From Oceanobacillus luteolus (GTDB lineage: Bacteria; Bacillota; Bacilli; Bacillales; Amphibacillaceae), in NCBI RefSeq assembly GCF_023715655.1, contig NZ_JAMBON010000004.1:62001-126000 (forward strand): 64,000 nucleotides of DNA, written 5' to 3'. This document shows, piece after piece, positions 1-64,000 of the stretch; positions within the stretch are counted from its first letter, which is position 1, and each line of letters starts with the position of its first letter. The notes beneath the pieces are model-generated. The model saw only the letters and a list, made by a program, of their open reading frames with translations, ran no database searches and was not told the DNA's origin. Both the position numbers and the translations under genes were made by a program.

Positions 1-22
1 AAGCTTGTATCATTTTCTTTTT

Positions 23-1159
23 TTATGGTTGTAATTCGAATTTCAATCCTTTTTCCATTTCAAAGAGAACATGTTCGTCTTTTTCAAACTTCATGGCATC
101 TCGAATTGCGTCAAAAGCCTCAGACGTACCAATCTTACCTAAAGACCAAGCAGCCGTACCACGAATCATCGGTCGCGGATCTTCTTTCATAACAGTCGTT
201 ATTTCTTCTACAGCAGTTTGATCCTTGTAATGAGCAAGCGCAAGCAACGCATTTCGTTGCAATGGCTTCTTACCGCGCCAAGCTCCAGATAAATGACCGA
301 ATTTTTCCTTGAATTCCCGATTCGACATCCGGAGCATCGGCTTCAGCTTAGGTTTAGCAATTTCCGGATCTGGTTCAAATTCTGGATGCAAATGGAAGTC
401 CACCCCTTTATTATATGGGCATACTTGCTGACATGTATCACAGCCATAAATCCGATTACCGATTTTCGAACGGAACTCTTCAGGCAGAAAATCTTTTGTT
501 TGCGTCAGAAAAGCGATACAGCGTTGTGCGTTCAGTTGTCCGCCCTGTACAAGCGCTCCTGTAGGACAGGCGTCGAGACATTTACGGCAGTCGCCACAGC
601 TGTCCGTAACTGGATCATCGGGAATGAATGGCAAGTTTGTAATCAATTCCCCAAGATAAACAAAAGAACCAAATTCCTTTGTAATAATCGATGTATTTTT
701 TCCACTGAAACCAATACCGGCTCGTTCAGCAACAGCCCGATCAGATAATTCTCCAGTATCAACCATCACTTTATTCACCGCATCAGGGTATTTTTCTTTT
801 ATAAAATTAGAGAGCTTTTCCAATCGGTCACGTAAGACGACATGGTAGTCGATTCCCCATGAAGCTCGGGCAAATATTCCTCGCCTTTCTTCTTTTGTAC
901 TGCGGATTTGATTTTTTATTCGTGAAGGGTAGGCGATGGCAATGGAGATGATTGACTGGGCTTCAGGCAATAATCTTGCCGGCTCTGTACGTTCTTCAAT
1001 GGTGCCTTTTTCAAATCCTGATTGATAATTCAACTCTTGCTGTCGGCGTAATCTTTCCCGCAGTTCACTGAATACATCAGCTGAAGCAAAGCCAATTTTA
1101 TCTATACCGATTTCTTTACTATAATCGATTATTTCCTGTTTCAACTCATCAATCCTCAT
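23..1159 (-). CDS. queG: Epoxyqueuosine reductase QueG
   Basis: Cobalamin-dependent iron-sulfur enzyme that reduces epoxyqueuosine to queuosine in tRNA anticodons, the last step of queuosine synthesis; cytoplasmic. Two ferredoxin-like [4Fe-4S] motifs are visible near residues 188-199 (CGDCRKCLDACP) and 214-248 (an isolated Cys, then CDTCQQVCP), followed by a C-terminal HEAT-like region (about 290-370) that binds tRNA in the family. The motif ELSDRAVAERAGIG near residue 140 is typical. An upstream TTG (1160-1162) is also possible, but the ATG at 1157-1159 has the better distance (9 nt) from AAGGAGG. The full length of 378 aa is normal. It is the first gene in the window and its neighbours give no functional hint. 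Confidence 0.95.
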   Translation of the reverse strand: MRIDELKQEIIDYSKEIGIDKIGFASADVFSELRERLRRQQELNYQSGFEKGTIEERTEPARLLPEAQSIISIAIAYPSRIKNQIRSTKEERRGIFARASWGIDYHVVLRDRLEKLSNFIKEKYPDAVNKVMVDTGELSDRAVAERAGIGFSGKNTSIITKEFGSFVYLGELITNLPFIPDDPVTDSCGDCRKCLDACPTGALVQGGQLNAQRCIAFLTQTKDFLPEEFRSKIGNRIYGCDTCQQVCPYNKGVDFHLHPEFEPDPEIAKPKLKPMLRMSNREFKEKFGHLSGAWRGKKPLQRNALLALAHYKDQTAVEEITTVMKEDPRPMIRGTAAWSLGKIGTSEAFDAIRDAMKFEKDEHVLFEMEKGLKFELQP

Positions 1160-1261
1160 CAACGCCCACCTCCTTACTTTTCTATTAATTTAACATTAAT
1201 GATTAAACAGTTTCAATTCCATTTTATACAAATTGCTGAACAAAATACTACTATCTGAGGT

Positions 1262-1372
1262 CCACAGTCCAAATACCTCTCGCTTTCCGCGGGCGGCCGA
1301 TGAGCCTCCCACGGAAAGCGAAGGTGTATCGGGAGCTGCGAGCCTACGGAAGAAAGTATCCCCCAGTCTATC
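1262..1372. repeat. Degenerate palindromic intergenic element (copy A)
   Basis: The left end carries CAGTCCAAATACC followed by CGCTTTCCGCGGGCGGCCGA, matching the inverted form of copy C near 14.3 kb. The right end, GGTGTATCGGGAGCT, matches the end of copy B near 14.1 kb. The middle found in B and C is missing; instead CGCTTTCCG and CGGAAAGCG form a 9-bp inverted pair. It looks like a deleted hybrid of the two element types. It fills most of the gap between queG and the tRNA terminator; nothing else is seen in that gap. Confidence 0.7.
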
Positions 1373-1412
1373 AGCACTCTATTAATAATATTATGAAATA
1401 TGTGCTGGAATA

Positions 1413-1459
1413 TAAAAAACGCAACGCCTCGTAACCTTCATTTACGAGACACTGCGTTA
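1413..1459 (-). terminator. Terminator of the tRNA-Gly gene
   Basis: Read on the minus strand, a long stem (ACGCA...CTCGTAA pairing with TTACGAG...TGCGT) ends in a run of six T. It lies 12 bases past the CCA end of the tRNA. Confidence 0.85.
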
Positions 1460-1471
1460 AACACATATGTA

Positions 1472-1545
1472 TGGAGCGGGTGAAGGGAATCGAACCCTCA
1501 TCATCAGCTTGGAAGGCTGAGGTTTTACCACTAAACTACACCCGC
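1472..1545 (-). tRNA. tRNA-Gly (anticodon UCC)
   Basis: The minus strand folds as a standard cloverleaf: acceptor GCGGGTG pairing with CACCCGC, anticodon stem TCAGC/GCTGA around loop CTTCCAA (anticodon TCC), T-arm with GGTTCGATTCC, and an encoded CCA end. It is a single gene with its own downstream terminator, not part of a tRNA cluster. Confidence 0.97.
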
Positions 1546-1802
1546 AAACAAATTAGTTTATTTAATGACAAAACCAATTATAGCAACTACGTAAAAATAA
1601 ATCAAGGAAAATTTTAAAATAAATTAATAAATAATGAAAGAGCCCTCTCTAACCCACATATTCCTAAGCTGTTTGTTCCTGAATCATACTCAAATTCATC
1701 GACAAATTATTACATCAGTTCACGATAACGATATCTTTTCATAAAATAATTATATGCAAAACATTTAAATTGTGACTATTGTAAAATTTTTTAATCAAAA
1801 GA

Positions 1803-1831
1803 TTTACATTCCAAAGTAAAACCGATAGACT
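1803..1831 (+). promoter_or_regulatory. Candidate promoter for dat
   Basis: TTTACA and TAGACT are separated by 17 bases, about 40 bases before the dat start. The match to sigma-A consensus is partial. The rest of the 324-base gap between the tRNA and dat is AT-rich with nothing recognisable. Confidence 0.4.
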
Positions 1832-1869
1832 AGGATTAAATTTGTAATACAGAAGGGTGAGTTGAGATA

Positions 1870-2751
1870 ATGTCAGTCTTTCCAATTGTCTTTGCGCAAG
1901 GATCATTTATGCATAAAGACAAACTAAAGTATCCTTTTGAAGAACGGGGATTGCAATTCGGAGATGGAGTTTATGAAGTAATACGAATTTATCGGGGGAA
2001 ATATTACTTATTAGAAGAACATATCGATCGTCTGTATCGTTCACTGTCTGAAATCAAAATAAATTTTCCACACGATAGAGATGACTTTATCCATATACTT
2101 GAAAGTTTGCTTACGAAAAATGAAATGAAAATGGATGGAAAAGTATACCTCCAAGTAACACGTGGTTCTGCACCAAGGAATCATATATTCCCACAGAATA
2201 CAGAACCAAATGTATATGCCTACATTGAACCTGCAGCACGGAATATGAAAGAAATGGAAAATGGCGTCTGCGCCATTACACATCCAGATATTCGCTGGAG
2301 TTTTTGCCACATCAAAAGTCTGAACCTTCTGCCTAACCTTCTTGCGAAACAAGAAGCTAATGAAAATGGCTGTTATGAAGCAATTTTACACAAAGACGGG
2401 ACGGTAACAGAATGCAGTTCCGCTAATGTGTATTTTGTGAAGAACGGAAACATCTATACTCATCCGAAAACTAACGGGATCCTTCACGGATGTGTACGCA
2501 TAGCGGTAGAGCGATTTGCAGAAAATCTTGAAATTCCATTTATTGAAGATGCTTACCATGTTGGTGATATCAAAGATGCCGATGAAGTATTTTTATCGAG
2601 CAGTACTTCTGAAATCACTCCAATCGTCAAAGTTGACGATCATCAAATTAATGATGGACTTCCAGGACCGATTACTCGAAAGCTTCAACATGCCTATGCA
2701 TTGGATGCAGGAATTGAACCCATCATTCCAGAAACCTTAACTGAAGCTTAA
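1870..2751 (+). CDS. dat: D-amino acid aminotransferase
   Basis: Fold-type IV PLP enzyme that moves amino groups between D-amino acids and 2-oxo acids, supplying D-glutamate and D-alanine for cell wall. The internal Lys of HIKSLNLLPN (K149) is the expected PLP-binding residue and E181 in TVTECSSANV matches the residue that contacts the pyridine nitrogen. This segment is characteristic of Bacillus D-alanine aminotransferases rather than branched-chain or ADC-lyase relatives. The length of 293 aa is slightly longer than the usual 280-285. A GAAGGGTGAG ribosome site precedes the ATG, and the gene ends at a hairpin terminator, so it appears monocistronic. Confidence 0.93.
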   Translation: MSVFPIVFAQGSFMHKDKLKYPFEERGLQFGDGVYEVIRIYRGKYYLLEEHIDRLYRSLSEIKINFPHDRDDFIHILESLLTKNEMKMDGKVYLQVTRGSAPRNHIFPQNTEPNVYAYIEPAARNMKEMENGVCAITHPDIRWSFCHIKSLNLLPNLLAKQEANENGCYEAILHKDGTVTECSSANVYFVKNGNIYTHPKTNGILHGCVRIAVERFAENLEIPFIEDAYHVGDIKDADEVFLSSSTSEITPIVKVDDHQINDGLPGPITRKLQHAYALDAGIEPIIPETLTEA

Positions 2752-2758
2752 CTAAAAT

Positions 2759-2799
2759 AATGCGCAGTGTCTGCTAGTTTGATAGACTTGCGCATTTTT
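2759..2799 (+). terminator. Terminator after dat
   Basis: AATGCGCA (2759-2766) pairs with TGCGCATT (2789-2796), with an inner GTCT/AGAC pair, and runs into five T. Confidence 0.85.
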
Positions 2800-2874
2800 C
2801 CTAAATAAATATCATTTCGACATTCGAAGGAATCCAGTATGTCACACTTAATAATCGATTAAGGAGGAATAAAG

Positions 2875-4878
2875 TTGAAAAAATCCAAGCGAGCAATAAC
2901 TCCAGAAGACCTAACAAAAATTGAAGTATTAAGCGAGCCCCAGTTCACGAAAGACGGTACAAGTTACACCTTTGTCTCTACCAAAATCAATGAAAACAAC
3001 GAGTATGAAGCAAATATTCACCTCCAGCAATTACATGAAGAAAAATCGACTCCATGGACGTACGGAAAATATAATAATAGCAATCTGTCGTTTTCACCTG
3101 ATGGAAGACAAGTTGTCTTTCAGTCAAACAGAAGTGGGACGCCACAGCTATGGATCATGCATACCAACGGAGGAGAAGCTAGGCAACTCACCACATTTAA
3201 ACATGGTGCTTCAAACCCGCATTGGTCTCCAGATGGCAAGTATATTATTTTCACTGCTTCCCTACATGAAGACGATGATGTAGCAAGTCAGAAAGAATTG
3301 TCAAAAGAGGAAAAACAACAGCTGACAGAAGCAAAAAGTCAGGAGCCTCTTGTTGTGAGCACCCTGAAATATAAATCAGATGCAGAAGGTTTTCATGATG
3401 ATAAGAAAACACAACTTGTATCTTACTCCTTAGAAGGCAACACCTTCACCCAATTGACGAAAGGTGACTATCATCATCTTTTTCAGGATATCTCACCAAA
3501 TGGAAAACAAATTCTTTTCACGGCCAACTTAAGTGATAATGCGGACTATGAACTAACAAATGACTTGTACCTTTTAGACCTCCACTCAAACGAAATAAAG
3601 AAATTGAATGAGCGTTCCGGTTACCATCAACGGGCTGTATTTTCACCTAGTGGAGAGAAAATCGCTTGTCTCGGTCATGAATATGATTATGCAGGAGCAA
3701 CCTTAACAGAACTGTATATTTTTGATTTGCAATCGGGAGAGCGTCTCTGTATCAGTAATGAATGGGATCTTCAACTTGGCGATTACATCATTGGTGATAT
3801 GCGTTTAGGGGCCTCGGAAAACGGACCTGTTTGGTCAAAAGATGGAGAGAAGATATTCTTTATTGCAACCGATCGTGGATCGACTGGACTCTATCAAGTG
3901 GACTTGGAAAGTAATTTGGAAATACTTCATAAAAATGATAGTCATGTATTTGGTTTCAGTTATCACAAAGAAACAGATAAGTTTATTATAGGTATTAGCT
4001 CGCCAACCAACCCTGGTGACTTTTACTTGTTCGAACGTGGATCAGAGTTACGGCAATTGACAACTACCAATAAAGAATTCCTACAAGAGGTTTTCATAGC
4101 AACACCGGAAGAGTTAGAAGTAACTACAGAGGATGATTGGAAAATTCAAGGATGGCTACTAAAGCCATATGGATTTGAAGAGGGGAAAAAATATCCTTTT
4201 GTATTGGAAATTCACGGTGGACCTCATATGAGTTATGGACAATCCTTCTTCCATGAGATGCAATTACTTGCTGCCAAAGGATATGTGGTGCTATACACTA
4301 ACCCTCGTGGCAGTCATGGATATGGCCAGGAATTCGTCAATGCATGTCGTTCCGATTACGGCGGGAAAGACTATGAAGATTTGATGGCTGCGGTTGATTA
4401 TGCGTTAGACAATTACAGTTTTATCGATGAAGACCGGCTCGGTGTGACTGGTGGGAGCTATGGTGGTTTTATGACGAACTGGATTGTCGGTCATACAAAT
4501 CGCTTCAAGGCGGCAGTTACCCAACGTAGTATCTCCAATTGGCTAAGTTTTTACGGTGTCAGTGATATCGGCTACTTCTTTACAAAGTGGGAGCTTGGTC
4601 ATAACTTGATGGAAGATCCTAAAAAACTATGGGACTTCTCTCCTCTGAAGTATGCAGAGAACATCGAAACACCATTATTGATTCTTCATGGTGAGAAGGA
4701 TTTCCGTTGTCCCATCGAACAAGGTGAACAACTTTTTATTACATTGAAGCATCTACGTAAAGAAGTGGAGTTCGTTCGCTTCCCTGATGCAAATCATGAA
4801 TTAAGCAGAAGTGGGAATCCTAAACTTAGGATTGCTAGATTAGAGCATATTTGCCGCTGGTTTGAAAAGTATTTATAA
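2875..4878 (+). CDS. S9 family prolyl oligopeptidase-like peptidase
   Basis: Cytoplasmic serine peptidase of the acylaminoacyl-peptidase/dipeptidyl-peptidase type (S9C-like; resembles B. subtilis YuxL). The N-terminal 400 residues hold beta-propeller repeats with TolB-like SPDG/SPNG motifs. The C-terminal alpha/beta hydrolase domain has the triad S528 (GGSYGGF), D609 (GEKDFRCP) and H641 (DANHELS). The start is a TTG at 2875, fixed by AAGGAGGAATAAAG just upstream. There is no signal peptide. Its 667 aa match the family. It stands alone, followed by a convergent arginine operon; its exact peptide substrate cannot be told from sequence. Confidence 0.9.
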   Translation: MKKSKRAITPEDLTKIEVLSEPQFTKDGTSYTFVSTKINENNEYEANIHLQQLHEEKSTPWTYGKYNNSNLSFSPDGRQVVFQSNRSGTPQLWIMHTNGGEARQLTTFKHGASNPHWSPDGKYIIFTASLHEDDDVASQKELSKEEKQQLTEAKSQEPLVVSTLKYKSDAEGFHDDKKTQLVSYSLEGNTFTQLTKGDYHHLFQDISPNGKQILFTANLSDNADYELTNDLYLLDLHSNEIKKLNERSGYHQRAVFSPSGEKIACLGHEYDYAGATLTELYIFDLQSGERLCISNEWDLQLGDYIIGDMRLGASENGPVWSKDGEKIFFIATDRGSTGLYQVDLESNLEILHKNDSHVFGFSYHKETDKFIIGISSPTNPGDFYLFERGSELRQLTTTNKEFLQEVFIATPEELEVTTEDDWKIQGWLLKPYGFEEGKKYPFVLEIHGGPHMSYGQSFFHEMQLLAAKGYVVLYTNPRGSHGYGQEFVNACRSDYGGKDYEDLMAAVDYALDNYSFIDEDRLGVTGGSYGGFMTNWIVGHTNRFKAAVTQRSISNWLSFYGVSDIGYFFTKWELGHNLMEDPKKLWDFSPLKYAENIETPLLILHGEKDFRCPIEQGEQLFITLKHLRKEVEFVRFPDANHELSRSGNPKLRIARLEHICRWFEKYL

Positions 4879-4930
4879 TCTCTGTCGCCAGTAACCCTAT
4901 CGTAAAATAACCAGCTCTATATGTATATTA

Positions 4931-4959
4931 AAATATCCCCATCTTCTACGATGGGGATA
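4931..4959 (-). terminator. Terminator of the argCJBD operon
   Basis: TATCCCCATC and GATGGGGATA form a perfect 10-bp stem followed on the minus strand by TTTTAAT, just downstream of argD. Confidence 0.85.
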
Positions 4960-4967
4960 AAAATAAC

Positions 4968-6155
4968 CTACTTTTCATTTAACACTTGTTTGAAAGCATC
5001 TATAAATTCATCAATTTCTTCTTCTGTAGTAGTAAGTGGCGGTAATAAGCGTAATACTTTCTCACCGGCTGATAATACCAACACGTTCTCTTCTCTTAAA
5101 GCAGTTATATATTCAATTGCCCCCTCTTCCATTTCCAGACCAAGAAGTAAACCTTTTCCCTTTATCTCAATAATTGCAGGATATGATGATTTCAATTCTG
5201 TCAATTTTTCTTGAAAATATTGACTGATTTTATTCACATTATCCAATATATCCGCATCAAGGATATATTGCACTGTTGAATACCCTGCTGTCATCGCCAA
5301 TGGATTACCACCAAATGTACTTCCATGTGTACCTGGTGTAAATGAAGCTGCCACCCCATCCTTAGCGAGCATGGAACCAATTGGAAAACCAGAACCAAGC
5401 CCCTTAGCAAGAGTGATCACATCAGGTTCAATTCCAAACTGTTCATAGGCAAATAATGTCCCTGTCCTGCCGATACCAGTTTGTACTTCATCAATCATGA
5501 GCAGTATATCTTTTTCCTTGCAAATCTTCTCCAATTCCTTTAACCAAGCTTTATCCGCTATATTGACGCCTCCTTCGCCTTGAACAAGTTCAAGGAGAAC
5601 AGCTGTAGTCTTTCCATTATCGATTTCCTGTAAAACATCAAAATCATTATAAGGAAGATAGCGAAATCCTGGAGTAATTGGCGTGAATCCTTGGTGAATC
5701 TTCTCTTGGGCTGTTGCCGCCAGTGTTGTCCCTGTTCTGCCGTGAAATGATTGTTTAAAGGTGACAATTTCGGTTCTTGCCTCGTTCCCTTGGTCTTTCG
5801 CATATTTCTTTGCGATCTTTATCGCAGCTTCATTCGCCTCGGCCCCACTATTGCAGAAAAACGCCGCATCCAGACTACTATTCTCTGTTAATAGTTTTGC
5901 CAACTTCTCTTGTATCGGAATATGGTAAAGGTTCGATACATGCCAAAGGGTATCCAATTGCTCCTTTAATGCAGCCTGTACCGGTTCAGGGACATGGCCA
6001 AGATTACAAGTCGCTATCCCTGAAGTATAATCCAAGAACCTGTTTCCCTCGTCATTCCATACATAACTTCCTTTTCCTTTTACAATCTCTAAAGGAAAAC
6101 GTCCATACGTATTCATCACCGCAGATGCTTGCTCTGTCTTTATTGTGTTAGACAT
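4968..6155 (-). CDS. argD: Acetylornithine aminotransferase ArgD
   Basis: PLP-dependent class III aminotransferase converting N-acetylglutamate semialdehyde to N-acetylornithine with glutamate as donor, the fourth step of arginine synthesis. The PLP lysine is K251 (LAKGLGSGFPIG), with the cofactor Asp at D222 (MIDEVQTG) and the substrate-loop motif CNSGAEANEAA at 101-111. The length of 395 aa is typical. It is the last gene of argCJBD and its start overlaps the end of argB by 8 bases, implying translational coupling. The operon position separates it from ornithine or GABA aminotransferases of the same family. Confidence 0.95.
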   Translation of the reverse strand: MSNTIKTEQASAVMNTYGRFPLEIVKGKGSYVWNDEGNRFLDYTSGIATCNLGHVPEPVQAALKEQLDTLWHVSNLYHIPIQEKLAKLLTENSSLDAAFFCNSGAEANEAAIKIAKKYAKDQGNEARTEIVTFKQSFHGRTGTTLAATAQEKIHQGFTPITPGFRYLPYNDFDVLQEIDNGKTTAVLLELVQGEGGVNIADKAWLKELEKICKEKDILLMIDEVQTGIGRTGTLFAYEQFGIEPDVITLAKGLGSGFPIGSMLAKDGVAASFTPGTHGSTFGGNPLAMTAGYSTVQYILDADILDNVNKISQYFQEKLTELKSSYPAIIEIKGKGLLLGLEMEEGAIEYITALREENVLVLSAGEKVLRLLPPLTTTEEEIDEFIDAFKQVLNEK

Positions 6156-6948
6156 AATGCTTCTCTCCCATTACTATCTTCGTTCCTACTTGACCACCCG
6201 AAAGGTAAGTCTTTAAATCGCCAGGATTCATTCCGTTTAAAATAACCGCTTCTTCTACACCGCCAGATAAAGCTTTCAAGGCCGAATATACTTTTGGAAT
6301 CATCCCACCGTAAATGACACCACTTGAAATTTTTTCTTCAATTTCTGCTTTTGTGAGTTTTGGTATGAGGACCTTCTTTCCTTGAATTTCTTCCAACACA
6401 CCAGGAATATCACTTATCAGTACCAGTTTTGCCCCTAAACTTGCTGCCACTGCAGCTGCAGCCGTGTCACCGTTAATATTATAATGTTGACCTGTTTCAT
6501 GAATTCCAATTGGTGAAATGATAGGTATTCCGCCATTTTCAGCGATAAGCTGGAGCCAGTTCGTATTTACTTCTTTCACATCACCTACAAACCCCAGCTT
6601 TCCAGTCTTATCTTGTGGTGTCACTTTCAACAGATTAGCATCCACTCCACTAAGACCTAGTCCGATTCCGCCACTTTGCGTAAACTTCGTAACAATATGT
6701 TTATTGACTTTCCCACTCAAAACTTGCTCGACTACATTCAAGACTTCGCTGGAGGTCACTCTTAGTCCATTTACAAATTCACTTTTAACATTCATCTGAT
6801 CTAGGGCATGATTAATTTCAGGTCCACCCCCATGAACAATGATTGGATGAATACGCCCCGATTCTTTTAAGCTGACAATTGTGTCATAAAATGCTTTTGG
6901 TAGTTTGTTTAGAATACTTCCGCCAACTTTTAAAACGACAATCTTCAT
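6148..6948 (-). CDS. argB: Acetylglutamate kinase ArgB
   Basis: Phosphorylates N-acetylglutamate in arginine synthesis. The amino acid kinase fold begins MKIVVLKVGGSIL, then HGGGPEIN near residue 45 (acetylglutamate binding) and the NINGDTAAAAVA segment. I start it at the ATG 6946-6948, which has GAGGTGATTG upstream; a longer reading frame to 6996 has no ribosome site and would overlap argJ. This gives 266 aa. An arginine-sensitive N-terminal helix, as in long-form enzymes, is absent, so feedback control more likely falls elsewhere in the pathway. Confidence 0.95.
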   Translation of the reverse strand: MKIVVLKVGGSILNKLPKAFYDTIVSLKESGRIHPIIVHGGGPEINHALDQMNVKSEFVNGLRVTSSEVLNVVEQVLSGKVNKHIVTKFTQSGGIGLGLSGVDANLLKVTPQDKTGKLGFVGDVKEVNTNWLQLIAENGGIPIISPIGIHETGQHYNINGDTAAAAVAASLGAKLVLISDIPGVLEEIQGKKVLIPKLTKAEIEEKISSGVIYGGMIPKVYSALKALSGGVEEAVILNGMNPGDLKTYLSGGQVGTKIVMGEKHYV

Positions 6949-6958
6949 TCCAATCACC

Positions 6959-8185
6959 TCATGTTCTATAGGAAGCGTTGATTTTAACATATTCATAGGT
7001 CAAATCACATCCCCATGCAGTGGCTTCCCCTTCTCCATTATTCAAATCAACATGGATCGTCACTGTGTCTTGTTCTAAATATGCTGTACCCGCTTCTTCA
7101 CTAAAATCAAGAGGCAGACCATTCTGAACCACTTGGATGTCACCAAGGGATACAGAAACTTTATTAACATCCAACGGTTGCTCGCTATAACCCACCGCAC
7201 AAATAATTCTTCCCCAGTTGGGGTCTGATCCGTAGACTGCAGTCTTTACCAAGTTAGAAGAAATGATCGCTTTAGCGACTTCACCTGCCACTTTATCGGA
7301 GGCTGCCCCTTTTACTTTCACTTCAATAAGCTTCGTTGCTCCTTCGCCATCCCGGGCAATTTGTTTGGCCAGTTCCTGACTCACATAACGCAGCCCTTCC
7401 ACAAATACAGACCACTCTGCATGATTTTCGTTTAATGTATTATTTTCTTGCATTCCATTGGCGAGGACAAGCACCATGTCATTTGTACTGCAATCCCCAT
7501 CCACAGTGATCATGTTGAATGATTGATCTGTCAAACTACGTAACGCTTTCTCAAGACTAGCCTGCTCGACATCAGCGTCTGTAGTAATAAAGGAAAGCAT
7601 GGTTGCCATATTGGGAGCAATCATACCAGACCCTTTTGCCGCACCCGCAATCGTTATTAACTTTCCGTCAACTTCGAATTGTACGGCAGCATGTTTCGTT
7701 ACGATGTCCGTCGTTAAAATGGCTGTCTCAAATCGTTCAGCACCTTGATTCACTTCATCATTCATCGCTTCAATGCCTTTATATATCTTTTCCATTGGGA
7801 GTTGAACTCCAATTATTCCAGTAGAAGCAACGGCCACATGGTCAACATCCACACCCTTTATCTCAGCTGCCTTCGCTTGGGTGTCTAAAGCATTTTGATA
7901 TCCCTCGGGCCCTGTAACTGCATTGGCATTCGCTGAATTGACCACGATCGTTTGTATTTTTCCGCTTTTGTCGATACTATCCTTTGTAACTTGAAGAGGA
8001 GCAGCTCTAAATGCATTTAATGTATATACTCCAGCTGCTGTTGCAGGTACTTCTGAATGAATCCATCCGAAATCTAATCTGGATTTACGTAGGCCAGTAT
8101 GCACCCCTCCTGCCTGAAAGCCCTTCGGGGTAGTAACATTGCCATTCTCTATCATCTTTAGTTGTTTTTCTTTCAGTTGTGCCAT
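6959..8185 (-). CDS. argJ: Bifunctional ornithine acetyltransferase / N-acetylglutamate synthase ArgJ
   Basis: Transfers acetyl from N-acetylornithine to glutamate, making the pathway cyclic; many Bacillus enzymes also use acetyl-CoA. The proprotein cleaves itself before a nucleophilic threonine; here the site is A194-T195 in IAPNMATMLSF, preceded by the conserved KGSGM. The length of 408 aa is standard. AGGAGGATGTTGTAG precedes the ATG. It lies between argC (13-base gap) and argB (10-base gap). There is no separate argA or argE in the window, consistent with the acetyl cycle. Confidence 0.95.
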   Translation of the reverse strand: MAQLKEKQLKMIENGNVTTPKGFQAGGVHTGLRKSRLDFGWIHSEVPATAAGVYTLNAFRAAPLQVTKDSIDKSGKIQTIVVNSANANAVTGPEGYQNALDTQAKAAEIKGVDVDHVAVASTGIIGVQLPMEKIYKGIEAMNDEVNQGAERFETAILTTDIVTKHAAVQFEVDGKLITIAGAAKGSGMIAPNMATMLSFITTDADVEQASLEKALRSLTDQSFNMITVDGDCSTNDMVLVLANGMQENNTLNENHAEWSVFVEGLRYVSQELAKQIARDGEGATKLIEVKVKGAASDKVAGEVAKAIISSNLVKTAVYGSDPNWGRIICAVGYSEQPLDVNKVSVSLGDIQVVQNGLPLDFSEEAGTAYLEQDTVTIHVDLNNGEGEATAWGCDLTYEYVKINASYRT

Positions 8186-8198
8186 CTACAACATCCTC

Positions 8199-9239
8199 CT
8201 ATGGATACATTGGAATTGCTTGTAATCCCAAATTCTCTTCCCAGCCATTCATGATATTTACATTCTGGATCGCTTGGCCAGATGCTCCCTTTACAAGATT
8301 ATCAATCGCAGCTGCTATAATTAACTGGTTGCTTCTTTCGTTCACCCATACGCCAATATCACAATAGTTGCTTCCTTGGACTGCCTTCGTCTGTGGAAAC
8401 TGTCCTTCTGGCAGGATACGTATGAACGGTTTATTTTCATAATAAGATTGGTAACTTTTAATAACTTCTTCTGTCGTTGTTTCTTGATTCAGATCCGCAT
8501 ACATCGTACAAATCAAACCTCGTGTCATCGGAATTAAATGCGTAGTCAATATTGTCGTAACATCCGCATCAACAGCCTTCGATAAGTATTGTTCGATTTC
8601 CGGGATATGCTGATGCTTTCCAATTTTATATGGTGATACATTATCATTCGTCTCTGAAAAATGAGTGGCCGCTGTTGGCGTTCTTCCCGCTCCCGATACA
8701 CCAGTTTTCCCATCAATGACTATCCCTGTTGGCTTGATGTTTCCGAGTTCCAGTGCTGGAATTAACCCTAATAATGAAGCTGTCGGGAAACACCCTGGAT
8801 TAGAAATGATTGTAGCTGATTGTATTTCTTCTTTATATATTTCAGAAAGTCCATATACAGCCTGATTTAACGTCTCCTGTGGAGCAGCCGACTTTCCGTA
8901 CCATTCTTCATAATCTTCCCGTGACGATAATCTAAGGTCCCCTGATAAATCAATGATTTGCAGATTTTTATTCTGTAACTCTGGTACGATTTCTTTCGCT
9001 ACCCCAGCTGGTGTCGCTAAAAAAACGACATCCACTTCAGCTTCTAAACTAGAAATATCTAATTCTTCTAATCTGATTTCAGGTAGTTTTTTTAAATGCG
9101 GGTAAATTGACGAAAGGACCTCACCGCTTTGAGAGTGGCTGATTACTTTTGCCACTACTAATTTGGGATGTGTTTGTAACAGCCGAATCAATTCAATTGC
9201 TCCGTAGCCCGTTCCACCAATAATTGCCGCTTTTTTCAA
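8199..9239 (-). CDS. argC: N-acetyl-gamma-glutamyl-phosphate reductase ArgC
   Basis: NADPH-dependent reductase of the third arginine step. An N-terminal Rossmann motif (IIGGTGYGAIEL) and the catalytic Cys in ISNPGCFPTA (about residue 150) are present, with a conserved His-containing C-terminal half (GKHQHIPEIEQ). The start is uncertain: a TTG at 9248 sits directly on the purine-rich AGAAAGAGAG, so I prefer the TTG at 9237-9239, nine bases beyond it, giving 346 aa and the family-like N terminus MKKAAIIGG. It is the first gene of the operon, under an ArgR-type promoter. Confidence 0.93.
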   Translation of the reverse strand: MKKAAIIGGTGYGAIELIRLLQTHPKLVVAKVISHSQSGEVLSSIYPHLKKLPEIRLEELDISSLEAEVDVVFLATPAGVAKEIVPELQNKNLQIIDLSGDLRLSSREDYEEWYGKSAAPQETLNQAVYGLSEIYKEEIQSATIISNPGCFPTASLLGLIPALELGNIKPTGIVIDGKTGVSGAGRTPTAATHFSETNDNVSPYKIGKHQHIPEIEQYLSKAVDADVTTILTTHLIPMTRGLICTMYADLNQETTTEEVIKSYQSYYENKPFIRILPEGQFPQTKAVQGSNYCDIGVWVNERSNQLIIAAAIDNLVKGASGQAIQNVNIMNGWEENLGLQAIPMYP

Positions 9240-9275
9240 TTTAAACAACTCTCTTTCTAAGATTAATTATTCATT

Positions 9276-9304
9276 ATTATACATTGACGTGTATAAATAT
9301 GCAA
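9276..9304 (-). promoter_or_regulatory. Promoter of argCJBD
   Basis: On the minus strand a perfect TATAAT (9276-9281) lies 17 bases after TTGCAT (9299-9304). The spacer and -35 overlap an ArgR-type box, so repressor binding would block polymerase directly. Confidence 0.7.
9290..9303 (-). promoter_or_regulatory. Putative ArgR/AhrC box 1
   Basis: TGTATAAATATGCA (plus strand) matches 12 of 14 positions of the palindromic ARG consensus TGAATWWWWATTCA. It overlaps the argC promoter. Confidence 0.65.
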
Positions 9305-9340
9305 TAGTATTTATAAAAATTAATTTTTATTATTAATCGT

Positions 9341-9354
9341 TGAATAAATATGTA
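9341..9354 (-). promoter_or_regulatory. Putative ArgR/AhrC box 2
   Basis: TGAATAAATATGTA matches 12 of 14 positions of the ARG consensus. It lies 51 bases upstream of box 1, an arrangement suited to hexameric ArgR binding two sites. Confidence 0.55.
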
Positions 9355-9366
9355 AATTCATGTCCA

Positions 9367-9406
9367 TAAAAAAATGACCCAGATCAAGCTTTCTTGTTCT
9401 GGGTCA
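9367..9406 (-). terminator. Terminator after the alpha/beta hydrolase
   Basis: TGACCCAGA (9375-9383) pairs with TCTGGGTCA (9398-9406); on the minus strand it is followed by seven T. Confidence 0.9.
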
Positions 9407-9412
9407 ATCATT

Positions 9413-10372
9413 CTAATATAAATATTTATCAAAAAATGCGTTCATGTTTTCTAAATAGCCTTCTCGATCAAGGACGATGGATTCACCATGGTTTGCGCCC
9501 GGTACGATAAACATATCGGTTCCTGTACTTGTATTCTCATACAGTAGCTTTGTCATTTCGGTTGGTACAAACGTATCCGCTCCTCCATGGATATAGAGTA
9601 TCGGCACTTCCGCTTTCCGAACTTGATTTAAAGCAGAAGCTTCTTTAAAGGAATATCCTGCTTGGATATCTGTAACCATCCCCGTCGTTGGCAGGATGGG
9701 GAAGCTTGGCAAATTGAACATACGGCCAAGTTGATAGTCAAATAGATCATACACACTTGAATACGGGCTATCCGCTACAGCTAGTTTCACATTATCCGGC
9801 AAGTCCTCTCCTAAAGTCATGAGAACTGTTGCGGCTCCCATGGAAAGACCATGCAAAATAATTTCTGTATCCTCGCCCAGCTCCTCAATAATCCGATCTA
9901 TCCATTTCACATAGTCAAGGCGGTCATGCCAGCCAAAGCCATAATAGTCACCTTCACTGCGACCATGTCCACGGCTATCGGCTGTGAACATATTAAATCC
10001 AAGCTCTTCATAATAATATTGTCCAAATAAAGCCATATCCCGTGCCCTGCCAAGATAGCCATGGGCAAACACAACCGTCTTATTGGTCGGTTCCTCCGCT
10101 TCTAAAAAATACCCTTGAAGCGTCAGACCGTCAAAGCTTTCCATTTGCCAATATTCAAATGGCTGCTGATCCGCCCATGTCCGCCAATCTCCTTGTGTAA
10201 AAACTTCCATCGTTTCGGCCGATACTTCTAAATCCGAATTCCCCGAGAGAAAATCTTTCGTCCCTCGCTCAATGGCCAGTTTATAAAAGAAAACACCCGC
10301 AATAATGTCTATAATCAATAGGAAAACAACTAATCCCCCTGCAATTTTCAACCAACGCTTTTTCCTTTTCAA
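9413..10372 (-). CDS. Membrane-anchored alpha/beta hydrolase (YqkD-like)
   Basis: Alpha/beta hydrolase with a single N-terminal membrane anchor (residues 10-30) after a basic MKRKKRW start, so the catalytic domain is probably extracytoplasmic. The triad is S177 (HGLSMGA), D266 (GGADTFVP) and H295 (GANHGES); the oxyanion loop is FAHGYLGR near 103. It resembles B. subtilis YqkD, a family of unknown substrate (lipase/esterase or peptidase-like). It is flanked on both sides by terminators, so it is probably a single-gene unit rather than part of the exporter operon upstream. Confidence 0.85.
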   Translation of the reverse strand: MKRKKRWLKIAGGLVVFLLIIDIIAGVFFYKLAIERGTKDFLSGNSDLEVSAETMEVFTQGDWRTWADQQPFEYWQMESFDGLTLQGYFLEAEEPTNKTVVFAHGYLGRARDMALFGQYYYEELGFNMFTADSRGHGRSEGDYYGFGWHDRLDYVKWIDRIIEELGEDTEIILHGLSMGAATVLMTLGEDLPDNVKLAVADSPYSSVYDLFDYQLGRMFNLPSFPILPTTGMVTDIQAGYSFKEASALNQVRKAEVPILYIHGGADTFVPTEMTKLLYENTSTGTDMFIVPGANHGESIVLDREGYLENMNAFFDKYLY

Positions 10373-10407
10373 ACTTTTGCTCCTCTCGCTGTCTATGATT
10401 CTATTAT

Positions 10408-10454
10408 ATTAAAAAATAAAGGTATTCGCCATAAGTCTTAGGCAAATACCTTTT
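10408..10454 (-). terminator. Terminator of the LnrLMN-like operon
   Basis: AAAGGTATTCGCC (10418-10430) pairs with GGCAAATACCTTT (10441-10453) with one mismatch; on the minus strand a T-rich tract follows. Confidence 0.85.
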
Positions 10455-10496
10455 GTTACCAAGCAGTTTTTGATATTTGGACATATTTTCCTTTAA

Positions 10497-11609
10497 TTAT
10501 ATATGTCTTCGCTCCATTAGATGAATACCGACTCCCATAAATATCACACCCATAAGGATGAGGATACTTATAGGCTTCAATAATTCCTGTATTGGTTGGT
10601 TATAGAGGACAAGTCCATTTAAAGCTTCCATTCCATAGGTCAACGGATTTATTTTCGATAGAGTCAGCAGAAATTCTGATTGTACAATTTCGATCGGCCA
10701 AAATGCACCACCAATCATCGCCATACTTACAGATAAAATTGGAAGAGCCGCGTTGAATTGCTGTATATTTTTCACCACTGATGTAATAAAAATAGCAAGG
10801 GAAACAATCGCAAAACTGTATACAGCCATAATGAGTAATATACCAGGTAACTCTCCATTAAAATCAAAACCGACGAGATAACGGAATACAAAGAAGATGA
10901 CTAGAATTTGCAAGTAACCTTCAAAAAAACTATAGATTAAGTTTCCAATATACATTTCCGACTTTTTCAATGGGGACAGAATCATCCGATCCCAAACACC
11001 ATTCCCTTTCTGCGTGAAAATCGGTAATACAGTATAGCAAATGGTATAAATGACAAAGAATAGGGTGAATCCGAAAATTGAATGTAAGCTGCGGTCAAAT
11101 ATAAATGCATCCGAGCTATGAAAGGTTCGATTTGTTATCCCGAACACAGGATTTTCCTTTGCCTCCTGATAAGCCATGAGCAATTCTTCTCTCTCTTCCT
11201 CATTCTCTGTTCGTAATAATTCACTGATATTTTCTTCCTGTATTTTGTTAACATATATATCAGCCACAGTTTGTTCAATCATCTGTACATTCGATGAGTC
11301 AATGCCGACAATCATTTCGTAGCCATTTTCTTTGAGGATCACCCCTGCTTCAGCATTCCCGCGTCGAATGGTCTCCTTTAAATCTTCAACTTCCTGCCAT
11401 TTAAAATTGTACACATCGCTTTCTTCTAAAGCCTCACCGATAAATTCTGTTTGTAAACTTTCATCACCAGAGACAGGTACCGTGATTTTGTCATAACCAC
11501 CTACACCTCCCAGAATTAAGGTGAAAACAATCGACATCCCTGTAAATAGAAGAAACGTGCCTGGGCTGCGGAAAAATGAAGTAAGTCTAGCTAAAAAGAT
11601 TCCTTTCAT
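10497..11609 (-). CDS. ABC-2 type exporter permease (LnrN-like)
   Basis: Integral membrane half of an ABC-2 exporter: one N-terminal helix, a large extracytoplasmic domain (about residues 45-180) and five C-terminal helices, the YhgE/ABC2 layout. I start it at ATG 11607-11609, whose ATGA overlaps the stop of the preceding permease gene; the longer frame has no ribosome site. Its 370 aa match LnrN of B. subtilis in size and position. Expected role: with the ATPase and second permease, it removes a membrane-active amphiphile such as a linear polyene. The substrate is inferred only. Confidence 0.8.
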   Translation of the reverse strand: MKGIFLARLTSFFRSPGTFLLFTGMSIVFTLILGGVGGYDKITVPVSGDESLQTEFIGEALEESDVYNFKWQEVEDLKETIRRGNAEAGVILKENGYEMIVGIDSSNVQMIEQTVADIYVNKIQEENISELLRTENEEEREELLMAYQEAKENPVFGITNRTFHSSDAFIFDRSLHSIFGFTLFFVIYTICYTVLPIFTQKGNGVWDRMILSPLKKSEMYIGNLIYSFFEGYLQILVIFFVFRYLVGFDFNGELPGILLIMAVYSFAIVSLAIFITSVVKNIQQFNAALPILSVSMAMIGGAFWPIEIVQSEFLLTLSKINPLTYGMEALNGLVLYNQPIQELLKPISILILMGVIFMGVGIHLMERRHI

Positions 11610-12871
11610 GATGAAGCACCTCTCTTCGGAAAGCTTAATACCCCAATGATAATCGCTGTAAGGGCAAAGCACACAATGTATAGGAGATGATCGATATTTT
11701 CTGCAATTGTTTCTCCACGCAAGATACTTAAATAAGCTGACATCGTCGCTCCATTTGGTGTAAGATCACCGAGCACTTGCATAAATTTTACGTTATCACC
11801 AACCGGAAAAAAGCTTCCACCAACAAAAGCTAAAATCGTTACGACCACACCACTAAAAAGATTGATGATTTGCTCAGAATTGACACGATAGCTAATCGCC
11901 GTCAGCAACACGGAAAGCCCACCGACTGCGATTGCAAAGAACAAAGTAATCGTTAGAAATGCCCCTATATCAGGCCAGGTGACATCAAAAACAAAATATG
12001 AAAAAGCGAATACGAATAGTGATTGAATGAAAGCAAATAGCATTCCAAGTATTAATGTAGAAATAAAATAGGTCCAACGAGAAAGATCCGCAATAATCAT
12101 CCGATCAAATATATGGTCTTTCTTTTCTTCAAATGCATAGCCCGCAATGGCTGCACCCATGAACAAAACATTCATTACGACCATACCAATCGTATAATAC
12201 GTTTTCGAATCAACAGGGTTAAGCTTACTTATCGATGTTACTTCCTGTTCAAAATCCGACGACATCGAGTATAATTGCTCAGGATTTATACCATTTTTTC
12301 CAAGAAAGCTTGAAAGTGTATATTCCTCCTGATATGTTTTCAATAACTGTGAAACAATATTTCCTGCAAGTTCTGCACCTTCATTATGGTGAATGATTAC
12401 CTCTGGTCTTGTGTCTTCTTCTAAAAGCAGTTTGTTTAACATTTGATAGGTGAAGTCTTCAGGAAATTCAATTACAGCTGCATAAGAGTCATCTCCTGTC
12501 AGTTCTGACAACCTGTTCGGCTCCAACTCTTCCAAGATAATCATCTCTTGTAATTGTTCACTTTGTAACAGTTCCATCAATGTTTCAACAGGAGTAATTG
12601 ATTCTGCTGCCAGTCTAATTTCTTGAATGACTTGTTCCGGTAATCCACTTGAATCGAGATCCGTTAAAAATTGTTCAACCTGGGCCCTCTCATCCTCATG
12701 CTCAACAATAGCCAAAGGAAATGTAAGGTCAATCTCTCCACCATCCATTAAGTTACCTAAAGCACTCCCAAGTATCGTAATTAAAATGACTGGTAAACCG
12801 AATAAAAGTAAAATCTGTACTGGATTACGCAGGAATATGAGGGCTTGTTTTTTTATCATTTGTAAAATCAT
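11606..12871 (-). CDS. ABC-2 type exporter permease (LnrM-like)
   Basis: Second membrane subunit of the exporter, with the same architecture as its downstream partner: one N-terminal helix (about 20-40), an extracytoplasmic domain of about 190 residues rich in Glu, and five or six C-terminal helices. Its 421 aa are a little longer than the relative. AGGGGGAGTTAGCCG precedes the ATG. It lies 13 bases after the ATPase gene and its stop overlaps the next start (ATGA), so the three genes are one operon with coupled translation. Confidence 0.8.
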   Translation of the reverse strand: MILQMIKKQALIFLRNPVQILLLFGLPVILITILGSALGNLMDGGEIDLTFPLAIVEHEDERAQVEQFLTDLDSSGLPEQVIQEIRLAAESITPVETLMELLQSEQLQEMIILEELEPNRLSELTGDDSYAAVIEFPEDFTYQMLNKLLLEEDTRPEVIIHHNEGAELAGNIVSQLLKTYQEEYTLSSFLGKNGINPEQLYSMSSDFEQEVTSISKLNPVDSKTYYTIGMVVMNVLFMGAAIAGYAFEEKKDHIFDRMIIADLSRWTYFISTLILGMLFAFIQSLFVFAFSYFVFDVTWPDIGAFLTITLFFAIAVGGLSVLLTAISYRVNSEQIINLFSGVVVTILAFVGGSFFPVGDNVKFMQVLGDLTPNGATMSAYLSILRGETIAENIDHLLYIVCFALTAIIIGVLSFPKRGASS

Positions 12872-12884
12872 CGGCTAACTCCCC

Positions 12885-13817
12885 CTAATCCCTTAAGGCT
12901 CTTCCGGTCAAATGAAGAAACACATCTTCCAACGTGACCTTTTTTACGTCTAATGAACGTAATGGAACATTCATTACTTCTGCAAGATGAGCAATCTCCG
13001 AAAAGATATTTACATTTTTTGAAACTACCAAAACAATTTCTTTTTCTTCGATATTCATTCGATTGACTTGAGGATGTTCTCTCAGTTTTTCAATAAAGTC
13101 TTCATTCCAATAGTCTGCTTTTATTGAAATTGTATTTTCTAGGGATAAAATTTGTTTGATTTCATCTTTTGTTCCCGAAGCAATCAGATTCCCCTTATCC
13201 ATGATGTAAATCCGGTCACATAAATATTCGACTTCTTCCATGTAATGGCTCGTGTAGAGCACCGTCATTTGTCGTTCTTCATTTAAGCGTTTGACGGTTT
13301 GAAGAATATAATTCCGGGATTGGGGATCAATTCCCACAGTAGGTTCATCCATGACGAGGATTTCAGGATCATGCAACATGGCGACTCCAATATTCAATCT
13401 TCTCTTCATACCGCCAGAGAATTTTTTGACAATATCTTTTCGACGTTCTGTCAAACCAATATGTTCAAGAACTTCATTTACTTTCTCTTGTAATTTCTGA
13501 CCCTTTAATCCGTAAATCCTTCCAAAAAACTTCATGTTTTCTTCTGCTGATAGATCTTCATATAAGGCAATTTCTTGAGGAACTATTCCAATAATCTTCC
13601 GCAAGCTTTGGGGGTTTTTAATGATGCTTTTATTTTGGAATTTCACGTCTCCGCTTGTTGGTTCAACAAGGGAGGACAACATGGAGATTGCCGTTGATTT
13701 ACCAGCACCATTCGGACCAAGAAGCCCGACAATTTCTCCTCTTCCAATATACATGTTCATATTTTTAACAGCTTCCGTCTGTTTGAATTTTTTTGTGATA
13801 TCAATCAGTTCAAGCAT
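12885..13817 (-). CDS. ABC exporter ATPase (LnrL-like)
   Basis: Nucleotide-binding subunit: Walker A GPNGAGKST near residue 35, Q-loop VPQE, signature FSGGMKRRL near 137, Walker B ILVMDEP near 158, and H-loop TSH. The DrrA/CcmA type with a C-terminal extension fits drug and antibiotic exporters. Length (310 aa), order and partners match LnrL (formerly YfiL) of B. subtilis linearmycin resistance, and a LnrJK-like two-component system lies about 1.6 kb upstream on the same strand. GGAGGTGGTCAT precedes the ATG. Confidence 0.85.
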   Translation of the reverse strand: MLELIDITKKFKQTEAVKNMNMYIGRGEIVGLLGPNGAGKSTAISMLSSLVEPTSGDVKFQNKSIIKNPQSLRKIIGIVPQEIALYEDLSAEENMKFFGRIYGLKGQKLQEKVNEVLEHIGLTERRKDIVKKFSGGMKRRLNIGVAMLHDPEILVMDEPTVGIDPQSRNYILQTVKRLNEERQMTVLYTSHYMEEVEYLCDRIYIMDKGNLIASGTKDEIKQILSLENTISIKADYWNEDFIEKLREHPQVNRMNIEEKEIVLVVSKNVNIFSEIAHLAEVMNVPLRSLDVKKVTLEDVFLHLTGRALRD

Positions 13818-14006
13818 ATGACCACCTCCGTATCTTTAGTTTAATCGGATTCCTTAAGAATAGAAACTATCGGCAGTCACTTTATGAACATGACCTGAGT
13901 CACTTTTTATCAAGCTAGTAAAGGAATTCAATCATTTTAGAAGATACTTAAAAGATTTTTGCTCGCATACAATGAAACTTAATATGAACTTCAATTCAAT
14001 TTCTCC

Positions 14007-14140
14007 CGGCGGACCGCAGCCCCCGATACACCTTCGCTTTCCGTGGGCGGCTGGTGAGCCTCCTCGGGCTGGCGCCCTGTGGGGTCTCACCGATACCTTT
14101 GCTCCCACAGGAGTCTTCGGTGTATCGGGGGCTTCTCCGA
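14007..14140. repeat. Palindromic intergenic element (copy B)
   Basis: AGCCCCCGATACACC (14018-14032) and its exact complement (14119-14133) enclose about 86 bases. The inside holds GCTTTCCGTGGGCGGC, TGAGCCTCC, GGGGTCTCAC and a small CTCC-CACA-GGAG hairpin. It is GC-rich against AT-rich surroundings. Open frames on both strands (13932-14162 and 13972-14169) are by-products of the palindrome. It lies upstream of the LnrL-like gene. Confidence 0.85.
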
Positions 14141-14259
14141 GCAAAAATGTTATTTTGCACATTGATTAAATGATTAAATTGTTTTCTTAATGCCAGCTTT
14201 AAGATTAATGTTCGCAGAATTCTTTTAGCAAGTTTAAATAGAATAATCTGAGTATAACT

Positions 14260-14382
14260 CGGAGCAGTCCAAATACCTCCCTCGAGACTCCAGCAGGAGT
14301 AGAGGCCAGGATAAGACCCCGCAGCTTAGCGAGGAGACTCATCGGCGCCCGCAGAAAGCGAGCGGTATTTGGACTGCGGACA
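14260..14382. repeat. Palindromic intergenic element (copy C)
   Basis: GCAGTCCAAATACC (14264-14277) and its exact complement (14364-14377) form the ends. Inside, ACTCC-AGCA-GGAGT and segments related to copy B appear in inverted orientation. The terminal arms differ completely from those of copy B but are perfectly self-complementary. Confidence 0.85.
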
Positions 14383-14442
14383 TGAGGTAGGAGGTTTTTT
14401 TATCGCTCAAATTAAAGTTCAAGACAAAAAATTTGAGAGCCT

Positions 14443-14477
14443 AATAAAAAACACCACTTCATAATAAAAGTGGTGTT
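14443..14477 (-). terminator. Terminator after ctaG
   Basis: AACACCACTT (14450-14459) pairs with AAGTGGTGTT (14468-14477); on the minus strand a T-rich tract follows. It separates the two-component/ctaG unit from the exporter operon. Confidence 0.9.
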
Positions 14478-14481
14478 AACG

Positions 14482-15303
14482 TTAAGACTGCTTACTATAT
14501 TTCGGTCCTACGATAAATGCAATTCCAAAGATAACAAGTTGACTAAGGACGAGCATCATGCCGCCTTGGAATTGTTCTTCGACCGGATTGTAAGGCAGTA
14601 AAGCAGCTGCAAATTCCGGCGGTATTTCTTTAATACTCGGCATGCATACAGCCAAGGACTGCATAAACATCTCTACATCGGTATAGACCAAATACAGGCT
14701 TTGATCCTGGAATAATAGAATTAATCCATATGGTATTAAGAATATGATGCTTAGTAAAATATAGACACGTTTTCTATTTTTATTCAGCTTCGATGGTGAA
14801 ATAATTGGCAGCCATAATAGAATTCCTACAAAAAGCAGAGCAAGCATAAATAGATAATTGATAAATAAATCCAGTCTGGCATGATTAAATACGCTAGCGA
14901 CATGATACCAATAAAATAGGACAAAAAAGGCAAGGAAACCTACAATTGGTTTTGATAGGAATTTTAATATACTCCCAAGGATTTTCACCTTTCTTGCACG
15001 TTCGAAAATTTCATTTTTGAACCCAATGATTAGTAAAGGTGGTGCAATCAGAAGCAATAAGATCAACTGCAAAATATGGATACTGAATTTAATTCTCGCG
15101 ATGACATTTATTGGACTTCCTAATGCCGCAAAAACGGCAACCATCCCAAGTACGAAGGCAACCTGCTTCCAAAGTGGGTACTTGAAATCTTGAGGAAGCA
15201 ATAAAAAATAAATGATAAAAATAAATCCCATATAAATGAGAATTCCACCATTCCATAACGTCGAAAAATGAAATTCATCCAGAATGATTTCCAGCATCTC
15301 CAA
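14482..15303 (-). CDS. ctaG: Cytochrome c oxidase assembly factor CtaG (caa3 type)
   Basis: Polytopic membrane protein of the Bacillus CtaG family, needed for assembly of caa3 cytochrome c oxidase, probably in copper delivery. About seven hydrophobic helices span the 273 residues; HILQLILLLLIAPPLLIIG and FYWYHVASVFNHARLD carry the conserved His residues. No cytochrome c oxidase structural genes are nearby, whereas the usual location is the end of the cta cluster. Here it follows a two-component system by about 90 bases on the same strand and ends at a strong terminator. Confidence 0.85.
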   Translation of the reverse strand: MEMLEIILDEFHFSTLWNGGILIYMGFIFIIYFLLLPQDFKYPLWKQVAFVLGMVAVFAALGSPINVIARIKFSIHILQLILLLLIAPPLLIIGFKNEIFERARKVKILGSILKFLSKPIVGFLAFFVLFYWYHVASVFNHARLDLFINYLFMLALLFVGILLWLPIISPSKLNKNRKRVYILLSIIFLIPYGLILLFQDQSLYLVYTDVEMFMQSLAVCMPSIKEIPPEFAAALLPYNPVEEQFQGGMMLVLSQLVIFGIAFIVGPKYSKQS

Positions 15304-15390
15304 TCACCTTCCTACACAAATTACTGCCTTAAGTATAGCCTTAATTTATTTCAGGTGAATGGATAACTTCCGACAAACTAACGACAACTT

Positions 15391-16023
15391 TTAGGAAATG
15401 TCATGTTTTACTGCATAAATTGCCAGCTGTGTACGGTCCCTCAACTCCATTTTTTGGAGGATGTTTGTAATGTGGTTTTTTACTGTCCCCACTGATAAAT
15501 AAAGCTCATCGGCAATTTCTTTATTTGTTTTGCCTTCTCCAACCAGCTTTGTAACGAGTAGTTCACGTTCTGTCAGTTCCACTTGCATTACGGGTTTTTC
15601 TGATCTTTCGAGTAGGCGTGGCATTACTTTTGCCGCAACTTCATCATGCAGGGTCAATCCTCCCTTGGCAGCACTATACACTGCTTCAATTAATTTTTCA
15701 GGAGCAGCCGTCTTTAACAGAAAGGCGCTTGCTCCCTCTTTCAACGCCTCATATGCATATTCTTCATCATTGAACGTCGTCAACATGAGAATCTTTACAT
15801 CCGGGAAATCTTTACGTATGATTCGCGTTGCTTCAATTCCGTTCATCTTCGGCATCCGGATATCCATCATGATCATATCAACGGGAGAGCTCCTTACAAT
15901 ATCAATTGCCTCTTCCCCATTCGTTGCTTCATAAGCGACTTTGATGTTTTCATCCTGTTCCAGTATCATTTTTAACCCTTGCCGGACAATCGCTTGATCT
16001 TCCACTAATAACAAACGCCACAT
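15391..16023 (-). CDS. NarL/LuxR-family response regulator (LnrK-like)
   Basis: DNA-binding response regulator. The receiver domain has acidic residues E8/D9, phosphoacceptor D54 (MMDIRMPKMNG) and K104. The C-terminal LuxR-type helix-turn-helix (LVGEGKTNKEIADELYLSVGTVKNHI) lies near residues 160-185. The length of 210 aa is typical. It begins one base after the sensor kinase gene. The likely target is the downstream LnrLMN-like exporter operon by analogy with LnrJK; no operator was identified. Confidence 0.92.
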   Translation of the reverse strand: MWRLLLVEDQAIVRQGLKMILEQDENIKVAYEATNGEEAIDIVRSSPVDMIMMDIRMPKMNGIEATRIIRKDFPDVKILMLTTFNDEEYAYEALKEGASAFLLKTAAPEKLIEAVYSAAKGGLTLHDEVAAKVMPRLLERSEKPVMQVELTERELLVTKLVGEGKTNKEIADELYLSVGTVKNHITNILQKMELRDRTQLAIYAVKHDIS

Positions 16024-16024
16024 G

Positions 16025-17116
16025 TCAATTCCCCCCTTTACTTAAAGTACCAGTGACGATAAACTGATTTTCAGTTTGATAGATATGTATATTTCCGTTC
16101 AGTTCCTCTACTCGTTCTTTCATATTCTTTAGACCAAAGCCCATTGTAAATGGCTTTGGACGTCGGATATTATTACTGATTTCAAATTGGATATCATCCG
16201 TGGCCGATTTACTTAAGATAACCTGAGCATCCCTCGTATCACCATGACGCATAATATTAGTGAGGGCCTCTTGAATCACCCGGTAAAGTACCACACTCAT
16301 TTCATTTGTTATCGGTACAGATAATACACCCTGTTTCAAAGTAAATTGAACAAGTAAATGGCTTTCCGCTTCGAGCTTTCGAATTAAATGTACAACTGCA
16401 GCTATCCCTTCACTTTCTTCGGTTTGCAGTGCTTTTACTGCGGTCCGGGTATCCTCCAGACTTTCTTTAGCCATTTCCTTTAACTCTTCATAAGCTGGAT
16501 GTTTCTCTTGAATATGAAGCATCTCCAACTTCATAATCAATGCAGTCAACCGATGACCTACAGAATCATGAATGTCTCGTGCTATCCTGGTTCTTTCTTC
16601 AAGTCTGGCGTTACGCTCAGCACTAGTGTGGAGACGTTTCAAAATGCGATATTCACTAAGCAGCTCTTCGTAGATTTCCTGTTGCTCTCTTCTATCCGTA
16701 TACATTTGGTTGATCATCACACTTAAGAAACTAACAAAACCAGTTAGTAATACTAGCTCAAACATCATATTATCTATAAAACTTAGTACAAACAGAATGA
16801 CACTCAATTCAATAATAATGCTGATATGTCCCTTCCTGTTCATGCGGAAAGATGCATCGATAACAAGGAACGATAATAAGACTGCAACAGAAGTTACATC
16901 TTCTATTAAGTAGTATCCATGTATCGCTGATAACAGTAGTAATACACTATATTTCCAAACAAGGAATTTCGGAATCGTCAATAAAAAATAAATTCCCAGG
17001 GACAATGCGAAGAATATATTACTTAATGAAGGAAAGTTGCTATATACGATTAACATATACACCCATAAAAAACTGAATACGATTGTCCGTAACCAAAAAA
17101 TCCCCATTTTTACCAT
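16025..17116 (-). CDS. Sensor histidine kinase, HisKA_3 type (LnrJ-like)
   Basis: Membrane sensor kinase with about five to six N-terminal helices (residues 10-135), a coiled linker, the HisKA_3 phosphoacceptor H183 (RIARDIHDSVGHRL) and a C-terminal ATPase domain (NIMRHG, GFGLKNMKERVEELNG). It lacks a large extracytoplasmic loop, so it probably senses through its membrane segments, as kinases of the DesK/LnrJ class do. It forms an operon with the response regulator (1-base gap). The 363-aa length fits the class. Confidence 0.9.
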   Translation of the reverse strand: MVKMGIFWLRTIVFSFLWVYMLIVYSNFPSLSNIFFALSLGIYFLLTIPKFLVWKYSVLLLLSAIHGYYLIEDVTSVAVLLSFLVIDASFRMNRKGHISIIIELSVILFVLSFIDNMMFELVLLTGFVSFLSVMINQMYTDRREQQEIYEELLSEYRILKRLHTSAERNARLEERTRIARDIHDSVGHRLTALIMKLEMLHIQEKHPAYEELKEMAKESLEDTRTAVKALQTEESEGIAAVVHLIRKLEAESHLLVQFTLKQGVLSVPITNEMSVVLYRVIQEALTNIMRHGDTRDAQVILSKSATDDIQFEISNNIRRPKPFTMGFGLKNMKERVEELNGNIHIYQTENQFIVTGTLSKGGN

Positions 17117-17284
17117 CCTTTATTACTATTATAGCTGACGTTTCCTTTTTTCTTGCATTATGGATAATAAAATTTGAAATCCATATTGATGTCATCTCCC
17201 ACTTCATGTAAGTCATCAGTATGAAAGAAAATTATAACAATTGCTGATATACTAAAGACAAATACAGCTGATAGGGGGAATACA

Positions 17285-18379
17285 ATGGAAGATTCTATCT
17301 TCATCACAGGATATCCAGGATTTCTTGCACAAAATTTAGTAGAACAAATCATAAAAGATCATGGTCAAACTATCCAAAATATCTACCTTCTCGTTCTACC
17401 GAAAGAAATGGAAAAAGCTCAAATTGAATTAAATCATTTCACATCAAGAACAGCAACAGACAGGAACATATTCACCATTGTCCCAGGAGATATTACAAAG
17501 ACAGGTCTCGGTATGATAGAGGAAACTGCTAAAGAAATCGAGAACTCGGTCACACATCTGTTTCATTTAGCAGCGATATATGACTTAGCTGTTCCTGAAT
17601 CCCTTGCATATGAAGTGAATGTCCACGGTACAAAGCTAGTGACGGAGTGGGCTCGTAAAATTACACAATTGAAACGTTATGTATATTTTAGCACAGCATA
17701 TGTTTCAGGAACGAGAGAAGGAAGAATTTACGAAACCGAGCTACAGATGGGACAATCATTTAAAAATCATTATGAAAGAACGAAGTACGAAGCAGAAATC
17801 ATTGTAGAAAAGGCGAAGGTTGACCTTCCTACGACCATCATCCGTCCCGGAATAGTAAGAGGTCATTCGCAAACGGGAGAAACAACCAAGTTTGACGGTA
17901 TCTATTTTATGCTGAATTTATTCGATCGACTTGCCCTTTCACCAGTACTCCCATATCTTGGAGATGGTCATGTGGAAGGTAATTTTGTACCTGTTGATTA
18001 TGTATTGAAAGCAAGTAGTTACCTTGCCTTTCAAAAAGTGGGCATCGGTAAAACATATCATCTCACCGATCCTGAACCCTACTCCATGAGACAGCTGTAT
18101 CAAATGCTTGCTGAAAGCTATCTTGGAAGAGAGCCAAAAGGACAGATTTCCCTTGAGTTGGCAAGTCTTCCGCTGAACTTTTCCAACATAAAAAAATGGT
18201 TGAAAGTAGAAAAAGAAGCATTAGCATATTTTAAAATAGATTCATCCTATGATTGCACACAAGCAGTTACGGACCTAAAAGATGCTGACATCGTTTGTCC
18301 AGATTTTAAAGTATCGATTTATTCGATGATAGATTTTTATCGGAAATACAAACATGATTATAATAAACATATTTTATAA
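17285..18379 (+). CDS. Extended SDR family NAD(P)-dependent reductase (thioester-reductase-like)
   Basis: Rossmann reductase with N-terminal FITGYPGFLAQ, the HLAAIYDL segment near residue 97 and a YxxxK pair (NHYERTKYEAE) near 159-163. The strand order and the VPVDYV segment near 238 resemble NAD_binding_4 domains, found in fatty acyl-CoA reductases and thioester reductases, more than sugar epimerases. The first glycine motif is GYPGFLA rather than GxTGFLG. Substrate unknown. It is a single gene, convergent with a small membrane protein 5 bases from its stop. Confidence 0.8.
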   Translation: MEDSIFITGYPGFLAQNLVEQIIKDHGQTIQNIYLLVLPKEMEKAQIELNHFTSRTATDRNIFTIVPGDITKTGLGMIEETAKEIENSVTHLFHLAAIYDLAVPESLAYEVNVHGTKLVTEWARKITQLKRYVYFSTAYVSGTREGRIYETELQMGQSFKNHYERTKYEAEIIVEKAKVDLPTTIIRPGIVRGHSQTGETTKFDGIYFMLNLFDRLALSPVLPYLGDGHVEGNFVPVDYVLKASSYLAFQKVGIGKTYHLTDPEPYSMRQLYQMLAESYLGREPKGQISLELASLPLNFSNIKKWLKVEKEALAYFKIDSSYDCTQAVTDLKDADIVCPDFKVSIYSMIDFYRKYKHDYNKHIL

Positions 18380-18383
18380 GTGC

Positions 18384-18788
18384 TCAACCGCTTTTACTAT
18401 CTTGATTTGATCCTTCTGATGGAGAGGTTTTTATCTTTACCAATATATTTTTTACGGTATCTTTAACTTTTGGTGATTGGTAAAGGTAGATGCCTCCCTT
18501 TATCATTAAAAATAAAAGCCACCCAACCAAAAAAACATGTATAATAACGACAATACGTGCCCAAGTATTTCCTGCACTCATCTCCTCGGTAATATACCCA
18601 AAAGCTTCTTTGGTTGCGTTACCTTGAACTACAAAAAGAAATGTGAGCAGCGGGGCAAGTAATGAAAAAATGAGGGAAATGACCGCTGGTATACGATATT
18701 TATTCATCACCCAAAAAATCGCGCCGGTCAACAGCCCTATAAAGATGAAAATGATATAAAAAATGATTTCAATGGATAAACTGCCCAT
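18384..18788 (-). CDS. Small membrane protein, unknown function
   Basis: A 134-aa protein with three or four hydrophobic segments (about residues 5-25, 35-60, 80-105) and a charged C-terminal tail ending in a Lys/Ser-rich stretch. I start it at the ATG 18786-18788, eight bases after AGGAG; a GTG three codons upstream overlaps that site. I do not recognise the family. It is convergent with the SDR gene and separated by about 140 bases from the probable 6S RNA. Confidence 0.65.
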   Translation of the reverse strand: MGSLSIEIIFYIIFIFIGLLTGAIFWVMNKYRIPAVISLIFSLLAPLLTFLFVVQGNATKEAFGYITEEMSAGNTWARIVVIIHVFLVGWLLFLMIKGGIYLYQSPKVKDTVKNILVKIKTSPSEGSNQDSKSG

Positions 18789-18928
18789 TATATCCACTCC
18801 TAACTACTAAAAATTACTTCCTTTCTATAAATTATAGGTGTATTAACTATTTATGTCTACGTATAAAATAATTATTTTTAAGAAAATTTCTAAACATTCC
18901 CACAAGAGCGAGGAATGTTATTAATCAA

Positions 18929-18963
18929 ACAAAAAAGACTAGCCTCAAATGGAGACTAGCCTT
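18929..18963 (-). terminator. Terminator of the probable 6S RNA
   Basis: On the minus strand GGCTAGTCTC pairs with GAGGCTAGTC through eight Watson-Crick and two G-U pairs, then TTTTTT. The wobble pairs work only on this strand, which fixes the direction. Confidence 0.75.
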
Positions 18964-18974
18964 TCAATTATTAT

Positions 18975-19165
18975 GTAGGTACAGGCCACAATTGCCGTAT
19001 TTCTGAAATAAAAAGTTTTAAACCACCACTTCTCACAAGTGGGTGTTTGCAGAAACCTTCCTGTCTTCCGTTCAGCGACGGCCCGACATTCGAGCTCCAA
19101 TATAAAACTCCCTATTCATCATTTAGAGGTTAAAACTTAATTCCATACGAACATTGTAGCTTGTA
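18975..19165 (-). ncRNA. ssrS: Probable 6S RNA
   Basis: The 420-base gap between genes on the minus strand has its own promoter, its own terminator and no reading frame. The predicted transcript of about 190 nt folds as a long interrupted hairpin: a closing stem (TACA..GC.ACAAT with ATTGTGGCcTGTA), then CGTAT/ATACG, then AAGTTTTAACC with GGTTTAAAACTT, an apical CCGT-ACGG hairpin inside TGTC/GACA, and a separate CCACTT-AAGTGG hairpin on the 3' side. Length and layout match 6S RNA, which binds sigma-A RNA polymerase in stationary phase. The identification rests on structure and partial recall of firmicute 6S sequence, not a search. Confidence 0.65.
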
Positions 19166-19170
19166 TCCTT

Positions 19171-19199
19171 ATATTACACCTTCTCATTTATAAATGCAA
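19171..19199 (-). promoter_or_regulatory. Promoter of the probable 6S RNA
   Basis: TTGCAT (19194-19199) and TAATAT (19171-19176) on the minus strand are 17 bases apart; start of transcription is expected near 19164, at the foot of the closing stem. Confidence 0.6.
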
Positions 19200-19218
19200 T
19201 AGTAAATTTCTTACATTT

Positions 19219-19923
19219 CTACACATGTTGGACACCGATAATATCTAGATTCGTTATAATACCTATGAGTTTTTCCGTCTCGATCCCATTATTTGTAATG
19301 AGTAAAGCTTCCAATCGATTGCCTCTGCCAAATTGCTTTTTAAAAATATCAACTGCCTCTAGTACGGAAGTATTTGCGGGGATAAATCGATAGTTGTCAT
19401 TCGTTTCATAGTCCAACACTTCTTTCACAGTTGCATCTTCTGGAAGTTTATTTCCTCTATACATATTCCCAGCGAGCCAAAATGCTATTGCGCGCTGACT
19501 AATTAAACCCTTGAATTTTTGCTCATGATAAACCGGAAACTTAGTCACTTTCTTTTCATGTATCAATGCTAAAAGTTTCGTTAGTCGTTCAGTCTCCTGA
19601 AGGTAAATAACTTCCTTAATAAATTGCGGTGATACCAGCCTTGGTTGGAGGAGTTCTTTTTCAATACATTCAATTCGACTTACTGTAGAACCATGCGGTT
19701 CTGCGATGGCATACGTCATATCAACTTTATTATGTACAATTGCATTTCTGAGTTCTGCAAATTCCAAAAGATCATCACTATACCTGCCGATTATCGCATT
19801 TCGATGCTTCAGCATATGTACCATTTTTGAAAAACCTAAATTACGGCCATTATTTATAATTTCCTTCATCTTTTTTTCAATCCGGTTGAATGCAGTCAAA
19901 AAACGTTCCGAATTCCGATACAT
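19219..19923 (-). CDS. CBS-domain protein with HEPN-like N-terminal region
   Basis: 234 aa. Residues 105-234 form a pair of CBS domains (FPVYHEQKFKGLISQRAI, then LITNNGIETEKLIGIITNLDI), modules that bind adenine nucleotides. The first 100 residues are helical and contain ELRNAIVHN (R59-N60-x3-H64), the RNxxxH motif seen in HEPN domains, often RNases or toxins. No partner antitoxin gene is adjacent. AGGAGAATCGAA precedes the ATG. It could equally be a nucleotide-sensing regulator without catalysis. It lies directly upstream of the 6S promoter. Confidence 0.7.
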   Translation of the reverse strand: MYRNSERFLTAFNRIEKKMKEIINNGRNLGFSKMVHMLKHRNAIIGRYSDDLLEFAELRNAIVHNKVDMTYAIAEPHGSTVSRIECIEKELLQPRLVSPQFIKEVIYLQETERLTKLLALIHEKKVTKFPVYHEQKFKGLISQRAIAFWLAGNMYRGNKLPEDATVKEVLDYETNDNYRFIPANTSVLEAVDIFKKQFGRGNRLEALLITNNGIETEKLIGIITNLDIIGVQHV

Positions 19924-20012
19924 TTCGATTCTCCTATATAATAGATATCATTAAATCCAAGTATAAATTAGTTGAGTTTCTTAGACTAGTATAATGGAAG
20001 CCCACGATAGAA

Positions 20013-20053
20013 ATAAAAAATGGGACTGGAGGTTCTGAGACCTCCATATCCCA
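20013..20053 (-). terminator. Terminator after the two-helix membrane protein
   Basis: TGGGA and GGAGGT on the minus strand pair with ACCTCC and TCCCA, followed by six T, immediately after the stop codon. Confidence 0.9.
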
Positions 20054-20305
20054 CTATACCATGTAAATAACTAGTGCAATAAGTGATGCTAGAGTTGCAA
20101 TAATATAAATCCAAGTAAGTAATGGTATGTTTGTTTTCCATGATGTTCTCTCATACTCCAATGAGCGGTTAAATTCATCTTGGAAAGTTTCACTGCTTTC
20201 TTCATAAGCCTTTTGTTTTTGTTCTTCTTCCTTTAGAACCCGGTAGGTGATTACAGTTGCCACTAAACATACGACAATAATTAATCCAACTGTAAATGCG
20301 TTCAA
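20054..20305 (-). CDS. Small two-helix membrane protein
   Basis: 83 aa with a first hydrophobic helix at the N terminus (NAFTVGLIIVVCLVATVITY), a charged middle rich in Glu, Gln and Lys, and a second helix at the C terminus. A TTG at 20303-20305 is preferred because GGGGG lies eight bases before it; a TTG seven codons earlier would include the ribosome site. Function unknown. It follows the OsmC gene closely and probably shares its transcript. Confidence 0.65.
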   Translation of the reverse strand: MNAFTVGLIIVVCLVATVITYRVLKEEEQKQKAYEESSETFQDEFNRSLEYERTSWKTNIPLLTWIYIIATLASLIALVIYMV

Positions 20306-20318
20306 GATTTCTTCCCCC

Positions 20319-20750
20319 TTAATCAAGCTCCACTATTTTCTTTGCTCCTCCATTCAACGAATAACTCGCCTTCAGGGTAGCATTTAAAGAGTAAGCAACG
20401 GAGCAATATTTATTTAATGATAACTCAATCGCTCGATACAATTTCTCCTCAGCGATATCCCCTGAAATCGTATAATGTAAATTTATCGTTGTAAAGCGTC
20501 TTGGATGGCTTTGCGCCTTATCTCCTGTTGCCTGGACAGTAAAATTTTCAGGCGTAAGCTTCATTTTCTCTAATATAGAAATAATGTCCATCCCGGTACA
20601 ACCAATCACTGCGCCTAGCAGCATTTCAGTTGGACTTGCACCTTGATTTCCCCCACCAAACTCAGGAACAGCGTCTGTAATTAATTGATGCCCAGAGGCT
20701 GTCATTCCAGTAAATAACCGTTTACCTCGCCAATCCATTTTTAATTCCAA
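20319..20750 (-). CDS. OsmC family peroxiredoxin-like protein
   Basis: OsmC/Ohr-fold protein of the YhfA type, 143 aa, with the two redox cysteines in GCTGMD and KYCSVAYSL; family members reduce organic hydroperoxides or bind acyl groups. I place the start at TTG 20748-20750, five bases after GAGGTGA; the ATG at 20780 has no ribosome site. The conserved GGGNQGASPTEMLLGA segment is intact. It is followed by a small membrane protein in the same direction. Confidence 0.85.
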   Translation of the reverse strand: MELKMDWRGKRLFTGMTASGHQLITDAVPEFGGGNQGASPTEMLLGAVIGCTGMDIISILEKMKLTPENFTVQATGDKAQSHPRRFTTINLHYTISGDIAEEKLYRAIELSLNKYCSVAYSLNATLKASYSLNGGAKKIVELD

Positions 20751-20933
20751 GAAAATCACCTCTTCATCTGTACACTGCATCTTTATATTACACGATAATT
20801 GGATAATTAATTCTTACCTCCATTACACCACAACTAACCTTAAAATGCTATTTACTTTTTAATTATTCGTTTAAATCTTTTTATTGGAGCAGTAAAAAGC
20901 CAAAGCGTATAATAGTAATGAGAGGTGATTTCG

Positions 20934-21710
20934 ATGTGTTTAATCCATTTTAATATACAAGGACATCCAAACTATAACTTGATTGTCGCTGCAAATCGTG
21001 ATGAATTCTACAAGAGACCAACAGAAAAAGCTCATTTCTGGCCAGATGCACCACATTTATTGGCTGGACGTGATCTGGTGCAGAAAGGAACTTGGCTCGG
21101 CATTACAAAAGAAGGACGTTTTGCAGCCTTGACGAACATTCGGGATTTATCCTTGGAGGGAAAAGATAAGAAATCACGTGGTGCAATCGTCCGTGGCTTT
21201 TTAACTTCTACCGATTCCCCTGTCGACTACCTAACTAAAATCAGTCAAGAAAAAGACACATATGCTGGATTTAATATACTTGTCGGTAATTCCCAGGAAC
21301 TTTTCCATTACAATAATATTGAAGATAAGATTGTACAAGTAACACCAGGCACCCATAGCTTAAGTAACGCATCTTTAAATACCCCTTGGCCAAAAGTTAT
21401 AAAAGGAAAAAAGATGCTTGGAGATTATTTTCGACAATCTGACAAAATAAAGACCGAACACCTCTTCCAAATACTAGAAAATAATGAACAAGCACAGGAT
21501 TCACATCTGCCAAATACGGGTATTGGGTTAGAGATGGAACGTCAACTATCTGCTTCATTTATTAAAACACCGGAGTATGGCACACGATCTGCAACGGTCT
21601 TACTTATTGACCGAAACAACCAGGTCATCTTTAAAGAGCGGACATACAAAAAAGGCATTCTAGTTGGAGAAGAAGAATTCTCATTTTCAATTCCAACTTC
21701 TACAGCTTAA
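20934..21710 (+). CDS. NRDE family protein (TANGO2-like)
   Basis: 258 aa. The mature protein would expose Cys2 (MCLIHFN), with the NRDE signature in AANRDEFYKRPT near residue 25, as in TANGO2/NRDE proteins that share an Ntn-hydrolase-like fold; their role is not settled (heme trafficking or lipid metabolism in eukaryotes). The start at 20934 is fixed by AGAGGTGATTTCG; three extra upstream codons in frame would bury Cys2. A TATAAT at 20908-20913 with a weak TTGGAG 18 bases upstream is a plausible promoter. It is followed by cydA. Confidence 0.85.
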   Translation: MCLIHFNIQGHPNYNLIVAANRDEFYKRPTEKAHFWPDAPHLLAGRDLVQKGTWLGITKEGRFAALTNIRDLSLEGKDKKSRGAIVRGFLTSTDSPVDYLTKISQEKDTYAGFNILVGNSQELFHYNNIEDKIVQVTPGTHSLSNASLNTPWPKVIKGKKMLGDYFRQSDKIKTEHLFQILENNEQAQDSHLPNTGIGLEMERQLSASFIKTPEYGTRSATVLLIDRNNQVIFKERTYKKGILVGEEEFSFSIPTSTA

Positions 21711-21728
21711 TTGCAATGTATTTCACAA
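21711..21728 (+). promoter_or_regulatory. Candidate Rex-type site upstream of cydA
   Basis: TTGCAATGTATTTCACAA has a perfect right half (TTTCACAA) of the Rex consensus TTGTGAA-N4-TTCACAA and a poor left half. It lies 240 bases before cydA. Rex controls cyd genes in B. subtilis by sensing NADH/NAD+. Confidence 0.35.
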
Positions 21729-21880
21729 TCTTTTGCGTTCTGTACCATGGCAATAACCCACTTTTATTACAAGTGATAATTCATGAAAAATGGTGCATAA
21801 TAAAACAACAGGGTTTGAAAAATTGTCATAAGTACATAGGATTATCCTGTTAGAAATACGTTACAATAGAGAAACAAAAT

Positions 21881-21916
21881 AGTTTTTACTATGTACGCAG
21901 TAAAAACTGTTTTTCC
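21881..21916 (+). terminator. Leader terminator upstream of cydA
   Basis: AGTTTTTACT (21881-21890) and its exact complement (21899-21908) form a 10-bp stem followed by GTTTTTCC. It lies about 55 bases before the cydA start and downstream of any likely promoter, so it may attenuate the operon. Confidence 0.7.
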
Positions 21917-21969
21917 TTATGTTCAATACTACACGAACTTAACGCGCAAATGAAAAGGAGGAAAAACAA

Positions 21970-23331
21970 GTGATATTTGATGATCCCGTATTCGCAAGCA
22001 GGATGTTGACCTTATTGACCTTATCCGTGCACATACTCTATGCCACAGTTGGGGTCGGGATTCCACTGATGATTATAATTGCCCAGTGGATAGGAATTAA
22101 AAAGAATGATAACCACTATATCTTAATGGCACGACGCTGGGCACGTGGGTTTGTCATTACAGTTGCTGTAGGGGTCGTAACCGGTACAATTATTGGTCTG
22201 CAGCTCTCACTTCTGTGGCCAAACTTTATGGAACTTGCTGGTAATATCATTGCACTTCCGCTATTCATGGAAGTCTTTGCCTTTTTCTTCGAAGCAATAT
22301 TCTTAGGGATTTACCTTTATACTTGGGATCGCTTCGAAAATCAAAAGAAACATTTTCTTTTACTGATTCCAGTCGCTCTCGGTGCTGGTATGTCAGCTTA
22401 TTTCATAACGGTGGTAAACGGCTTTATGAACGCCCCTCAAGGATTTGATATCGTTGATGGCACACTCGTAAACGCGAACCCCGTACTAGCTATGTTCAAC
22501 CTGGCAGCACCTACAAAAGTTGCTCACGTACTTGCAACAGCCTATATGACATCAGCCTTTATTCTTGCTACCATTGCAGCCTTTTGTTTAATTAGAGGCT
22601 CTAAGCAGGCTTATCATAAAAAAGCACTTCATATGACAATGAAAATCGGGCTTATATTCTCTATTGCAGCAGCATTGATTGGTGATTTCTCTGGTAAATA
22701 TTTGGCAGAGTATCAGCCGGAAAAACTCGCAGCTGCAGAATGGCATTTTGAAACAGAACGTGGTGCACCACTTGTGATGTACGGTGTACTTGATGAAGAA
22801 ACTCAAGAAGTGAAATATGGCATTAAGATTCCTTATGCATTAAGTATTTTAGCATTTGGCTCGCCTAATGCTGAGGTAATTGGTCTTAATGAATTTCCGG
22901 TTGAAGAACAACCACCGCTTGAAGTCCATTACTACTTCGACATTATGGTTACGATTGGATCGTTTATGATTGTGGTGGCACTTCTTTACTGGTTTGGAAT
23001 GCGACAAGGCTATAGTTTCGTTACTAGTAAATGGTTCCGTTGGATCATCGTCCTTGGCGGACCACTATCCATGCTAGCGATCGAGGCGGGTTGGTGGCTT
23101 GCTGAATTTGGACGTCAGCCTTGGATTCTTCGAGGAATAATGACAGTTGACCAAGCTGCAACTTCAAGTGATTATGTTGGTCACATGTTTGTTCTATTCG
23201 CCATACTTTATGCGATATTAATGATAGGTACGCTAGTCATTTTACGTAAGATATTTGCTAACAATCCTGTTGAAAAAGAACTAGCTAAACTGGATGCTGA
23301 AAAAGGTGGTGGACAGACATGGAAATCCTAG
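21970..23331 (+). CDS. cydA: Cytochrome bd quinol oxidase subunit I
   Basis: Catalytic subunit of the high-affinity terminal oxidase that reduces O2 with quinol. Heme ligands are visible as H21 (SVHILYATVG), H186 (KVAHVLATAY) and M326 (FDIMVTIG), with the conserved acidic residues E101 and E108. The Q-loop (GKYLAEYQPEKLAAAEWHFE, about 242-261) is present in its short form, as in Gram-positive enzymes. 453 aa. The GTG start follows AAGGAGGAAAAACAA. Its end overlaps cydB by 13 bases. Control by a leader terminator and possibly Rex is suggested upstream. Confidence 0.96.
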   Translation: MIFDDPVFASRMLTLLTLSVHILYATVGVGIPLMIIIAQWIGIKKNDNHYILMARRWARGFVITVAVGVVTGTIIGLQLSLLWPNFMELAGNIIALPLFMEVFAFFFEAIFLGIYLYTWDRFENQKKHFLLLIPVALGAGMSAYFITVVNGFMNAPQGFDIVDGTLVNANPVLAMFNLAAPTKVAHVLATAYMTSAFILATIAAFCLIRGSKQAYHKKALHMTMKIGLIFSIAAALIGDFSGKYLAEYQPEKLAAAEWHFETERGAPLVMYGVLDEETQEVKYGIKIPYALSILAFGSPNAEVIGLNEFPVEEQPPLEVHYYFDIMVTIGSFMIVVALLYWFGMRQGYSFVTSKWFRWIIVLGGPLSMLAIEAGWWLAEFGRQPWILRGIMTVDQAATSSDYVGHMFVLFAILYAILMIGTLVILRKIFANNPVEKELAKLDAEKGGGQTWKS

Positions 23332-24329
23332 GTATTTCTGTACTTTGGACGTTTCTTTTTGGTTATGTAATTCTCGGTTCCATAGACTTTGGCGCTGGAT
23401 TCTTCAACGCATACAGTATCTTTACTGGAAAAGAGCGGGTCCTGTCGAAAATAATTCAACGTTACCTTTCTCCAGTTTGGGAAGTAACGAATGTATTCTT
23501 TGTATTCTTTTTTGTAGGGATTGTAGGATTCTTCCCGCAATCAGCCTTCTACTTTGGAACGATTCTCCTTGTACCAGGAAGCATCGCTTTAATTCTGATG
23601 GCTATCCGCGGATCGTATTATGCTTTTGAATCCTACGGTACAAAAGGACATAAAGGTTATGCCTTCATGTACGGTTTGGCTGGCTTATTAATCCCAGCTT
23701 CTCTATCCGTTGTTCTTGCAATTGCTCAAGGTGGCTTTGTCGAAATCGTCGAAGGTTCCCCTGTTCTTGATTATTTCGCATTGTTTACAAGTCCACTATC
23801 ATGGTCAATTGTTGTACTCGCACTTGTAGCGGTACTCTATATTTCTGCAGTATTCCTTACTTGGTATGCAGACAAAGCAAAAGATGCGGATGCAAGGGAT
23901 TTAATGCGAAAATATGCGCTCTTCTGGGCTGTTCCATTGATTGTAGCAGCTTCAGGGATTATCATTGAGCTCTACTCGCATAATCGTGCACTGTTCGATG
24001 GGATTATGAATTTATGGTATATGTTTGCAATTTCCTTTGTACTCTGGGCATTGACTGTATGGTTCATTTGGAAAAGAAGGAACTATACGACAGCTGTGTG
24101 GTTACTCATTGGCCAGTTTGCTTTTGCGTTCTATGGGTATGGAATAGCGCATTATCCATACTTGCTCTATCCACACTTATCTATTTATGAGGGGTTCACC
24201 AACCAAGCAATGGCCATCTCACTAGTAGTGGTGTTTGTACTTGGCCTTGCGCTCTTGATTCCATCACTCTACCTGTTGGTTCGATTATTCCTTTTCGATA
24301 AGGATTACATCCAAGGAAATAAGGAGTGA
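23319..24329 (+). CDS. cydB: Cytochrome bd quinol oxidase subunit II
   Basis: Structural membrane partner of CydA, 336 aa with about eight or nine helices. The N terminus MEILGISVLWTFLFGYVILGSIDFGAGFF carries the conserved Trp, Gly and Asp of the family. The gene overlaps the end of cydA, and its stop (24327-24329) lies within the ribosome-binding region of the small cydS gene. The length matches the Bacillus/Geobacillus enzymes. Confidence 0.95.
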   Translation: MEILGISVLWTFLFGYVILGSIDFGAGFFNAYSIFTGKERVLSKIIQRYLSPVWEVTNVFFVFFFVGIVGFFPQSAFYFGTILLVPGSIALILMAIRGSYYAFESYGTKGHKGYAFMYGLAGLLIPASLSVVLAIAQGGFVEIVEGSPVLDYFALFTSPLSWSIVVLALVAVLYISAVFLTWYADKAKDADARDLMRKYALFWAVPLIVAASGIIIELYSHNRALFDGIMNLWYMFAISFVLWALTVWFIWKRRNYTTAVWLLIGQFAFAFYGYGIAHYPYLLYPHLSIYEGFTNQAMAISLVVVFVLGLALLIPSLYLLVRLFLFDKDYIQGNKE

Positions 24330-24334
24330 ACGAG

Positions 24335-24448
24335 ATGTTTAATGATTTTCTTATGTTTGTGGCCCCAGGCCTTACGATCGTCGCAGCCATTGCACTTGCT
24401 TTTGTATTTGCAAAATATGATGATGTTGTACGTGAGGATGAGGAATAA
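24335..24448 (+). CDS. cydS: Small cytochrome bd subunit CydS
   Basis: A 37-aa single-helix protein (MFNDFLMFVAPGLT..., charged tail VVREDEE) five bases after cydB, with AAGGAG eight bases before the ATG and a terminator right after. Size, position and the FLxMxAP start followed by one helix and an acidic end agree with CydS, the third subunit seen in the Geobacillus bd oxidase structure, where it covers the heme pocket region of CydA. It is too short for usual gene-length cut-offs and would be missed by routine annotation. Confidence 0.85.
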   Translation: MFNDFLMFVAPGLTIVAAIALAFVFAKYDDVVREDEE

Positions 24449-24454
24449 TAATTA

Positions 24455-24492
24455 AAAAAGTGATTGCCGGAAAAGGGCAATCACTTTTTATT
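24455..24492 (+). terminator. Terminator of cydABS
   Basis: AAAAAGTGATTGCC pairs with GGCAATCACTTTTT around a 7-base loop and runs into T-rich sequence. Confidence 0.93.
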
Positions 24493-24542
24493 TTGTCATT
24501 AAATGCAATTCATAAAATAAATGGGATAAATAGGGCTCTATT

Positions 24543-24862
24543 GACATGAACCAGATGATTTTACTTAGCCATACGACATGAAAGGCTTCCTCTGGTCATG
24601 AACGTGATGATTCGCATTGGATTCGTGACATGAGATGGCTCCTCTAGTCATAAATGGGAAAATTCGCATTGAATACGTGACATGAGATGGCTCCTCTAGT
24701 CAAGAACGAGAAGATTCATATGAGATTCGTGACATGAGAAGGCCTCTCTGGTCATGAATGAGAAGATTCATATGAGATTCGTGACATGAAAAGGCTCCTC
24801 TGGTCATGGACGGGAAGATTCGCATTGGATTCGTGACATGACCAAGACTCTCTTGTTATAAA
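24543..24862. repeat. Tandem array 1, 52-bp period
   Basis: The motif GACATGA recurs at 24575, 24627, 24679, 24731, 24783 and 24835, exactly 52 bases apart each time, with a partial unit at 24543. A unit reads GACATGAGAAGGCTCC, then TCTGGTCATGAACG, then AGATTCGCATTGGATTCGT; CATGA and TCATG are an inverted pair about 14 bases apart. It lies between the convergent cydABS and cydDC genes. No terminator was seen for cydC, so the array may form the 3' end of that transcript. Confidence 0.9.
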
Positions 24863-24897
24863 AAAAGATTTCCTAGGTTTCTTCACGACTTGATGTC

Positions 24898-26613
24898 CTA
24901 TCCCTGAAATACACTTTGTTCAATTTGTTTCAGTTCATAAAAATAGCCCTGTTTTTGCATTAAATCTTCATAATTTCCTACCTCGACGACTTTACCATCT
25001 TCCATCACGATGATCTGATCCATTTTTTCCAGACCATTTAATCGGTGGCTAATGAGAACAAGTGTATCATTCGCTGCCAATTGAAACAGCTCTTCATAAA
25101 TCTTCGCTTCGGTTAAGGAATCCATGGATGATGTCGGCTCATCCAACATCCAGATAAATGAGTTTTTCAACATAGCCCTCGCTATTGCAAGCCTCTGCTT
25201 TTCACCACCGGAGAGGTTTGCACCTTTTTCCAAAACTTGACTATTCAATTGAAGATGCTCAAGTTCTACTTTTTTAAGAACATCTTGCAATTCTTCATTT
25301 GTAGCATTTTCGGAAGCAATCGCTAAATTATCTTTGACTGTGCCGAAGAAAAAGTGATTCTCCTGTAAAACAACATTCGAATGCTTCCAGATGCTTTCTT
25401 TGTCGATATCATTAATATCTTGGTGATTTAAGAGAATTTCTCCAGCATCCACTTTATTAAAGTTTAGTAATAGGCTGAGTATCGTTGATTTACCCGAACC
25501 GCTCGGCCCAACGATGGCTGATTTAGTCCCAACTGGAAAACTTAGATTAATGCCATTTAACGTTTCCCGCTCCTCATCAGGATATGAAAAAGAGACATTT
25601 TTCATTTCTATGGTTGGCGACGAGTTTATGTCCAGCACTTCTGTTTCCTTTTCTACAGAAACTTGCGTTCCTACAACAGATTCCAGCCTTTTAGCCGCTC
25701 GCCTGTTATCTTCTAAATGGCTCGGAAAAATGGCCATTGATGTTGTATTCTCAAAAACAGTCAGAGAAATCATCAGTAGCATAGCAAGAAAGATGCCATC
25801 CAAACTACCTTGTGCAATTAAATAGGCCCCAACTGCCAACACTACAACCGATATAACAAGTGAAATAAATGTATTCACAGATTCATTATACAGATGATGT
25901 ATTCCGGCTTTTTCTTGTTCCTTCACATAATCCTCCGCTATTGCTTCCAACGATTCTTCTTTTTCATCCAACTGCTGGTATATTTTCAAATCACGGAACC
26001 CGTAAAACAGCTCGGTAACTTCTGTGGATAATCTGCCTCTTTCTTCACGCAGCCCTTGATCGACTTTTCGTTGTCTCCAAGCGAAGAATGCAGGAATGAG
26101 CACAGTCGTCAAGATAAATCCAGTGAAAATAATAAGCGCGTGTACCCATGAGAAAAAAGCGGTAAAGAAAATGGTGCATAAAAATACGAGCAAGAGAACG
26201 ATTGGCGGATAGAAGACCCTTAAGAAGAAGTTCTGCAAAGTTTCTACATCTCCGACAATCCGTGCTAAAAGATCTCCGCTCCGGAATTTCTGGAATATCC
26301 GTGGAGCAAGTGGTTCCAACCTTTCATAGAAAGATACACGAATATTACTGAGCATTGTAAATGTCCCACGATGGGAATAGTATCTTTCTCCGTAACGACT
26401 GACTGCGGAAATGATTCCTAATAATTTCACAGTCGCCACAAGAATCATCAACGTATAAATCGGTGGAGCGAATGCAGCTTGAGAAATCAGGTACCCACTA
26501 GCTGAAAACAATCCAACTGCTGTAATTCCACCAATAAAACCACAAATGACGGATAGTAAGATATCTTTTTTCTCTTTAAACAGTAAACGGATGATGACGG
26601 ATAGATCCTTCAT
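24898..26613 (-). CDS. cydC: Heterodimeric ABC exporter subunit CydC
   Basis: Half of the CydDC exporter required to assemble cytochrome bd (it moves glutathione/cysteine or heme-related compounds in other bacteria). Six N-terminal helices (about 15-310), then an ATPase domain with GPSGSGKST, LSGGEKQRL and MLDEPTSSMD. 571 aa. The start lies four bases inside the end of cydD (overlap), after GGAGGTGAGCGGGA. By homology to B. subtilis this is the second gene of the pair. It is convergent to cydABS. Confidence 0.92.
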   Translation of the reverse strand: MKDLSVIIRLLFKEKKDILLSVICGFIGGITAVGLFSASGYLISQAAFAPPIYTLMILVATVKLLGIISAVSRYGERYYSHRGTFTMLSNIRVSFYERLEPLAPRIFQKFRSGDLLARIVGDVETLQNFFLRVFYPPIVLLLVFLCTIFFTAFFSWVHALIIFTGFILTTVLIPAFFAWRQRKVDQGLREERGRLSTEVTELFYGFRDLKIYQQLDEKEESLEAIAEDYVKEQEKAGIHHLYNESVNTFISLVISVVVLAVGAYLIAQGSLDGIFLAMLLMISLTVFENTTSMAIFPSHLEDNRRAAKRLESVVGTQVSVEKETEVLDINSSPTIEMKNVSFSYPDEERETLNGINLSFPVGTKSAIVGPSGSGKSTILSLLLNFNKVDAGEILLNHQDINDIDKESIWKHSNVVLQENHFFFGTVKDNLAIASENATNEELQDVLKKVELEHLQLNSQVLEKGANLSGGEKQRLAIARAMLKNSFIWMLDEPTSSMDSLTEAKIYEELFQLAANDTLVLISHRLNGLEKMDQIIVMEDGKVVEVGNYEDLMQKQGYFYELKQIEQSVFQG

Positions 26614-28340
26614 TCCCGCTCACCTCCTTGCTGCAGAGTTACCATGGAGCGGTATTGGGAATTGGATTCTAACAACTCTTCATGACTTCCAATTGCGGCT
26701 ATTTCTCCTTCTTCCATTAATAGAATTTGATCTGCATGTTTAATGGTGTGTAAACGATGAGCTACTGTAATAATGATAGCTTCCTTTCCAAGTTCTTGAA
26801 TCGATGTTTGGAGGACTTTCTCCGTACGTAAATCCAGGCCGGTTGTCGGCTCATCAAAAAGAACAATGGAAGGTTTTTTTAAGAAGGCACGCGCTAAAGC
26901 AATCCGTTGCTTCTCTCCTCCTGAGAGTCCGCGACCAGCTTCTCCGACTTGTGTGTCATACCCTTTTTCAAGGGTTGCCACTAGTTCGGATATTCCAGCC
27001 TTTTCTCCTGCAGCTTCTATCTCTGCGCGTGTAGCATTTTTCCTTCCACCAATCGCAATATTTTCAGCAATGGTACCCGAAAATAGGTATGGATGTTGCG
27101 AGATATAGCTGAGCTCATTGAACCAGTCCGCTTCAAGATAATGTGACCTGGATTTTCCATTGATATATATTTCCCCATCTGCATATGGAACAAGTCCAGC
27201 AATCACATGAAGCAATGTCGATTTTCCCGCACCTGTTTTCCCGATGATCGCTATCTTTTGATAAGGTTCAATTATAAGAGAGATATCATTTAATGAAAAA
27301 TTGCCTTCATCATATTTAAAGTTAATATGCTCCAATTCAATCATAGGAGGTTCTGTCAACTGAATAGCAGCCTTCCCCCATTCTACCGGTGAATCAGGAG
27401 CTTCCAATTCACCTTGTAACTTATTGAATGCTCCCATGCTTCCTCTCCCTGTATGAAAAGCACTACCAAGATCTTTCAATTTATTATAAAATTCTGGAGC
27501 GAGTACGAGCATGAGAAAACCAGTGAAAAAGCTGATATCCTGGAAAATAATCAATCGGATTGCCACTTCGAGTGCTATCAACCCCATACTAAGCATGGAA
27601 ATGAATTCGAGTGCGAGTGAGTTGGCAAAAGCAGTTTTGAGGACTACCATAGTCGCATCCCGAAATTGAAGACTGCTTTCTTTTATTTCCTCTCTTTGTT
27701 CTTTAGAACGGCCATATAATTTCAGTGTTGTTAATCCTTGAAGAGTATCAAGGAATTTACCAGAAAAAGCAGCCATCTTATCTAGTTGCTCCTCCGATTT
27801 ATCTTTCGTATTAAAACCAATGATAATCATAAATATTGGAATAAACGGAGCAGTAATTAGAATGATGACACCAGTCATCCAATGTTCCGCGAATATCATT
27901 GCAAGTAATAAAATTGGAATGATCAATGATTGAATCACTTGTGGGATGTAGCTGCTATAATAATCATCCACCTCATCAACCGTATCCATCATGACGCTAA
28001 CCTTTTCCCCAGATTTCTCATACATCGCAGCTTGCATATTCGTCCGAGCATATTTATTCAATAATTTTTTTCGTAAATCTTGCTTCACCGTTGCAGCAAG
28101 TTGCACCCCAATTTTGCCATTCAAGTAGTTGAAGACGGTACGTCCTAATAATGCAACTAGTAAAAATAATATATACGAAACAAGTTCAGCGAATGCTGTA
28201 CCTTGCAAGAATGCTTTATCAACAATCAGCACAAGAAGATAAGCTTGTGCGATAATACTGATTCCACTCAGAACGGAAAAAATAGTCATGCCTATCAATT
28301 TTCCCCGGTGTTCTTTTGCGATCTCTCTCATTCCGTTCAT
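26610..28340 (-). CDS. cydD: Heterodimeric ABC exporter subunit CydD
   Basis: Partner of CydC, 576 aa with six membrane helices and an ATPase domain (GKTGAGKST, LSGGEKQRI, LFDEPTTGLD). Starts MNGMREIAKEHRGKL after AGGAGGTTAAGG. The family role is cytochrome bd assembly, which fits the location beside cydABS. It is divergent from the tetR gene; the 180-base gap between them contains two strong palindromic operators, so the TetR protein may affect cydDC as well as itself. Confidence 0.92.
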   Translation of the reverse strand: MNGMREIAKEHRGKLIGMTIFSVLSGISIIAQAYLLVLIVDKAFLQGTAFAELVSYILFLLVALLGRTVFNYLNGKIGVQLAATVKQDLRKKLLNKYARTNMQAAMYEKSGEKVSVMMDTVDEVDDYYSSYIPQVIQSLIIPILLLAMIFAEHWMTGVIILITAPFIPIFMIIIGFNTKDKSEEQLDKMAAFSGKFLDTLQGLTTLKLYGRSKEQREEIKESSLQFRDATMVVLKTAFANSLALEFISMLSMGLIALEVAIRLIIFQDISFFTGFLMLVLAPEFYNKLKDLGSAFHTGRGSMGAFNKLQGELEAPDSPVEWGKAAIQLTEPPMIELEHINFKYDEGNFSLNDISLIIEPYQKIAIIGKTGAGKSTLLHVIAGLVPYADGEIYINGKSRSHYLEADWFNELSYISQHPYLFSGTIAENIAIGGRKNATRAEIEAAGEKAGISELVATLEKGYDTQVGEAGRGLSGGEKQRIALARAFLKKPSIVLFDEPTTGLDLRTEKVLQTSIQELGKEAIIITVAHRLHTIKHADQILLMEEGEIAAIGSHEELLESNSQYRSMVTLQQGGERE

Positions 28341-28449
28341 CCTTAACCTCCTCTCAAGAAGTGAACTCTTTCACATAAGTATACCCGAAATGCACCGGTT
28401 CAGTACAAGAGAAGGTCCTAAGTTAACAAAGCTGTCGAATTTAAGAAAT

Positions 28450-28478
28450 TTGCATTTACTAACCATTGGTTATAAAAT
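28450..28478 (+). promoter_or_regulatory. Promoter of the tetR-MBL operon
   Basis: TTGCAT (28450-28455) and TAAAAT (28473-28478) are separated by 17 bases. The spacer contains the first TetR-type palindrome, so repressor binding would exclude RNA polymerase. Confidence 0.7.
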
Positions 28479-28503
28479 GAATATAACCAATGGTTAGTAA
28501 ATG
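28453..28503. promoter_or_regulatory. Twin TetR-type operators
   Basis: Two 13-bp palindromes, TAACCATTGGTTA (28460-28472) and TAACCAATGGTTA (28484-28496), sit within one larger perfect inverted repeat whose 21-base arms (28453-28473, 28483-28503) are 9 bases apart. Centres are 24 bases apart. One lies between the -35 and -10 elements and one near the transcription start. Confidence 0.8.
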
Positions 28504-28522
28504 AGAGGAAGTGAGATCATCT

Positions 28523-29149
28523 ATGTCAGTGCACGAACGGAAATCAGATAGAACGAAAGAACAAATCTTAGGAGCAGCTGGAGAGCTGTTTTCCACAAAA
28601 GGCTTCGATTCTGTAACAATTAGACAAATTGCCAAAAAGGCCGGTTGCTCACATACGACAATTTATTTATATTTCAAAGACAAAGAAACCTTACTCCACC
28701 AACTATCAAAGCCCCCATTAGAGAAGCTGTACAATGAAATCGTAAAAATTTCAGCAAAAGATTCATCTCCGTCAGAAAGGTTAAATAGATTAAGCCAATC
28801 ATATATCTTATTTGGTTTAACATATAAAAATATGTACCGTGTCTTCATCAACACAGAAGCTTCTCGAGTTGACGAAGAAGAACCAGAATTGGAGATCAAT
28901 AAACTACGTCAATCCATATTTGCTGAATTAGAAAAAGTGATTGCACAATTCCTTTCCATTTCAAAGGGAGAGGAGTCACTATTGTTCACGAGAGTATTTT
29001 TCTATACCCTTCATGGAATCGTAACTACGTACCTGGATAGTAACGAATCGGTAGATGAATTATATAATCGATTGAAACTGACATTTGAGGCTGCAGTGGA
29101 AAGCTTACTTTTAGGTTTTCAAGCAAAATTAGATCTGGGGGTTGAGTAA
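28523..29149 (+). CDS. TetR/AcrR family transcriptional regulator
   Basis: 208 aa. The N-terminal helix-turn-helix (TKEQILGAAGELFSTKGFDSVTIRQIAKKAGCSHTTIYLYFKDK, split over residues 12-55) is the TetR signature; the C-terminal ligand domain is not family-specific to me. The ATG at 28523 is preferred over a GTG at 28511 that touches the purine-rich ribosome site. The gene overlaps or nearly abuts the MBL hydrolase gene and is preceded by two operator-like palindromes, so autorepression is likely. The ligand is unknown. Confidence 0.88.
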   Translation: MSVHERKSDRTKEQILGAAGELFSTKGFDSVTIRQIAKKAGCSHTTIYLYFKDKETLLHQLSKPPLEKLYNEIVKISAKDSSPSERLNRLSQSYILFGLTYKNMYRVFINTEASRVDEEEPELEINKLRQSIFAELEKVIAQFLSISKGEESLLFTRVFFYTLHGIVTTYLDSNESVDELYNRLKLTFEAAVESLLLGFQAKLDLGVE

Positions 29150-29150
29150 G

Positions 29151-29828
29151 GTGAAAGTGAAAAAGGTTTCTGAACATATATGGAGTTTAAAAATTTGGGT
29201 AGGCTTCCGTATTCATGTATGGCTTGTAGTAGATAAAGATGGAGTAACCCTCGTTGATGCGGGCATTTCCATCATGAGTAATACTATCATGAAACAAATT
29301 GAGTCATTGAATGCTGGACCATTAAAACGAATCCTATTGACACATGGCCATGCTGACCATGTTGGAGCCATTAAGAAAATTATCAAGAAATTTGATGTTC
29401 CTGTATACGCACATCGAATAGAAATACCATATACGGAAGGAGAGCTGCCCTATCCTCGAAGAAATAAAGCCCAACAACTACTTCCAAAAGAACTTCTCCA
29501 ACCACTCGAAGAAGAGGAAAATGGTGTACTGCTTCCTATTGGTAACTTAAAACCTTACCATACTCCAGGTCACTCTCCTGGTCATGTCGTTTACTATCAT
29601 GAAGTAGATCGTGTCTTACTTGCAGGAGATCTATTTACGACGAAAAAAGGAGAATTGAGAGGTCCTATTTCCGTGTTTACAGCAGATATGGTGCAAGCAG
29701 TGGAAAGCAGCACCATCATTCAAGAGCTAAACCCAGTAAAGCTTGAAGTTTGTCATGGTGATTCTATTATAGATCCCGCCAATCAATACACGGATTATCG
29801 CAAGAAGATGGAGAAAAAATATTACTGA
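29151..29828 (+). CDS. MBL-fold metallo-hydrolase
   Basis: Metallo-beta-lactamase-fold hydrolase of about 225 aa with the zinc motif HGHADHVG (about residue 62), downstream His in HTPGHSPGHV, Asp in LAGDLF and His in CHGD. This is the general class II hydrolase set (glyoxalase II-like or lactonase-like), not specifically a beta-lactamase. The start is uncertain (TTG 29142 or GTG 29151); the GTG is nine bases past GGGGG. It is co-transcribed with tetR, so its substrate may be related to the inducer. Confidence 0.85.
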   Translation: MKVKKVSEHIWSLKIWVGFRIHVWLVVDKDGVTLVDAGISIMSNTIMKQIESLNAGPLKRILLTHGHADHVGAIKKIIKKFDVPVYAHRIEIPYTEGELPYPRRNKAQQLLPKELLQPLEEEENGVLLPIGNLKPYHTPGHSPGHVVYYHEVDRVLLAGDLFTTKKGELRGPISVFTADMVQAVESSTIIQELNPVKLEVCHGDSIIDPANQYTDYRKKMEKKYY

Positions 29829-29860
29829 GGAAAGTTGTTCTCGTCACTGCTGTGAATATA

Positions 29861-29896
29861 TTAAAAAGGATAAGCAGGATCTGCTTATCCTTTCAA
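29861..29896. terminator. Bidirectional terminator
   Basis: AAAGGATAAGCAG (29865-29877) and its exact complement (29881-29893) form a 13-bp stem between the convergent MBL and YdbC-like genes; T tract on the minus side. Confidence 0.9.
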
Positions 29897-29926
29897 AAAA
29901 TGGAACATACAGGAGAGCGCAATTCT

Positions 29927-30145
29927 CTAACTGAAGTTTTCAAGAGTTTGTTTCAATTGAAGCAATTCTTCTTTTGTCAGCGTTATGCCTTTCCCCATTT
30001 TTTCATGATCTGGAGCCCAATCTCTTAAATCATACTTCGGCTTCCGACCATTCCAACTGATCAAGTTCAATTCCTTCGTCCAACCTTTTGTAGATTCTGA
30101 TATAACTGCAATGGTCTCTATAATTTCATATTGGATTCCTGCCAC
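29927..30145 (-). CDS. YdbC-like PC4-family single-strand DNA-binding protein
   Basis: 72 aa with the segment GWTKELNLISWNGRKPKYDLR, then APDHEKMGKGITLTKEE, typical of the bacterial YdbC/PC4 (p15 coactivator) family; the Lactococcus member binds single-stranded DNA. The start is taken at the internal GTG (30143-30145), eight bases after GGAG, giving MAGIQYE like its relatives. It lies 15 bases after the universal stress gene on the same strand. Its biological role is unknown. Confidence 0.85.
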   Translation of the reverse strand: MAGIQYEIIETIAVISESTKGWTKELNLISWNGRKPKYDLRDWAPDHEKMGKGITLTKEELLQLKQTLENFS

Positions 30146-30160
30146 GACTATCACTCCGTT

Positions 30161-30595
30161 CTATTTAATGATTAATACTTGGCACTTTGCCCGTTGTACG
30201 ATTGTCCCGCTTACACTACCAAGAAACAGCTTTTGTAAATTACTTAGGCCGCGGTGACCTACTATAATCATGTTAATATCATTCTCTTCCGCAAAATCAC
30301 ATAATGCTAAGGCTGGGTTCTTCTGTGAAAAGTCTGTAATAATCTCAGTCTCTACTACCTGACCTGAAGCTTGCAGTTCCTCTTTTATATTTTCTAAGCG
30401 AGGATAAAGGATTTCTGCATCCTTCATGGATAAGTTTCCAGCCACTGCAGTAGTATTACTTGATATCCCCGGGGTCACTACTGTTACGACATAAATCTTT
30501 GTATCCTTAACTAATTTTGCCTGAACTTTTGCTTCCTCAATTGCTTTCTTACTCAACTCAGAACCGTCATAGGCAACAAGGATTTTGCGCACCAT
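30161..30595 (-). CDS. Universal stress protein UspA family
   Basis: 144-aa Usp domain protein: N-terminal ILVAYDGSELS and the ATP-binding G-2x-G-9x-G-S/T pattern in VGHRGLSNLQKLFLGSVSGTIVQRA. It is therefore likely of the ATP-binding class. Followed closely by the YdbC-like gene and divergent from the C45 acyltransferase. A second Usp protein is encoded at 48.2 kb; the two are distinct copies. Confidence 0.9.
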   Translation of the reverse strand: MVRKILVAYDGSELSKKAIEEAKVQAKLVKDTKIYVVTVVTPGISSNTTAVAGNLSMKDAEILYPRLENIKEELQASGQVVETEIITDFSQKNPALALCDFAEENDINMIIVGHRGLSNLQKLFLGSVSGTIVQRAKCQVLIIK

Positions 30596-30747
30596 CTCTT
30601 CATCTCCCTTACTCTTCCTTTATATTTTACCAACAACGAATCCTTTCTACAAACAAAGGTAGAGCACTTTGTTTCCTTCTTTTTAAAGATTCTAGTATGC
30701 TTCTGAGTAAATGTATGGTCAAATTGACAAATAAATGAGGGATCATC

Positions 30748-31788
30748 ATGAAACAGGTTGTTAGCGATATCGTCCAATTCCGCGGGAGTCATTATGAGTT
30801 TGGAATTCATCAAGCAAAATTACTACAACGCTCCCCCATTCTTACAGCCCGAAAAAGACAGTGGGATAAGCGAACTTCCCGGCATTTCATCGTCAATGAA
30901 GAAAAAATCAAAGTAATCTTTCAACATTTCAGTCCAGAAATTTGGGAAGAGCTGATGGGTCTTGCAGATGGATTGGACATGAGCATAAAAGAAGCAGTCC
31001 GTGAATTTGGCGGCTATTATTTTGAATACGGTAAAAGCGGTTGTTCCATCTTAATGGGAAATGACTATATGATACGGAATTATGATAATGACCCGATCAC
31101 CTATGAGGGGCGTTATGTATTATATGCACCAACAGATGGTGGCTATGCAACGATAGGGCCCTCCATGCAGATTACAGGCCGAACGGATGGCCTCAACGAA
31201 AAAGGGCTCGCGGTTGGATATAATTTCGTGAATAGGCTGAGATCTGACGATGGATTTGTATGTAACATGATAGGAAGGCTCATACTTGAAAAATGTGCAA
31301 CTGTTGAAGAAGCAGTCAAACTATTAGAGGAGATTCCTCACAGACACTCCTTTACCTATTCACTTGTGGATAACACCGGTAGAAACGTAGTAGTGGAAGC
31401 TTCCGCAACGGAAGTACTGGTAAGGGAAGGAACTGTTTGTACGAATCATTTTGAGAACTTGACGAAAGAAAACCGCTTTCGAATGGATGATTCATTACGT
31501 CGGTATCAAGAGATAGAGAAACAGCAGAGCACGATTGTAAATATGTATGATGCATACAAGATATTAAATGATACAGACAAAGGTGTCTTCTCGAAAAAAT
31601 ATGGGGCGTGGGCTGGAACAATCCACACAACTGCATATTCACCTGAAAGTCTGCATGCTTGGATAGCACTTGGAGGAGACCGCCTGCCTTTTATTATCGA
31701 CTTCAATAAATGGCTTAATGGGAAAAATATAAATGTCAAACAAGTGAAGGGAGAGCTTGATGCAACCAATGGTTTTATTAACCGTTAA
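30748..31788 (+). CDS. C45-type acyltransferase/peptidase (AAT family)
   Basis: 346-aa Ntn-hydrolase related to acyl-CoA:6-aminopenicillanate acyltransferase and peptidase family C45. The likely nucleophile is C99 in KSGCSILMGNDY, which would become N-terminal after self-cleavage; the RNYDNDP and GLNEKGLAVGYN motifs near 110-160 are typical. Bacillus relatives have no settled substrate. GAGGGATCATC precedes the ATG. It is a single gene. Confidence 0.82.
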   Translation: MKQVVSDIVQFRGSHYEFGIHQAKLLQRSPILTARKRQWDKRTSRHFIVNEEKIKVIFQHFSPEIWEELMGLADGLDMSIKEAVREFGGYYFEYGKSGCSILMGNDYMIRNYDNDPITYEGRYVLYAPTDGGYATIGPSMQITGRTDGLNEKGLAVGYNFVNRLRSDDGFVCNMIGRLILEKCATVEEAVKLLEEIPHRHSFTYSLVDNTGRNVVVEASATEVLVREGTVCTNHFENLTKENRFRMDDSLRRYQEIEKQQSTIVNMYDAYKILNDTDKGVFSKKYGAWAGTIHTTAYSPESLHAWIALGGDRLPFIIDFNKWLNGKNINVKQVKGELDATNGFINR

Positions 31789-31870
31789 CTGAAGATATCA
31801 TTTTACACTATTCTTTATCACTGTTTATATGATATATTTTATAAAAAGATAAAGGATAAGGAGAAATATT

Positions 31871-32425
31871 ATGAGCTTACAAGATTTACTAGATTTTAAT
31901 GAAAAGTTTGTTGCAGATAAAAGTTATGAGGCCTATCGGACAGATAAATTTCCGAATAAAAAAATGGTGATATTCACTTGCATGGAGTCGAGGTTACTGG
32001 AGTTATTACACCGAGCATTAAACCTGCAAAATGGTGATGCTAAAATAGTGAAAAATGCAGGAGCGATTATCCGTAAGCCATTTGATAGTATTACGAAAAG
32101 CATTCTCGTGGCAGTGTATAAACTAAAAGCTGAGGAAGTTGTCGTCATTGGACATCATGATTGCGGGATGTCGAATGTCGATATTGATGCGTTAAAACAA
32201 AGTATGCTTGATCGCGGCATCAGTCTCGATCGCATCGAAACATTAGAAAATAGCGGTATTCATTTAGATGAGGAATTCCACGGCTTTACCACTGTCGAGG
32301 AATCAGTAATGCAAAGTGTCGGTATCATCCGCAGACATCCTCTATTACCTGAAGGTATCAAGGTTCATGGTTTAGTAATTGACCCGGAAACTGGGAAAGT
32401 GGATGTCGTTACAAGAGACGAATAA
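31871..32425 (+). CDS. Beta-class carbonic anhydrase (YtiB-like)
   Basis: Converts CO2 to bicarbonate. The zinc ligands C37, H95 and C98 are present (CMESR, GHHDCG). The catalytic Asp-Arg pair, normally CxDxR, here reads C-M-E-S-R, with Glu39 in place of Asp. Otherwise it matches YtiB, including KNAGAIIRKPFDS. 184 aa; AAGGAG upstream of the ATG. Convergent with the MFS transporter across a shared terminator. Confidence 0.88.
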   Translation: MSLQDLLDFNEKFVADKSYEAYRTDKFPNKKMVIFTCMESRLLELLHRALNLQNGDAKIVKNAGAIIRKPFDSITKSILVAVYKLKAEEVVVIGHHDCGMSNVDIDALKQSMLDRGISLDRIETLENSGIHLDEEFHGFTTVEESVMQSVGIIRRHPLLPEGIKVHGLVIDPETGKVDVVTRDE

Positions 32426-32458
32426 ACCTCTAAGGCAGAAGCATTCCTTCGAGTAATT

Positions 32459-32494
32459 AAAAATGTCAGGGCTTATATGCCCTGACATTTTTTT
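32459..32494. terminator. Bidirectional terminator
   Basis: AAATGTCAGGGC (32461-32472) and GCCCTGACATTT (32479-32490) with flanking A and T tracts, between convergent genes. Confidence 0.93.
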
Positions 32495-33890
32495 ATTTTC
32501 GATCTCTAATATAAAATGAGAGGATGAGCCCCAGCAAAGCAATAGCTCCTGCAAATACGAAGGATATATTCACCCCACGAATCATTCCCTCAATCCCCTT
32601 TTCTGGAATCGTAAAAGTAGTCATAATAGTAATCGGCAACGCCGTACCAATCGAACCTGATACTTGTCGGAGCGTGTTGTTAACGGCTGCTCCATGAGAT
32701 ATCAATTCAGTCGGCAGTACGTTCAGCCCTGCTGTAGTTACCGGCATCATGACCATGGAAATACTAGCCATCCGTAAAGCATGGACAACGGAAATATAGA
32801 CAAATGACGTCTCTGGGGTAAGGACGGCAAACATGAATGTCGAAACAGTTAAAATAAACATTCCTGTAATGGACAGCCATTTTGCACCGAACCTGTCAAA
32901 AAGTCTACCTGTGATTGGATTTAAGATTCCTTGGATAACTGCACCGGCAAGTAGTGCAAGTCCTGATTCGAAAGCTGAAAACCCGAGCATCGTCTGCATA
33001 TACAGTGGTAAGATTATTGCCGCTCCAATCACTGCAATAAATGTAATCATACCGATAATGGTCGTAATGGTAAACATTTTATACTTCATCACCCGAAACT
33101 CTAAAATCGGTTGTTTTAATTTAAATTGACGAGTGATGAACCAGATGAGTGTAATCGTACCGATTAGAAATCCGAGAATGACCTTTGCACTTCCCCATCC
33201 TGCGCTTCCAGCCATACTGAACGCATAAAGGATTCCACCAAAACCAAAAGTTGAAAGAATAATGGATAAAACATCCAATTTCGGATTTGTCAGTTTCGTA
33301 ACATTTTTTAACACAAAATATGCGAGGATGATATCAATGATCGCGATCGGCAGGATCATCCAAAATAGCCAGCGCCAGGATCCTGCTTCAACAATATAAC
33401 CCGCAAGAGACGGACCAATCGCCGGAGCAAATGCTATGACAAGACCAAACATCCCCATCGCTGAACCACGTTTTTCTATTGGGTAGATGAGCATCAGAAT
33501 GGTTTGCATCAGCGGCATCATAATCCCTGCACCTGAAGCCTGTAAGACCCTCCCTGCTAGTAATAATTCAAAGTTAGGTGATACAGCTGCTGTAAGAGTT
33601 CCTAATGAGAATAAAACCATTGCAGTTAAAAAGAGTCTTCTAGTGGTAAATCGACCAATAAGAAATGCTGTAATTGGTATCATAATCCCGTTTACAAGCA
33701 TAAAGACCGACTGCAGCCATTGGACTGTATTTTCGGTCAAGTTTAAGTCGGTCATTATTTTAGGTAATGCTGTACCAAGTAATGTTTGATTCAGTATTGC
33801 TACAAACGCACCAGATATAAGCACGATAACTAATGGAATACGGTTGAATTCCTTCCCATTACTATCTTCTGGCATATGACGATCTCCCAT
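32493..33890 (-). CDS. MFS drug/multidrug transporter, DHA2 family
   Basis: 465-aa proton-coupled efflux protein with about 14 helices. LNQTLLGTALPKIMTDLNL at the first helix and the motif C-like GPSLAGYIV near residue 160 are typical of EmrB/Mdr/LmrB exporters. The C-terminal end finishes shortly after the last helix (SFYIRDRK). AAGGAAATAAAC precedes the ATG. The substrate cannot be inferred. It is divergent from the YusW-like lipoprotein gene, with no regulator next to it. Confidence 0.87.
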   Translation of the reverse strand: MGDRHMPEDSNGKEFNRIPLVIVLISGAFVAILNQTLLGTALPKIMTDLNLTENTVQWLQSVFMLVNGIMIPITAFLIGRFTTRRLFLTAMVLFSLGTLTAAVSPNFELLLAGRVLQASGAGIMMPLMQTILMLIYPIEKRGSAMGMFGLVIAFAPAIGPSLAGYIVEAGSWRWLFWMILPIAIIDIILAYFVLKNVTKLTNPKLDVLSIILSTFGFGGILYAFSMAGSAGWGSAKVILGFLIGTITLIWFITRQFKLKQPILEFRVMKYKMFTITTIIGMITFIAVIGAAIILPLYMQTMLGFSAFESGLALLAGAVIQGILNPITGRLFDRFGAKWLSITGMFILTVSTFMFAVLTPETSFVYISVVHALRMASISMVMMPVTTAGLNVLPTELISHGAAVNNTLRQVSGSIGTALPITIMTTFTIPEKGIEGMIRGVNISFVFAGAIALLGLILSFYIRDRK

Positions 33891-34066
33891 GTTTATTTCC
33901 TTCTTCCTTATAACTATTGATACTTACGAGTAACTCATAATTCTACCATTACTTTACATGCTTAACAATTTTTAAGTTTTATTTTAGAATGTATTAGTGA
34001 ATGTAGTTTACTATCCCCCATTTTTGGATACGTTATAAATATCACTACAAAAAAGGAGTTAACACT

Positions 34067-34597
34067 ATGAAAAAAATACTTATGCTACTTACCATTACAA
34101 CCTTAATTGGAATCCTTGCTGCATGCGGGGACAACGATGAAGTGACAGAACAACCACAAAACAACGATACAGCTACAAACGAAGAAACAGATACAACTAC
34201 CGAAGAGAATACGGATAATAATGCAACGGACGATACGAATACAAATGATAACAATGATTCTGCTGCGACGGATTCAAATTATATATTTAGAAGCTTCGAC
34301 TTAGAAGTTGATATTGAAAATGACGATGATGCCATCGATGTAGATTACGATGATGACCGCGACGACAATGAAATCGAAGCGTCATACGAGAATAAACCAG
34401 AAAATATTAACTTAAGCGGAAACGAAGCGATGGATGAATTAGACAGTATCTTTACAGCCTTTCAATTTGATGAAAACTCATCGGATGAAGAAGTACTCAG
34501 CGAAGTACTTGAGGCATTTAACATTCCAGAAGACGCTGCTAAAGTAGACCTCGAAATTGAATATGCCAATGGTACTGAAAAAGAATATAGAAGATAA
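34067..34597 (+). CDS. YusW-like acidic lipoprotein
   Basis: 176-aa secreted lipoprotein. A signal peptide ends in the lipobox LAAC (Cys20), followed by a long low-complexity linker (about 22-68) of Asn, Thr, Asp and Glu, and a C-terminal YusW-like domain starting near FRSFDLEVDIENDDD. Overall extremely acidic, as is common for surface proteins of salt-tolerant Bacillaceae. Function unknown. AAAGGAGTTAACACT precedes the ATG and a terminator follows, so it is a single gene. Confidence 0.82.
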   Translation: MKKILMLLTITTLIGILAACGDNDEVTEQPQNNDTATNEETDTTTEENTDNNATDDTNTNDNNDSAATDSNYIFRSFDLEVDIENDDDAIDVDYDDDRDDNEIEASYENKPENINLSGNEAMDELDSIFTAFQFDENSSDEEVLSEVLEAFNIPEDAAKVDLEIEYANGTEKEYRR

Positions 34598-34666
34598 ATT
34601 AAAAAGCATTCAGATGAGGCCATAAACTCCCCGCCTGGATACTAGTTGAATATATTACGTAAAGCC

Positions 34667-34716
34667 TAACCCCACTTGCATTGGACTTGTTTCCGGTATA
34701 GTGGGGTTAAACTTTT
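34667..34716 (+). terminator. Terminator after the lipoprotein gene
   Basis: TAACCCCACT (34667-34676) pairs with AGTGGGGTTA (34700-34709), followed by AACTTTTCC. Confidence 0.75.
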
Positions 34717-34783
34717 CCTCTTACTAAATATGCCCTTCTTTTAGGGCTTATTTTTTATGGTATATTTGTACAGGGGTGAGGAA

Positions 34784-35320
34784 ATGACTATTTTTAAAAA
34801 TGGGGATTGGTTGATTCGTCATGTCGAGGAAAGTGACCAGCATCTGCTGGTAAAATGGCTCCGTGATCCAAGAGTGCTTGAATACTATGAGGGCAGAGAC
34901 AAGCCGTATGATTTGGAAGCTGTTAATTTTGAATTTATCAATGTGAAGGATCATATAGAAAGGTGCATCATTGAATATCAATCTGAAACAATCGGCTACA
35001 TCCAAATCTATCCTTTGGATGCAGATACGCAAAAGATATACGGAATTTCCGGAAATGATTTCTATGGGATGGACCAGTTCATTGGTGAACCCTCTTACTG
35101 GAATAAAGGAATTGGGACCGAACTCGTCTCCTTGATTGCTGACTACCTCATTTCTGTACGTAAAGCTGAGCAAGTTTACATGGATCCACAGCTTAGAAAT
35201 CCTCGAGCACTACGTTGTTATGAAAAAGCAGGATTTAAAAAAGTTAAACTTTTGCCGGAACATGAATGGCATGAAGGTAAATTTCAAGATTGCTGGTTGA
35301 TGGTTTACCCGGGACAGTAG
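34784..35320 (+). CDS. GNAT acetyltransferase of the AAC(6') type
   Basis: 178-aa acetyl-CoA-dependent acetyltransferase closely resembling the AAC(6')-Ie half of the staphylococcal/enterococcal bifunctional aminoglycoside enzyme. Shared segments include KWLRDPRVLEYYEGRDKPY (residues 28-46), YGMDQFIGEPSYWNKGIGTE (about 92-111) and LPEHEWHEGKFQDCWLMVY at the end. It probably acetylates the 6'-amino group of aminoglycosides or a related natural substrate. ATG at 34784 follows GGGGTGAGG; the upstream in-frame start lacks a site. No mobile element adjoins it, so it looks intrinsic. Confidence 0.82.
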   Translation: MTIFKNGDWLIRHVEESDQHLLVKWLRDPRVLEYYEGRDKPYDLEAVNFEFINVKDHIERCIIEYQSETIGYIQIYPLDADTQKIYGISGNDFYGMDQFIGEPSYWNKGIGTELVSLIADYLISVRKAEQVYMDPQLRNPRALRCYEKAGFKKVKLLPEHEWHEGKFQDCWLMVYPGQ

Positions 35321-35400
35321 ATTAGAGTTTTCAATTTAGTAGGTTATTGAACCAGGAAAATGTAGTCAATGTATTCTTCACTAGATTATTTCTATAACCA

Positions 35401-35440
35401 CTAAACAGCGTGACACCTTATCTCGGTGCCACGCTGTTTA
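35401..35440. terminator. Inverted repeat between convergent genes
   Basis: A stem of about 16 bp (CTAAACAGCGTGACACC with GGTGCCACGCTGTTTAG, one mismatch) between the acetyltransferase and fau. No clear T tract, so it is terminator-like only. Confidence 0.6.
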
Positions 35441-35457
35441 GAATTCATATTCATCTT

Positions 35458-36015
35458 CTATTTAATAAAGCCATTTTCAGTGATCAAATGTTTAACTGGA
35501 ACGTCAAACGCTTCATTTGGCAGTTCTTCCATCAACTGTCCAGAATAAAGGATAGAGACTGTATCCCTTGAAAAGTCTGCAAGGAATCGATCATAATATC
35601 CACCACCAAAGCCAACTCGATAACCTCTTTTGTCATACAAAAGACCCGGGACAATGATTAAGTCAATGACATCTTTTTCTACCTTTGTGGTTTTATCGGG
35701 ATTCGGTTCCATCAGGTTAAAGAAACTTTCTTCCAATTGATCGAAATTCTCCAACTGGTAAAAATCAAGCTTCTTCGCATCTGGAATACATTTAGGAACA
35801 ACAATCGTTTTTCCATCTAGCCATCCTTTACGGATGATTGGTTCTGTATCCCATTCAAAACCGCCTGAAACAGTGATTCCAATTGTATCCGCCTGCTTCC
35901 AGAAATTTGATGAAGTCAAATGTTCGACTAATTGTCCACCTATTTTCGACCTTGTGTTGTCATCCATTCCAGTTAATATATCTTTTGCCTGCTTTCTTAA
36001 GGCTTTCTTATCCAT
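35458..36015 (-). CDS. fau: 5-formyltetrahydrofolate cyclo-ligase
   Basis: Converts 5-formyl-THF to 5,10-methenyl-THF using ATP, returning stored folate to the one-carbon pool. The family motif RVGFGGGYYDRFL near residue 135 and the N-terminal KKALRKQAK are visible. 185 aa. It lies 12 bases after fhs on the same strand, so the two folate genes form an operon. In several bacteria this enzyme gene is next to the 6S RNA gene; here it is not. Confidence 0.93.
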   Translation of the reverse strand: MDKKALRKQAKDILTGMDDNTRSKIGGQLVEHLTSSNFWKQADTIGITVSGGFEWDTEPIIRKGWLDGKTIVVPKCIPDAKKLDFYQLENFDQLEESFFNLMEPNPDKTTKVEKDVIDLIIVPGLLYDKRGYRVGFGGGYYDRFLADFSRDTVSILYSGQLMEELPNEAFDVPVKHLITENGFIK

Positions 36016-36027
36016 TGCAGTCCCCCC

Positions 36028-37704
36028 TTAGAATAATCCGATAATATTACCTTCAGGAGTAACATCAATATTTTCTGCTGCCGGCTTCTTCGGTAATCCT
36101 GGCATCGTCATCACTCTACCTGTAAGAGCAACAAGGAATCCTGCTCCAGCTGATACTTTCACCTTTTGAATGGTGATATCAAAATTCTCTGGCGCACCTA
36201 ACAAGCTTGGATCATCAGAAAGGGAATATTGTGTTTTTGCCATACAAACTGGTAATTTGCCATAACCTAAGTTCTCTAGACGAGCAATTTCACGTTCCGC
36301 TTCTTTGGATAGTTCAATTCCTTTTCCACCATAAACCTTCTGTACTAGTTTTTCAATTTTCGCTGTAATGGAATCCTCTAAATCATACGGATGGTGTAGC
36401 GTGCTTTCTGTTTCACAAAGCTTCACAACTTCATGAGCAAGTTCTTCTGCACCTTTTCCACCTTCAGCCCACACGTTGGAGAGAACGACACGGACTCCGA
36501 TTTCCTCACATTTTTTCTTAATGACATTAATCTCTGCTTCCGTATCTGTCGGAAATTTATTAATCGCTACAACAGAAGGAATGCCAAAGACTTCTTGCAT
36601 ATTTTCAATATGTTTCAACAGATTCGGCAAGCCTAACTCGACAGCTTGGACATTTTCATTGTTTAAGTCCGTTTTAGCCACTCCACCATGCATTTTCAAA
36701 GCACGGACAGTTGCTACAATCACTGCTGCGTCTGGTGCAATTCCAGCCATTCTGCTCTTAATATCGATAAACTTCTCTGCACCAAGATCTGCACCGAAAC
36801 CAGCTTCTGTAACAGTATAATCAGCGTATTTGAGAGCAAGTTTTGTTGCCATGATACTATTACAGCCATGAGCGATATTAGCAAACGGGCCCCCATGGAT
36901 TAAGGCAGGCGTTTTTTCCAATGTTTGTACGAGATTTGGCTTTAATGCGTCTTTTAGGAGAGCTGCCATTGCTCCATGCGCATTCAACTCACCGGCAGTC
37001 ACCGGCTCATCTTGATAAGTATAGCCAACAATGATATTCTTCAATTTTTCCTTCAGTTCTTCGAGATTGTTTGCGAGACAAAGGATAGCCATGATTTCAG
37101 AAGCAACGGTTATATCAAAACCATCTTCACGCGGAGTTCCATTTTTCTCTCCGTTCAGGCCGATTACAATATGACGCAGCTGTCTGTCATTCATGTCGAC
37201 GACCCTTTTCCAAGTGATTTTTCTCGTATCAATGTTTAATGTATTACCTTGGTGGATATGGTTATCCAACATTGCAGCAAGAAGGTTATTCGCAGCACTG
37301 ATCGCATGAAAATCACCAGTAAAATGGAGATTGATATCTTGCATCGGCACGACTTGGGCATATCCCCCACCTGCTGCTCCACCCTTCATCCCAAAGACTG
37401 GGCCAAGGGAAGGCTCGCGTAATGCAATCATCGTTTTCTTTCCAATCCGGTTCAAACCGTCACCCAACCCCACAGATGTTGTCGTTTTCCCTTCTCCAGC
37501 AGCAGTCGGGTTAATAGCAGACACGAGGATAAGCTTACCATCAGGTTTGTCACTCATCTTTTCGAAAGCTGTAAAATTCACTTTTGCTTTATAATTCCCG
37601 TAAAGTTCCAAATCCTCTGCAGCAAAACCAGCCTGCTCCGCAATTTCTTTAATTGGTGCCAATTCCGCCGATTCTGCGATTTCAATATCTGTTTTGTATG
37701 TCAT
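36028..37704 (-). CDS. fhs: Formate-tetrahydrofolate ligase
   Basis: ATP-dependent synthesis of 10-formyl-THF from formate and THF. The nucleotide-binding segment [20 protein letters not shown] near residue 67 and [22 protein letters not shown] near 95 are diagnostic. 558 aa is the normal length; AAGGAGGGATATGTT precedes the ATG. It forms an operon with fau. No folate riboswitch was recognised in the 100-base gap upstream. Confidence 0.96.
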
Positions 37705-37807
37705 AACATATCCCTCCTTTTTTCTTTTTATTTTTTTATGGAGTCAATAGGAACAACACTCAATTTTGAAATTTTCCAAAAAATGACATTGTCCTATTTT
37801 TAATAAG

Positions 37808-38290
37808 TTAATTTTTTAATGCCATTCGTATCGTATGTAAGGTATGACCATCTAATTCATTGTCAAACTCAGAAATCATTTGAAATCCTTTTTTCTTATA
37901 AAAGTTCAATGCATTCTCATTTTTGCGCTCGACATGAAGTGTGATTTCTTTTGCACCCAACTTTTCCATACCGATATTCAAAAGTCTGCTGCCAATTCCT
38001 TTACTTTGATATTCAGGTAATATGTAAATTGCATGTAAATGGCACTTTTTATCCGATTGTACTTTGGAATAGTTTGCAAAACCGACGATGTTCCCTTCCA
38101 CTTCTGCTATAAAAATATAAGTCTTCCTTCGCCTTTTTAGTAACATTTTATCACTATAGGCCTTTGATAGGAAGCTCTCTTGGATATCCACCGGAATAAT
38201 CCCAGCATAGGTTGCATTCCAGCTTGTCTTTGCAACAGTTTGCACGGCTGCAACATCTCTTCTTTTCATTTTTCGGATGCGTACGCTCAT
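37808..38290 (-). CDS. GNAT family N-acetyltransferase
   Basis: 160 aa. Acetyl-CoA-binding motif A is YQSKGIGSRLLNIG near residue 97 and motif B is NENALNFYKKKGF near 127. It resembles RimI-like or small-molecule acetyltransferases; the substrate cannot be assigned. AAGGTGATAAA precedes the ATG. It is downstream of a tiny membrane protein gene on the same strand. Confidence 0.85.
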   Translation of the reverse strand: MSVRIRKMKRRDVAAVQTVAKTSWNATYAGIIPVDIQESFLSKAYSDKMLLKRRRKTYIFIAEVEGNIVGFANYSKVQSDKKCHLHAIYILPEYQSKGIGSRLLNIGMEKLGAKEITLHVERKNENALNFYKKKGFQMISEFDNELDGHTLHTIRMALKN

Positions 38291-38324
38291 TTTATCACCT
38301 TGCCGTCTAAATTAACCATATCGA

Positions 38325-38489
38325 TTATTTTTTATCTTTCATTCTCTCTGCATGATATTTCTCTAAAATTACCCTTCCGACTTCCGAGGAGTCCAGTCCT
38401 TTTTTAACAGCTGCTGCAATAACGAAATAAAGAACAATAAAAGGTACAATATATATAAATAATTGCATTAATGTCACTAAGAAATCCAT
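38325..38489 (-). CDS. Small single-helix membrane protein, 54 aa
   Basis: An ATG at 38487-38489 with a strong AGGAGGAGG ribosome site opens a 54-aa frame: one hydrophobic helix (about residues 4-27, VTLMQLFIYIVPFIVLYFVI), then a basic tail GLDSSEVGRVILEKYHAERM ending in Lys. The layout (one helix plus a short cytoplasmic amphipathic tail) resembles small membrane regulators, but I do not recognise the family. It lies 34 bases upstream of the GNAT gene and may be co-transcribed. Confidence 0.75.
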   Translation of the reverse strand: MDFLVTLMQLFIYIVPFIVLYFVIAAAVKKGLDSSEVGRVILEKYHAERMKDKK

Positions 38490-38563
38490 ATGTATTTCCT
38501 CCTCCTTTCTATTATACTTGTTTCTTTATAACGGTTCCATGTTTGGTTATAGCAATCTTTTTT

Positions 38564-39118
38564 TCAAGACCAATAATCAGGGTCGGACATGCGCAGCTCT
38601 TCTACAATATCATCTAGATCCAACGGAGTGATTAAATAGATCGGATAATCTTCAGATATTTTCTTTGCTGCATCATAGAAATATTTCACACTGCCAGGGA
38701 ATTCTTCGTCCATTAAGATCAAGCTTGCATCACTTTTTTCAACAAACCATTGATTCTTTGCACGAAATTGATATGGTCCTTTGTAATCCCCAATATAAAT
38801 AGGTTTGTAGAAATCAGCGACCATAATTATTTCCTGATATTTCTCCTGCAGTCCTTTCGGCCAACGCTTGTCCTGATTTTCAAATGCAGGAAACACAGCC
38901 AAATTGATGTCGTATTCTTCTTTTAAGTCCAGGACAATTTCAGCTGTCCAAAGCTCAACTCCCATTTGCCCCGATACAATTACCCACTCCAAGCCTTCTT
39001 CGATAAATTGTTTGATTCTTTTTTCGATAGCCGTTTTGATAATATGAACTTTCGGATCATTTTCTTTAAAGATGCCGAGTTCCAAGGATTTATAGCCTGT
39101 CACATGGAGTACTTTCAT
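38564..39118 (-). CDS. ypsA: SLOG-domain protein YpsA
   Basis: 184 aa, DUF1273/YpsA family of the SLOG superfamily, predicted to bind nucleotides or NAD-like ligands. VIVSGQMGVELW near residue 47 and the start MKVLHVTGYKSLELGIF are characteristic. In Firmicutes YpsA has been linked to cell division control, often beside gpsB; gpsB is not seen here. The ATG at 39116-39118 with GAGGTGAATGTA is chosen over a longer frame lacking a site. Confidence 0.9.
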   Translation of the reverse strand: MKVLHVTGYKSLELGIFKENDPKVHIIKTAIEKRIKQFIEEGLEWVIVSGQMGVELWTAEIVLDLKEEYDINLAVFPAFENQDKRWPKGLQEKYQEIIMVADFYKPIYIGDYKGPYQFRAKNQWFVEKSDASLILMDEEFPGSVKYFYDAAKKISEDYPIYLITPLDLDDIVEELRMSDPDYWS

Positions 39119-39142
39119 TACATTCACCTCATGCGTACAATA

Positions 39143-39177
39143 TAAAAATAGGCTGGAAACGTTATTGTTCCAGCCTA
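39143..39177 (-). terminator. Terminator after cotD
   Basis: TAGGCTGGAA (39149-39158) pairs with TTCCAGCCTA (39168-39177); T tract on the minus strand. Confidence 0.9.
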
Positions 39178-39191
39178 ATCCTACTACTATA

Positions 39192-39623
39192 TTAACACCA
39201 TTTCCCATGCTTATTCCAGTTTTTGCCGTGATGCATTCCGTAACCAGGTTGAGTAGCTCCCATTACTTGCCCTGGTCCTTGACCCATTCCGTATCCTGGT
39301 TGCATAGCGCCCATTACTTGCCCTGGTCCCATGCCATAACCTGGACCCATACAGCCAGGGCTAAACGCTCCTGCTACTTGGTTTGGAGTAGACGGGACTT
39401 CGAAAGACCCTCCGTATTGATCGACACTGTTAAATGTGTTTTGTACTGAAGTAGAGTGCGGAAAGAAATGTTTATTCTTTTGTAAATGATGATTCATAAC
39501 TGTTGTGTGCGATGGATGAACATGATTTACAGTGCTTTCAGAGAACTGATTGACGCAATTATGCTTTGTTGGGTGTACAATTGTACATTCATGACAGCCA
39601 CAGTGACGTCCATGACGACGCAT
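39192..39623 (-). CDS. cotD: CotD-family spore coat protein
   Basis: 143 aa, His- and Cys-rich. The N-terminal part follows CotD: CTIVHPTKHNC, HVHPSHTTVMNHH, then HFFPHSTSV. The second half is a lineage-specific Gly/Met/Pro repeat (PGYGMGPGQVMGA and variants, three copies, about 95-130). CotD is an inner-coat protein of Bacillus spores. AAAGGGGATAATCTT precedes the ATG and a sigma-K-type promoter lies upstream. It shows that the organism forms endospores. Confidence 0.88.
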   Translation of the reverse strand: MRRHGRHCGCHECTIVHPTKHNCVNQFSESTVNHVHPSHTTVMNHHLQKNKHFFPHSTSVQNTFNSVDQYGGSFEVPSTPNQVAGAFSPGCMGPGYGMGPGQVMGAMQPGYGMGQGPGQVMGATQPGYGMHHGKNWNKHGKWC

Positions 39624-39656
39624 AAGATTATCCCCTTTCTGTTATAGATTCACTAC

Positions 39657-39686
39657 TAACCTATGACAGCCGCCAAGGAGATGTAT
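39657..39686 (-). promoter_or_regulatory. Sigma-K-type promoter of cotD
   Basis: On the minus strand CATAGGTTA (39657-39665) fits the -10 form CATANNNTA, with AC (39683-39684) 17 bases upstream, as in the mACm-N16/17-CATANNNTA consensus. Late mother-cell expression fits a coat protein. Confidence 0.65.
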
Positions 39687-39764
39687 AAGCAAGTACCCAG
39701 CTATAGAGGAAATATATGCTAATGCCCCTTATTCCGCAAGTCCGTTTTTTGCATTAACTATTCA

Positions 39765-40541
39765 TCAATAATGGGCTAAGAGTCCTTTTTGCATCGCAAC
39801 TCTTTCACAATATATAAATATAGCAAGACCTAAAACAAAGTAAAATAGAGCATTGACTATCAATACAACAAAATCATATACTGCAAACTGGGAAAGACCC
39901 ACTCCATGAATCATTACCTCACGGACCATATCAATCCCTTTGACAAATGGCAAGAACTGGATGATTGGTGATAATGATATGGGAATGAAAGTAAGTGCCA
40001 TTAATATAAACTGGAGGATTTGTAAAAAAGCTTGGATTTGTTTAACAATGATGGTTATCCCCGCAATAATAAAACTGATTCCAAACATACCAATAAGGGT
40101 TAATAACATAATTGGAGCAAGAGTGACAACATCAACATTCAACCACTGTCCTGCTGTTGCCATAGATATATGCAGCAGTATAATAACGATGATCAAATTA
40201 ATAATGGTTGTTGATATCAACCGTACAGCCATTATCCGCCAAATACCCATTGGAGACATGGAAAGTTGCTCTAGTGTACCTCGCATAGCCTCGTTAAGTA
40301 TTTCATAACCAATACTATTAATGATTGAAAATGCTAAAAACCAAAAAATATAGTTTACAATCACATATTGAGTATTTGCATCCTGGGTGGTAGGATCTCC
40401 AACAATCTGGATGACTCCAAACAAACCGAGGAAAATGATATAAAATGTTAATATCATCGCAATCGTATTCGGCAAATACCGCTTTAATTCCAAGTATTCC
40501 TTTTTCAAGTTTGCTTTAAGAAGATTGAGCCAGGCTGCCAT
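39765..40541 (-). CDS. ABC-2 type transporter permease
   Basis: 258-aa membrane subunit with six helices and no large external domain. EAMRGTLEQLSMSPMG near residue 85 is the usual amphipathic coupling segment of ABC-2 permeases. It begins 26 bases inside the ATPase gene end, so the two are translationally coupled and form one exporter (NatAB/drug-exporter class). Substrate unknown. Confidence 0.85.
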   Translation of the reverse strand: MAAWLNLLKANLKKEYLELKRYLPNTIAMILTFYIIFLGLFGVIQIVGDPTTQDANTQYVIVNYIFWFLAFSIINSIGYEILNEAMRGTLEQLSMSPMGIWRIMAVRLISTTIINLIIVIILLHISMATAGQWLNVDVVTLAPIMLLTLIGMFGISFIIAGITIIVKQIQAFLQILQFILMALTFIPISLSPIIQFLPFVKGIDMVREVMIHGVGLSQFAVYDFVVLIVNALFYFVLGLAIFIYCERVAMQKGLLAHY

Positions 40542-41502
40542 TTCCCTTCTCCCCCTTTAGTATTTTCATAAATATCTGTTCAAAATTCACCATTTCCCTG
40601 TCAATTGACTCTACCGGAGTATTTGCTAGCTTTAATATATCAAACAGCTCATATATCTCTTCATTTCCCAGTAAATCAACTTCTAATGAGGATTGGTAGC
40701 GATCGGGTTCGTATTTATAGGTAGGGAATATCTGAATTAACTTATCCTGTTGCTCATTTGTCAATGTAGTTCCAAGTGCAAGTTTATATGTCCTTACTTC
40801 AAATAATTTCAGTAAATTTTCGATCCGATCATTAATAACGATCTTTCCTTTATTTATGATTACAGTACGCTCACAAATATCTTGAATAACATCCATATCA
40901 TGTGAACTGATTATAATTGTTTTATTATATTTTTTAACAATTTCCTTTAACATACCCCTTATTTCATAGCTTGTTTCCACATCAATTCCTAAAGTAGGTT
41001 CGTCCAGTAAGATCACTTCCGTATCCGCAAGCATTGCCACAGCAATAGCCAGCTTTTGTTGCATTCCACGGGAAAGACGATTAACAAGCTCATGTTCCTT
41101 TTCTTTTAAACGGAAGTTCTTAAGTAACTCTTCAATCCTCTCTCTTACTTCTCGTTTGCTTTCTCCCCTGTTTCCTGCAAAGTATTCCAGATTTTCTCTA
41201 ACCGTCAGACGCCAATACAGATTCCGGTTCCCCTCTAGTACAGCACTGATATGCTTTAGCGCCTTTAACCTTTTCTGTTTATTATCAATCCCTTTAATCG
41301 TGATTGCTCCAGAGTCTGGACGCAACAAGCCACATATCATTTTAATTGTAGTTGTCTTCCCTGCCCCATTAGGCCCGAGCAGTCCAAGTATCTCCCCAGG
41401 ATAAACTTCAAAAGACACATCTGTCACCGCATGGACCAGTTCCCCTGTTTTTCGCTTTTTATACGTTTTATTGAGGTTATGTACCTCCACAATTGCTTCC
41501 AC
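40516..41502 (-). CDS. ABC transporter ATPase
   Basis: 328-aa nucleotide-binding subunit of the ABC-2 class. Walker A GPNGAGKTT near residue 45, signature LSRGMQQKL near 143, Walker B VILLDEP near 162, H-loop SSHD. The signature begins LSRG rather than LSGG, common in this class. A C-terminal extension of about 80 residues follows the fold. It shares an operon with the overlapping permease gene; no regulator gene is adjacent. Confidence 0.88.
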   Translation of the reverse strand: MEAIVEVHNLNKTYKKRKTGELVHAVTDVSFEVYPGEILGLLGPNGAGKTTTIKMICGLLRPDSGAITIKGIDNKQKRLKALKHISAVLEGNRNLYWRLTVRENLEYFAGNRGESKREVRERIEELLKNFRLKEKEHELVNRLSRGMQQKLAIAVAMLADTEVILLDEPTLGIDVETSYEIRGMLKEIVKKYNKTIIISSHDMDVIQDICERTVIINKGKIVINDRIENLLKLFEVRTYKLALGTTLTNEQQDKLIQIFPTYKYEPDRYQSSLEVDLLGNEEIYELFDILKLANTPVESIDREMVNFEQIFMKILKGEKGNGSLAQSS

Positions 41503-41585
41503 CGTTTTAACCCCTTTCGAAATAATCTAACTTTATTTTAGAATACTCTCCTACATCCTCCTACAACCCTAAGCAGTAAATAATC

Positions 41586-42194
41586 TCAACCTTCGGACCG
41601 ATGTGACTTACTGTAGAATATCGGTCCATCATAAACATGTGTATGATATTCTCCCGATTCACCAAGGGGACAAACATCATACGTTTGGATATCACGAATG
41701 AAGTTCATATCCACCTCTCGGCCAACCCATTCCTTTGGGAGCTTTTCCTCATCCACTTTAATCACTCTGCTCTTGAAACCAGAAGCGACAAAATCATATA
41801 GCAATTGAATTGCTTTATCCTGATCCGTCCACAATGGATACAGCGACTTCAAGTCAACAGATTTTGCCAACTCTTCTCCCCACTTGCGATGCCCTTCCAG
41901 ATAGATATCTCCATAAGCTATCGCTTCGAGCTTGTATATATGCTTTAACTCCATTAATTTTTGCTTATAATCTGTTGTATAACTTTCAAAATCGGTAACA
42001 ACCAATTCAAGCGGTATGCCTAATTGATTTGCTTGTTGTTTTAAGCGCTCCAATTTTTCTCCATGTGCAACAGTCTCCCCATTCTCTTTCCATATTGTTG
42101 TAATGAGGCAAGCAGCCGAAATTCCTTGCTCCTTTAATCTGTATAAAGCAAAAGTCGAGTCCTTTCCTCCACTGAATGATAACCCTGTTCTCAA
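41586..42194 (-). CDS. Dph6-like PP-loop ATPase
   Basis: 202-aa adenine nucleotide alpha-hydrolase of the diphthine-ammonia ligase (Dph6) family. N-terminal PP-loop SGGKDSTFAL (about 8-17), middle AIAYGDIYLEGHRKW and C-terminal CPLGESGEYHTHVYDGP are all present. Bacteria lack diphthamide, so the true amidation or thiolation substrate is unknown. The TTG start follows AGGAGGG. It is a single gene between the exporter and mscL. Confidence 0.85.
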   Translation of the reverse strand: MRTGLSFSGGKDSTFALYRLKEQGISAACLITTIWKENGETVAHGEKLERLKQQANQLGIPLELVVTDFESYTTDYKQKLMELKHIYKLEAIAYGDIYLEGHRKWGEELAKSVDLKSLYPLWTDQDKAIQLLYDFVASGFKSRVIKVDEEKLPKEWVGREVDMNFIRDIQTYDVCPLGESGEYHTHVYDGPIFYSKSHRSEG

Positions 42195-42305
42195 TACAAA
42201 TCCCTCCTATGTCTTCATTACGGATGATGCAATCAAAAGGTTTCCATTTTAAAAAGGCCAAACTAGGTAGCTTTAATCACATACCCACTCTGACCTTCTG
42301 TGCAT

Positions 42306-42686
42306 TTATATTTTTTGGTTTTGTTCTTTCAATAAATCTCTGATCTCCGTCAACAGTTCTTGCTGAGCATCCACTTTTTCTTCCACTTCCTCTACTTCTT
42401 TCCGTTTAAACTTATTTAAAAAGCGAATCGCTAAAAAGATAGAAAAAGCAATGATTAAAAAGTCAACAAACGACTGGATAAATATTCCATACTTTATCTC
42501 TGCATCACCGAGGCTAATTGTTAATCCGGTAAAATCAATACCGCCAGCGAGCATTCCGATAAGTGGTGTAATAATATGTTCAACAAATGAAGACACAATT
42601 GCATTAAATGCTGTTCCTATCACTACAGCTACCGCAAGATCAATGATATTCCCTTGAAAAGCAAATTCCTTAAATTCTCTCCACAT
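42306..42686 (-). CDS. mscL: Large-conductance mechanosensitive channel MscL
   Basis: Pressure-release channel that opens under hypo-osmotic shock. 126 aa with N-terminal amphipathic WREFKEFAFQGNIIDLAVAVVIGTAF, two membrane helices, and a C-terminal coiled region (EEVEEKVDAQQELLTEIRDLL). I start at ATG 42684-42686, which gives the canonical N terminus; the longer frame adds 22 residues without a ribosome site. Useful in a salt-tolerant organism. Confidence 0.95.
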   Translation of the reverse strand: MWREFKEFAFQGNIIDLAVAVVIGTAFNAIVSSFVEHIITPLIGMLAGGIDFTGLTISLGDAEIKYGIFIQSFVDFLIIAFSIFLAIRFLNKFKRKEVEEVEEKVDAQQELLTEIRDLLKEQNQKI

Positions 42687-42811
42687 ACTTGTCAACCCCA
42701 ATTCATATGTCATTCTTTTAGTAAAGATAACATAACTCAGTATAATGCACATCTCTCAAACCGAAAATAGTTCTATGGTATCATAGATAGTAAGTAGAAT
42801 AAGGAGATGAA

Positions 42812-44563
42812 GTGAAGTTGTTAAAGGACAATCGATTCAGAGGGTTAACCGCCAATGATGTAAAACAGGATTTGATGGCGGGTATTACAGTTGGGATTGT
42901 CGCTATTCCTCTTGGAATGGCATTTGCAATTGCTTCAGGGGTGAAACCGGAATACGGTTTATACACTACTGTGATTGCAGGGATATTGGTTGCTTTATTT
43001 GGAGGGTCGAGATATCAAATTGCAGGTCCAACCGGTGCCTTCATCCCAATCTTGCTTGCGATTGTTTTGGAATTTGGCTATGAAGATCTGCTGATTGCCG
43101 GATTCATGGCCGGTATTATGCTCATGTTGATGGGCTTTTTTAAATTCGGTAATTTAATCAAATTCATTCCCCGGTCTGTAACCATTGGGTTTACTGCGGG
43201 GATAGCGGTGATCATTTTCGCCGGACAAATTGAGAACTTTTTAGGGTTAGAAGGAATGGAGAAAAAAGAATATTTCCATGAAACGATGATCCAAATATTT
43301 GAGAGGCTCCCTACCCTTAATTTGTACAGCATCTTAGTCGCTGTGTTAGGTGTTCTTATTCTCATTCTTGTACCGAGATATTTTCCACGTGTTCCCGTTT
43401 TATTAGTCGCACTAATCATTCCTGCATGTATTGCTTACATATTCTTTCCGGGAAAAGTGGAAACAATCGGTTCAGCATTTGGTGGTATTTCCCAAAGTCT
43501 ACCGACTCTACAGTTTCCTGAATTAACATGGGATAAAATCGTTACTTTGCTCCAACCAGCTTTTGTTATAGCAATGCTTGGTGGTATTGAATCATTACTA
43601 TCTGCGGTTGTAGCGGATGGAATGACCGGCAAAAGACATAATTCGAATCGTGAACTCATTGGGCAAGGACTTGCCAATGTTGTCACGCCACTTTTCGGTG
43701 GTATTCCTGCAACTGGAGCAATTGCCCGAACGGCAACCAACATTAAAAGTGGTGCTGTCAGTCCCCTTTCCGGTGTGTTCCAAGGGATATTCGTTCTAGT
43801 TACGATTTTGGCACTTGCGCCATTCGCATCCCATATTCCATTAGCTAGTATGGCTCCAATACTAATGCGGGTCGCAATCAATATGAGTGAACATAAATCA
43901 TTTGCTCATATCGTTAAATTAAGAACCAGTGATTCACTCGTCTTGGCCGTCACTTTCTTGTTAACTGTATTTGTTAATTTAACGGTTGCCGTCCAATTCG
44001 GTTTGCTCCTCGCCATGTTTTCTTTCGTTAAACGGATGAGTGAAGTGGTGGGAGTCGAGAAGGTAATTCCTACCCGTTTAAAAGAAGAAGAAAATTCCAA
44101 AGGATTGCAGTCAATTTGTCCAAAGATCGCCTTCTTTACTATTGAAGGACCATTGTTTTTTGGAGCAGCAGACAAATTTGAATCCATGATTACGAGATCC
44201 ATCAATAAAAAACCGAGCGTGCTGATTTTGAAGATGAAGCATGTTTCCTATATTGATGCAACAGGAGGCAATAACTTAGCCTCATTGATCCGCGATTTCA
44301 AGAAAACTGGTGGAACGACCTTACTTGCAGAAATGAATGATGACGTCTTAAATACGATTAAAAATAGTGGTCTATATGAAGAAATCGGTGAAAAGAACAT
44401 TTTCAGTGATGCAAGTAAAGCTGTCGACTACAGTTTAAATCTAATCAATGTAAATAAATGTTCCCGTTGTGGCAAAAAAGGCGCGACTACCTGCCAAGTC
44501 TATCTGGAAAGTCAACAACTCCGCTCTCAAGCTGATAGAGCGGAACATGGTGTAGTGAACTAG
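42812..44563 (+). CDS. SulP family anion transporter with STAS domain
   Basis: 583-aa inorganic anion transporter (sulfate, bicarbonate or related). About 12 helices (25-420) including IAIPLGMAFAIASGVKPEYGLY-like and AGPTGAFIPI segments, and a C-terminal STAS domain (about 440-545) with IDATGGNNLASL. An additional cysteine-bearing tail (NKCSRCGKKGATTCQVYL) follows STAS and is not part of the standard fold. GTG start after AAGGAGATGAA. Specificity cannot be told; no sulfate-assimilation genes are nearby. Confidence 0.88.
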   Translation: MKLLKDNRFRGLTANDVKQDLMAGITVGIVAIPLGMAFAIASGVKPEYGLYTTVIAGILVALFGGSRYQIAGPTGAFIPILLAIVLEFGYEDLLIAGFMAGIMLMLMGFFKFGNLIKFIPRSVTIGFTAGIAVIIFAGQIENFLGLEGMEKKEYFHETMIQIFERLPTLNLYSILVAVLGVLILILVPRYFPRVPVLLVALIIPACIAYIFFPGKVETIGSAFGGISQSLPTLQFPELTWDKIVTLLQPAFVIAMLGGIESLLSAVVADGMTGKRHNSNRELIGQGLANVVTPLFGGIPATGAIARTATNIKSGAVSPLSGVFQGIFVLVTILALAPFASHIPLASMAPILMRVAINMSEHKSFAHIVKLRTSDSLVLAVTFLLTVFVNLTVAVQFGLLLAMFSFVKRMSEVVGVEKVIPTRLKEEENSKGLQSICPKIAFFTIEGPLFFGAADKFESMITRSINKKPSVLILKMKHVSYIDATGGNNLASLIRDFKKTGGTTLLAEMNDDVLNTIKNSGLYEEIGEKNIFSDASKAVDYSLNLINVNKCSRCGKKGATTCQVYLESQQLRSQADRAEHGVVN

Positions 44564-44595
44564 TCCTACATTTTTAAAAAGTTTTAGATATGAAT

Positions 44596-44624
44596 TTGCA
44601 TTTCTCTCACACTCATGCTATACT
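44596..44624 (+). promoter_or_regulatory. Promoter of the cold-shock gene
   Basis: TTGCAT (44596-44601) and TATACT (44619-44624) with a 17-base spacer. Transcription from about 44631 would give a leader of about 116 bases, typical of temperature-regulated csp mRNAs. Confidence 0.65.
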
Positions 44625-44746
44625 AAATGTATTATTTTCGTTCGGTGAATAAAAGGATAGAAGTAACACAGTGTTGTTTCGTCTTGAATTGGTAACTTGA
44701 ACAAAAATAGTAATAAACGTGCTACAAGCACATGGAGGTTTTTTTA

Positions 44747-44947
44747 ATGAACACAGGTTCAGTAAAATGGTTTAACGCAGACAAAGGTTTCGGATTTATC
44801 GAAGTTGAAGGTGGAGACGATGTATTCGTACACTTCTCAGCAATTCAAGGCGAAGGCTTCAAAACTTTAGAAGAAGGTCAACAAGTTTCTTTCGATATCG
44901 AAGAAGGAAGCCGTGGACCACAAGCAGCTAACGTTACTAAATTATAA
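44747..44947 (+). CDS. Cold-shock protein (CspB/CspD type)
   Basis: 66-aa single-strand nucleic acid chaperone. The two RNA-binding motifs KGFGFI and VFVHF are intact and the full length is standard. The ATG at 44747 follows GGAGG by 8 bases; an upstream in-frame start covers the ribosome site and is rejected. The long leader suggests post-transcriptional cold control. A strong terminator follows. Confidence 0.95.
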
Positions 44948-44962
44948 TATTTAGTGATTAGC

Positions 44963-44998
44963 GAAAAAAATCTTCCTGTTCGCAGGAAGATTTTTTTG
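44963..44998 (+). terminator. Terminator after csp
   Basis: AAAAAAATCTTCCTG pairs with CAGGAAGATTTTTTT around a short loop, ending in seven T. Confidence 0.95.
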
Positions 44999-45027
44999 TT
45001 TCCAATTTAAATATCAAAGAATTCCTT

Positions 45028-45455
45028 CACAACTTCTCACGTTCGATCAGGACTCGAATTTAGTGTTTTCGCAGCACTTGTGAAGCTCTCATGTTCGATT
45101 GACGTAAGAATTTTGGTGCTCGTAGCATGTGAGAGGCTCTCACGTTTGATTGACGGATAGAATATAGGCGCTCGTAGCACGTGAGAAGCTCTCACGTTTG
45201 ATTAACGGATAGAATTTAGCCGCTCGTAGCACGTGAGAAGCTCTCACGTTTGATTGACGGATAGAATATAGGCGCTCGTAGCACGTGAGAAGCTCTCACG
45301 TTTGATTGAAGCAATAATTTGGCATCCCGTAGCACGCGAGAAACGCTCACGTTCGATTAAGGCTTGAATTTAATGCTGCCTTAGCACGTAAGAATCTCTT
45401 ACGTTCAATTGAATCATGAATTCAGGGCTACCCTATTACGTGAGAAGCTCCATGA
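45028..45455. repeat. Tandem array 2, 52-bp period
   Basis: The anchor CTCACG (or a variant) occurs at 45036, 45088, 45139, 45191, 45243, 45295, 45346 and 45398, with a partial unit at 45448; spacing is 50-52 bases, mostly 52. Central units contain ACGTGAGA-AGC-TCTCACGT, a perfect 8-bp stem with a 3-base loop, followed by TTTGATTGACGGATAGAAT and a GCGCTCGTAGC link. It lies between facing terminators of csp and ppaC. Confidence 0.93.
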
Positions 45456-45494
45456 AATAAAAAACTGAGACAGAAGCATTGCCTCTGTCCCAGT
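45456..45494 (-). terminator. Terminator after ppaC
   Basis: ACTGAGACAGAAGC (45464-45477) pairs with GCCTCTGTCCCAGT (45481-45494) including wobble pairs; six T on the minus strand. Confidence 0.85.
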
Positions 45495-45499
45495 CTATT

Positions 45500-46423
45500 T
45501 TATTTTACATACTCATCAGTTAATGTTGTAACGATTTGTTTCTTACGAGATACTACACCTTTTAGTAAGGCACGGTTATTTTGCAGTTCCACATTGAATC
45601 CAGTTGCTACATTAGCCTGTCCTCTTCCAAGGGCAAGCACTTCAGAATCATTATTGAGAATATCTGTTACTACGAATAGGAAAAGATCGAGACTTTTACT
45701 TTCAATAATTTGATTGATTTCCGCTTCAATTTCATCTTGTTTTTCATAGATTTCACTTAAATCAACCGTATTTACTTGAGCAATTTCTACTTTTGCATCG
45801 CCCATTGAAAATTCTTTCGCATCCATTGTTAACAGATCAGAAACAGACTTTTCACTTAAATCCGCACCAGCTTTTAACATTTCAAGACCATATGTCTCCA
45901 AATCCACTCCTGCAATTTCTGCCAATTCACGAGCAGCTGCCACATCTTCTTCTGTGCAGGTTGGTGATTTTAATAATAGGGAGTCAGAAATGATTGCAGA
46001 TAATAACAAACCAGCGACTTCTTTACTTCGCTCCACATTATTCTCTTTGTACATCTTATTTAGAATCGTTGCGGTACACCCAACTGGTTCTGCACGGAAA
46101 TAAAGAGGTTCTTTCGTTTCAAAGTTTGAGATGCGGTGATGATCAATCACTTCAACAATTTTTGCAGCTTCTATATTATCTGCACTTTGCTGGAATTCGT
46201 TATGGTCAACAAGCACAACTTCCGTGCCATCTTCTACTTTTTCAAGTAGAGCCGGAGCTTCTACATTAAAGTAATTTAAAGCGTACTGTGTTTCTTGATT
46301 CACTTCCCCTAATCTGCGCGCTTCCACATCTTCGCCAAGTTTTCCTTTCAAATCAGCGTAAACAACTGCTGAGCAAATTGTATCTGTATCCGGATTCTTA
46401 TGTCCAAAAACTAATTTTGCCAT
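45500..46423 (-). CDS. ppaC: Manganese-dependent inorganic pyrophosphatase
   Basis: Family II pyrophosphatase (DHH superfamily), 307 aa. [13 protein letters not shown] at the N terminus, VDHNE near residue 73 and VIDHHRI near 96 give the metal ligands; [10 protein letters not shown] near the C terminus binds pyrophosphate. Standard two-domain length without a CBS insert. It drives biosynthesis by removing pyrophosphate. Single gene ending at a terminator beside tandem array 2. Confidence 0.96.
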
Positions 46424-46628
46424 TATGCCCTTCTCCTTTTATATGTAATGAATGAGTTAACTTATGTAAATATAATCAAATTTTATCATATCAAACTTTC
46501 TCTTTCAATTATAGGACAGGCATGCATCTGGCCGCCGGATTATTTTACAATCGAATAGAGAAAAGCTAAACTAGTATAGGAAGTATGATTGTGAAATACC
46601 TTTCAAGATGAAAGAGGAGGAAATATAT

Positions 46629-47087
46629 ATGTCTAGAAAACAATTTAATCTAGCTAGAACTGCATTACTTAATTTTATAGAGGAACTAACGGAAGATACT
46701 GCTGATGTCCAAGCATCACCATTCAATAATACATTACGCTGGCATGTTGGCCACGTACTGACTTTCAATGAGAAATTATTGTTCCGTTACCCTAAAAAAT
46801 CTAATAATATTCCCGAAGAATATGCAGAACTCTTCGGACCAGGCACAAAACCTAGTGAGTGGACAAAAGAAGCACCCACATTAGAAACATTGATAAATCA
46901 ATTGCAAGAGCAACAAGAACGGGTTAATAACTTCGATGACCTCTTCTGGCAAACGAATGTATCGTTTAAAGTTCCATTTGGCAGCATTGAAACATTTGGT
47001 GACCTATTAATTATGCTCGCTCATCATGAGACAGAACATCTAGGCAAAATGAAAGCAATGCTTCAGGTAGTGAATGCGGAAAAATGA
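46629..47087 (+). CDS. DinB-family protein
   Basis: 152-aa four-helix bundle of the DinB/YfiT-like superfamily, probably a metal-dependent thiol transferase or hydrolase of unknown substrate. Putative metal histidines lie in WHVGHV (near 39-43) and AHHETEHLGKM (near 131-137). AGAGGAGGAAATATAT precedes the ATG at 46629. Its stop overlaps the start of the FAD oxidase gene (ATGA), so the two are coupled. Confidence 0.82.
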   Translation: MSRKQFNLARTALLNFIEELTEDTADVQASPFNNTLRWHVGHVLTFNEKLLFRYPKKSNNIPEEYAELFGPGTKPSEWTKEAPTLETLINQLQEQQERVNNFDDLFWQTNVSFKVPFGSIETFGDLLIMLAHHETEHLGKMKAMLQVVNAEK

Positions 47088-48190
47088 CAAATAAGATAAT
47101 CATTATTGGCGGCGGAATTGTTGGAGCAAGTTCCGCCTATTTCCTTTCCAAGCAAGGTACCTCTGTTACTTTGATTGACCGAGCGGATGATGGTCAAGCT
47201 ACTGATGCAGCTGCAGGCATCATCTGTCCCTGGCTTTCTCAACGAAGAAACAAAGCGTGGTATCGGCTGGTGAAAGCTGGAGCAAAAATGTATCCGGAGC
47301 TCATAGCAGATCTGGAAGCAGATGGTGAACTGGATACTGGTTACAAACGGGTAGGAGCACTCAGCATCCACCATGATAAGAAAAAATTGATTGCCATGCA
47401 AGAGCGGGCCATCAAACGACGAGAAGATGCACCTGAAATTGGAGATATCCAATTATTAGATGAAACAATGGCGAAAGAGAAATTTCCACTTCTACGTGAT
47501 GGATATGAAGCTCTATATGTAAGCGGTGCTGCGCGAGTTGACGGGCGTAAGCTGCGAGATGCGTTGATCCGTGGTGCAGTAAAACATGGAACTAAATTAA
47601 TCCACGGCAGTGCGGAGCTTTTAATTGAAGGTAACCAAGTTACAGGAGTAACTGTAGACGGGGAAAAATACTTTTCAGATCAAGTGATAGCAACAACCGG
47701 TGCTTGGATGAATGATCTGCTTGAGCCATTTGGGCTTAAAGAATTTGAGGTTAAACCGCAAAAAGCTCAAATTCTACATGTACGTTTTGAAAAATTGGAT
47801 ACGGAAAATCTCCCAGTCATTATGCCACCAAACGATCAATACATGCTCAGCTTTGATGATCATCGATTCGTCATCGGAGCGACTCATGAAGACAATGTGG
47901 GTTATGATACTAACTTAACAGTATTCGGTATAAACGACATCTTAACGAAAGCATTAGAAATAGCCCCCGCTTTGAAGGATAGTATATTTCTGGAAGCTCG
48001 GGTCGGTTTTAGACCAATGACAGAAGGATTCCTTCCAGTAATCGGCAAGTTGAAATCTGCTACCGGCCTCTTGTATGCAAATGGTCTCGGAGCTACAGGT
48101 TTGACTGCAGGACCATTTTTAGGCAAGCAGCTTGCTAAAATGGCTCTACATGAATCGACCGATATCAACCTTGAAGATTACCAGCTTTAG
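47084..48190 (+). CDS. FAD-dependent oxidoreductase, DAO family
   Basis: 368-aa flavoprotein of the glycine/D-amino acid oxidase (DadA-like) family. The dinucleotide motif IIIGGGIVGASSAYFLSKQG opens the protein; the C-terminal region RVGFRPMTEGFLPVIG near 305 and ANGLGATGLTAGPFLG near 330 bind FAD. The substrate is probably an amine or D-amino acid. It forms an operon with a DinB-type gene. Confidence 0.87.
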   Translation: MTNKIIIIGGGIVGASSAYFLSKQGTSVTLIDRADDGQATDAAAGIICPWLSQRRNKAWYRLVKAGAKMYPELIADLEADGELDTGYKRVGALSIHHDKKKLIAMQERAIKRREDAPEIGDIQLLDETMAKEKFPLLRDGYEALYVSGAARVDGRKLRDALIRGAVKHGTKLIHGSAELLIEGNQVTGVTVDGEKYFSDQVIATTGAWMNDLLEPFGLKEFEVKPQKAQILHVRFEKLDTENLPVIMPPNDQYMLSFDDHRFVIGATHEDNVGYDTNLTVFGINDILTKALEIAPALKDSIFLEARVGFRPMTEGFLPVIGKLKSATGLLYANGLGATGLTAGPFLGKQLAKMALHESTDINLEDYQL

Positions 48191-48195
48191 GTTCT

Positions 48196-48240
48196 AAAAA
48201 GTTAGACGTTCTACTCCAACCGAACGTCTAACTTTATTTT
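48196..48240. terminator. Bidirectional terminator
   Basis: AAAGTTAGACGTTC (48198-48211) and GAACGTCTAACTTT (48222-48235) form a perfect 14-bp stem with flanking A and T tracts, between the FAD oxidase and a convergent Usp gene. Confidence 0.93.
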
Positions 48241-48241
48241 G

Positions 48242-48658
48242 TTATTTAATAATAAGTACGGGGCAGTTTGCACGCTTGGCAACTTTGTGGCTTACACTCC
48301 CGAGGATAAGGGTTTGCAATTGATTAAGCCCTCTACTCCCAATGACGACACAATCAAATGCCCGTTCATTGGCAAACTTTACTATGGTTGGACCAGGATC
48401 GCCGTGAAGAATATGTGTCCCGAAGATTATTTTCGATTCATCCAAGCGTTCGCGAATAGGTCTGATTTTTTCTTTGCGCTTTCTTTCAATTTCAAATTGG
48501 TTATTGGAATGAAGAGCATCTTTCTTTGCTGTACTTTCATCAACGACGTAAACCGCATCGATTGCACTATCAAATTTCTGTGCTAATTTAATGGAATATT
48601 CTGTTGCTTTTATCGAATGTTCCGAACCGTCAACTGCAAGTAAAATACGCTTAAACAT
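48242..48658 (-). CDS. Universal stress protein UspA family
   Basis: 138-aa Usp protein with ILLAVDGSEHS at the N terminus and the ATP-binding pattern IGSRGLNQLQTLILGSVSHKV near 110-130. Start at ATG 48656-48658 with GGGGTGAACAA. It is a second, diverged Usp besides the one at 30.2 kb. It lies 41 bases after the YczE-like gene and probably shares its transcript. Confidence 0.9.
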   Translation of the reverse strand: MFKRILLAVDGSEHSIKATEYSIKLAQKFDSAIDAVYVVDESTAKKDALHSNNQFEIERKRKEKIRPIRERLDESKIIFGTHILHGDPGPTIVKFANERAFDCVVIGSRGLNQLQTLILGSVSHKVAKRANCPVLIIK

Positions 48659-48699
48659 TTGTTCACCCCACACAATTTAAATTTTTGATCAATAGGGAC

Positions 48700-49353
48700 T
48701 CAACTTGATTTTTCCCGCGCAATCATACGAGTGTTTCCATCAATTTTCCCTTCAATCTTACTGATTATACGTCCAAAGAATTGATAGGAATACTGGAATA
48801 TCGGGCTCTGGATGAACGTAAAGATAAATGAAAAGATAAAGACAGGACCACCAATCAGAAAGCCGACTACCAACACCAGCGTTTCAACTATTATCCGCAC
48901 GCGGCTAACGGACATGCCTGTTCTATCGGACAAGGAGAGCATAAAACCATCCCTAGGCCCGGAACCTACTCCACCGGCATTATACATACCTCCACCGAAT
49001 CCCATAATTACTATCCCCGTGATGATAATGATAATGTCCATCCATGTATTTGTAGCAGTCGGAAGAAAACCCATCCACATATATAAATCCACAAATGCAC
49101 CTACTAAAATAGCATTGATGAACGTGCCGAGTTTTATGTAGCGTCTATCCATCAGTAGCGTAACTAGAATCAATAGAATAGAAATAATAATCGCCCAAGA
49201 ACCAATCGATAAGCCAAAGTGGTCGAAAAGCGCTACATTAAGCACATCCCATGGGTGGACCCCTAAATGTTGAACATTGATTGCTAAAGTGATCCCCATA
49301 CTGAAAATCATCATACCTAAGAGAAAGAATACCCACCGGATTGTCTGCTTCAA
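48700..49353 (-). CDS. YczE/YyaS/YitT family membrane protein
   Basis: 217-aa protein with five or six helices and the signature GGVGSGPRDGFMLSLS near residue 130. Members are widespread in Bacilli without a defined role (YczE is required for surfactin and bacilysin-type production in some Bacillus). The TTG at 49351-49353 is seven bases after GGAGGG and is preferred to an ATG five codons upstream that overlaps the ribosome site. Confidence 0.82.
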   Translation of the reverse strand: MKQTIRWVFFLLGMMIFSMGITLAINVQHLGVHPWDVLNVALFDHFGLSIGSWAIIISILLILVTLLMDRRYIKLGTFINAILVGAFVDLYMWMGFLPTATNTWMDIIIIITGIVIMGFGGGMYNAGGVGSGPRDGFMLSLSDRTGMSVSRVRIIVETLVLVVGFLIGGPVFIFSFIFTFIQSPIFQYSYQFFGRIISKIEGKIDGNTRMIAREKSS

Positions 49354-49438
49354 GGTACAACCCTCCATTTATTTTTATCTTTCAAATAATATATCATATT
49401 CAGACAAAAATGCCATTGTTGTAATCAACCTGTTAAAA

Positions 49439-49466
49439 ACAAATTAGGCACGTATTGCATACAATA
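49439..49466 (+). promoter_or_regulatory. Sporulation-type promoter of the cupin gene
   Basis: CATACAATA (49458-49466) with AC (49439-49440) 17 bases upstream matches the sigma-K form mACm-N16/17-CATANNNTA; CATACAAT also fits sigma-E. Confidence 0.6.
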
Positions 49467-49500
49467 GACCGATAACTATACTCGAAAGGAAATGATTACA

Positions 49501-50064
49501 ATGTATTATGGTTCTAACTACAATCCATATTCTTACTATCCTCCATATTATCCTTACCCTCATCCTTATGAACAACCAGCTTATCCGTATACAGAGGACA
49601 GGTATTATCCGCCTTTATCTAATGAAGAAATGGATAGACAAGGAGACCATGGAAACCAGCCCTACGTATTTAATATTGAGCATGCCACCGAACGGAATCG
49701 GGCATTTCGCAGAGCTGTTTGGACAGGTCAACACTTACAGGTTACACTTATGCGGCTATTACCTGGGGAAGATATTGGATTAGAGATCCATCCGAATACG
49801 GATCAATTTATACGAGTGGAAGATGGACGCGGAGTTGTTCAAATGGGGAATCGCCGCAATAATTTGACCTTCGAACGACGGATTCGAGAAGATGATGCGA
49901 TTTTGATTCCAGCAGGAATGTGGCATAATATCACGAATACCGGCAGGGAATCACTCCATCTTTACTCGATTTATGCCCCACCAGAACATCCACGGGGAAC
50001 CATACACCGTACAAAACAAGATGCACAACATCATCACGGGAACCAACACAGAGCAGTAGATTAA
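49501..50064 (+). CDS. Cupin-domain protein with Tyr/Pro-rich N terminus
   Basis: 187 aa. The first 45 residues are very rich in Tyr and Pro (YYPPYYPYPHPYEQPAYPY), as in spore coat and crust proteins; the rest is a single cupin barrel (GEDIGLEIHPNTDQFIRVEDGRG and IPAGMWHNITNTG) that could hold a metal. The His-rich tail ends HHHGNQHRAVD. ATG at 49501 is ten bases past AAAGGA. A sporulation-type promoter upstream supports a coat role, which is an inference. Confidence 0.8.
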   Translation: MYYGSNYNPYSYYPPYYPYPHPYEQPAYPYTEDRYYPPLSNEEMDRQGDHGNQPYVFNIEHATERNRAFRRAVWTGQHLQVTLMRLLPGEDIGLEIHPNTDQFIRVEDGRGVVQMGNRRNNLTFERRIREDDAILIPAGMWHNITNTGRESLHLYSIYAPPEHPRGTIHRTKQDAQHHHGNQHRAVD

Positions 50065-50075
50065 TTATACACACA

Positions 50076-50108
50076 AAAGCCGTACGCATATTTACACTGC
50101 ATACGGCT
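50076..50108 (-). terminator. Terminator after ferredoxin
   Basis: AGCCGTACGCA and TGCATACGGCT pair with one mismatch; TTTTG follows on the minus strand. Confidence 0.8.
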
Positions 50109-50120
50109 CTTCACTTGAAT

Positions 50121-50360
50121 TTATCTATTTGCAAAAAACTCCTCCGCACGTTGCAGGAAAATTTCTTGATCTGGCGATAAATCATATTCTTCCTCGATTG
50201 CATCAACTGGGCATACCGCTTTACAAGCCGCACAATCAATACATACATCTGGATCTATATAAAACTGATCTGGACCTTCTACAATACAGTCAACTGGACA
50301 AACGCTTACACATTCAGCTGCCTTCTCCGATTGACATGCTTCTAAGATAACAAAAGCCAC
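50121..50360 (-). CDS. Ferredoxin, two iron-sulfur clusters
   Basis: 79-aa bacterial-type ferredoxin. The second site is a classic CIDCAACKAVCP [4Fe-4S] motif; the first has C9, C17, C21 and C25 with a seven-residue gap between the first two, the arrangement of seven-iron ferredoxins. A GTG start lies ten bases after AAGGAGG. Electron carrier of unknown partner; similar genes in Bacilli are annotated fer or fdxA. Tandem array 3 lies upstream. Confidence 0.9.
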   Translation of the reverse strand: MAFVILEACQSEKAAECVSVCPVDCIVEGPDQFYIDPDVCIDCAACKAVCPVDAIEEEYDLSPDQEIFLQRAEEFFANR

Positions 50361-50528
50361 CTGATTTCAACCTCCTTATAGCTATAATATCTCTCTATCA
50401 ATGATACGGCTTTATTTATGGATTGTAAATTAATTCGATTACAATTAGATGGGCTACTAAGAAGATTGATAGACACGAATTCATCAGGAGAAAATTATAT
50501 TCACTTTGTGTTTATGAGTGCTATTATC

Positions 50529-51100
50529 GACCGAAAATTTTTGGATACTGCTTGTTCGGGCGATTATAAGCACTATAATCGACCGAAGCTTCTCAAAGAG
50601 AATCACATTCGGGCATTGATTGAACGTATTAATGACCGAAAACGTCCATTCACTTCCTATTCGGGCGATTATTAGCACCATAAACGACCGAAACTTCTCG
50701 ATGACTCCAAATTCGGGCATTGATTGAACGTATTAATGACCAAAAACGTCCATAGAATCCCTATTCGGGCGATTATTAGCACCATAAACGACCGAAGCTT
50801 CTCGATGACTCCAAATTCGGGCATTGATAAACCGTATAAATAACCGAAAACGTCCATTCACTTCCTATTCGGGCGATTATTAGCACCATAAACGACCGAA
50901 GCTTCTCGATGACTCTACATTCGGGCATTGATTGACCGTATAAATAACCGAAAACGTCCATTGACTTCCTATTCGGGCGACTATTAGTACTATAAACGAC
51001 CGAATCTATCCGGATACTCTTAATACGGTCGATGAGATACATTATGAACGACCGAAAGTATTGGAAGGCTTCTCATTCAAGCGAATATATATACTAAACA
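50529..51100. repeat. Tandem array 3, 52-bp period with 104-bp alternation
   Basis: TTCGGGC or a variant recurs at 50555, 50608, 50660, 50712, 50764, 50816, 50868, 50920, 50972, 51024 and 51076, 52-53 bases apart. Each unit has CCGAA about 20 bases before TTCGG, an inverted pair. Two unit types alternate: one with GCTTCTCGATGACTCC and GCATTGATTGA, the other with AACGTCCATTCACTTCC and GCGATTATTAGC. It occupies the gap between the NERD gene terminator and the ferredoxin gene; no gene lies there. Confidence 0.93.
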
Positions 51101-51140
51101 TACCTATAAATCACCTATTTAATATATTGAATAGTATTAG

Positions 51141-51179
51141 AGAAAAAAATTAGCCCTTCCTATACTAGGTAGGGCTAAT
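51141..51179 (-). terminator. Terminator after the NERD gene
   Basis: TTAGCCCT (51150-51157) pairs with AGGGCTAA (51171-51178); seven T on the minus strand. Confidence 0.9.
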
Positions 51180-51189
51180 AGTCACTGCA

Positions 51190-52089
51190 TTATACATAGT
51201 ATGTCCACTGTTTTTTTCCGACAGTTTGATAATTGTCTTTGAGTACTCGTCTGATCGCTTTCTTAGAATCCACCACCCTGCACCAATCATAGACTTGATT
51301 CGTGGTCAATCTCTTCTCTGGAAACAATAACTGAAATTCCCTTATTGAACGTAATATAGCAGAGCTCATTGGCTCTCTGTCTCCACAAGCTTCACAAACG
51401 CATGTCCTTTTAACTAAGGTAACTGAGATATTTCTACAGGATTTGCATGAGATTCCCTTTTTCAATTCTTCGTATTCATAAATTGGTAGTTGCATATAAG
51501 GAGATATCTCTTTACGGAGATCTAGTAACTTTGCAGAAAGGTTCCTGTTGGTATTTGTGATTCCTTTTGCTTGCAAATTGACTATATTTAAATGTTCATG
51601 TAGTTGAGAAGGAAAAATAAATGGTGAATCTAGTGGAGTTTGATAAAGAGTGAAAGTGGGGTTAACAAAAACGACGAACGACTCAATCATTAAAGTGCAG
51701 TTGATACTGAGGAGTAATTGGCGTAATAGTGACTCTGTTCTACTTAATTGATGCAATGGGTTAATTACTTCATAATGAGGCTTTTTATAAAACTTACCCG
51801 CTTCTAAATAAAAGTCACCTTCATAGTTTTTAATTTCATATAAGTAGATCTTATCCCGAGTTATAATCAGGCAATCAATCTGAAAAGTCGCTTGATTATA
51901 TTCAAGCAACAAATCCGTTAAAACTAACAAGTCGCCTTTTAATCTTTTCAACAGCTGTAGGAATTGCACTTCACCTTCATAGCCTTTTTTTAGATTAAGA
52001 TAATACTTGTTCTCTTTGTTTGATAACATCTTCCTCTTACTCAAATGATCAAAAAGTGACAATAATGGTGGTTTACCTACCGTTTCCAA
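51190..52089 (-). CDS. NERD-domain (nuclease-related) protein
   Basis: 299 aa. The N-terminal half carries a NERD domain: EGEVQFLQLL, then TFQIDCLIITRDKIYLYEIKNYEGD, with the Glu, Asp and E-x-K residues of a restriction-nuclease-like core (about 40-95). The C-terminal half has a zinc-ribbon-like CKSC-x10-CVCEAC (near 215-232) and a helical region. Such proteins are common in Bacilli; a role in DNA processing or defence is suspected but unproven. It is a single gene ending at a terminator. Confidence 0.8.
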   Translation of the reverse strand: METVGKPPLLSLFDHLSKRKMLSNKENKYYLNLKKGYEGEVQFLQLLKRLKGDLLVLTDLLLEYNQATFQIDCLIITRDKIYLYEIKNYEGDFYLEAGKFYKKPHYEVINPLHQLSRTESLLRQLLLSINCTLMIESFVVFVNPTFTLYQTPLDSPFIFPSQLHEHLNIVNLQAKGITNTNRNLSAKLLDLRKEISPYMQLPIYEYEELKKGISCKSCRNISVTLVKRTCVCEACGDREPMSSAILRSIREFQLLFPEKRLTTNQVYDWCRVVDSKKAIRRVLKDNYQTVGKKQWTYYV

Positions 52090-52184
52090 TTTATTATCTA
52101 CACCCTCCTTTCCTTATTTATTACTATAAATAATAACATAAATCTTATTAAATCATCCCCTAATAATCTATATAAAAAATCAGC

Positions 52185-52211
52185 ACATCCATCCCCTTAT
52201 TTCATACAATA
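52185..52211 (+). promoter_or_regulatory. Sporulation-type promoter of ytaF
   Basis: CATACAATA (52203-52211) with CACA (AC at 52185-52186) 16 bases upstream, matching the sigma-K/sigma-E -10 forms. Confidence 0.6.
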
Positions 52212-52287
52212 CTCTAGATAACTTCAAGGCGGAGGTCCACATCGTTATCTCATGTACTCTCCAGCAATATAAAAAGGAATGGATGCA

Positions 52288-52908
52288 ATGCTTTATTATA
52301 CTGGTCTCGCATTATTAGTTATTGCAGTAAGTCTTGATGGACTTGGAGTCGGGATTAGTTACGGAGTTCAGAAAACCCGTGTCCCACTGCTAGCCGTTTC
52401 CATCATCATGCTCTGTTCAGGCATTACTGTTTTCATTGCGATGACACTCGGATCTGGACTTAAGCATTTTATTTCTCCAGCCATCTCAGAAAATCTTGGT
52501 GCTGGTATCTTGATTGGACTCGGTTTATTTACTTTGTATAACCTCATAAAAGCCAAGAAAATAAAACTCGATGATACAGAAAATCCGACTGTCTTTAAAG
52601 ATGTGAAAAAAGTGCTTCGTTCACCTCATGAAGCAGATTTAGATCAATCTGGCACAATATCGAAGCATGAAGCCATTTTACTTGGGATGGCCCTTGCCTT
52701 AGATGCTTTCGGTGCAGGGATAGCTGCCAGCCTACTTGATTATTCAGCTTTTATAACGGCATTGTTTGTAGCAATGATGAGTGGGATTTTTCTCATGATT
52801 GGCTTAAAACTTGGCTTACTGCTTTCAAAATATGAAGATATACAATTCTTTTCTTACCTCCCCTCCCTCCTCTTAATTAGTATCGGATTCTTTAATCTAG
52901 TAAGTTAA
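52288..52908 (+). CDS. ytaF: Sporulation membrane protein YtaF
   Basis: 206 aa with six helices, related to MntP-type transporters and assigned to sporulation in Bacillus. Two related helical halves (SLDGLGVGISYG and ALDAFGAGIAASL) are joined by a cytoplasmic loop containing ADLDQSGTISKHE, an EF-hand-like stretch. The ATG at 52288 sits nine bases past AAGGA; an ATG three codons earlier touches it. A CATACAATA promoter lies upstream. Confidence 0.85.
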   Translation: MLYYTGLALLVIAVSLDGLGVGISYGVQKTRVPLLAVSIIMLCSGITVFIAMTLGSGLKHFISPAISENLGAGILIGLGLFTLYNLIKAKKIKLDDTENPTVFKDVKKVLRSPHEADLDQSGTISKHEAILLGMALALDAFGAGIAASLLDYSAFITALFVAMMSGIFLMIGLKLGLLLSKYEDIQFFSYLPSLLLISIGFFNLVS

Positions 52909-52950
52909 AAAGCTAGAATTCTCTGCTCGGATGAGAATTCTAGCTTTTCG
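52906..52950. terminator. Bidirectional terminator
   Basis: AAAAGCTAGAATTCTC (52907-52922) and its complement (52933-52948) form a 16-bp stem between ytaF and the AEC transporter gene. Confidence 0.93.
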
Positions 52951-52952
52951 TT

Positions 52953-53852
52953 TTATATTTGTAAAAGATTTAGCACGATAGCAATGGTAATAATACTTAC
53001 TGAAGTTGCGATAAAAGTAATGCTGGAAACCAACTCTGGCTCTGTATCAAATTCAATCGCATACATCGTGGTCGTTGCTGCAGTGGGCATCGCCGACACA
53101 ATAATCAGTACAGTACCTAACAGAGGATCAATATTAAATATCGTAACGAACAGGTATGCAAAAATCGGTGCACCAACCATTTTTAGCGTTACACTTGAAG
53201 CGATAACCTGCCAATTCAACTTCAAAGATGTCATAGATCCGAGCTGCATACCAAGCACTACCATCATGACAGGGATAGCTGCTTCTCCCACCACGGAAAT
53301 CATGGAGTGGATTGAATCAGTTATCGGTATTTGCAAGTATTGAAAAGCGACTCCTAGAATGGCTGCATACGTAGTTGGCATTTTCAGGACATTTATTAAA
53401 GCCGTACGCATTCCATCCTTCCCTCTGGAAGCATAGTAGATTCCAAAGAAATTGTTCATCAAGCTCTGAATAATCATGATAAATACAGCATAAGGAAGTG
53501 CTGCCGTACCTACGCTAAAAAGGACAACCGGAAGTCCATAATTGCCCGAGTTCATAAAACCTGTTGCCAAAATAGAGGCACTTTCTGTTTTGGGTGACCA
53601 TTTGAACAACTTGGCCAGCAGCTTATTTAAGACGACCATCACTGCAAATAAAAGTAGCATATAAAAGATGATGATAAGAAAACCACTGTTAAAATCCGCA
53701 TCATATAGGGTAATAAAAATTAAAGCAGGAGATAATATGTATAATGTAACCGCAGATACCGAACGAACGTCCATTGGACGCAGCCGCTGAATGATGAACC
53801 CTGATAAAAACACAAGCATAATCGGTACAATCACTTGAATAAATAAAGCCAA
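52953..53852 (-). CDS. AEC family transporter (auxin efflux carrier type)
   Basis: About 299 aa with ten helices in two inverted halves; FMNSGNYGLPV near residue 110 and the final SAMPTAATTTMYAIEFD segment are typical of AEC carriers (export of organic acids such as malate). The start is uncertain: the frame opens at GTG 53894 without a ribosome site; a TTG at 53850-53852 follows GGGGCGATGGAG and gives the usual N terminus MALFIQVIVPIML. The substrate is unknown. Confidence 0.83.
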   Translation of the reverse strand: MALFIQVIVPIMLVFLSGFIIQRLRPMDVRSVSAVTLYILSPALIFITLYDADFNSGFLIIIFYMLLLFAVMVVLNKLLAKLFKWSPKTESASILATGFMNSGNYGLPVVLFSVGTAALPYAVFIMIIQSLMNNFFGIYYASRGKDGMRTALINVLKMPTTYAAILGVAFQYLQIPITDSIHSMISVVGEAAIPVMMVVLGMQLGSMTSLKLNWQVIASSVTLKMVGAPIFAYLFVTIFNIDPLLGTVLIIVSAMPTAATTTMYAIEFDTEPELVSSITFIATSVSIITIAIVLNLLQI

Positions 53853-53996
53853 ACTCCATCGCCCCAGTCTCATTCGAAAAACATTGTTGAGCACTATTTT
53901 ATCATATTAAAAGGAAATCATAGCTCCAACTGCTTCAATTTAAATATTTATGGTAACATGAGAAATAATAGTTAAAAAAGAAAGTAGTGTGAAAAA

Positions 53997-54860
53997 ATGC
54001 ATCTACCGCTCGGAACGATTCAAAACATGCGTGTACTTCGAGTAATTGAAACAGGATATGTACTGGAAAACAGTGAAGGAGAAGCTCTTCTCCATCATAA
54101 TGAAACGAACAAAGAATTGGCAGAAAATGAAGAAGTAAAGGTCTTCCTTTATAATGACAAAAAAGAAAATATCGTTGCAACAACAATTATCCCCTCTGTC
54201 ACTATCTCCACTTACGATTGGGCAGAAGTTATAGAAGTAGTCCCTAAACTTGGGGCGTTCGTGAATATTGGAATTGCAAAAGAAATACTCGTTTCCACAG
54301 ATGATTTGCCAAAATTCCGGTCTATTTGGCCAGTGCCAGGTGATAAACTTTATGTAAAACTTGGTTTGGATTATCGTAATCGTCTCATCGCTTTACCGGC
54401 CAATGGAAGTATTATTGCCGAACAATACGAAGGGGCATCCGAAGATTTATTAAATAAATCGGTTTCCGGAAGAGTTTATTTTTCCAGTAGAGAAGGTACT
54501 GAAATTTTTACAGAGGAAGGTTATCGCGGGTTCATCCACCATACCGAACGGAAAAGCGAACCGCGTTTAGGTGAACTTGTTACTGGACGTATCATTGATG
54601 TCAAAGAGGATGGTACAATCAATGTTTCCTTGCGCCCTCTTAAACGGGAAAGCATTCCTATGGATGCGGAAGATATCATTCTTCATCTTGAAGCAAACGA
54701 TGGAGTCATCCCTTTCAGCGATAAAAGTGATCCAGAAGACATCCGAGGTACATTAAATATGAGCAAAGCTGCATTTAAACGTGCGTTAGGAAGGTTAATG
54801 AAGGAAGGTAAAGTTGAGCAAAGAGACGGTAAAACATACTTATTGAAGGATAAGAGCTGA
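53997..54860 (+). CDS. cvfB: S1 RNA-binding regulatory protein CvfB
   Basis: 287 aa with three S1-like OB folds and a C-terminal winged helix (MSKAAFKRALGRLMKEGKV, about 258-277). Staphylococcal CvfB binds RNA and affects virulence gene expression; B. subtilis YitL is the orthologue. The sequence GFIHHTERKSEPRLGELVTG near 180 is typical. Weak GAAAG ribosome site. Single gene, ending at a bidirectional terminator. Confidence 0.92.
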   Translation: MHLPLGTIQNMRVLRVIETGYVLENSEGEALLHHNETNKELAENEEVKVFLYNDKKENIVATTIIPSVTISTYDWAEVIEVVPKLGAFVNIGIAKEILVSTDDLPKFRSIWPVPGDKLYVKLGLDYRNRLIALPANGSIIAEQYEGASEDLLNKSVSGRVYFSSREGTEIFTEEGYRGFIHHTERKSEPRLGELVTGRIIDVKEDGTINVSLRPLKRESIPMDAEDIILHLEANDGVIPFSDKSDPEDIRGTLNMSKAAFKRALGRLMKEGKVEQRDGKTYLLKDKS

Positions 54861-54869
54861 TCTGGAGAA

Positions 54870-54904
54870 ATAAAAAAACATTTCCATAAGGAAATGTTTT
54901 TTTA
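54870..54904. terminator. Bidirectional terminator
   Basis: AAAAAAACATTTCC and GGAAATGTTTTTTT around a 4-base loop, between cvfB and the small membrane protein gene. Confidence 0.93.
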
Positions 54905-54905
54905 T

Positions 54906-55190
54906 TTATGCTTGTTCTACATTTTGGTATGCATCCACAACAGCTGTAATCATAAAACCAATTGCTGCAGCAAATAAAGAAGCAATACCCCAGCCGCCAA
55001 ATCCAGCACCTAGGAGATCAACTTTCGGTGCTACTGAAGCAACCGCAAGTAGTAATAAACCTACGATAACAAAAAAGAAACTAGCATAATAGCATGCTCG
55101 AGAGCTCTTGTTTGTTTTTAATAGAGCAAGGTTAACGATAAGTACTAATGCTGTTAAGATAGCCCCAATTAAAATAACTGATTGTACCAT
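54906..55190 (-). CDS. Small three-helix membrane protein
   Basis: 94 aa with helices at about 3-23, 35-55 and 65-85. The start follows GGGGTGAAAGA. I do not recognise the family with confidence (YesK-like proteins are similar in size). No conserved catalytic or binding residues are visible. Convergent with cvfB. Confidence 0.65.
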   Translation of the reverse strand: MVQSVILIGAILTALVLIVNLALLKTNKSSRACYYASFFFVIVGLLLLAVASVAPKVDLLGAGFGGWGIASLFAAAIGFMITAVVDAYQNVEQA

Positions 55191-55429
55191 TCTTTCACCC
55201 CATATAATGATATGTATCTTCTTATAGTTTATATCTGTTTTGATTCAATGTCAATTGAACATCGTTTCAATTTGTGAACGAAATATTACTTCTTGGAAGA
55301 ATCACTCATCCAGAGGATATGTAGTTCTTCTAATTTAAAACTACCCTTATCTTTCAGACTTTTGTTATAATTAATTTAAGTTTCCATCATTTTACTCTAC
55401 TTAAAACATTTAATAAAAGGGGCACTGGA

Positions 55430-57127
55430 ATGAAAAAATTTAATGAGTTTATTTACCAAAGGCCTGATATCGCGGAAGAGAAAAAGAGCTTTCATCAATT
55501 ATTGAATGCTTTTTCCGAAGCAAGTTCTGTTAATGATGCAATCCAAGCCATCGATGATATCAACACGTTTCGGAACCGATTATCAACGATGTCTGATCTC
55601 GTTTATATCAGGGCTTCCATTGACACACGTGATGCATTTTATCAAGCTGAAAAAGACTATTTTGATGAAACACTTCCAATCATCGAAGAGATGAATACCG
55701 ATTTTTATAAACTTCTCGTGAAATCACCTTACCGCAAAGAGCTTGAGGAGAAGTATGGTACACAGCTCTTCCAGCTTGCTGATATGGCAATAAAATCATT
55801 TTCTCCAGAAATTATGGAATTGATGACACAAGAAAACAAGTTAACAACAGAGTATGCAAATCTGGTGGCTGCTGCTGAGATAGAATTTCAAGGGGAAACA
55901 TATACACTTGCTCAACTTTCACCATTTACGCAAAACAAAGATCGTGAAATCAGAAAGCAAGCCACTGAAAAGATGTTTAATTATTATGCGGAGCACGGGG
56001 AAAAATTTGATAACATTTATGATCAACTTGTGAAGATTCGACATAAGATTGCTACTACTTTAGGGTATAAGAATTTCATTGAAGTTGGTTATCTTCGGAT
56101 GGAACGAATTGGTTATGATGCAAAAATGGTTGACGTTTTTCGTAAACAAGTGCGTGACTACATCGTTCCGCTCGCCAACAAACTATACGATCGCCAAAAA
56201 AAGCGTATCGGTGTTGATGAGCTTAAATTTTTTGATGAAAATTTCCACTTTAAGTCAGGTAATGCAAAGCCAAAAGGATCCGCACAATGGATCATCGATA
56301 ATGGCAAGAAAATGTACGCCGAGCTTTCGGATGAAACAAATGAGTTTTTCCAGTTTATGTTGGACCATGAACTAATGGACCTTGAAGCAAGGAAAGGAAA
56401 AGAAGGTGGTGGATACTGTACGTATCTTCCGGACTATCAAGCACCGTTCATCTTTTCAAATTTCAATGGAACATCTGGTGATATAGACGTCCTCACCCAT
56501 GAGGCCGGGCATGCATTCCAAGTTTATTCAAGCAGAACTCTCGGAGTTCCTGAATATAACTTCCCAACAAGCGAAGGAGCGGAAATCCACTCCATGAGTA
56601 TGGAATTTTTCACTTGGCCATGGATGGAATTATTCTTCCAAAAAGATACAGAGAAATATAAATTTTCCCACCTGGCAGATGCGATTCAATTTATTCCTTA
56701 CGGTGTGGCTGTGGACGAATTCCAACATCAAGTGTATGAGAATCCAGATTGGACACCTGCAGAAAGGAAAGCGGCATGGAGAAAATTGGAGGAAATTTAT
56801 TTACCTCATCGCGACTATGGAGACAATACCTATTTAAATGAAGGTGGCTACTGGCAAAGACAATTGCATATCTATGAAATACCTTTCTATTATATTGATT
56901 ATACACTTGCACAAATTTGTGCTCTGCAATTCTGGAAGAGGGATCAGGAAAATCACGAAGCCGCATGGAATGATTATGTTGAACTTTGTAAACTTGGGGG
57001 TTCAAAATCTTTCCTTGAACTCGTAGAGGCAGCAAATCTCCGTTCTCCATTTGAAGATGGAGCAGTTGAAGAGACAATTGATGCTATCGAAAACTGGTTA
57101 AACGGAGTTGACGACTCTTCGTTATAA
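55430..57127 (+). CDS. M3 family oligoendopeptidase (PepF-like)
   Basis: 565-aa cytoplasmic zinc metallopeptidase that cleaves oligopeptides. The zinc site HEAGH is at residues 357-361 (DVLTHEAGHAF), with the third ligand in the following helix (SMEFFTW). The length is typical of M3 oligoendopeptidases. It may process peptides imported by transporters such as the Opp system encoded about 1 kb downstream, which is an inference. AAAAGGGGCACTGGA precedes the ATG. Confidence 0.9.
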   Translation: MKKFNEFIYQRPDIAEEKKSFHQLLNAFSEASSVNDAIQAIDDINTFRNRLSTMSDLVYIRASIDTRDAFYQAEKDYFDETLPIIEEMNTDFYKLLVKSPYRKELEEKYGTQLFQLADMAIKSFSPEIMELMTQENKLTTEYANLVAAAEIEFQGETYTLAQLSPFTQNKDREIRKQATEKMFNYYAEHGEKFDNIYDQLVKIRHKIATTLGYKNFIEVGYLRMERIGYDAKMVDVFRKQVRDYIVPLANKLYDRQKKRIGVDELKFFDENFHFKSGNAKPKGSAQWIIDNGKKMYAELSDETNEFFQFMLDHELMDLEARKGKEGGGYCTYLPDYQAPFIFSNFNGTSGDIDVLTHEAGHAFQVYSSRTLGVPEYNFPTSEGAEIHSMSMEFFTWPWMELFFQKDTEKYKFSHLADAIQFIPYGVAVDEFQHQVYENPDWTPAERKAAWRKLEEIYLPHRDYGDNTYLNEGGYWQRQLHIYEIPFYYIDYTLAQICALQFWKRDQENHEAAWNDYVELCKLGGSKSFLELVEAANLRSPFEDGAVEETIDAIENWLNGVDDSSL

Positions 57128-57162
57128 AACTGGCTTATCTAATGTGAATACAATATAACAGA

Positions 57163-57196
57163 AACCAGGCCTTTTATTAAGGTCTGGTAATCTTTA
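57163..57196 (+). terminator. Probable terminator after the peptidase
   Basis: ACCAGGCCTT (57164-57173) pairs with AAGGTCTGGT (57179-57188) with one G-T pair; the T tract is weak. Confidence 0.6.
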
Positions 57197-57265
57197 TGTA
57201 AAAAGTAAAATAACTGAAGTAGCTTATGATACAATAGTGAGAGCATTTGATGAAAGGGGAATTCC

Positions 57266-58051
57266 GTGAGTTACAAAATTGTTTTTCTTGATATAGACGG
57301 TACAATTCTAAAGCCAGATCACAGTTATGATTCTTCTACGGTAAACGCAATCAAACAACTACAGGAGCAAGGAATTCATACCTTTATCGCTACAGGTCGT
57401 CCACTCCATGAAATCATGCGACTGGCAAATGAATTACAAATAGATGGGATGATTGGCTATAATGGCGCTTATGCCGTAATCAAAGGAGAAACCATCGTAA
57501 ATGAACCCTTTGAACCAATGTATGTCCAACAAGTTTTAGAAAAAGCGAAAGATAGCAAGCATGAAATGGTACTATATACAAACGGGGAAAATTATTTCAC
57601 ATCCATAAACGATCCTTTTACAGAAAGCTTTATCGAGACTTTTCAAATGGAAATCAATGTGGAATTAATTCGTCCTCGGACAGAAGATATTTTAGGGATT
57701 ACGTTAATGAAACTAAAAGAAGATGAAGTAGCCAAATATCAATCCGATGAAAATGTTCATCTGTCTCAAGTTAACGTAACAGGCATGGAACAAGCATATG
57801 ATGTCATTCGTAATAATGTTAATAAAGGGGAAGCAATCAAGAAAGTCCTTAAGTACTTAGACATAAACAAAGAAGATGCAGTCGCTTTCGGAGATGGGTT
57901 AAATGATAAGGAAATGCTGCTATCTGTAGGAACAGGATTCGCAATGGGAAATGCGGATCCTCGGTTGCTTCAATATGCTACGCATCGGACAACTGAAGTT
58001 ACAGATTCCGGCATCTTTCATGGACTCAAACAGCTAAAATTAGTAGATTGA
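57266..58051 (+). CDS. HAD superfamily Cof-type phosphatase
   Basis: 261-aa phosphatase of the Cof/IIB group. The nucleophile motif FLDIDGTIL holds D9 and D11; the Mg-binding FGDGLNDKEML lies near 210-220 and the Thr motif (ATGRP) near 40. Such enzymes remove phosphate from sugar phosphates or flavin precursors; the substrate cannot be fixed. The GTG start follows GAAAGGGG. Confidence 0.9.
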   Translation: MSYKIVFLDIDGTILKPDHSYDSSTVNAIKQLQEQGIHTFIATGRPLHEIMRLANELQIDGMIGYNGAYAVIKGETIVNEPFEPMYVQQVLEKAKDSKHEMVLYTNGENYFTSINDPFTESFIETFQMEINVELIRPRTEDILGITLMKLKEDEVAKYQSDENVHLSQVNVTGMEQAYDVIRNNVNKGEAIKKVLKYLDINKEDAVAFGDGLNDKEMLLSVGTGFAMGNADPRLLQYATHRTTEVTDSGIFHGLKQLKLVD

Positions 58052-58059
58052 AAATACCA

Positions 58060-58094
58060 TTAAAAAAGCCCGCCAGGTAGCGGGCCTTTTTATT
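58060..58094. terminator. Bidirectional terminator
   Basis: GCCCGC (58068-58073) pairs with GCGGGC (58080-58085), flanked by A6 and T5 runs, between the HAD gene and oppA. Confidence 0.88.
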
Positions 58095-58101
58095 GTAATA
58101 C

Positions 58102-59961
58102 TTATGGTAATACTGGGTCTTCTTGTGTTACACCAACTTCATGGAATGCATCGTTCCACTCTGTTTGGATAGACCAGCCAGTAACACGGTTGTTAACTGG
58201 AACTAATACAGAACGGTATAGAGTTGGGAATAATGGTACTTCCTCAACCATCAGTTCTTGCCACTGTCTATAAATATCTTTACGATATTCAATATCCATG
58301 GCAGCTTCAGAAGCTCCAGCAGCTAATAGCTCATCGTTTTTCTCACTTGCATAACGAGTGTAGTTATAAGCTGCAGTACGTCCGTATAGACCTCTTTGGT
58401 CAACGTCGTAACCAGTACCCCATGCAGCTTGATAAATGTCAATTGCAGGGTCATCAGCTTCTACTCTGTCATAGAATTGGTTGAATTCCATTAAACGTCC
58501 ATCAACTAGTTCAACTTTCAAACCAACTTGCTCCCAAGCTTGGATATAGTAGTTGGCAATTGGCTCAGCAGTGTCTCCACCTGACATGGAAGCGAATCCG
58601 ATTACTAACTCTTCTCCATCTGGAGTTTCACGGAAGCCATCACCATCTGTATCCTCATAGCCAGCTTCATCCAAAATACGTTTTGCTTCTTCTGGGTCGT
58701 AAGATGGTGTTTCGATTGTATCATCATGGTAATCAGGGAATGCCGGGATGATTAATGTAGAACCGGCCCAGCGAAGACCATTATAGAAACGCTCACCTAC
58801 AGCATCATTATCTACTGCATACCACATAGCACGACGTAAGTTAACGTCAGCCATTTTTGCATCTGGATCCATTTCTACAGAACCTGCTCCGTCCGGCTTA
58901 TCAGGATCATCTGGAACCCATTTACCTAGTTTAAATCCGATATACGTATAAGCTGTATCGATTTGACCTAGGAATTCTACGTTTGTAAGTTTTTGTTCAA
59001 CGTCTGGATATTGATCCGTCGGGAAACTGTCCACAACGTCAATTTCGCCAGTTTCCAAAGCATTTGCAACCGTTTCTGGTGCTACTACTTTAAGTGTGAT
59101 ACTATCCAGTTTTGGAGCACCTTGCCAATAGTCTTCATATGCTGTATAAGTTACAGACTCACCAGGTACAATTGTATCAACAACGAAAGGACCATAGCCG
59201 ATTGGGTTCACACGCGTTGCATCATCTTCAGGCATTTTTTCAATTGGGATATCCTCATAGATATGTTTTGCTAACGGATATGTCCACATACCACTCGCTA
59301 GGAGCGAAGGATTCGGCTCTTTAAAAGTGATCTTAATTGTTTTTTCATCAACAATCTCTAAACCTTCGATTGTGTCAGTTTCGCCGGCTTTATATTCATC
59401 CATTCCGACAACATCTTCTACAGCGTAGTAACGAACCCCAGTATATTCTGGATGTCCAATTACTTCATATGCAAAAGCCAAGTCTTCTGCTTTTACCGGC
59501 TCACCATCATGCCAATTTACATTGTCACGAATTTTAATGGTAACCGTAGTACCCGCTTCGTCAATTTCCCACTCAGCTGGTCCATCTTGTGTGTAGTTGA
59601 AGTTGTTATCGTAGTATAACAAGCTTTCGTTAAAGAACTTCATTACTTCGGCATCTGGGTTACCTTCATAGAAGTTGTAGTTTAAAACACCTTCGAATAC
59701 TGTGTCTGAAACTAAACCAAAGTTAAGGTTTCCGCCATCGATAGGTTCACCTTCATCCGTTTTGTCTGGTGAAAAATCATCGATAGAATAGATGCCATCT
59801 TCAGAACCGCTTTCTTCTTCAGTAGCTTCTTCCTCTGTTTTGGCATCTGTATCTGTATCGCCAGTACCTTCTTCAGAGTCGTCGCCACCACTACAAGCTG
59901 CAAGCACTAATACGAATAGCAGCATTAAAGCAAGTAGCCATTTGCTAAAGCTCTTACTCAT
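58102..59961 (-). CDS. oppA: Oligopeptide ABC transporter substrate-binding lipoprotein
   Basis: 619-aa SBP_bac_5 lipoprotein with lipobox LAAC (Cys23) and an acidic linker (about 25-55) before the binding domain. WEIDEAGTTVTIKIRDNVNWHDGEPV is the family signature; it captures peptides outside the membrane. Last gene of oppDFBCA; GGGAGGTTAAAAGG precedes the ATG. The 124-base gap after oppC shows no separate terminator. The name opp rather than app or dpp is by length and order only. Confidence 0.88.
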   Translation of the reverse strand: MSKSFSKWLLALMLLFVLVLAACSGGDDSEEGTGDTDTDAKTEEEATEEESGSEDGIYSIDDFSPDKTDEGEPIDGGNLNFGLVSDTVFEGVLNYNFYEGNPDAEVMKFFNESLLYYDNNFNYTQDGPAEWEIDEAGTTVTIKIRDNVNWHDGEPVKAEDLAFAYEVIGHPEYTGVRYYAVEDVVGMDEYKAGETDTIEGLEIVDEKTIKITFKEPNPSLLASGMWTYPLAKHIYEDIPIEKMPEDDATRVNPIGYGPFVVDTIVPGESVTYTAYEDYWQGAPKLDSITLKVVAPETVANALETGEIDVVDSFPTDQYPDVEQKLTNVEFLGQIDTAYTYIGFKLGKWVPDDPDKPDGAGSVEMDPDAKMADVNLRRAMWYAVDNDAVGERFYNGLRWAGSTLIIPAFPDYHDDTIETPSYDPEEAKRILDEAGYEDTDGDGFRETPDGEELVIGFASMSGGDTAEPIANYYIQAWEQVGLKVELVDGRLMEFNQFYDRVEADDPAIDIYQAAWGTGYDVDQRGLYGRTAAYNYTRYASEKNDELLAAGASEAAMDIEYRKDIYRQWQELMVEEVPLFPTLYRSVLVPVNNRVTGWSIQTEWNDAFHEVGVTQEDPVLP

Positions 59962-60085
59962 CCTTTTAACCTCCCCTTTAATTCCTTTAAATTTTTACTG
60001 TCCATTCCATTGGCGCGGACAGCTTTATACTAAACACCAATATAAGGATAGATATTGATGCAAGTATCAAAAGTATAATTGGTTA

Positions 60086-60991
60086 CTATCCCCTTCTCTG
60101 TCTTGCATCCGTGGCACGGCGTAATGCCTCACCAACGTTTCTTACTGCAAGCATCAATAAAAGGATCAATAATGCAGCTGGCATCCAAATCCACCATCTA
60201 TGTTCCAATGTTTGTGGATTTGTTGCATAACTTAGTAAAGTTCCAAGACTCGGTGTGTTTTCCGGCAACCCAAACCCTAAGAAGGAGAGCCCGGATTCCA
60301 ATCCGATATTCGCTGCTAAGTTCAATGTCATGGTAACAATAATCAACGATGTGATATTAGGCAGTACTTGTTTGAAAATAATACTTATATCAGAAGAACC
60401 TAATGTCTTCGATGCCTTTGCATAGTCCAACTCTTTCTCCTGCAATGCTTTTGACCGGATTAATCTCGCTATCCCCATCCAGGAGAACAACGTCATAATA
60501 AGTGAGAAGGTAAACGTATTGTAACTTGGCACGAGTGATACAAATACGATGACTAGCATGATGAACGGTAAAATAAAGAAAAAGTCTAAAATACGCATCA
60601 TAATATTATCAATATGACCACCAAAATACCCAGATACGACACCAAATACAATCCCGATGATTCCACTGAATAATGTAACCAAGAAACCAATTGTTAATGA
60701 GTTCCTCGTACCGATGATGAGCTGACCGAACACATCGCGTCCGCCATAATCTGTTCCTAGAATAAATTCATCACTTGGTGGTTCGTTAATTGCAAATAAG
60801 TCAACCCTGACAATTTCATCTTGATTTAAGATCCAAGAGATGCCAAATACAAAGGCAGTTATCAGAATCAAAAATATTAATGAAAATAATGCTAATTTGT
60901 CTTTTACTAGTTCCCTCCAAAGAATCCGTAGACCTGAGGGACTTTCACTTTTTAGTACTTGACTGTCAACGTTCATATCTTTAGCTTCCAT
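60086..60991 (-). CDS. oppC: Oligopeptide ABC transporter permease OppC
   Basis: 301-aa inner membrane permease with six helices. The cytoplasmic N-terminal tail precedes the first helix (KLALFSLIFLILITAFVFG), and the EAA-loop (YAKASKTLGSSDISIIFKQVLPN) near 195-215 contacts the ATPases. TDYGGRDVFGQLIIG is the DppC/OppC family motif. Forms the pore with OppB. GAGGTGATTATAAAAA precedes the ATG. Confidence 0.9.
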   Translation of the reverse strand: MEAKDMNVDSQVLKSESPSGLRILWRELVKDKLALFSLIFLILITAFVFGISWILNQDEIVRVDLFAINEPPSDEFILGTDYGGRDVFGQLIIGTRNSLTIGFLVTLFSGIIGIVFGVVSGYFGGHIDNIMMRILDFFFILPFIMLVIVFVSLVPSYNTFTFSLIMTLFSWMGIARLIRSKALQEKELDYAKASKTLGSSDISIIFKQVLPNITSLIIVTMTLNLAANIGLESGLSFLGFGLPENTPSLGTLLSYATNPQTLEHRWWIWMPAALLILLLMLAVRNVGEALRRATDARQRRG

Positions 60992-61023
60992 TTTTTATAA
61001 TCACCTCAGAGTTTTTCGAGTTT

Positions 61024-61986
61024 CTATTTAATGCGAATTCTTGGGTCGACAATACTTAAGATAATATCGGATAATAATGCCCCTAATATAGCAGCGACAC
61101 CGAATAACAATACCAATGCAGTCACAACACTATAATCTCTCATTAAAACAGATTCTAAGAATAACGCTCCCATTCCAGGATATCCAAAGATTCTTTCAAT
61201 AAAGATTGTACCTGAAATAAGTCCCGTGATTTCCCATCCAAAGAACGCTGCAATTGGCAGTACTGAGTTTCTTAAGATATGCCTGTTATAGACCCTTGAT
61301 TCAGAAGCTCCTTTTGCTCTAGCGGTAATTATAAAGTCTCTTTGTTTCGTATCAACAATTTCACTTCTTAAATACTGCACCGTGGATACCGTACCTATTA
61401 ATGCCATTGATAAAGCTGGCAATAGTAAGTGCTGGAACTTACTCCAAACATAGTCCCACGATCCTGGTGAAAGCCCAGGTGCTACACTTCCACTAGTTGG
61501 GAACCAACCGAATTGATATCCAAATATCCATAACATTACGAGTGCAAAAATGAATAAAGGTGTAGCGAAACCTAAATATGTATAACCTGTAATTGTTTGA
61601 TCCAGCCATGTATCATTGTAACGACCACTGATGATTCCAAGCGGAACTGCAATGATATACATAAAAATTAAAGTAACAAGCGATAACCAGAACGTGTTGT
61701 AAATTCGCTGTTCAATCAAGTCGGTAACTGGCATTTTGAAACGGAAAGATTGTCCGAAATCACCTGTTACGGCTCCACCAATCCAATCAGTATATTGAAC
61801 ATACCATGGATTGTTCAATCCTAATCTTTCTCTTATTTGTTGTTTTATTTCTGGTGATACGTTCGGATCCACTTGTCCAGTCAACGCATCCCCCGGCATA
61901 AATTGTGCCATTACAAATACCAATATACTTAAGAGCACAATTTGTGGGAAAGTAACTAAAAGTCTTCTTACTATAAATTTCCACAT
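61024..61986 (-). CDS. oppB: Oligopeptide ABC transporter permease OppB
   Basis: 320-aa permease starting MWKFIVRRLLVTFPQIV, the typical OppB/DppB N terminus, with six helices and an EAA-loop (ITARAKGASESRVYNRHILRNSV) near 210-235. I use the ATG 61984-61986 with GAGAGGTTGAT upstream; the longer frame would overlap oppF. Together with OppC it forms the transmembrane channel. Confidence 0.9.
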   Translation of the reverse strand: MWKFIVRRLLVTFPQIVLLSILVFVMAQFMPGDALTGQVDPNVSPEIKQQIRERLGLNNPWYVQYTDWIGGAVTGDFGQSFRFKMPVTDLIEQRIYNTFWLSLVTLIFMYIIAVPLGIISGRYNDTWLDQTITGYTYLGFATPLFIFALVMLWIFGYQFGWFPTSGSVAPGLSPGSWDYVWSKFQHLLLPALSMALIGTVSTVQYLRSEIVDTKQRDFIITARAKGASESRVYNRHILRNSVLPIAAFFGWEITGLISGTIFIERIFGYPGMGALFLESVLMRDYSVVTALVLLFGVAAILGALLSDIILSIVDPRIRIK

Positions 61987-61993
61987 ACTTGTA

Positions 61994-62926
61994 TCAACCT
62001 CTCTCTGGTAATGCAACCCGATGAGTATCAGAGATGTCCTTCAAGCCGAACGCCAAACCTTCAGCATCGAAATACTCGTCATAAGCTTGCTCATATTCCT
62101 TTTTGACTTCTTGCCGGAATACATAATGTTTATCCCTATTACGCGGATTGACATCAGGGATCGCTGCAATCAGGCGTTTCGTGTAAATATGTTGTGGATT
62201 TTCAAAAATATCATCTTTCGTACCTTGTTCTACATAACGACCTCTGTACATGATTGCAATCTCATCACACATATGTTTGACGACACCTAAATCATGACTG
62301 ATGAACAGATACGTCAAGCCTAGTTCTTTTTGAATATCCTGCATAAAGTTCAACACTTGTGCTTGCACCGATACATCGAGAGCAGATACAGGTTCGTCTG
62401 CGATAATCAATTTTGGTTTTAATGCAATTGCCCGTGCAACCCCAATACGCTGCCTTTGACCACCAGAGAACTGATGCGGGAATTTCCAAATACTTTCTGG
62501 AGTTAAACCTACTAATTCCAATAGCTCGTATACCCTCTGCTTCTCCTCATTTTTTGTTAGCTTTTCATAGTTTCGAAGAGGTTCAGCAATAATATCCAAC
62601 ACTCTTTTCCGTGGATTCAACGATGAATACGGGTCCTGAAAGATCATTTGTATATCTTTTCTGATATCTTTTGTTTTATTTTTTATAGATGTAATATCTT
62701 CTCCATTGAAAATGACTTGTCCTTCAGTAATCTGTTCTAATCCGATGATTGCTTTTCCAGTAGTTGACTTACCAGATCCAGACTCTCCAACTAGACCATA
62801 TGTTTTTCCTTGTTCAATCGAGAAGTTTACTCCGTCTACAGCCTTTATATGACCGACCGTTCGGTTCAGAATTCCACCTTTAATCGGGAAGTGCACCTTT
62901 AAATCACGTACCTCAAGAAGCGCCAT
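61994..62926 (-). CDS. oppF: Oligopeptide ABC transporter ATPase OppF
   Basis: 310-aa ATPase with GESGSGKST, SGGQRQRIGVARAI, IIADEPVSALD and the C-terminal peptide-transporter extension. The start MALLEVRDLKVHF at 62926 has GGAGGGTGAAGCAA; the longer frame is rejected. It begins 14 bases before the end of oppD, a coupled pair. OppD and OppF act as a heterodimer. Confidence 0.92.
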   Translation of the reverse strand: MALLEVRDLKVHFPIKGGILNRTVGHIKAVDGVNFSIEQGKTYGLVGESGSGKSTTGKAIIGLEQITEGQVIFNGEDITSIKNKTKDIRKDIQMIFQDPYSSLNPRKRVLDIIAEPLRNYEKLTKNEEKQRVYELLELVGLTPESIWKFPHQFSGGQRQRIGVARAIALKPKLIIADEPVSALDVSVQAQVLNFMQDIQKELGLTYLFISHDLGVVKHMCDEIAIMYRGRYVEQGTKDDIFENPQHIYTKRLIAAIPDVNPRNRDKHYVFRQEVKKEYEQAYDEYFDAEGLAFGLKDISDTHRVALPERG

Positions 62927-63923
62927 TTGCTTCACCCTCCTTACCTTCCTCCGGGAAGTAAAACTTACTATGACAGGTGCAACGAACGTAATGTCCAGGT
63001 GAAACCTCATGCAGTACTGGATTCTCTTCATGGGCAGATTCGTCTATCCACGGAATACGTGCAGCAAATCGGCAACCCGTCCGAGGCAAGTTCTTCAATG
63101 ATGGAACAATTCCTTGTATCACGTGCAGCTTATCCTGCCCTTCCGTAGGTACAGAATTTAATAATGATCTCGTATAAGGATGTAACGGATTTTCAAATAA
63201 GGTATGTACTTCTGCAACCTCTACAATTTCTCCTGCATACATGACCGCGACTCTATCGGCCATCTCCGCAACTACACCAAGATCATGCGTAATTAAAATG
63301 ATTCCTGCATCCATTTCCTCTTTCAATTTGTGGATTAGATCAAGGATTTGCGCCTGAATCGTAACATCAAGAGCTGTAGTCGGTTCGTCTGCAATTAATA
63401 ATTGTGGTTTGTTTGCAATCGCAATAGCGATGACGACACGTTGTCTCATACCACCAGATAGTTCATGGGGATATTGCTGATAAACATGTTCGGGACGTGG
63501 AATCCCTACTAAATTCAATAATTCAATTACACGATCGTAACGTTGTTTCTTCGACATTTGTGGGCGGTGGAGCACTAATGTTTCCCCAATCTGTGCACCA
63601 ATCTCCATCAACGGATTGAGAGCAGTGAGTGGATCCTGAAAAATCATTGAGAGGCTGTCCCCGCGTAATTTGTTCAATTCATTAGTAGATGCTTTCACTA
63701 AGTCAGTATCTTCCAGGTTGATCTTTCCTTCAATTTTCGCACGGTTATGTAATCTCATAATGGAAAATGCCAGTGCACTTTTTCCTGATCCGGACTCACC
63801 AACAATTCCCAAAACTTCATTTCTATTTACAGTTAAAGATACATTATCTACTGCTGCATAATACCCGTCGCCTATTCGAAATGAAGTGGTCAAATTCTCT
63901 ATTTCTAGTAATCTGTTACTCAA
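62913..63923 (-). CDS. oppD: Oligopeptide ABC transporter ATPase OppD
   Basis: 336-aa ATPase: GESGSGKSA, LSGGMRQRVVIAIAI, LIADEPTTALD. The C-terminal region has the HPYTRSLLNSVP motif and a Cys cluster (GCRFAAR, CTCHSKF) that forms the iron-sulfur site in related dipeptide and oligopeptide ATPases. The Walker A ends in KSA rather than KST, usual for OppD. TTG start eight bases after GGGGG. First gene of the operon in the window. Confidence 0.92.
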   Translation of the reverse strand: MSNRLLEIENLTTSFRIGDGYYAAVDNVSLTVNRNEVLGIVGESGSGKSALAFSIMRLHNRAKIEGKINLEDTDLVKASTNELNKLRGDSLSMIFQDPLTALNPLMEIGAQIGETLVLHRPQMSKKQRYDRVIELLNLVGIPRPEHVYQQYPHELSGGMRQRVVIAIAIANKPQLLIADEPTTALDVTIQAQILDLIHKLKEEMDAGIILITHDLGVVAEMADRVAVMYAGEIVEVAEVHTLFENPLHPYTRSLLNSVPTEGQDKLHVIQGIVPSLKNLPRTGCRFAARIPWIDESAHEENPVLHEVSPGHYVRCTCHSKFYFPEEGKEGEANGAS

Positions 63924-64000
63924 AATGTAATCCCCCTAGCTAACAAATTTCTAAATCAACGAATGACCATTACCTAAGGGCCATAAAAACTATCAGTTTA

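Follow-up and report, generated by a model that had tools for sequence, protein, structure and literature searches.

Satellite repeats of a constant size of 52 nt and a variable sequence have been described in Bacillus, and their function is unknown (Subirana and Messeguer 2020, 2021; PMC8161180). Of 4029 tandem repeats in this genus, 1886 have a unit of 51-53 nt (PMC8161180). The constancy of unit length in bacterial satellites that are unrelated in sequence has been a puzzle since their first description, and a protein requiring a constant repeat size has already been proposed for the Bacillus repeats (PMC8161180). In the main text of that paper, helical turns are mentioned solely for the class of 20-21 nt, Oceanobacillus is not named, and the terms "convergent", "palindrom" and "intergenic" do not occur. 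In E. coli, gyrase sites are enriched in BIME-2 elements, and the gyrase motif combines symmetry around the cut with flanks of periodic GC content (PMC6379681).

Three tandem arrays in a stretch of 64,000 nucleotides of Oceanobacillus luteolus (hereafter the window; Table 1) are members of this 52-nt satellite class of Bacillales, and their constant 52-bp period is a previously published property and not a new one (PMC8161180). The additions made here, absent from the main text of the same paper, are a bias towards convergent gene gaps, a 10.4-bp wave in A/T content and a rule that relates dyads to the phase of this wave. Like the Bacillus repeats, which mostly have 4-10 units, the arrays have four or more tandem units of 51-53 nt that are mostly identical in length, belong to several sequence families of one size per genome with other sizes being scarce, are non-coding, occur patchily among relatives, and carry short words together with their reverse within one unit (PMC8161180). 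The entire 52-bp unit repeats, including the linker, and there are no unique spacers, as a CRISPR array would have. All three arrays lie in gaps between called genes (plain ORF calls, with ORFs within the arrays masked), and an ORF of 85 amino acids at 50418-50675 has no Pfam match. The DHH/DHHA2 product encoded to the right of array 2 is presumably of the manganese-dependent inorganic pyrophosphatase type.

Table 1 Arrays, flanking genes and terminator-like hairpins, in positions of the window
Feature	Position	Strand	Remarks
Cytochrome bd oxidase subunits I and II, left of array 1	21970-24329	+	
Terminator-like hairpin with T run, between left gene and array 1	24460-24494	+	Sequence reading
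Array 1	24570-24878		Six GACATGA anchors 52 bp apart; convergent gap
Two ABC transporter genes converging on array 1	24898-28340	-	
Cold-shock protein gene, left of array 2	44732-44947	+	Rfam cspA match 44692-44997
Terminator-like hairpin with T run, ahead of array 2	44969-44998	+	Sequence reading
Array 2	45018-45450		About eight units, steps 51-52; convergent gap
Terminator-like hairpin of gene right of array 2	45462-45496	-	
DHH/DHHA2 protein gene, right of array 2	45500-46423	-	
Ferredoxin-like 4Fe-4S protein gene, left of array 3	50121-50360	-	
Array 3	50503-51080		Two alternating 52-mers forming a 104-bp higher-order unit
Terminator-like hairpin of NERD gene, right of array 3	51152-51176	-	Sequence reading
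NERD-domain protein gene, right of array 3	51190-52089	-	

Using Tandem Repeats Finder, a period of 52 was obtained for array 1 (5.1 copies, 0 % indels, 24575-24841) and array 2 (6.7 copies, 45069-45412), while array 3 gave a period of 104 (4.3 copies, 50555-51004) as well as one of 52 (50634-51004). In array 1, GACATGA is present at 24575, 24627, 24679, 24731, 24783 and 24835, which amounts to five exact steps of 52, and an additional copy is located at 24543. The dyad-to-dyad steps of array 2 are 52, 51, 52, 52, 52, 51 and 52. Array 3 has a step of 53 followed by nine of 52, the final one of which enters a poorly matching stretch; a second analysis gave eight steps of 52. Overall, the three arrays show 52-bp steps plus a few of 50, 51 or 53, much as in the preliminary description, in which five exact steps had been given for array 1, a spacing of mostly 52 for array 2 and nine steps of 52 for array 3. 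The unit length of 52 bp is not divisible by three.

The arrays had been called unrelated, and they do have three different sequences, but a dyad of 33 bp ending in TTC...GAA can be read in the consensus unit of array 1 and in that of array 3. In array 1 this dyad, TTCGTGAC-N17-GTCATGAA, is weak and no better than that of shuffles (p 0.49). An imperfect dyad of 13+7+13 is present in both unit types of array 3, and both of its alternating 52-mers end in TTCGG...CCGAA; the dyad of array 2 is ACGTGAGA-AGC-TCTCACGT. A genome search revealed relatives of array 2 on five other contigs and a weak relative of array 1 on one, while none of array 3 was found on the other contigs of this genome. The claim that arrays 2 and 3 share TTGATTGA after the right arm did not hold: both contain it, but in array 3 it is located within the dyad. 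The two arrays have four 8-mers in common, three of them overlapping, and at least one 8-mer was shared in 77 % of 300 register-preserving shuffles, so that the proposed link was rejected as chance.

Depending on the survey, arrays shorter than 90, 100 or 75 bp were left out. Among arrays of at least 90 bp, the 52 type accounted for 11 of 14 in a 460-kb sample of the O. luteolus genome and for 9 of 12 in 800 kb of the congener G009. The shared period, as had been claimed, exceeds chance by far within the portion of the genome that was sampled, and a peak at 52 bp, rather than an even spread of periods, was found in both species. None of the six arrays in the samples of three other congeners was of this type.

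The A/T content of the units is phased with a period of 10.4 bp. Against shuffles that preserved base composition only, not dinucleotides, and in sets in which several units are related by descent, the A/T power at 10.4 bp was 2.93-fold (z 9.3) in 23 published units and 1.70-fold (z 4.2) in 32 further units, from which L053 had been dropped as probably coding. It was 3.20-fold (z 7.5) in G009 (11 units from nine arrays) and 1.85-fold (z 3.9) in the O. luteolus genome (19 units from 11 arrays). Eighteen hand-taken units (10 from O. luteolus, five from G009 and three named ones), among which some arrays were missing, gave a z of 6.3; all arrays of at least 90 bp were used in the retest. AA/TT dinucleotides were phased as well (z 9.0). 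The control values were 1.10 for 500 intergenic and 1.04 for 500 coding windows, a slight wave (z 2.6) being present in ordinary intergenic windows too. In the O. luteolus genome the adjacent harmonic, k=4, was also raised (1.62-fold, z 2.8). Within the window the wave is confined to array 3 (p 0.0135 for unit type A and, more weakly, 0.07 for type B); it is not seen in array 1 or array 2 (k=5, p 0.52 and 0.80, respectively). The suggested relation of 52 bp to helical turns is upheld for the class as a whole but not, as phasing, inside arrays 1 and 2. In the published set, predicted static curvature was higher (t -3.1), whereas its rise was doubtful in the further units (t -1.8) and absent from the units of the window; with a clear rise in the published families only, simple static curvature was set aside as an explanation.

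Dyads were detected at p ≤ 0.05 in 27 of 61 units. Their phase was tested on 24 hand-picked dyads and then repeated by rule, two near-duplicate published units being removed from one hand-picked set, from the rule-based test and from the linker test. A dyad of score 6 was lacking in 30 of the 58 units; 27 of the 28 dyads called by the rule were located at the G/C phase of the A/T wave, against 43 % under the null (binomial 2e-9, treating units as independent). The wave extends into the linker beyond the dyad (z -3.1). By reading, TTCG/CGAA recurs in several O. luteolus arrays (arrays 1 and 3, L235 and L242), CTCAT or TCTAT arms in G009, GGTCACTCAT-like arms across genera in L054, L061, L073 and G009, and TGTC-N19-GACA in five published units and in L120.

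Convergent gaps harbor 19 of 35 arrays, where 5.9 were expected (p 2e-6), and 17 of 32 when the window arrays are excluded (p 5e-6), in a count that omits edge arrays lacking two flanking genes (two in O. luteolus, one in G009), one array in L010, and L053. It had been argued that terminators would stop readthrough into arrays 2 and 3; hairpins do flank them and the class prefers convergent gaps, but the genes on either side of array 3 are co-directional (both on the minus strand). A hot spot downstream of the pyrophosphatase-type gene was considered and rejected: 7 of 78 such gaps contain arrays of the 52- or 20-21-nt class, and the comparison with other convergent gaps (5/43 versus 10/278, p 0.037) concerns a locus that was picked for its window array. 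Across eight species pairs, some of which share a record, the arrays had 44 indels per 921 substitutions whereas intergenic DNA of close pairs had 283 per 1860 (Fisher 1e-14), a difference to be read with the caveat that ascertainment by the repeat finder favors constant length. Selection in the form of A/T- or G/C-preserving substitutions was rejected, such changes not being enriched in arrays (0.231 versus a baseline of 0.284).

The arrays may best be regarded, tentatively, as acting at the level of DNA and not of RNA, as bendable or wrappable platforms in phase with the helix, perhaps used by gyrase or HU. The phasing seen across species suggests that the units follow the helical turns, a layout fitting a site at which DNA is bent or wrapped. 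The typical unit comprises five helical turns, often with an imperfect dyad centered on a G/C-rich step and with A/T-rich stretches at about 5, 16 and 26 bp on either side, which would place the A/T minor grooves on one face of the helix. Repetition every 52 bp (5 × 10.4) would hold this phase along the entire array and produce a long, anisotropically bendable platform whose wrapping or bending would require no single fixed recognition sequence. This would account for the conservation of unit size in spite of sequence drift. The preferred site, a convergent gene gap, is where positive supercoils would accumulate, and the likeliest user would be a DNA-wrapping protein, either HU or, by analogy with the gyrase sites and BIME-2 of E. 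coli, gyrase. BIME-2 and REP elements are likewise palindromic, repeated and extragenic, BIME-2 being enriched in gyrase sites, and gyrase sites combine dyad symmetry with phased GC content and are enriched downstream of transcribed operons (PMC6379681). Dyads and a periodic wave occur across the 52-nt class, but the wave is at 10.4 bp, and arrays 1 and 2 lack it. A fixed 52-bp step with free sequence has, to our knowledge, not been described for BIMEs. The E. coli motif differs further in its period of 10.75 bp, its length of 130 bp and the absence of head-to-tail repetition (PMC6379681). Other points that weigh against a wrapping platform are that phasing alone leaves the rarity of units of three (31) or six (62) turns unexplained, that k=4 is raised in the O. 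luteolus genome, and that four of the five relatives in this genome with two flanking genes lie between co-directional ones. The 52-nt repeats of B. coagulans are transcribed (PMC8625621), which also counts against it and would rather fit arrays that act as RNA, their transcribed hairpin repeats serving as sponges, base-pairing RNAs or bidirectional end protectors. Folding z-scores are indeed about -3 on both strands of 28 arrays, as compared to -0.6 (sd 1.9) for 12 random stretches, and the arms of array 3 co-vary between its unit types, with both sides altered in seven cells, a count attained in 13 of 500 shuffles. The energies show no strand preference, however (mean z -3.0 and -2.9), the window arrays fold weakly (z between -2.4 and 0.0), and G-T and A-C mispairs number 74 and 45 in 20 dyad sets with array 3 counted once. 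Compensated columns within arrays are few; a compensated change in the dyad arms is present in one unit of array 2 (45380). The three Rfam matches in the window at gathering scores all lie outside arrays 1-3, terminator-like hairpins separate genes from arrays, and an RNA would not be expected to have an A/T wave of 10.4 bp. An RNA hairpin function was rejected on the stable folding of both strands without preference and the scarcity of compensated columns, and a role as RNA in general is very improbable.

A rather unlikely alternative to the wrapping platform is a fast-evolving, species-specific protein that binds dyad half-sites in a sequence-specific manner, polymerizes with a 52-bp step and stabilizes the nucleoid. 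Species-specific signals and a polymerizing protein were put forward in PMC8161180, and the dyads sharpen this suggestion. The dyad-bearing units and the recurrence of short arm words within genomes and across genera would fit such a protein, whereas the variation of arm sequences even among arrays of one genome, and, within arrays, the frequent loss of pairing between arms and the small number of compensated columns, would not. Neutral or selfish tandem growth in tolerant DNA, with a 52-bp step set by a length-measuring mutational machine or favored by bent DNA, is unlikely too. It would agree with the location of arrays 1-3 outside coding DNA and past terminator-like hairpins, with the lack of promoters in convergent gaps, and with the coming and going of arrays: one is present in L101 and none is listed for the corresponding gap of L122, and 52-type arrays were present in the samples of two of five congeners. 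Against it stand the relation between dyad and phase, which growth alone does not predict, and indels per substitution that are three times rarer than in other intergenic DNA, subject to the ascertainment mentioned above. Moreover, no process is known to us by which a fixed length of 52 bp would be duplicated.

The dyad-locked helical A/T wave provides a concrete and testable reason for the constancy of unit length, with shape being kept and sequence being free, and points to DNA-wrapping proteins. If the wrapping platform is correct, the gene ends of some Bacillales would be furnished with numerous intrinsic topological sites, which would resemble enterobacterial BIME-2 but be encoded in shape. 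A more doubtful extension is that the 52- and 20-21-nt satellites of Bacillales are one kind of element, namely sequence-free, shape-coded wrapping sites with a unit of whole helical turns, in which the A/T wave, centered in the 52-nt class by a dyad at a G/C step, would be read by gyrase or a histone-like protein to deal with supercoils between convergent genes. The 20-21-nt repeats of Bacillus differ from the 52-nt class in having two turns instead of five, and are like it in being non-coding, in their convergent bias (9 of 321 versus 6 of 1393 gaps) and in their helical A/T phasing, the k=2 power of the first 20-mer being 0.483 versus 0.233 (sd 0.053).

What unites the satellite class is shape rather than sequence: units span complete turns of the helix, with A/T on a single face and G/C at a dyad. 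Tandem Repeats Finder confirmed all three arrays of the window (see table). The GACATGA anchors of array 1 are spaced exactly 52 bp over five steps, as had been described. Array 2 advances in steps of 51-52; array 3 begins with a step of 53 and then makes nine of 52, the final one entering a poorly matching stretch. The best period of array 3 is 104 because two 52-mers alternate. Terminator-like hairpins, mostly identified by reading of the sequence, separate the arrays from the 3' ends of the adjoining genes.

Positions of arrays and other features (window coordinates, or locus coordinates for L-numbers)
Feature	Position	Strand	Neighbours	Gene arrangement
Array 1	24570..24878		cytochrome bd oxidase genes / two ABC transporter genes	convergent
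Array 2	45018..45450		cold-shock gene / DHH/DHHA2 gene	convergent
Array 3	50503..51080		ferredoxin-like gene / NERD gene	both minus strand
DHH/DHHA2 (pyrophosphatase-type) gene	45500..46423	-		
Rfam cspA thermoregulator match over cold-shock gene	44692-44997	+		
Rfam 6S RNA match	18979-19165	-		
Arrays in L044, L061, L062, L071, L084, L101, L120	about 10930-11520		3' of pyrophosphatase-type gene	
L101 (C. firmus) array, 153-bp period, 99% identity	10930-11290			
L074 palindromic repeat	2413-2843			

These arrays are additional examples of a satellite class already in the literature. Subirana and Messeguer surveyed 176 Bacillus genomes and counted 4029 tandem repeats, 1886 of which measured 51-53 nt; these are constant in size and variable in sequence, with species-specific short words and without a known function (PMC8161180). 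The O. luteolus genome comprises 4.0 Mb in 206 contigs, and one of its proteins has its nearest named relatives in Oceanobacillus. A 460-kb sample of it contained 14 arrays 90 bp or longer, and in 11 of them the period was 51-53 or one of its multiples; so it was for 9/12 in 800 kb of the congener G009, whose three remaining arrays have periods of 55-56. In 400 kb of each of three further congeners (G018, G011 and G012), neither of the two arrays of at least 100 bp belonged to the class. Genome-wide periods lacking a peak at 52, which the preliminary description had held to speak against a shared length, were not found. In 80 named Bacillales loci around the pyrophosphatase-type gene, arrays with a score of 80 or more and a length of 75 or more occupied 31 of 1714 gaps: 14 of the 52 class, including the probably coding L053, 15 of a 20-21 class, which is a broad bin for long multiples, and 2 others.

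Helical phasing was measured by treating the consensus unit as a circle and comparing A/T power per harmonic with composition-preserving shuffles. A first set of 18 units was taken by hand (10 from the own genome, 5 from G009, 3 from named loci); here the fifth harmonic (10.4 bp) reached 0.609 compared with 0.248 (z 6.3), and z ranged from -2.1 to 1.3 for harmonics 1-4 and 6-8. With every array of the samples included, 10.4-bp power was raised 1.85-fold in the own genome (z 3.9; 2.5 at one unit per array), where the fourth harmonic was also raised (z 2.8), and 3.20-fold in G009 (z 7.5; 8.0 at one unit per array). The 23 units printed in PMC8161180, none of which had entered the earlier sets, gave 2.93-fold (z 9.3), 13 being individually phased at p<=0.05. 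Other arrays, from named loci without L053 and from own-genome relatives outside the 460-kb sample, gave 1.70-fold (z 4.2, n=32), or 1.59-fold at one unit per array (z 2.8, n=18). The 20-21 class, represented by 20 units, was likewise phased. Control windows (500 each) gave 1.10-fold for intergenic (z 2.6) and 1.04-fold for coding DNA (z 0.9), and 1000 random draws of 18 intergenic windows never exceeded 0.434. The wave is carried by AA/TT dinucleotides (2.18-fold, z 9.0). Array 3 is the sole phased array of the window (p 0.0135 for one unit type, 0.07 for the other); no 10.4-bp A/T phasing was seen in arrays 1 (p 0.52) and 2 (p 0.80).

For 27 of 61 circular units, the best inverted repeat was stronger than in shuffled sequence (p<=0.05); array 1 was not among these. 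With dyads called at a score of at least 6 and a loop of at most 9 (28/58 units), 27 of the 28 centres lay in the G/C trough of the wave, compared with 43% of shuffled dyads (binomial 2e-9 assuming independent units, some of which are related). Mean A/T content peaks 5, 15-16 and 26 bp either side of the centre and dips at 0, 10-12 and 20-23. Restricting the measurement to positions 17 bp or more from the centre left the wave in place (22/28 units, z -3.1), so the stem alone does not account for it. A literature search covering few subscription papers, together with a word check of PMC8161180, turned up no earlier account for 52-nt satellites of the A/T wave, of the rule that ties dyads to its phase, or of the preference for convergent gaps described below.

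Convergent gaps held 5/9 own arrays (background 69/425 gaps), 7/8 in G009 (112/780) and 6/13 in named loci without L053 (321/1714), but only 1 of the 5 relatives that arrays 1 and 2 have in the rest of the genome; pooled, 19/35 against 5.9 expected (p 2e-6), or 17/32 (p 5e-6) once the window arrays are set aside. Compared with their own consensus, 37 arrays showed 921 substitutions and 44 indels, versus 1860 and 283 in intergenic DNA of eight close pairs; this threefold indel deficit fits a constraint on length, bearing in mind that the repeat finder prefers regular arrays, that some records recur among the pairs and that different aligners were used. Changes that preserve A/T were not enriched in the arrays, an argument against strong selection on the wave at individual bases. 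The tentatively favoured role is wrapping or bending of DNA in gaps where supercoils would build up, because the shape is common to the units and because of an analogy with gyrase sites; gyrase or HU would be the partner. According to PMC6379681, E. coli gyrase sites are symmetric, have 47-bp flanks with GC content periodic at 10.75 bp, are over-represented in BIME-2 and are enriched downstream of highly transcribed operons; a 2025 preprint likewise connects the wrapping of DNA by gyrase with phased GC content and with deformability (PMC12393610). The analogy is a good one in kind but inexact in period (10.4 bp in the satellites).

Three rivals are possible. A sequence-specific polymerising protein ranks first; a polymerising protein, or small RNAs, was suggested for 52-nt repeats in PMC8161180. 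Neutral growth in tolerant DNA comes next. An RNA role ranks third. Transcription of 52-nt repeats is on record in B. coagulans (PMC8625621), and the arms of array 3 covary between its two unit types, with a score reached by 1/500 shuffles. Both sides changed in 3 of its 13 pairs, matched by 175/500 shuffles; array 2 has one compensated pair and the remaining sets none or one, and arm pairing within arrays is kept only loosely.

A near-identical palindrome, GTCCAATAGAAC(C/G)GCTCT..TGGAC, was read in 52-nt-type repeats of two genera (L074 and the published B. thermoamylovorans unit 30_53_11) and would run against the published view that the sequence is not conserved, as would GGTCACTCAT-like arms, read in L054, L061, L073 and G009. 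In seven other species, the gap 3' of the pyrophosphatase-type gene also contains arrays; their consensus sequences differ and their periods are of the 52 or 20-21 type. Tandem repeats of 39-78 bp in L044, L047, L048, L050, L051, L053, L054, L058, L059, L061 and L070 have units that, by eye, would encode GPGQVAGAMSPG-like peptides; they probably belong to a coding repeat gene near this locus. L122, of the same species name as L101, has no array listed in the corresponding gap, possibly reflecting recent array turnover.
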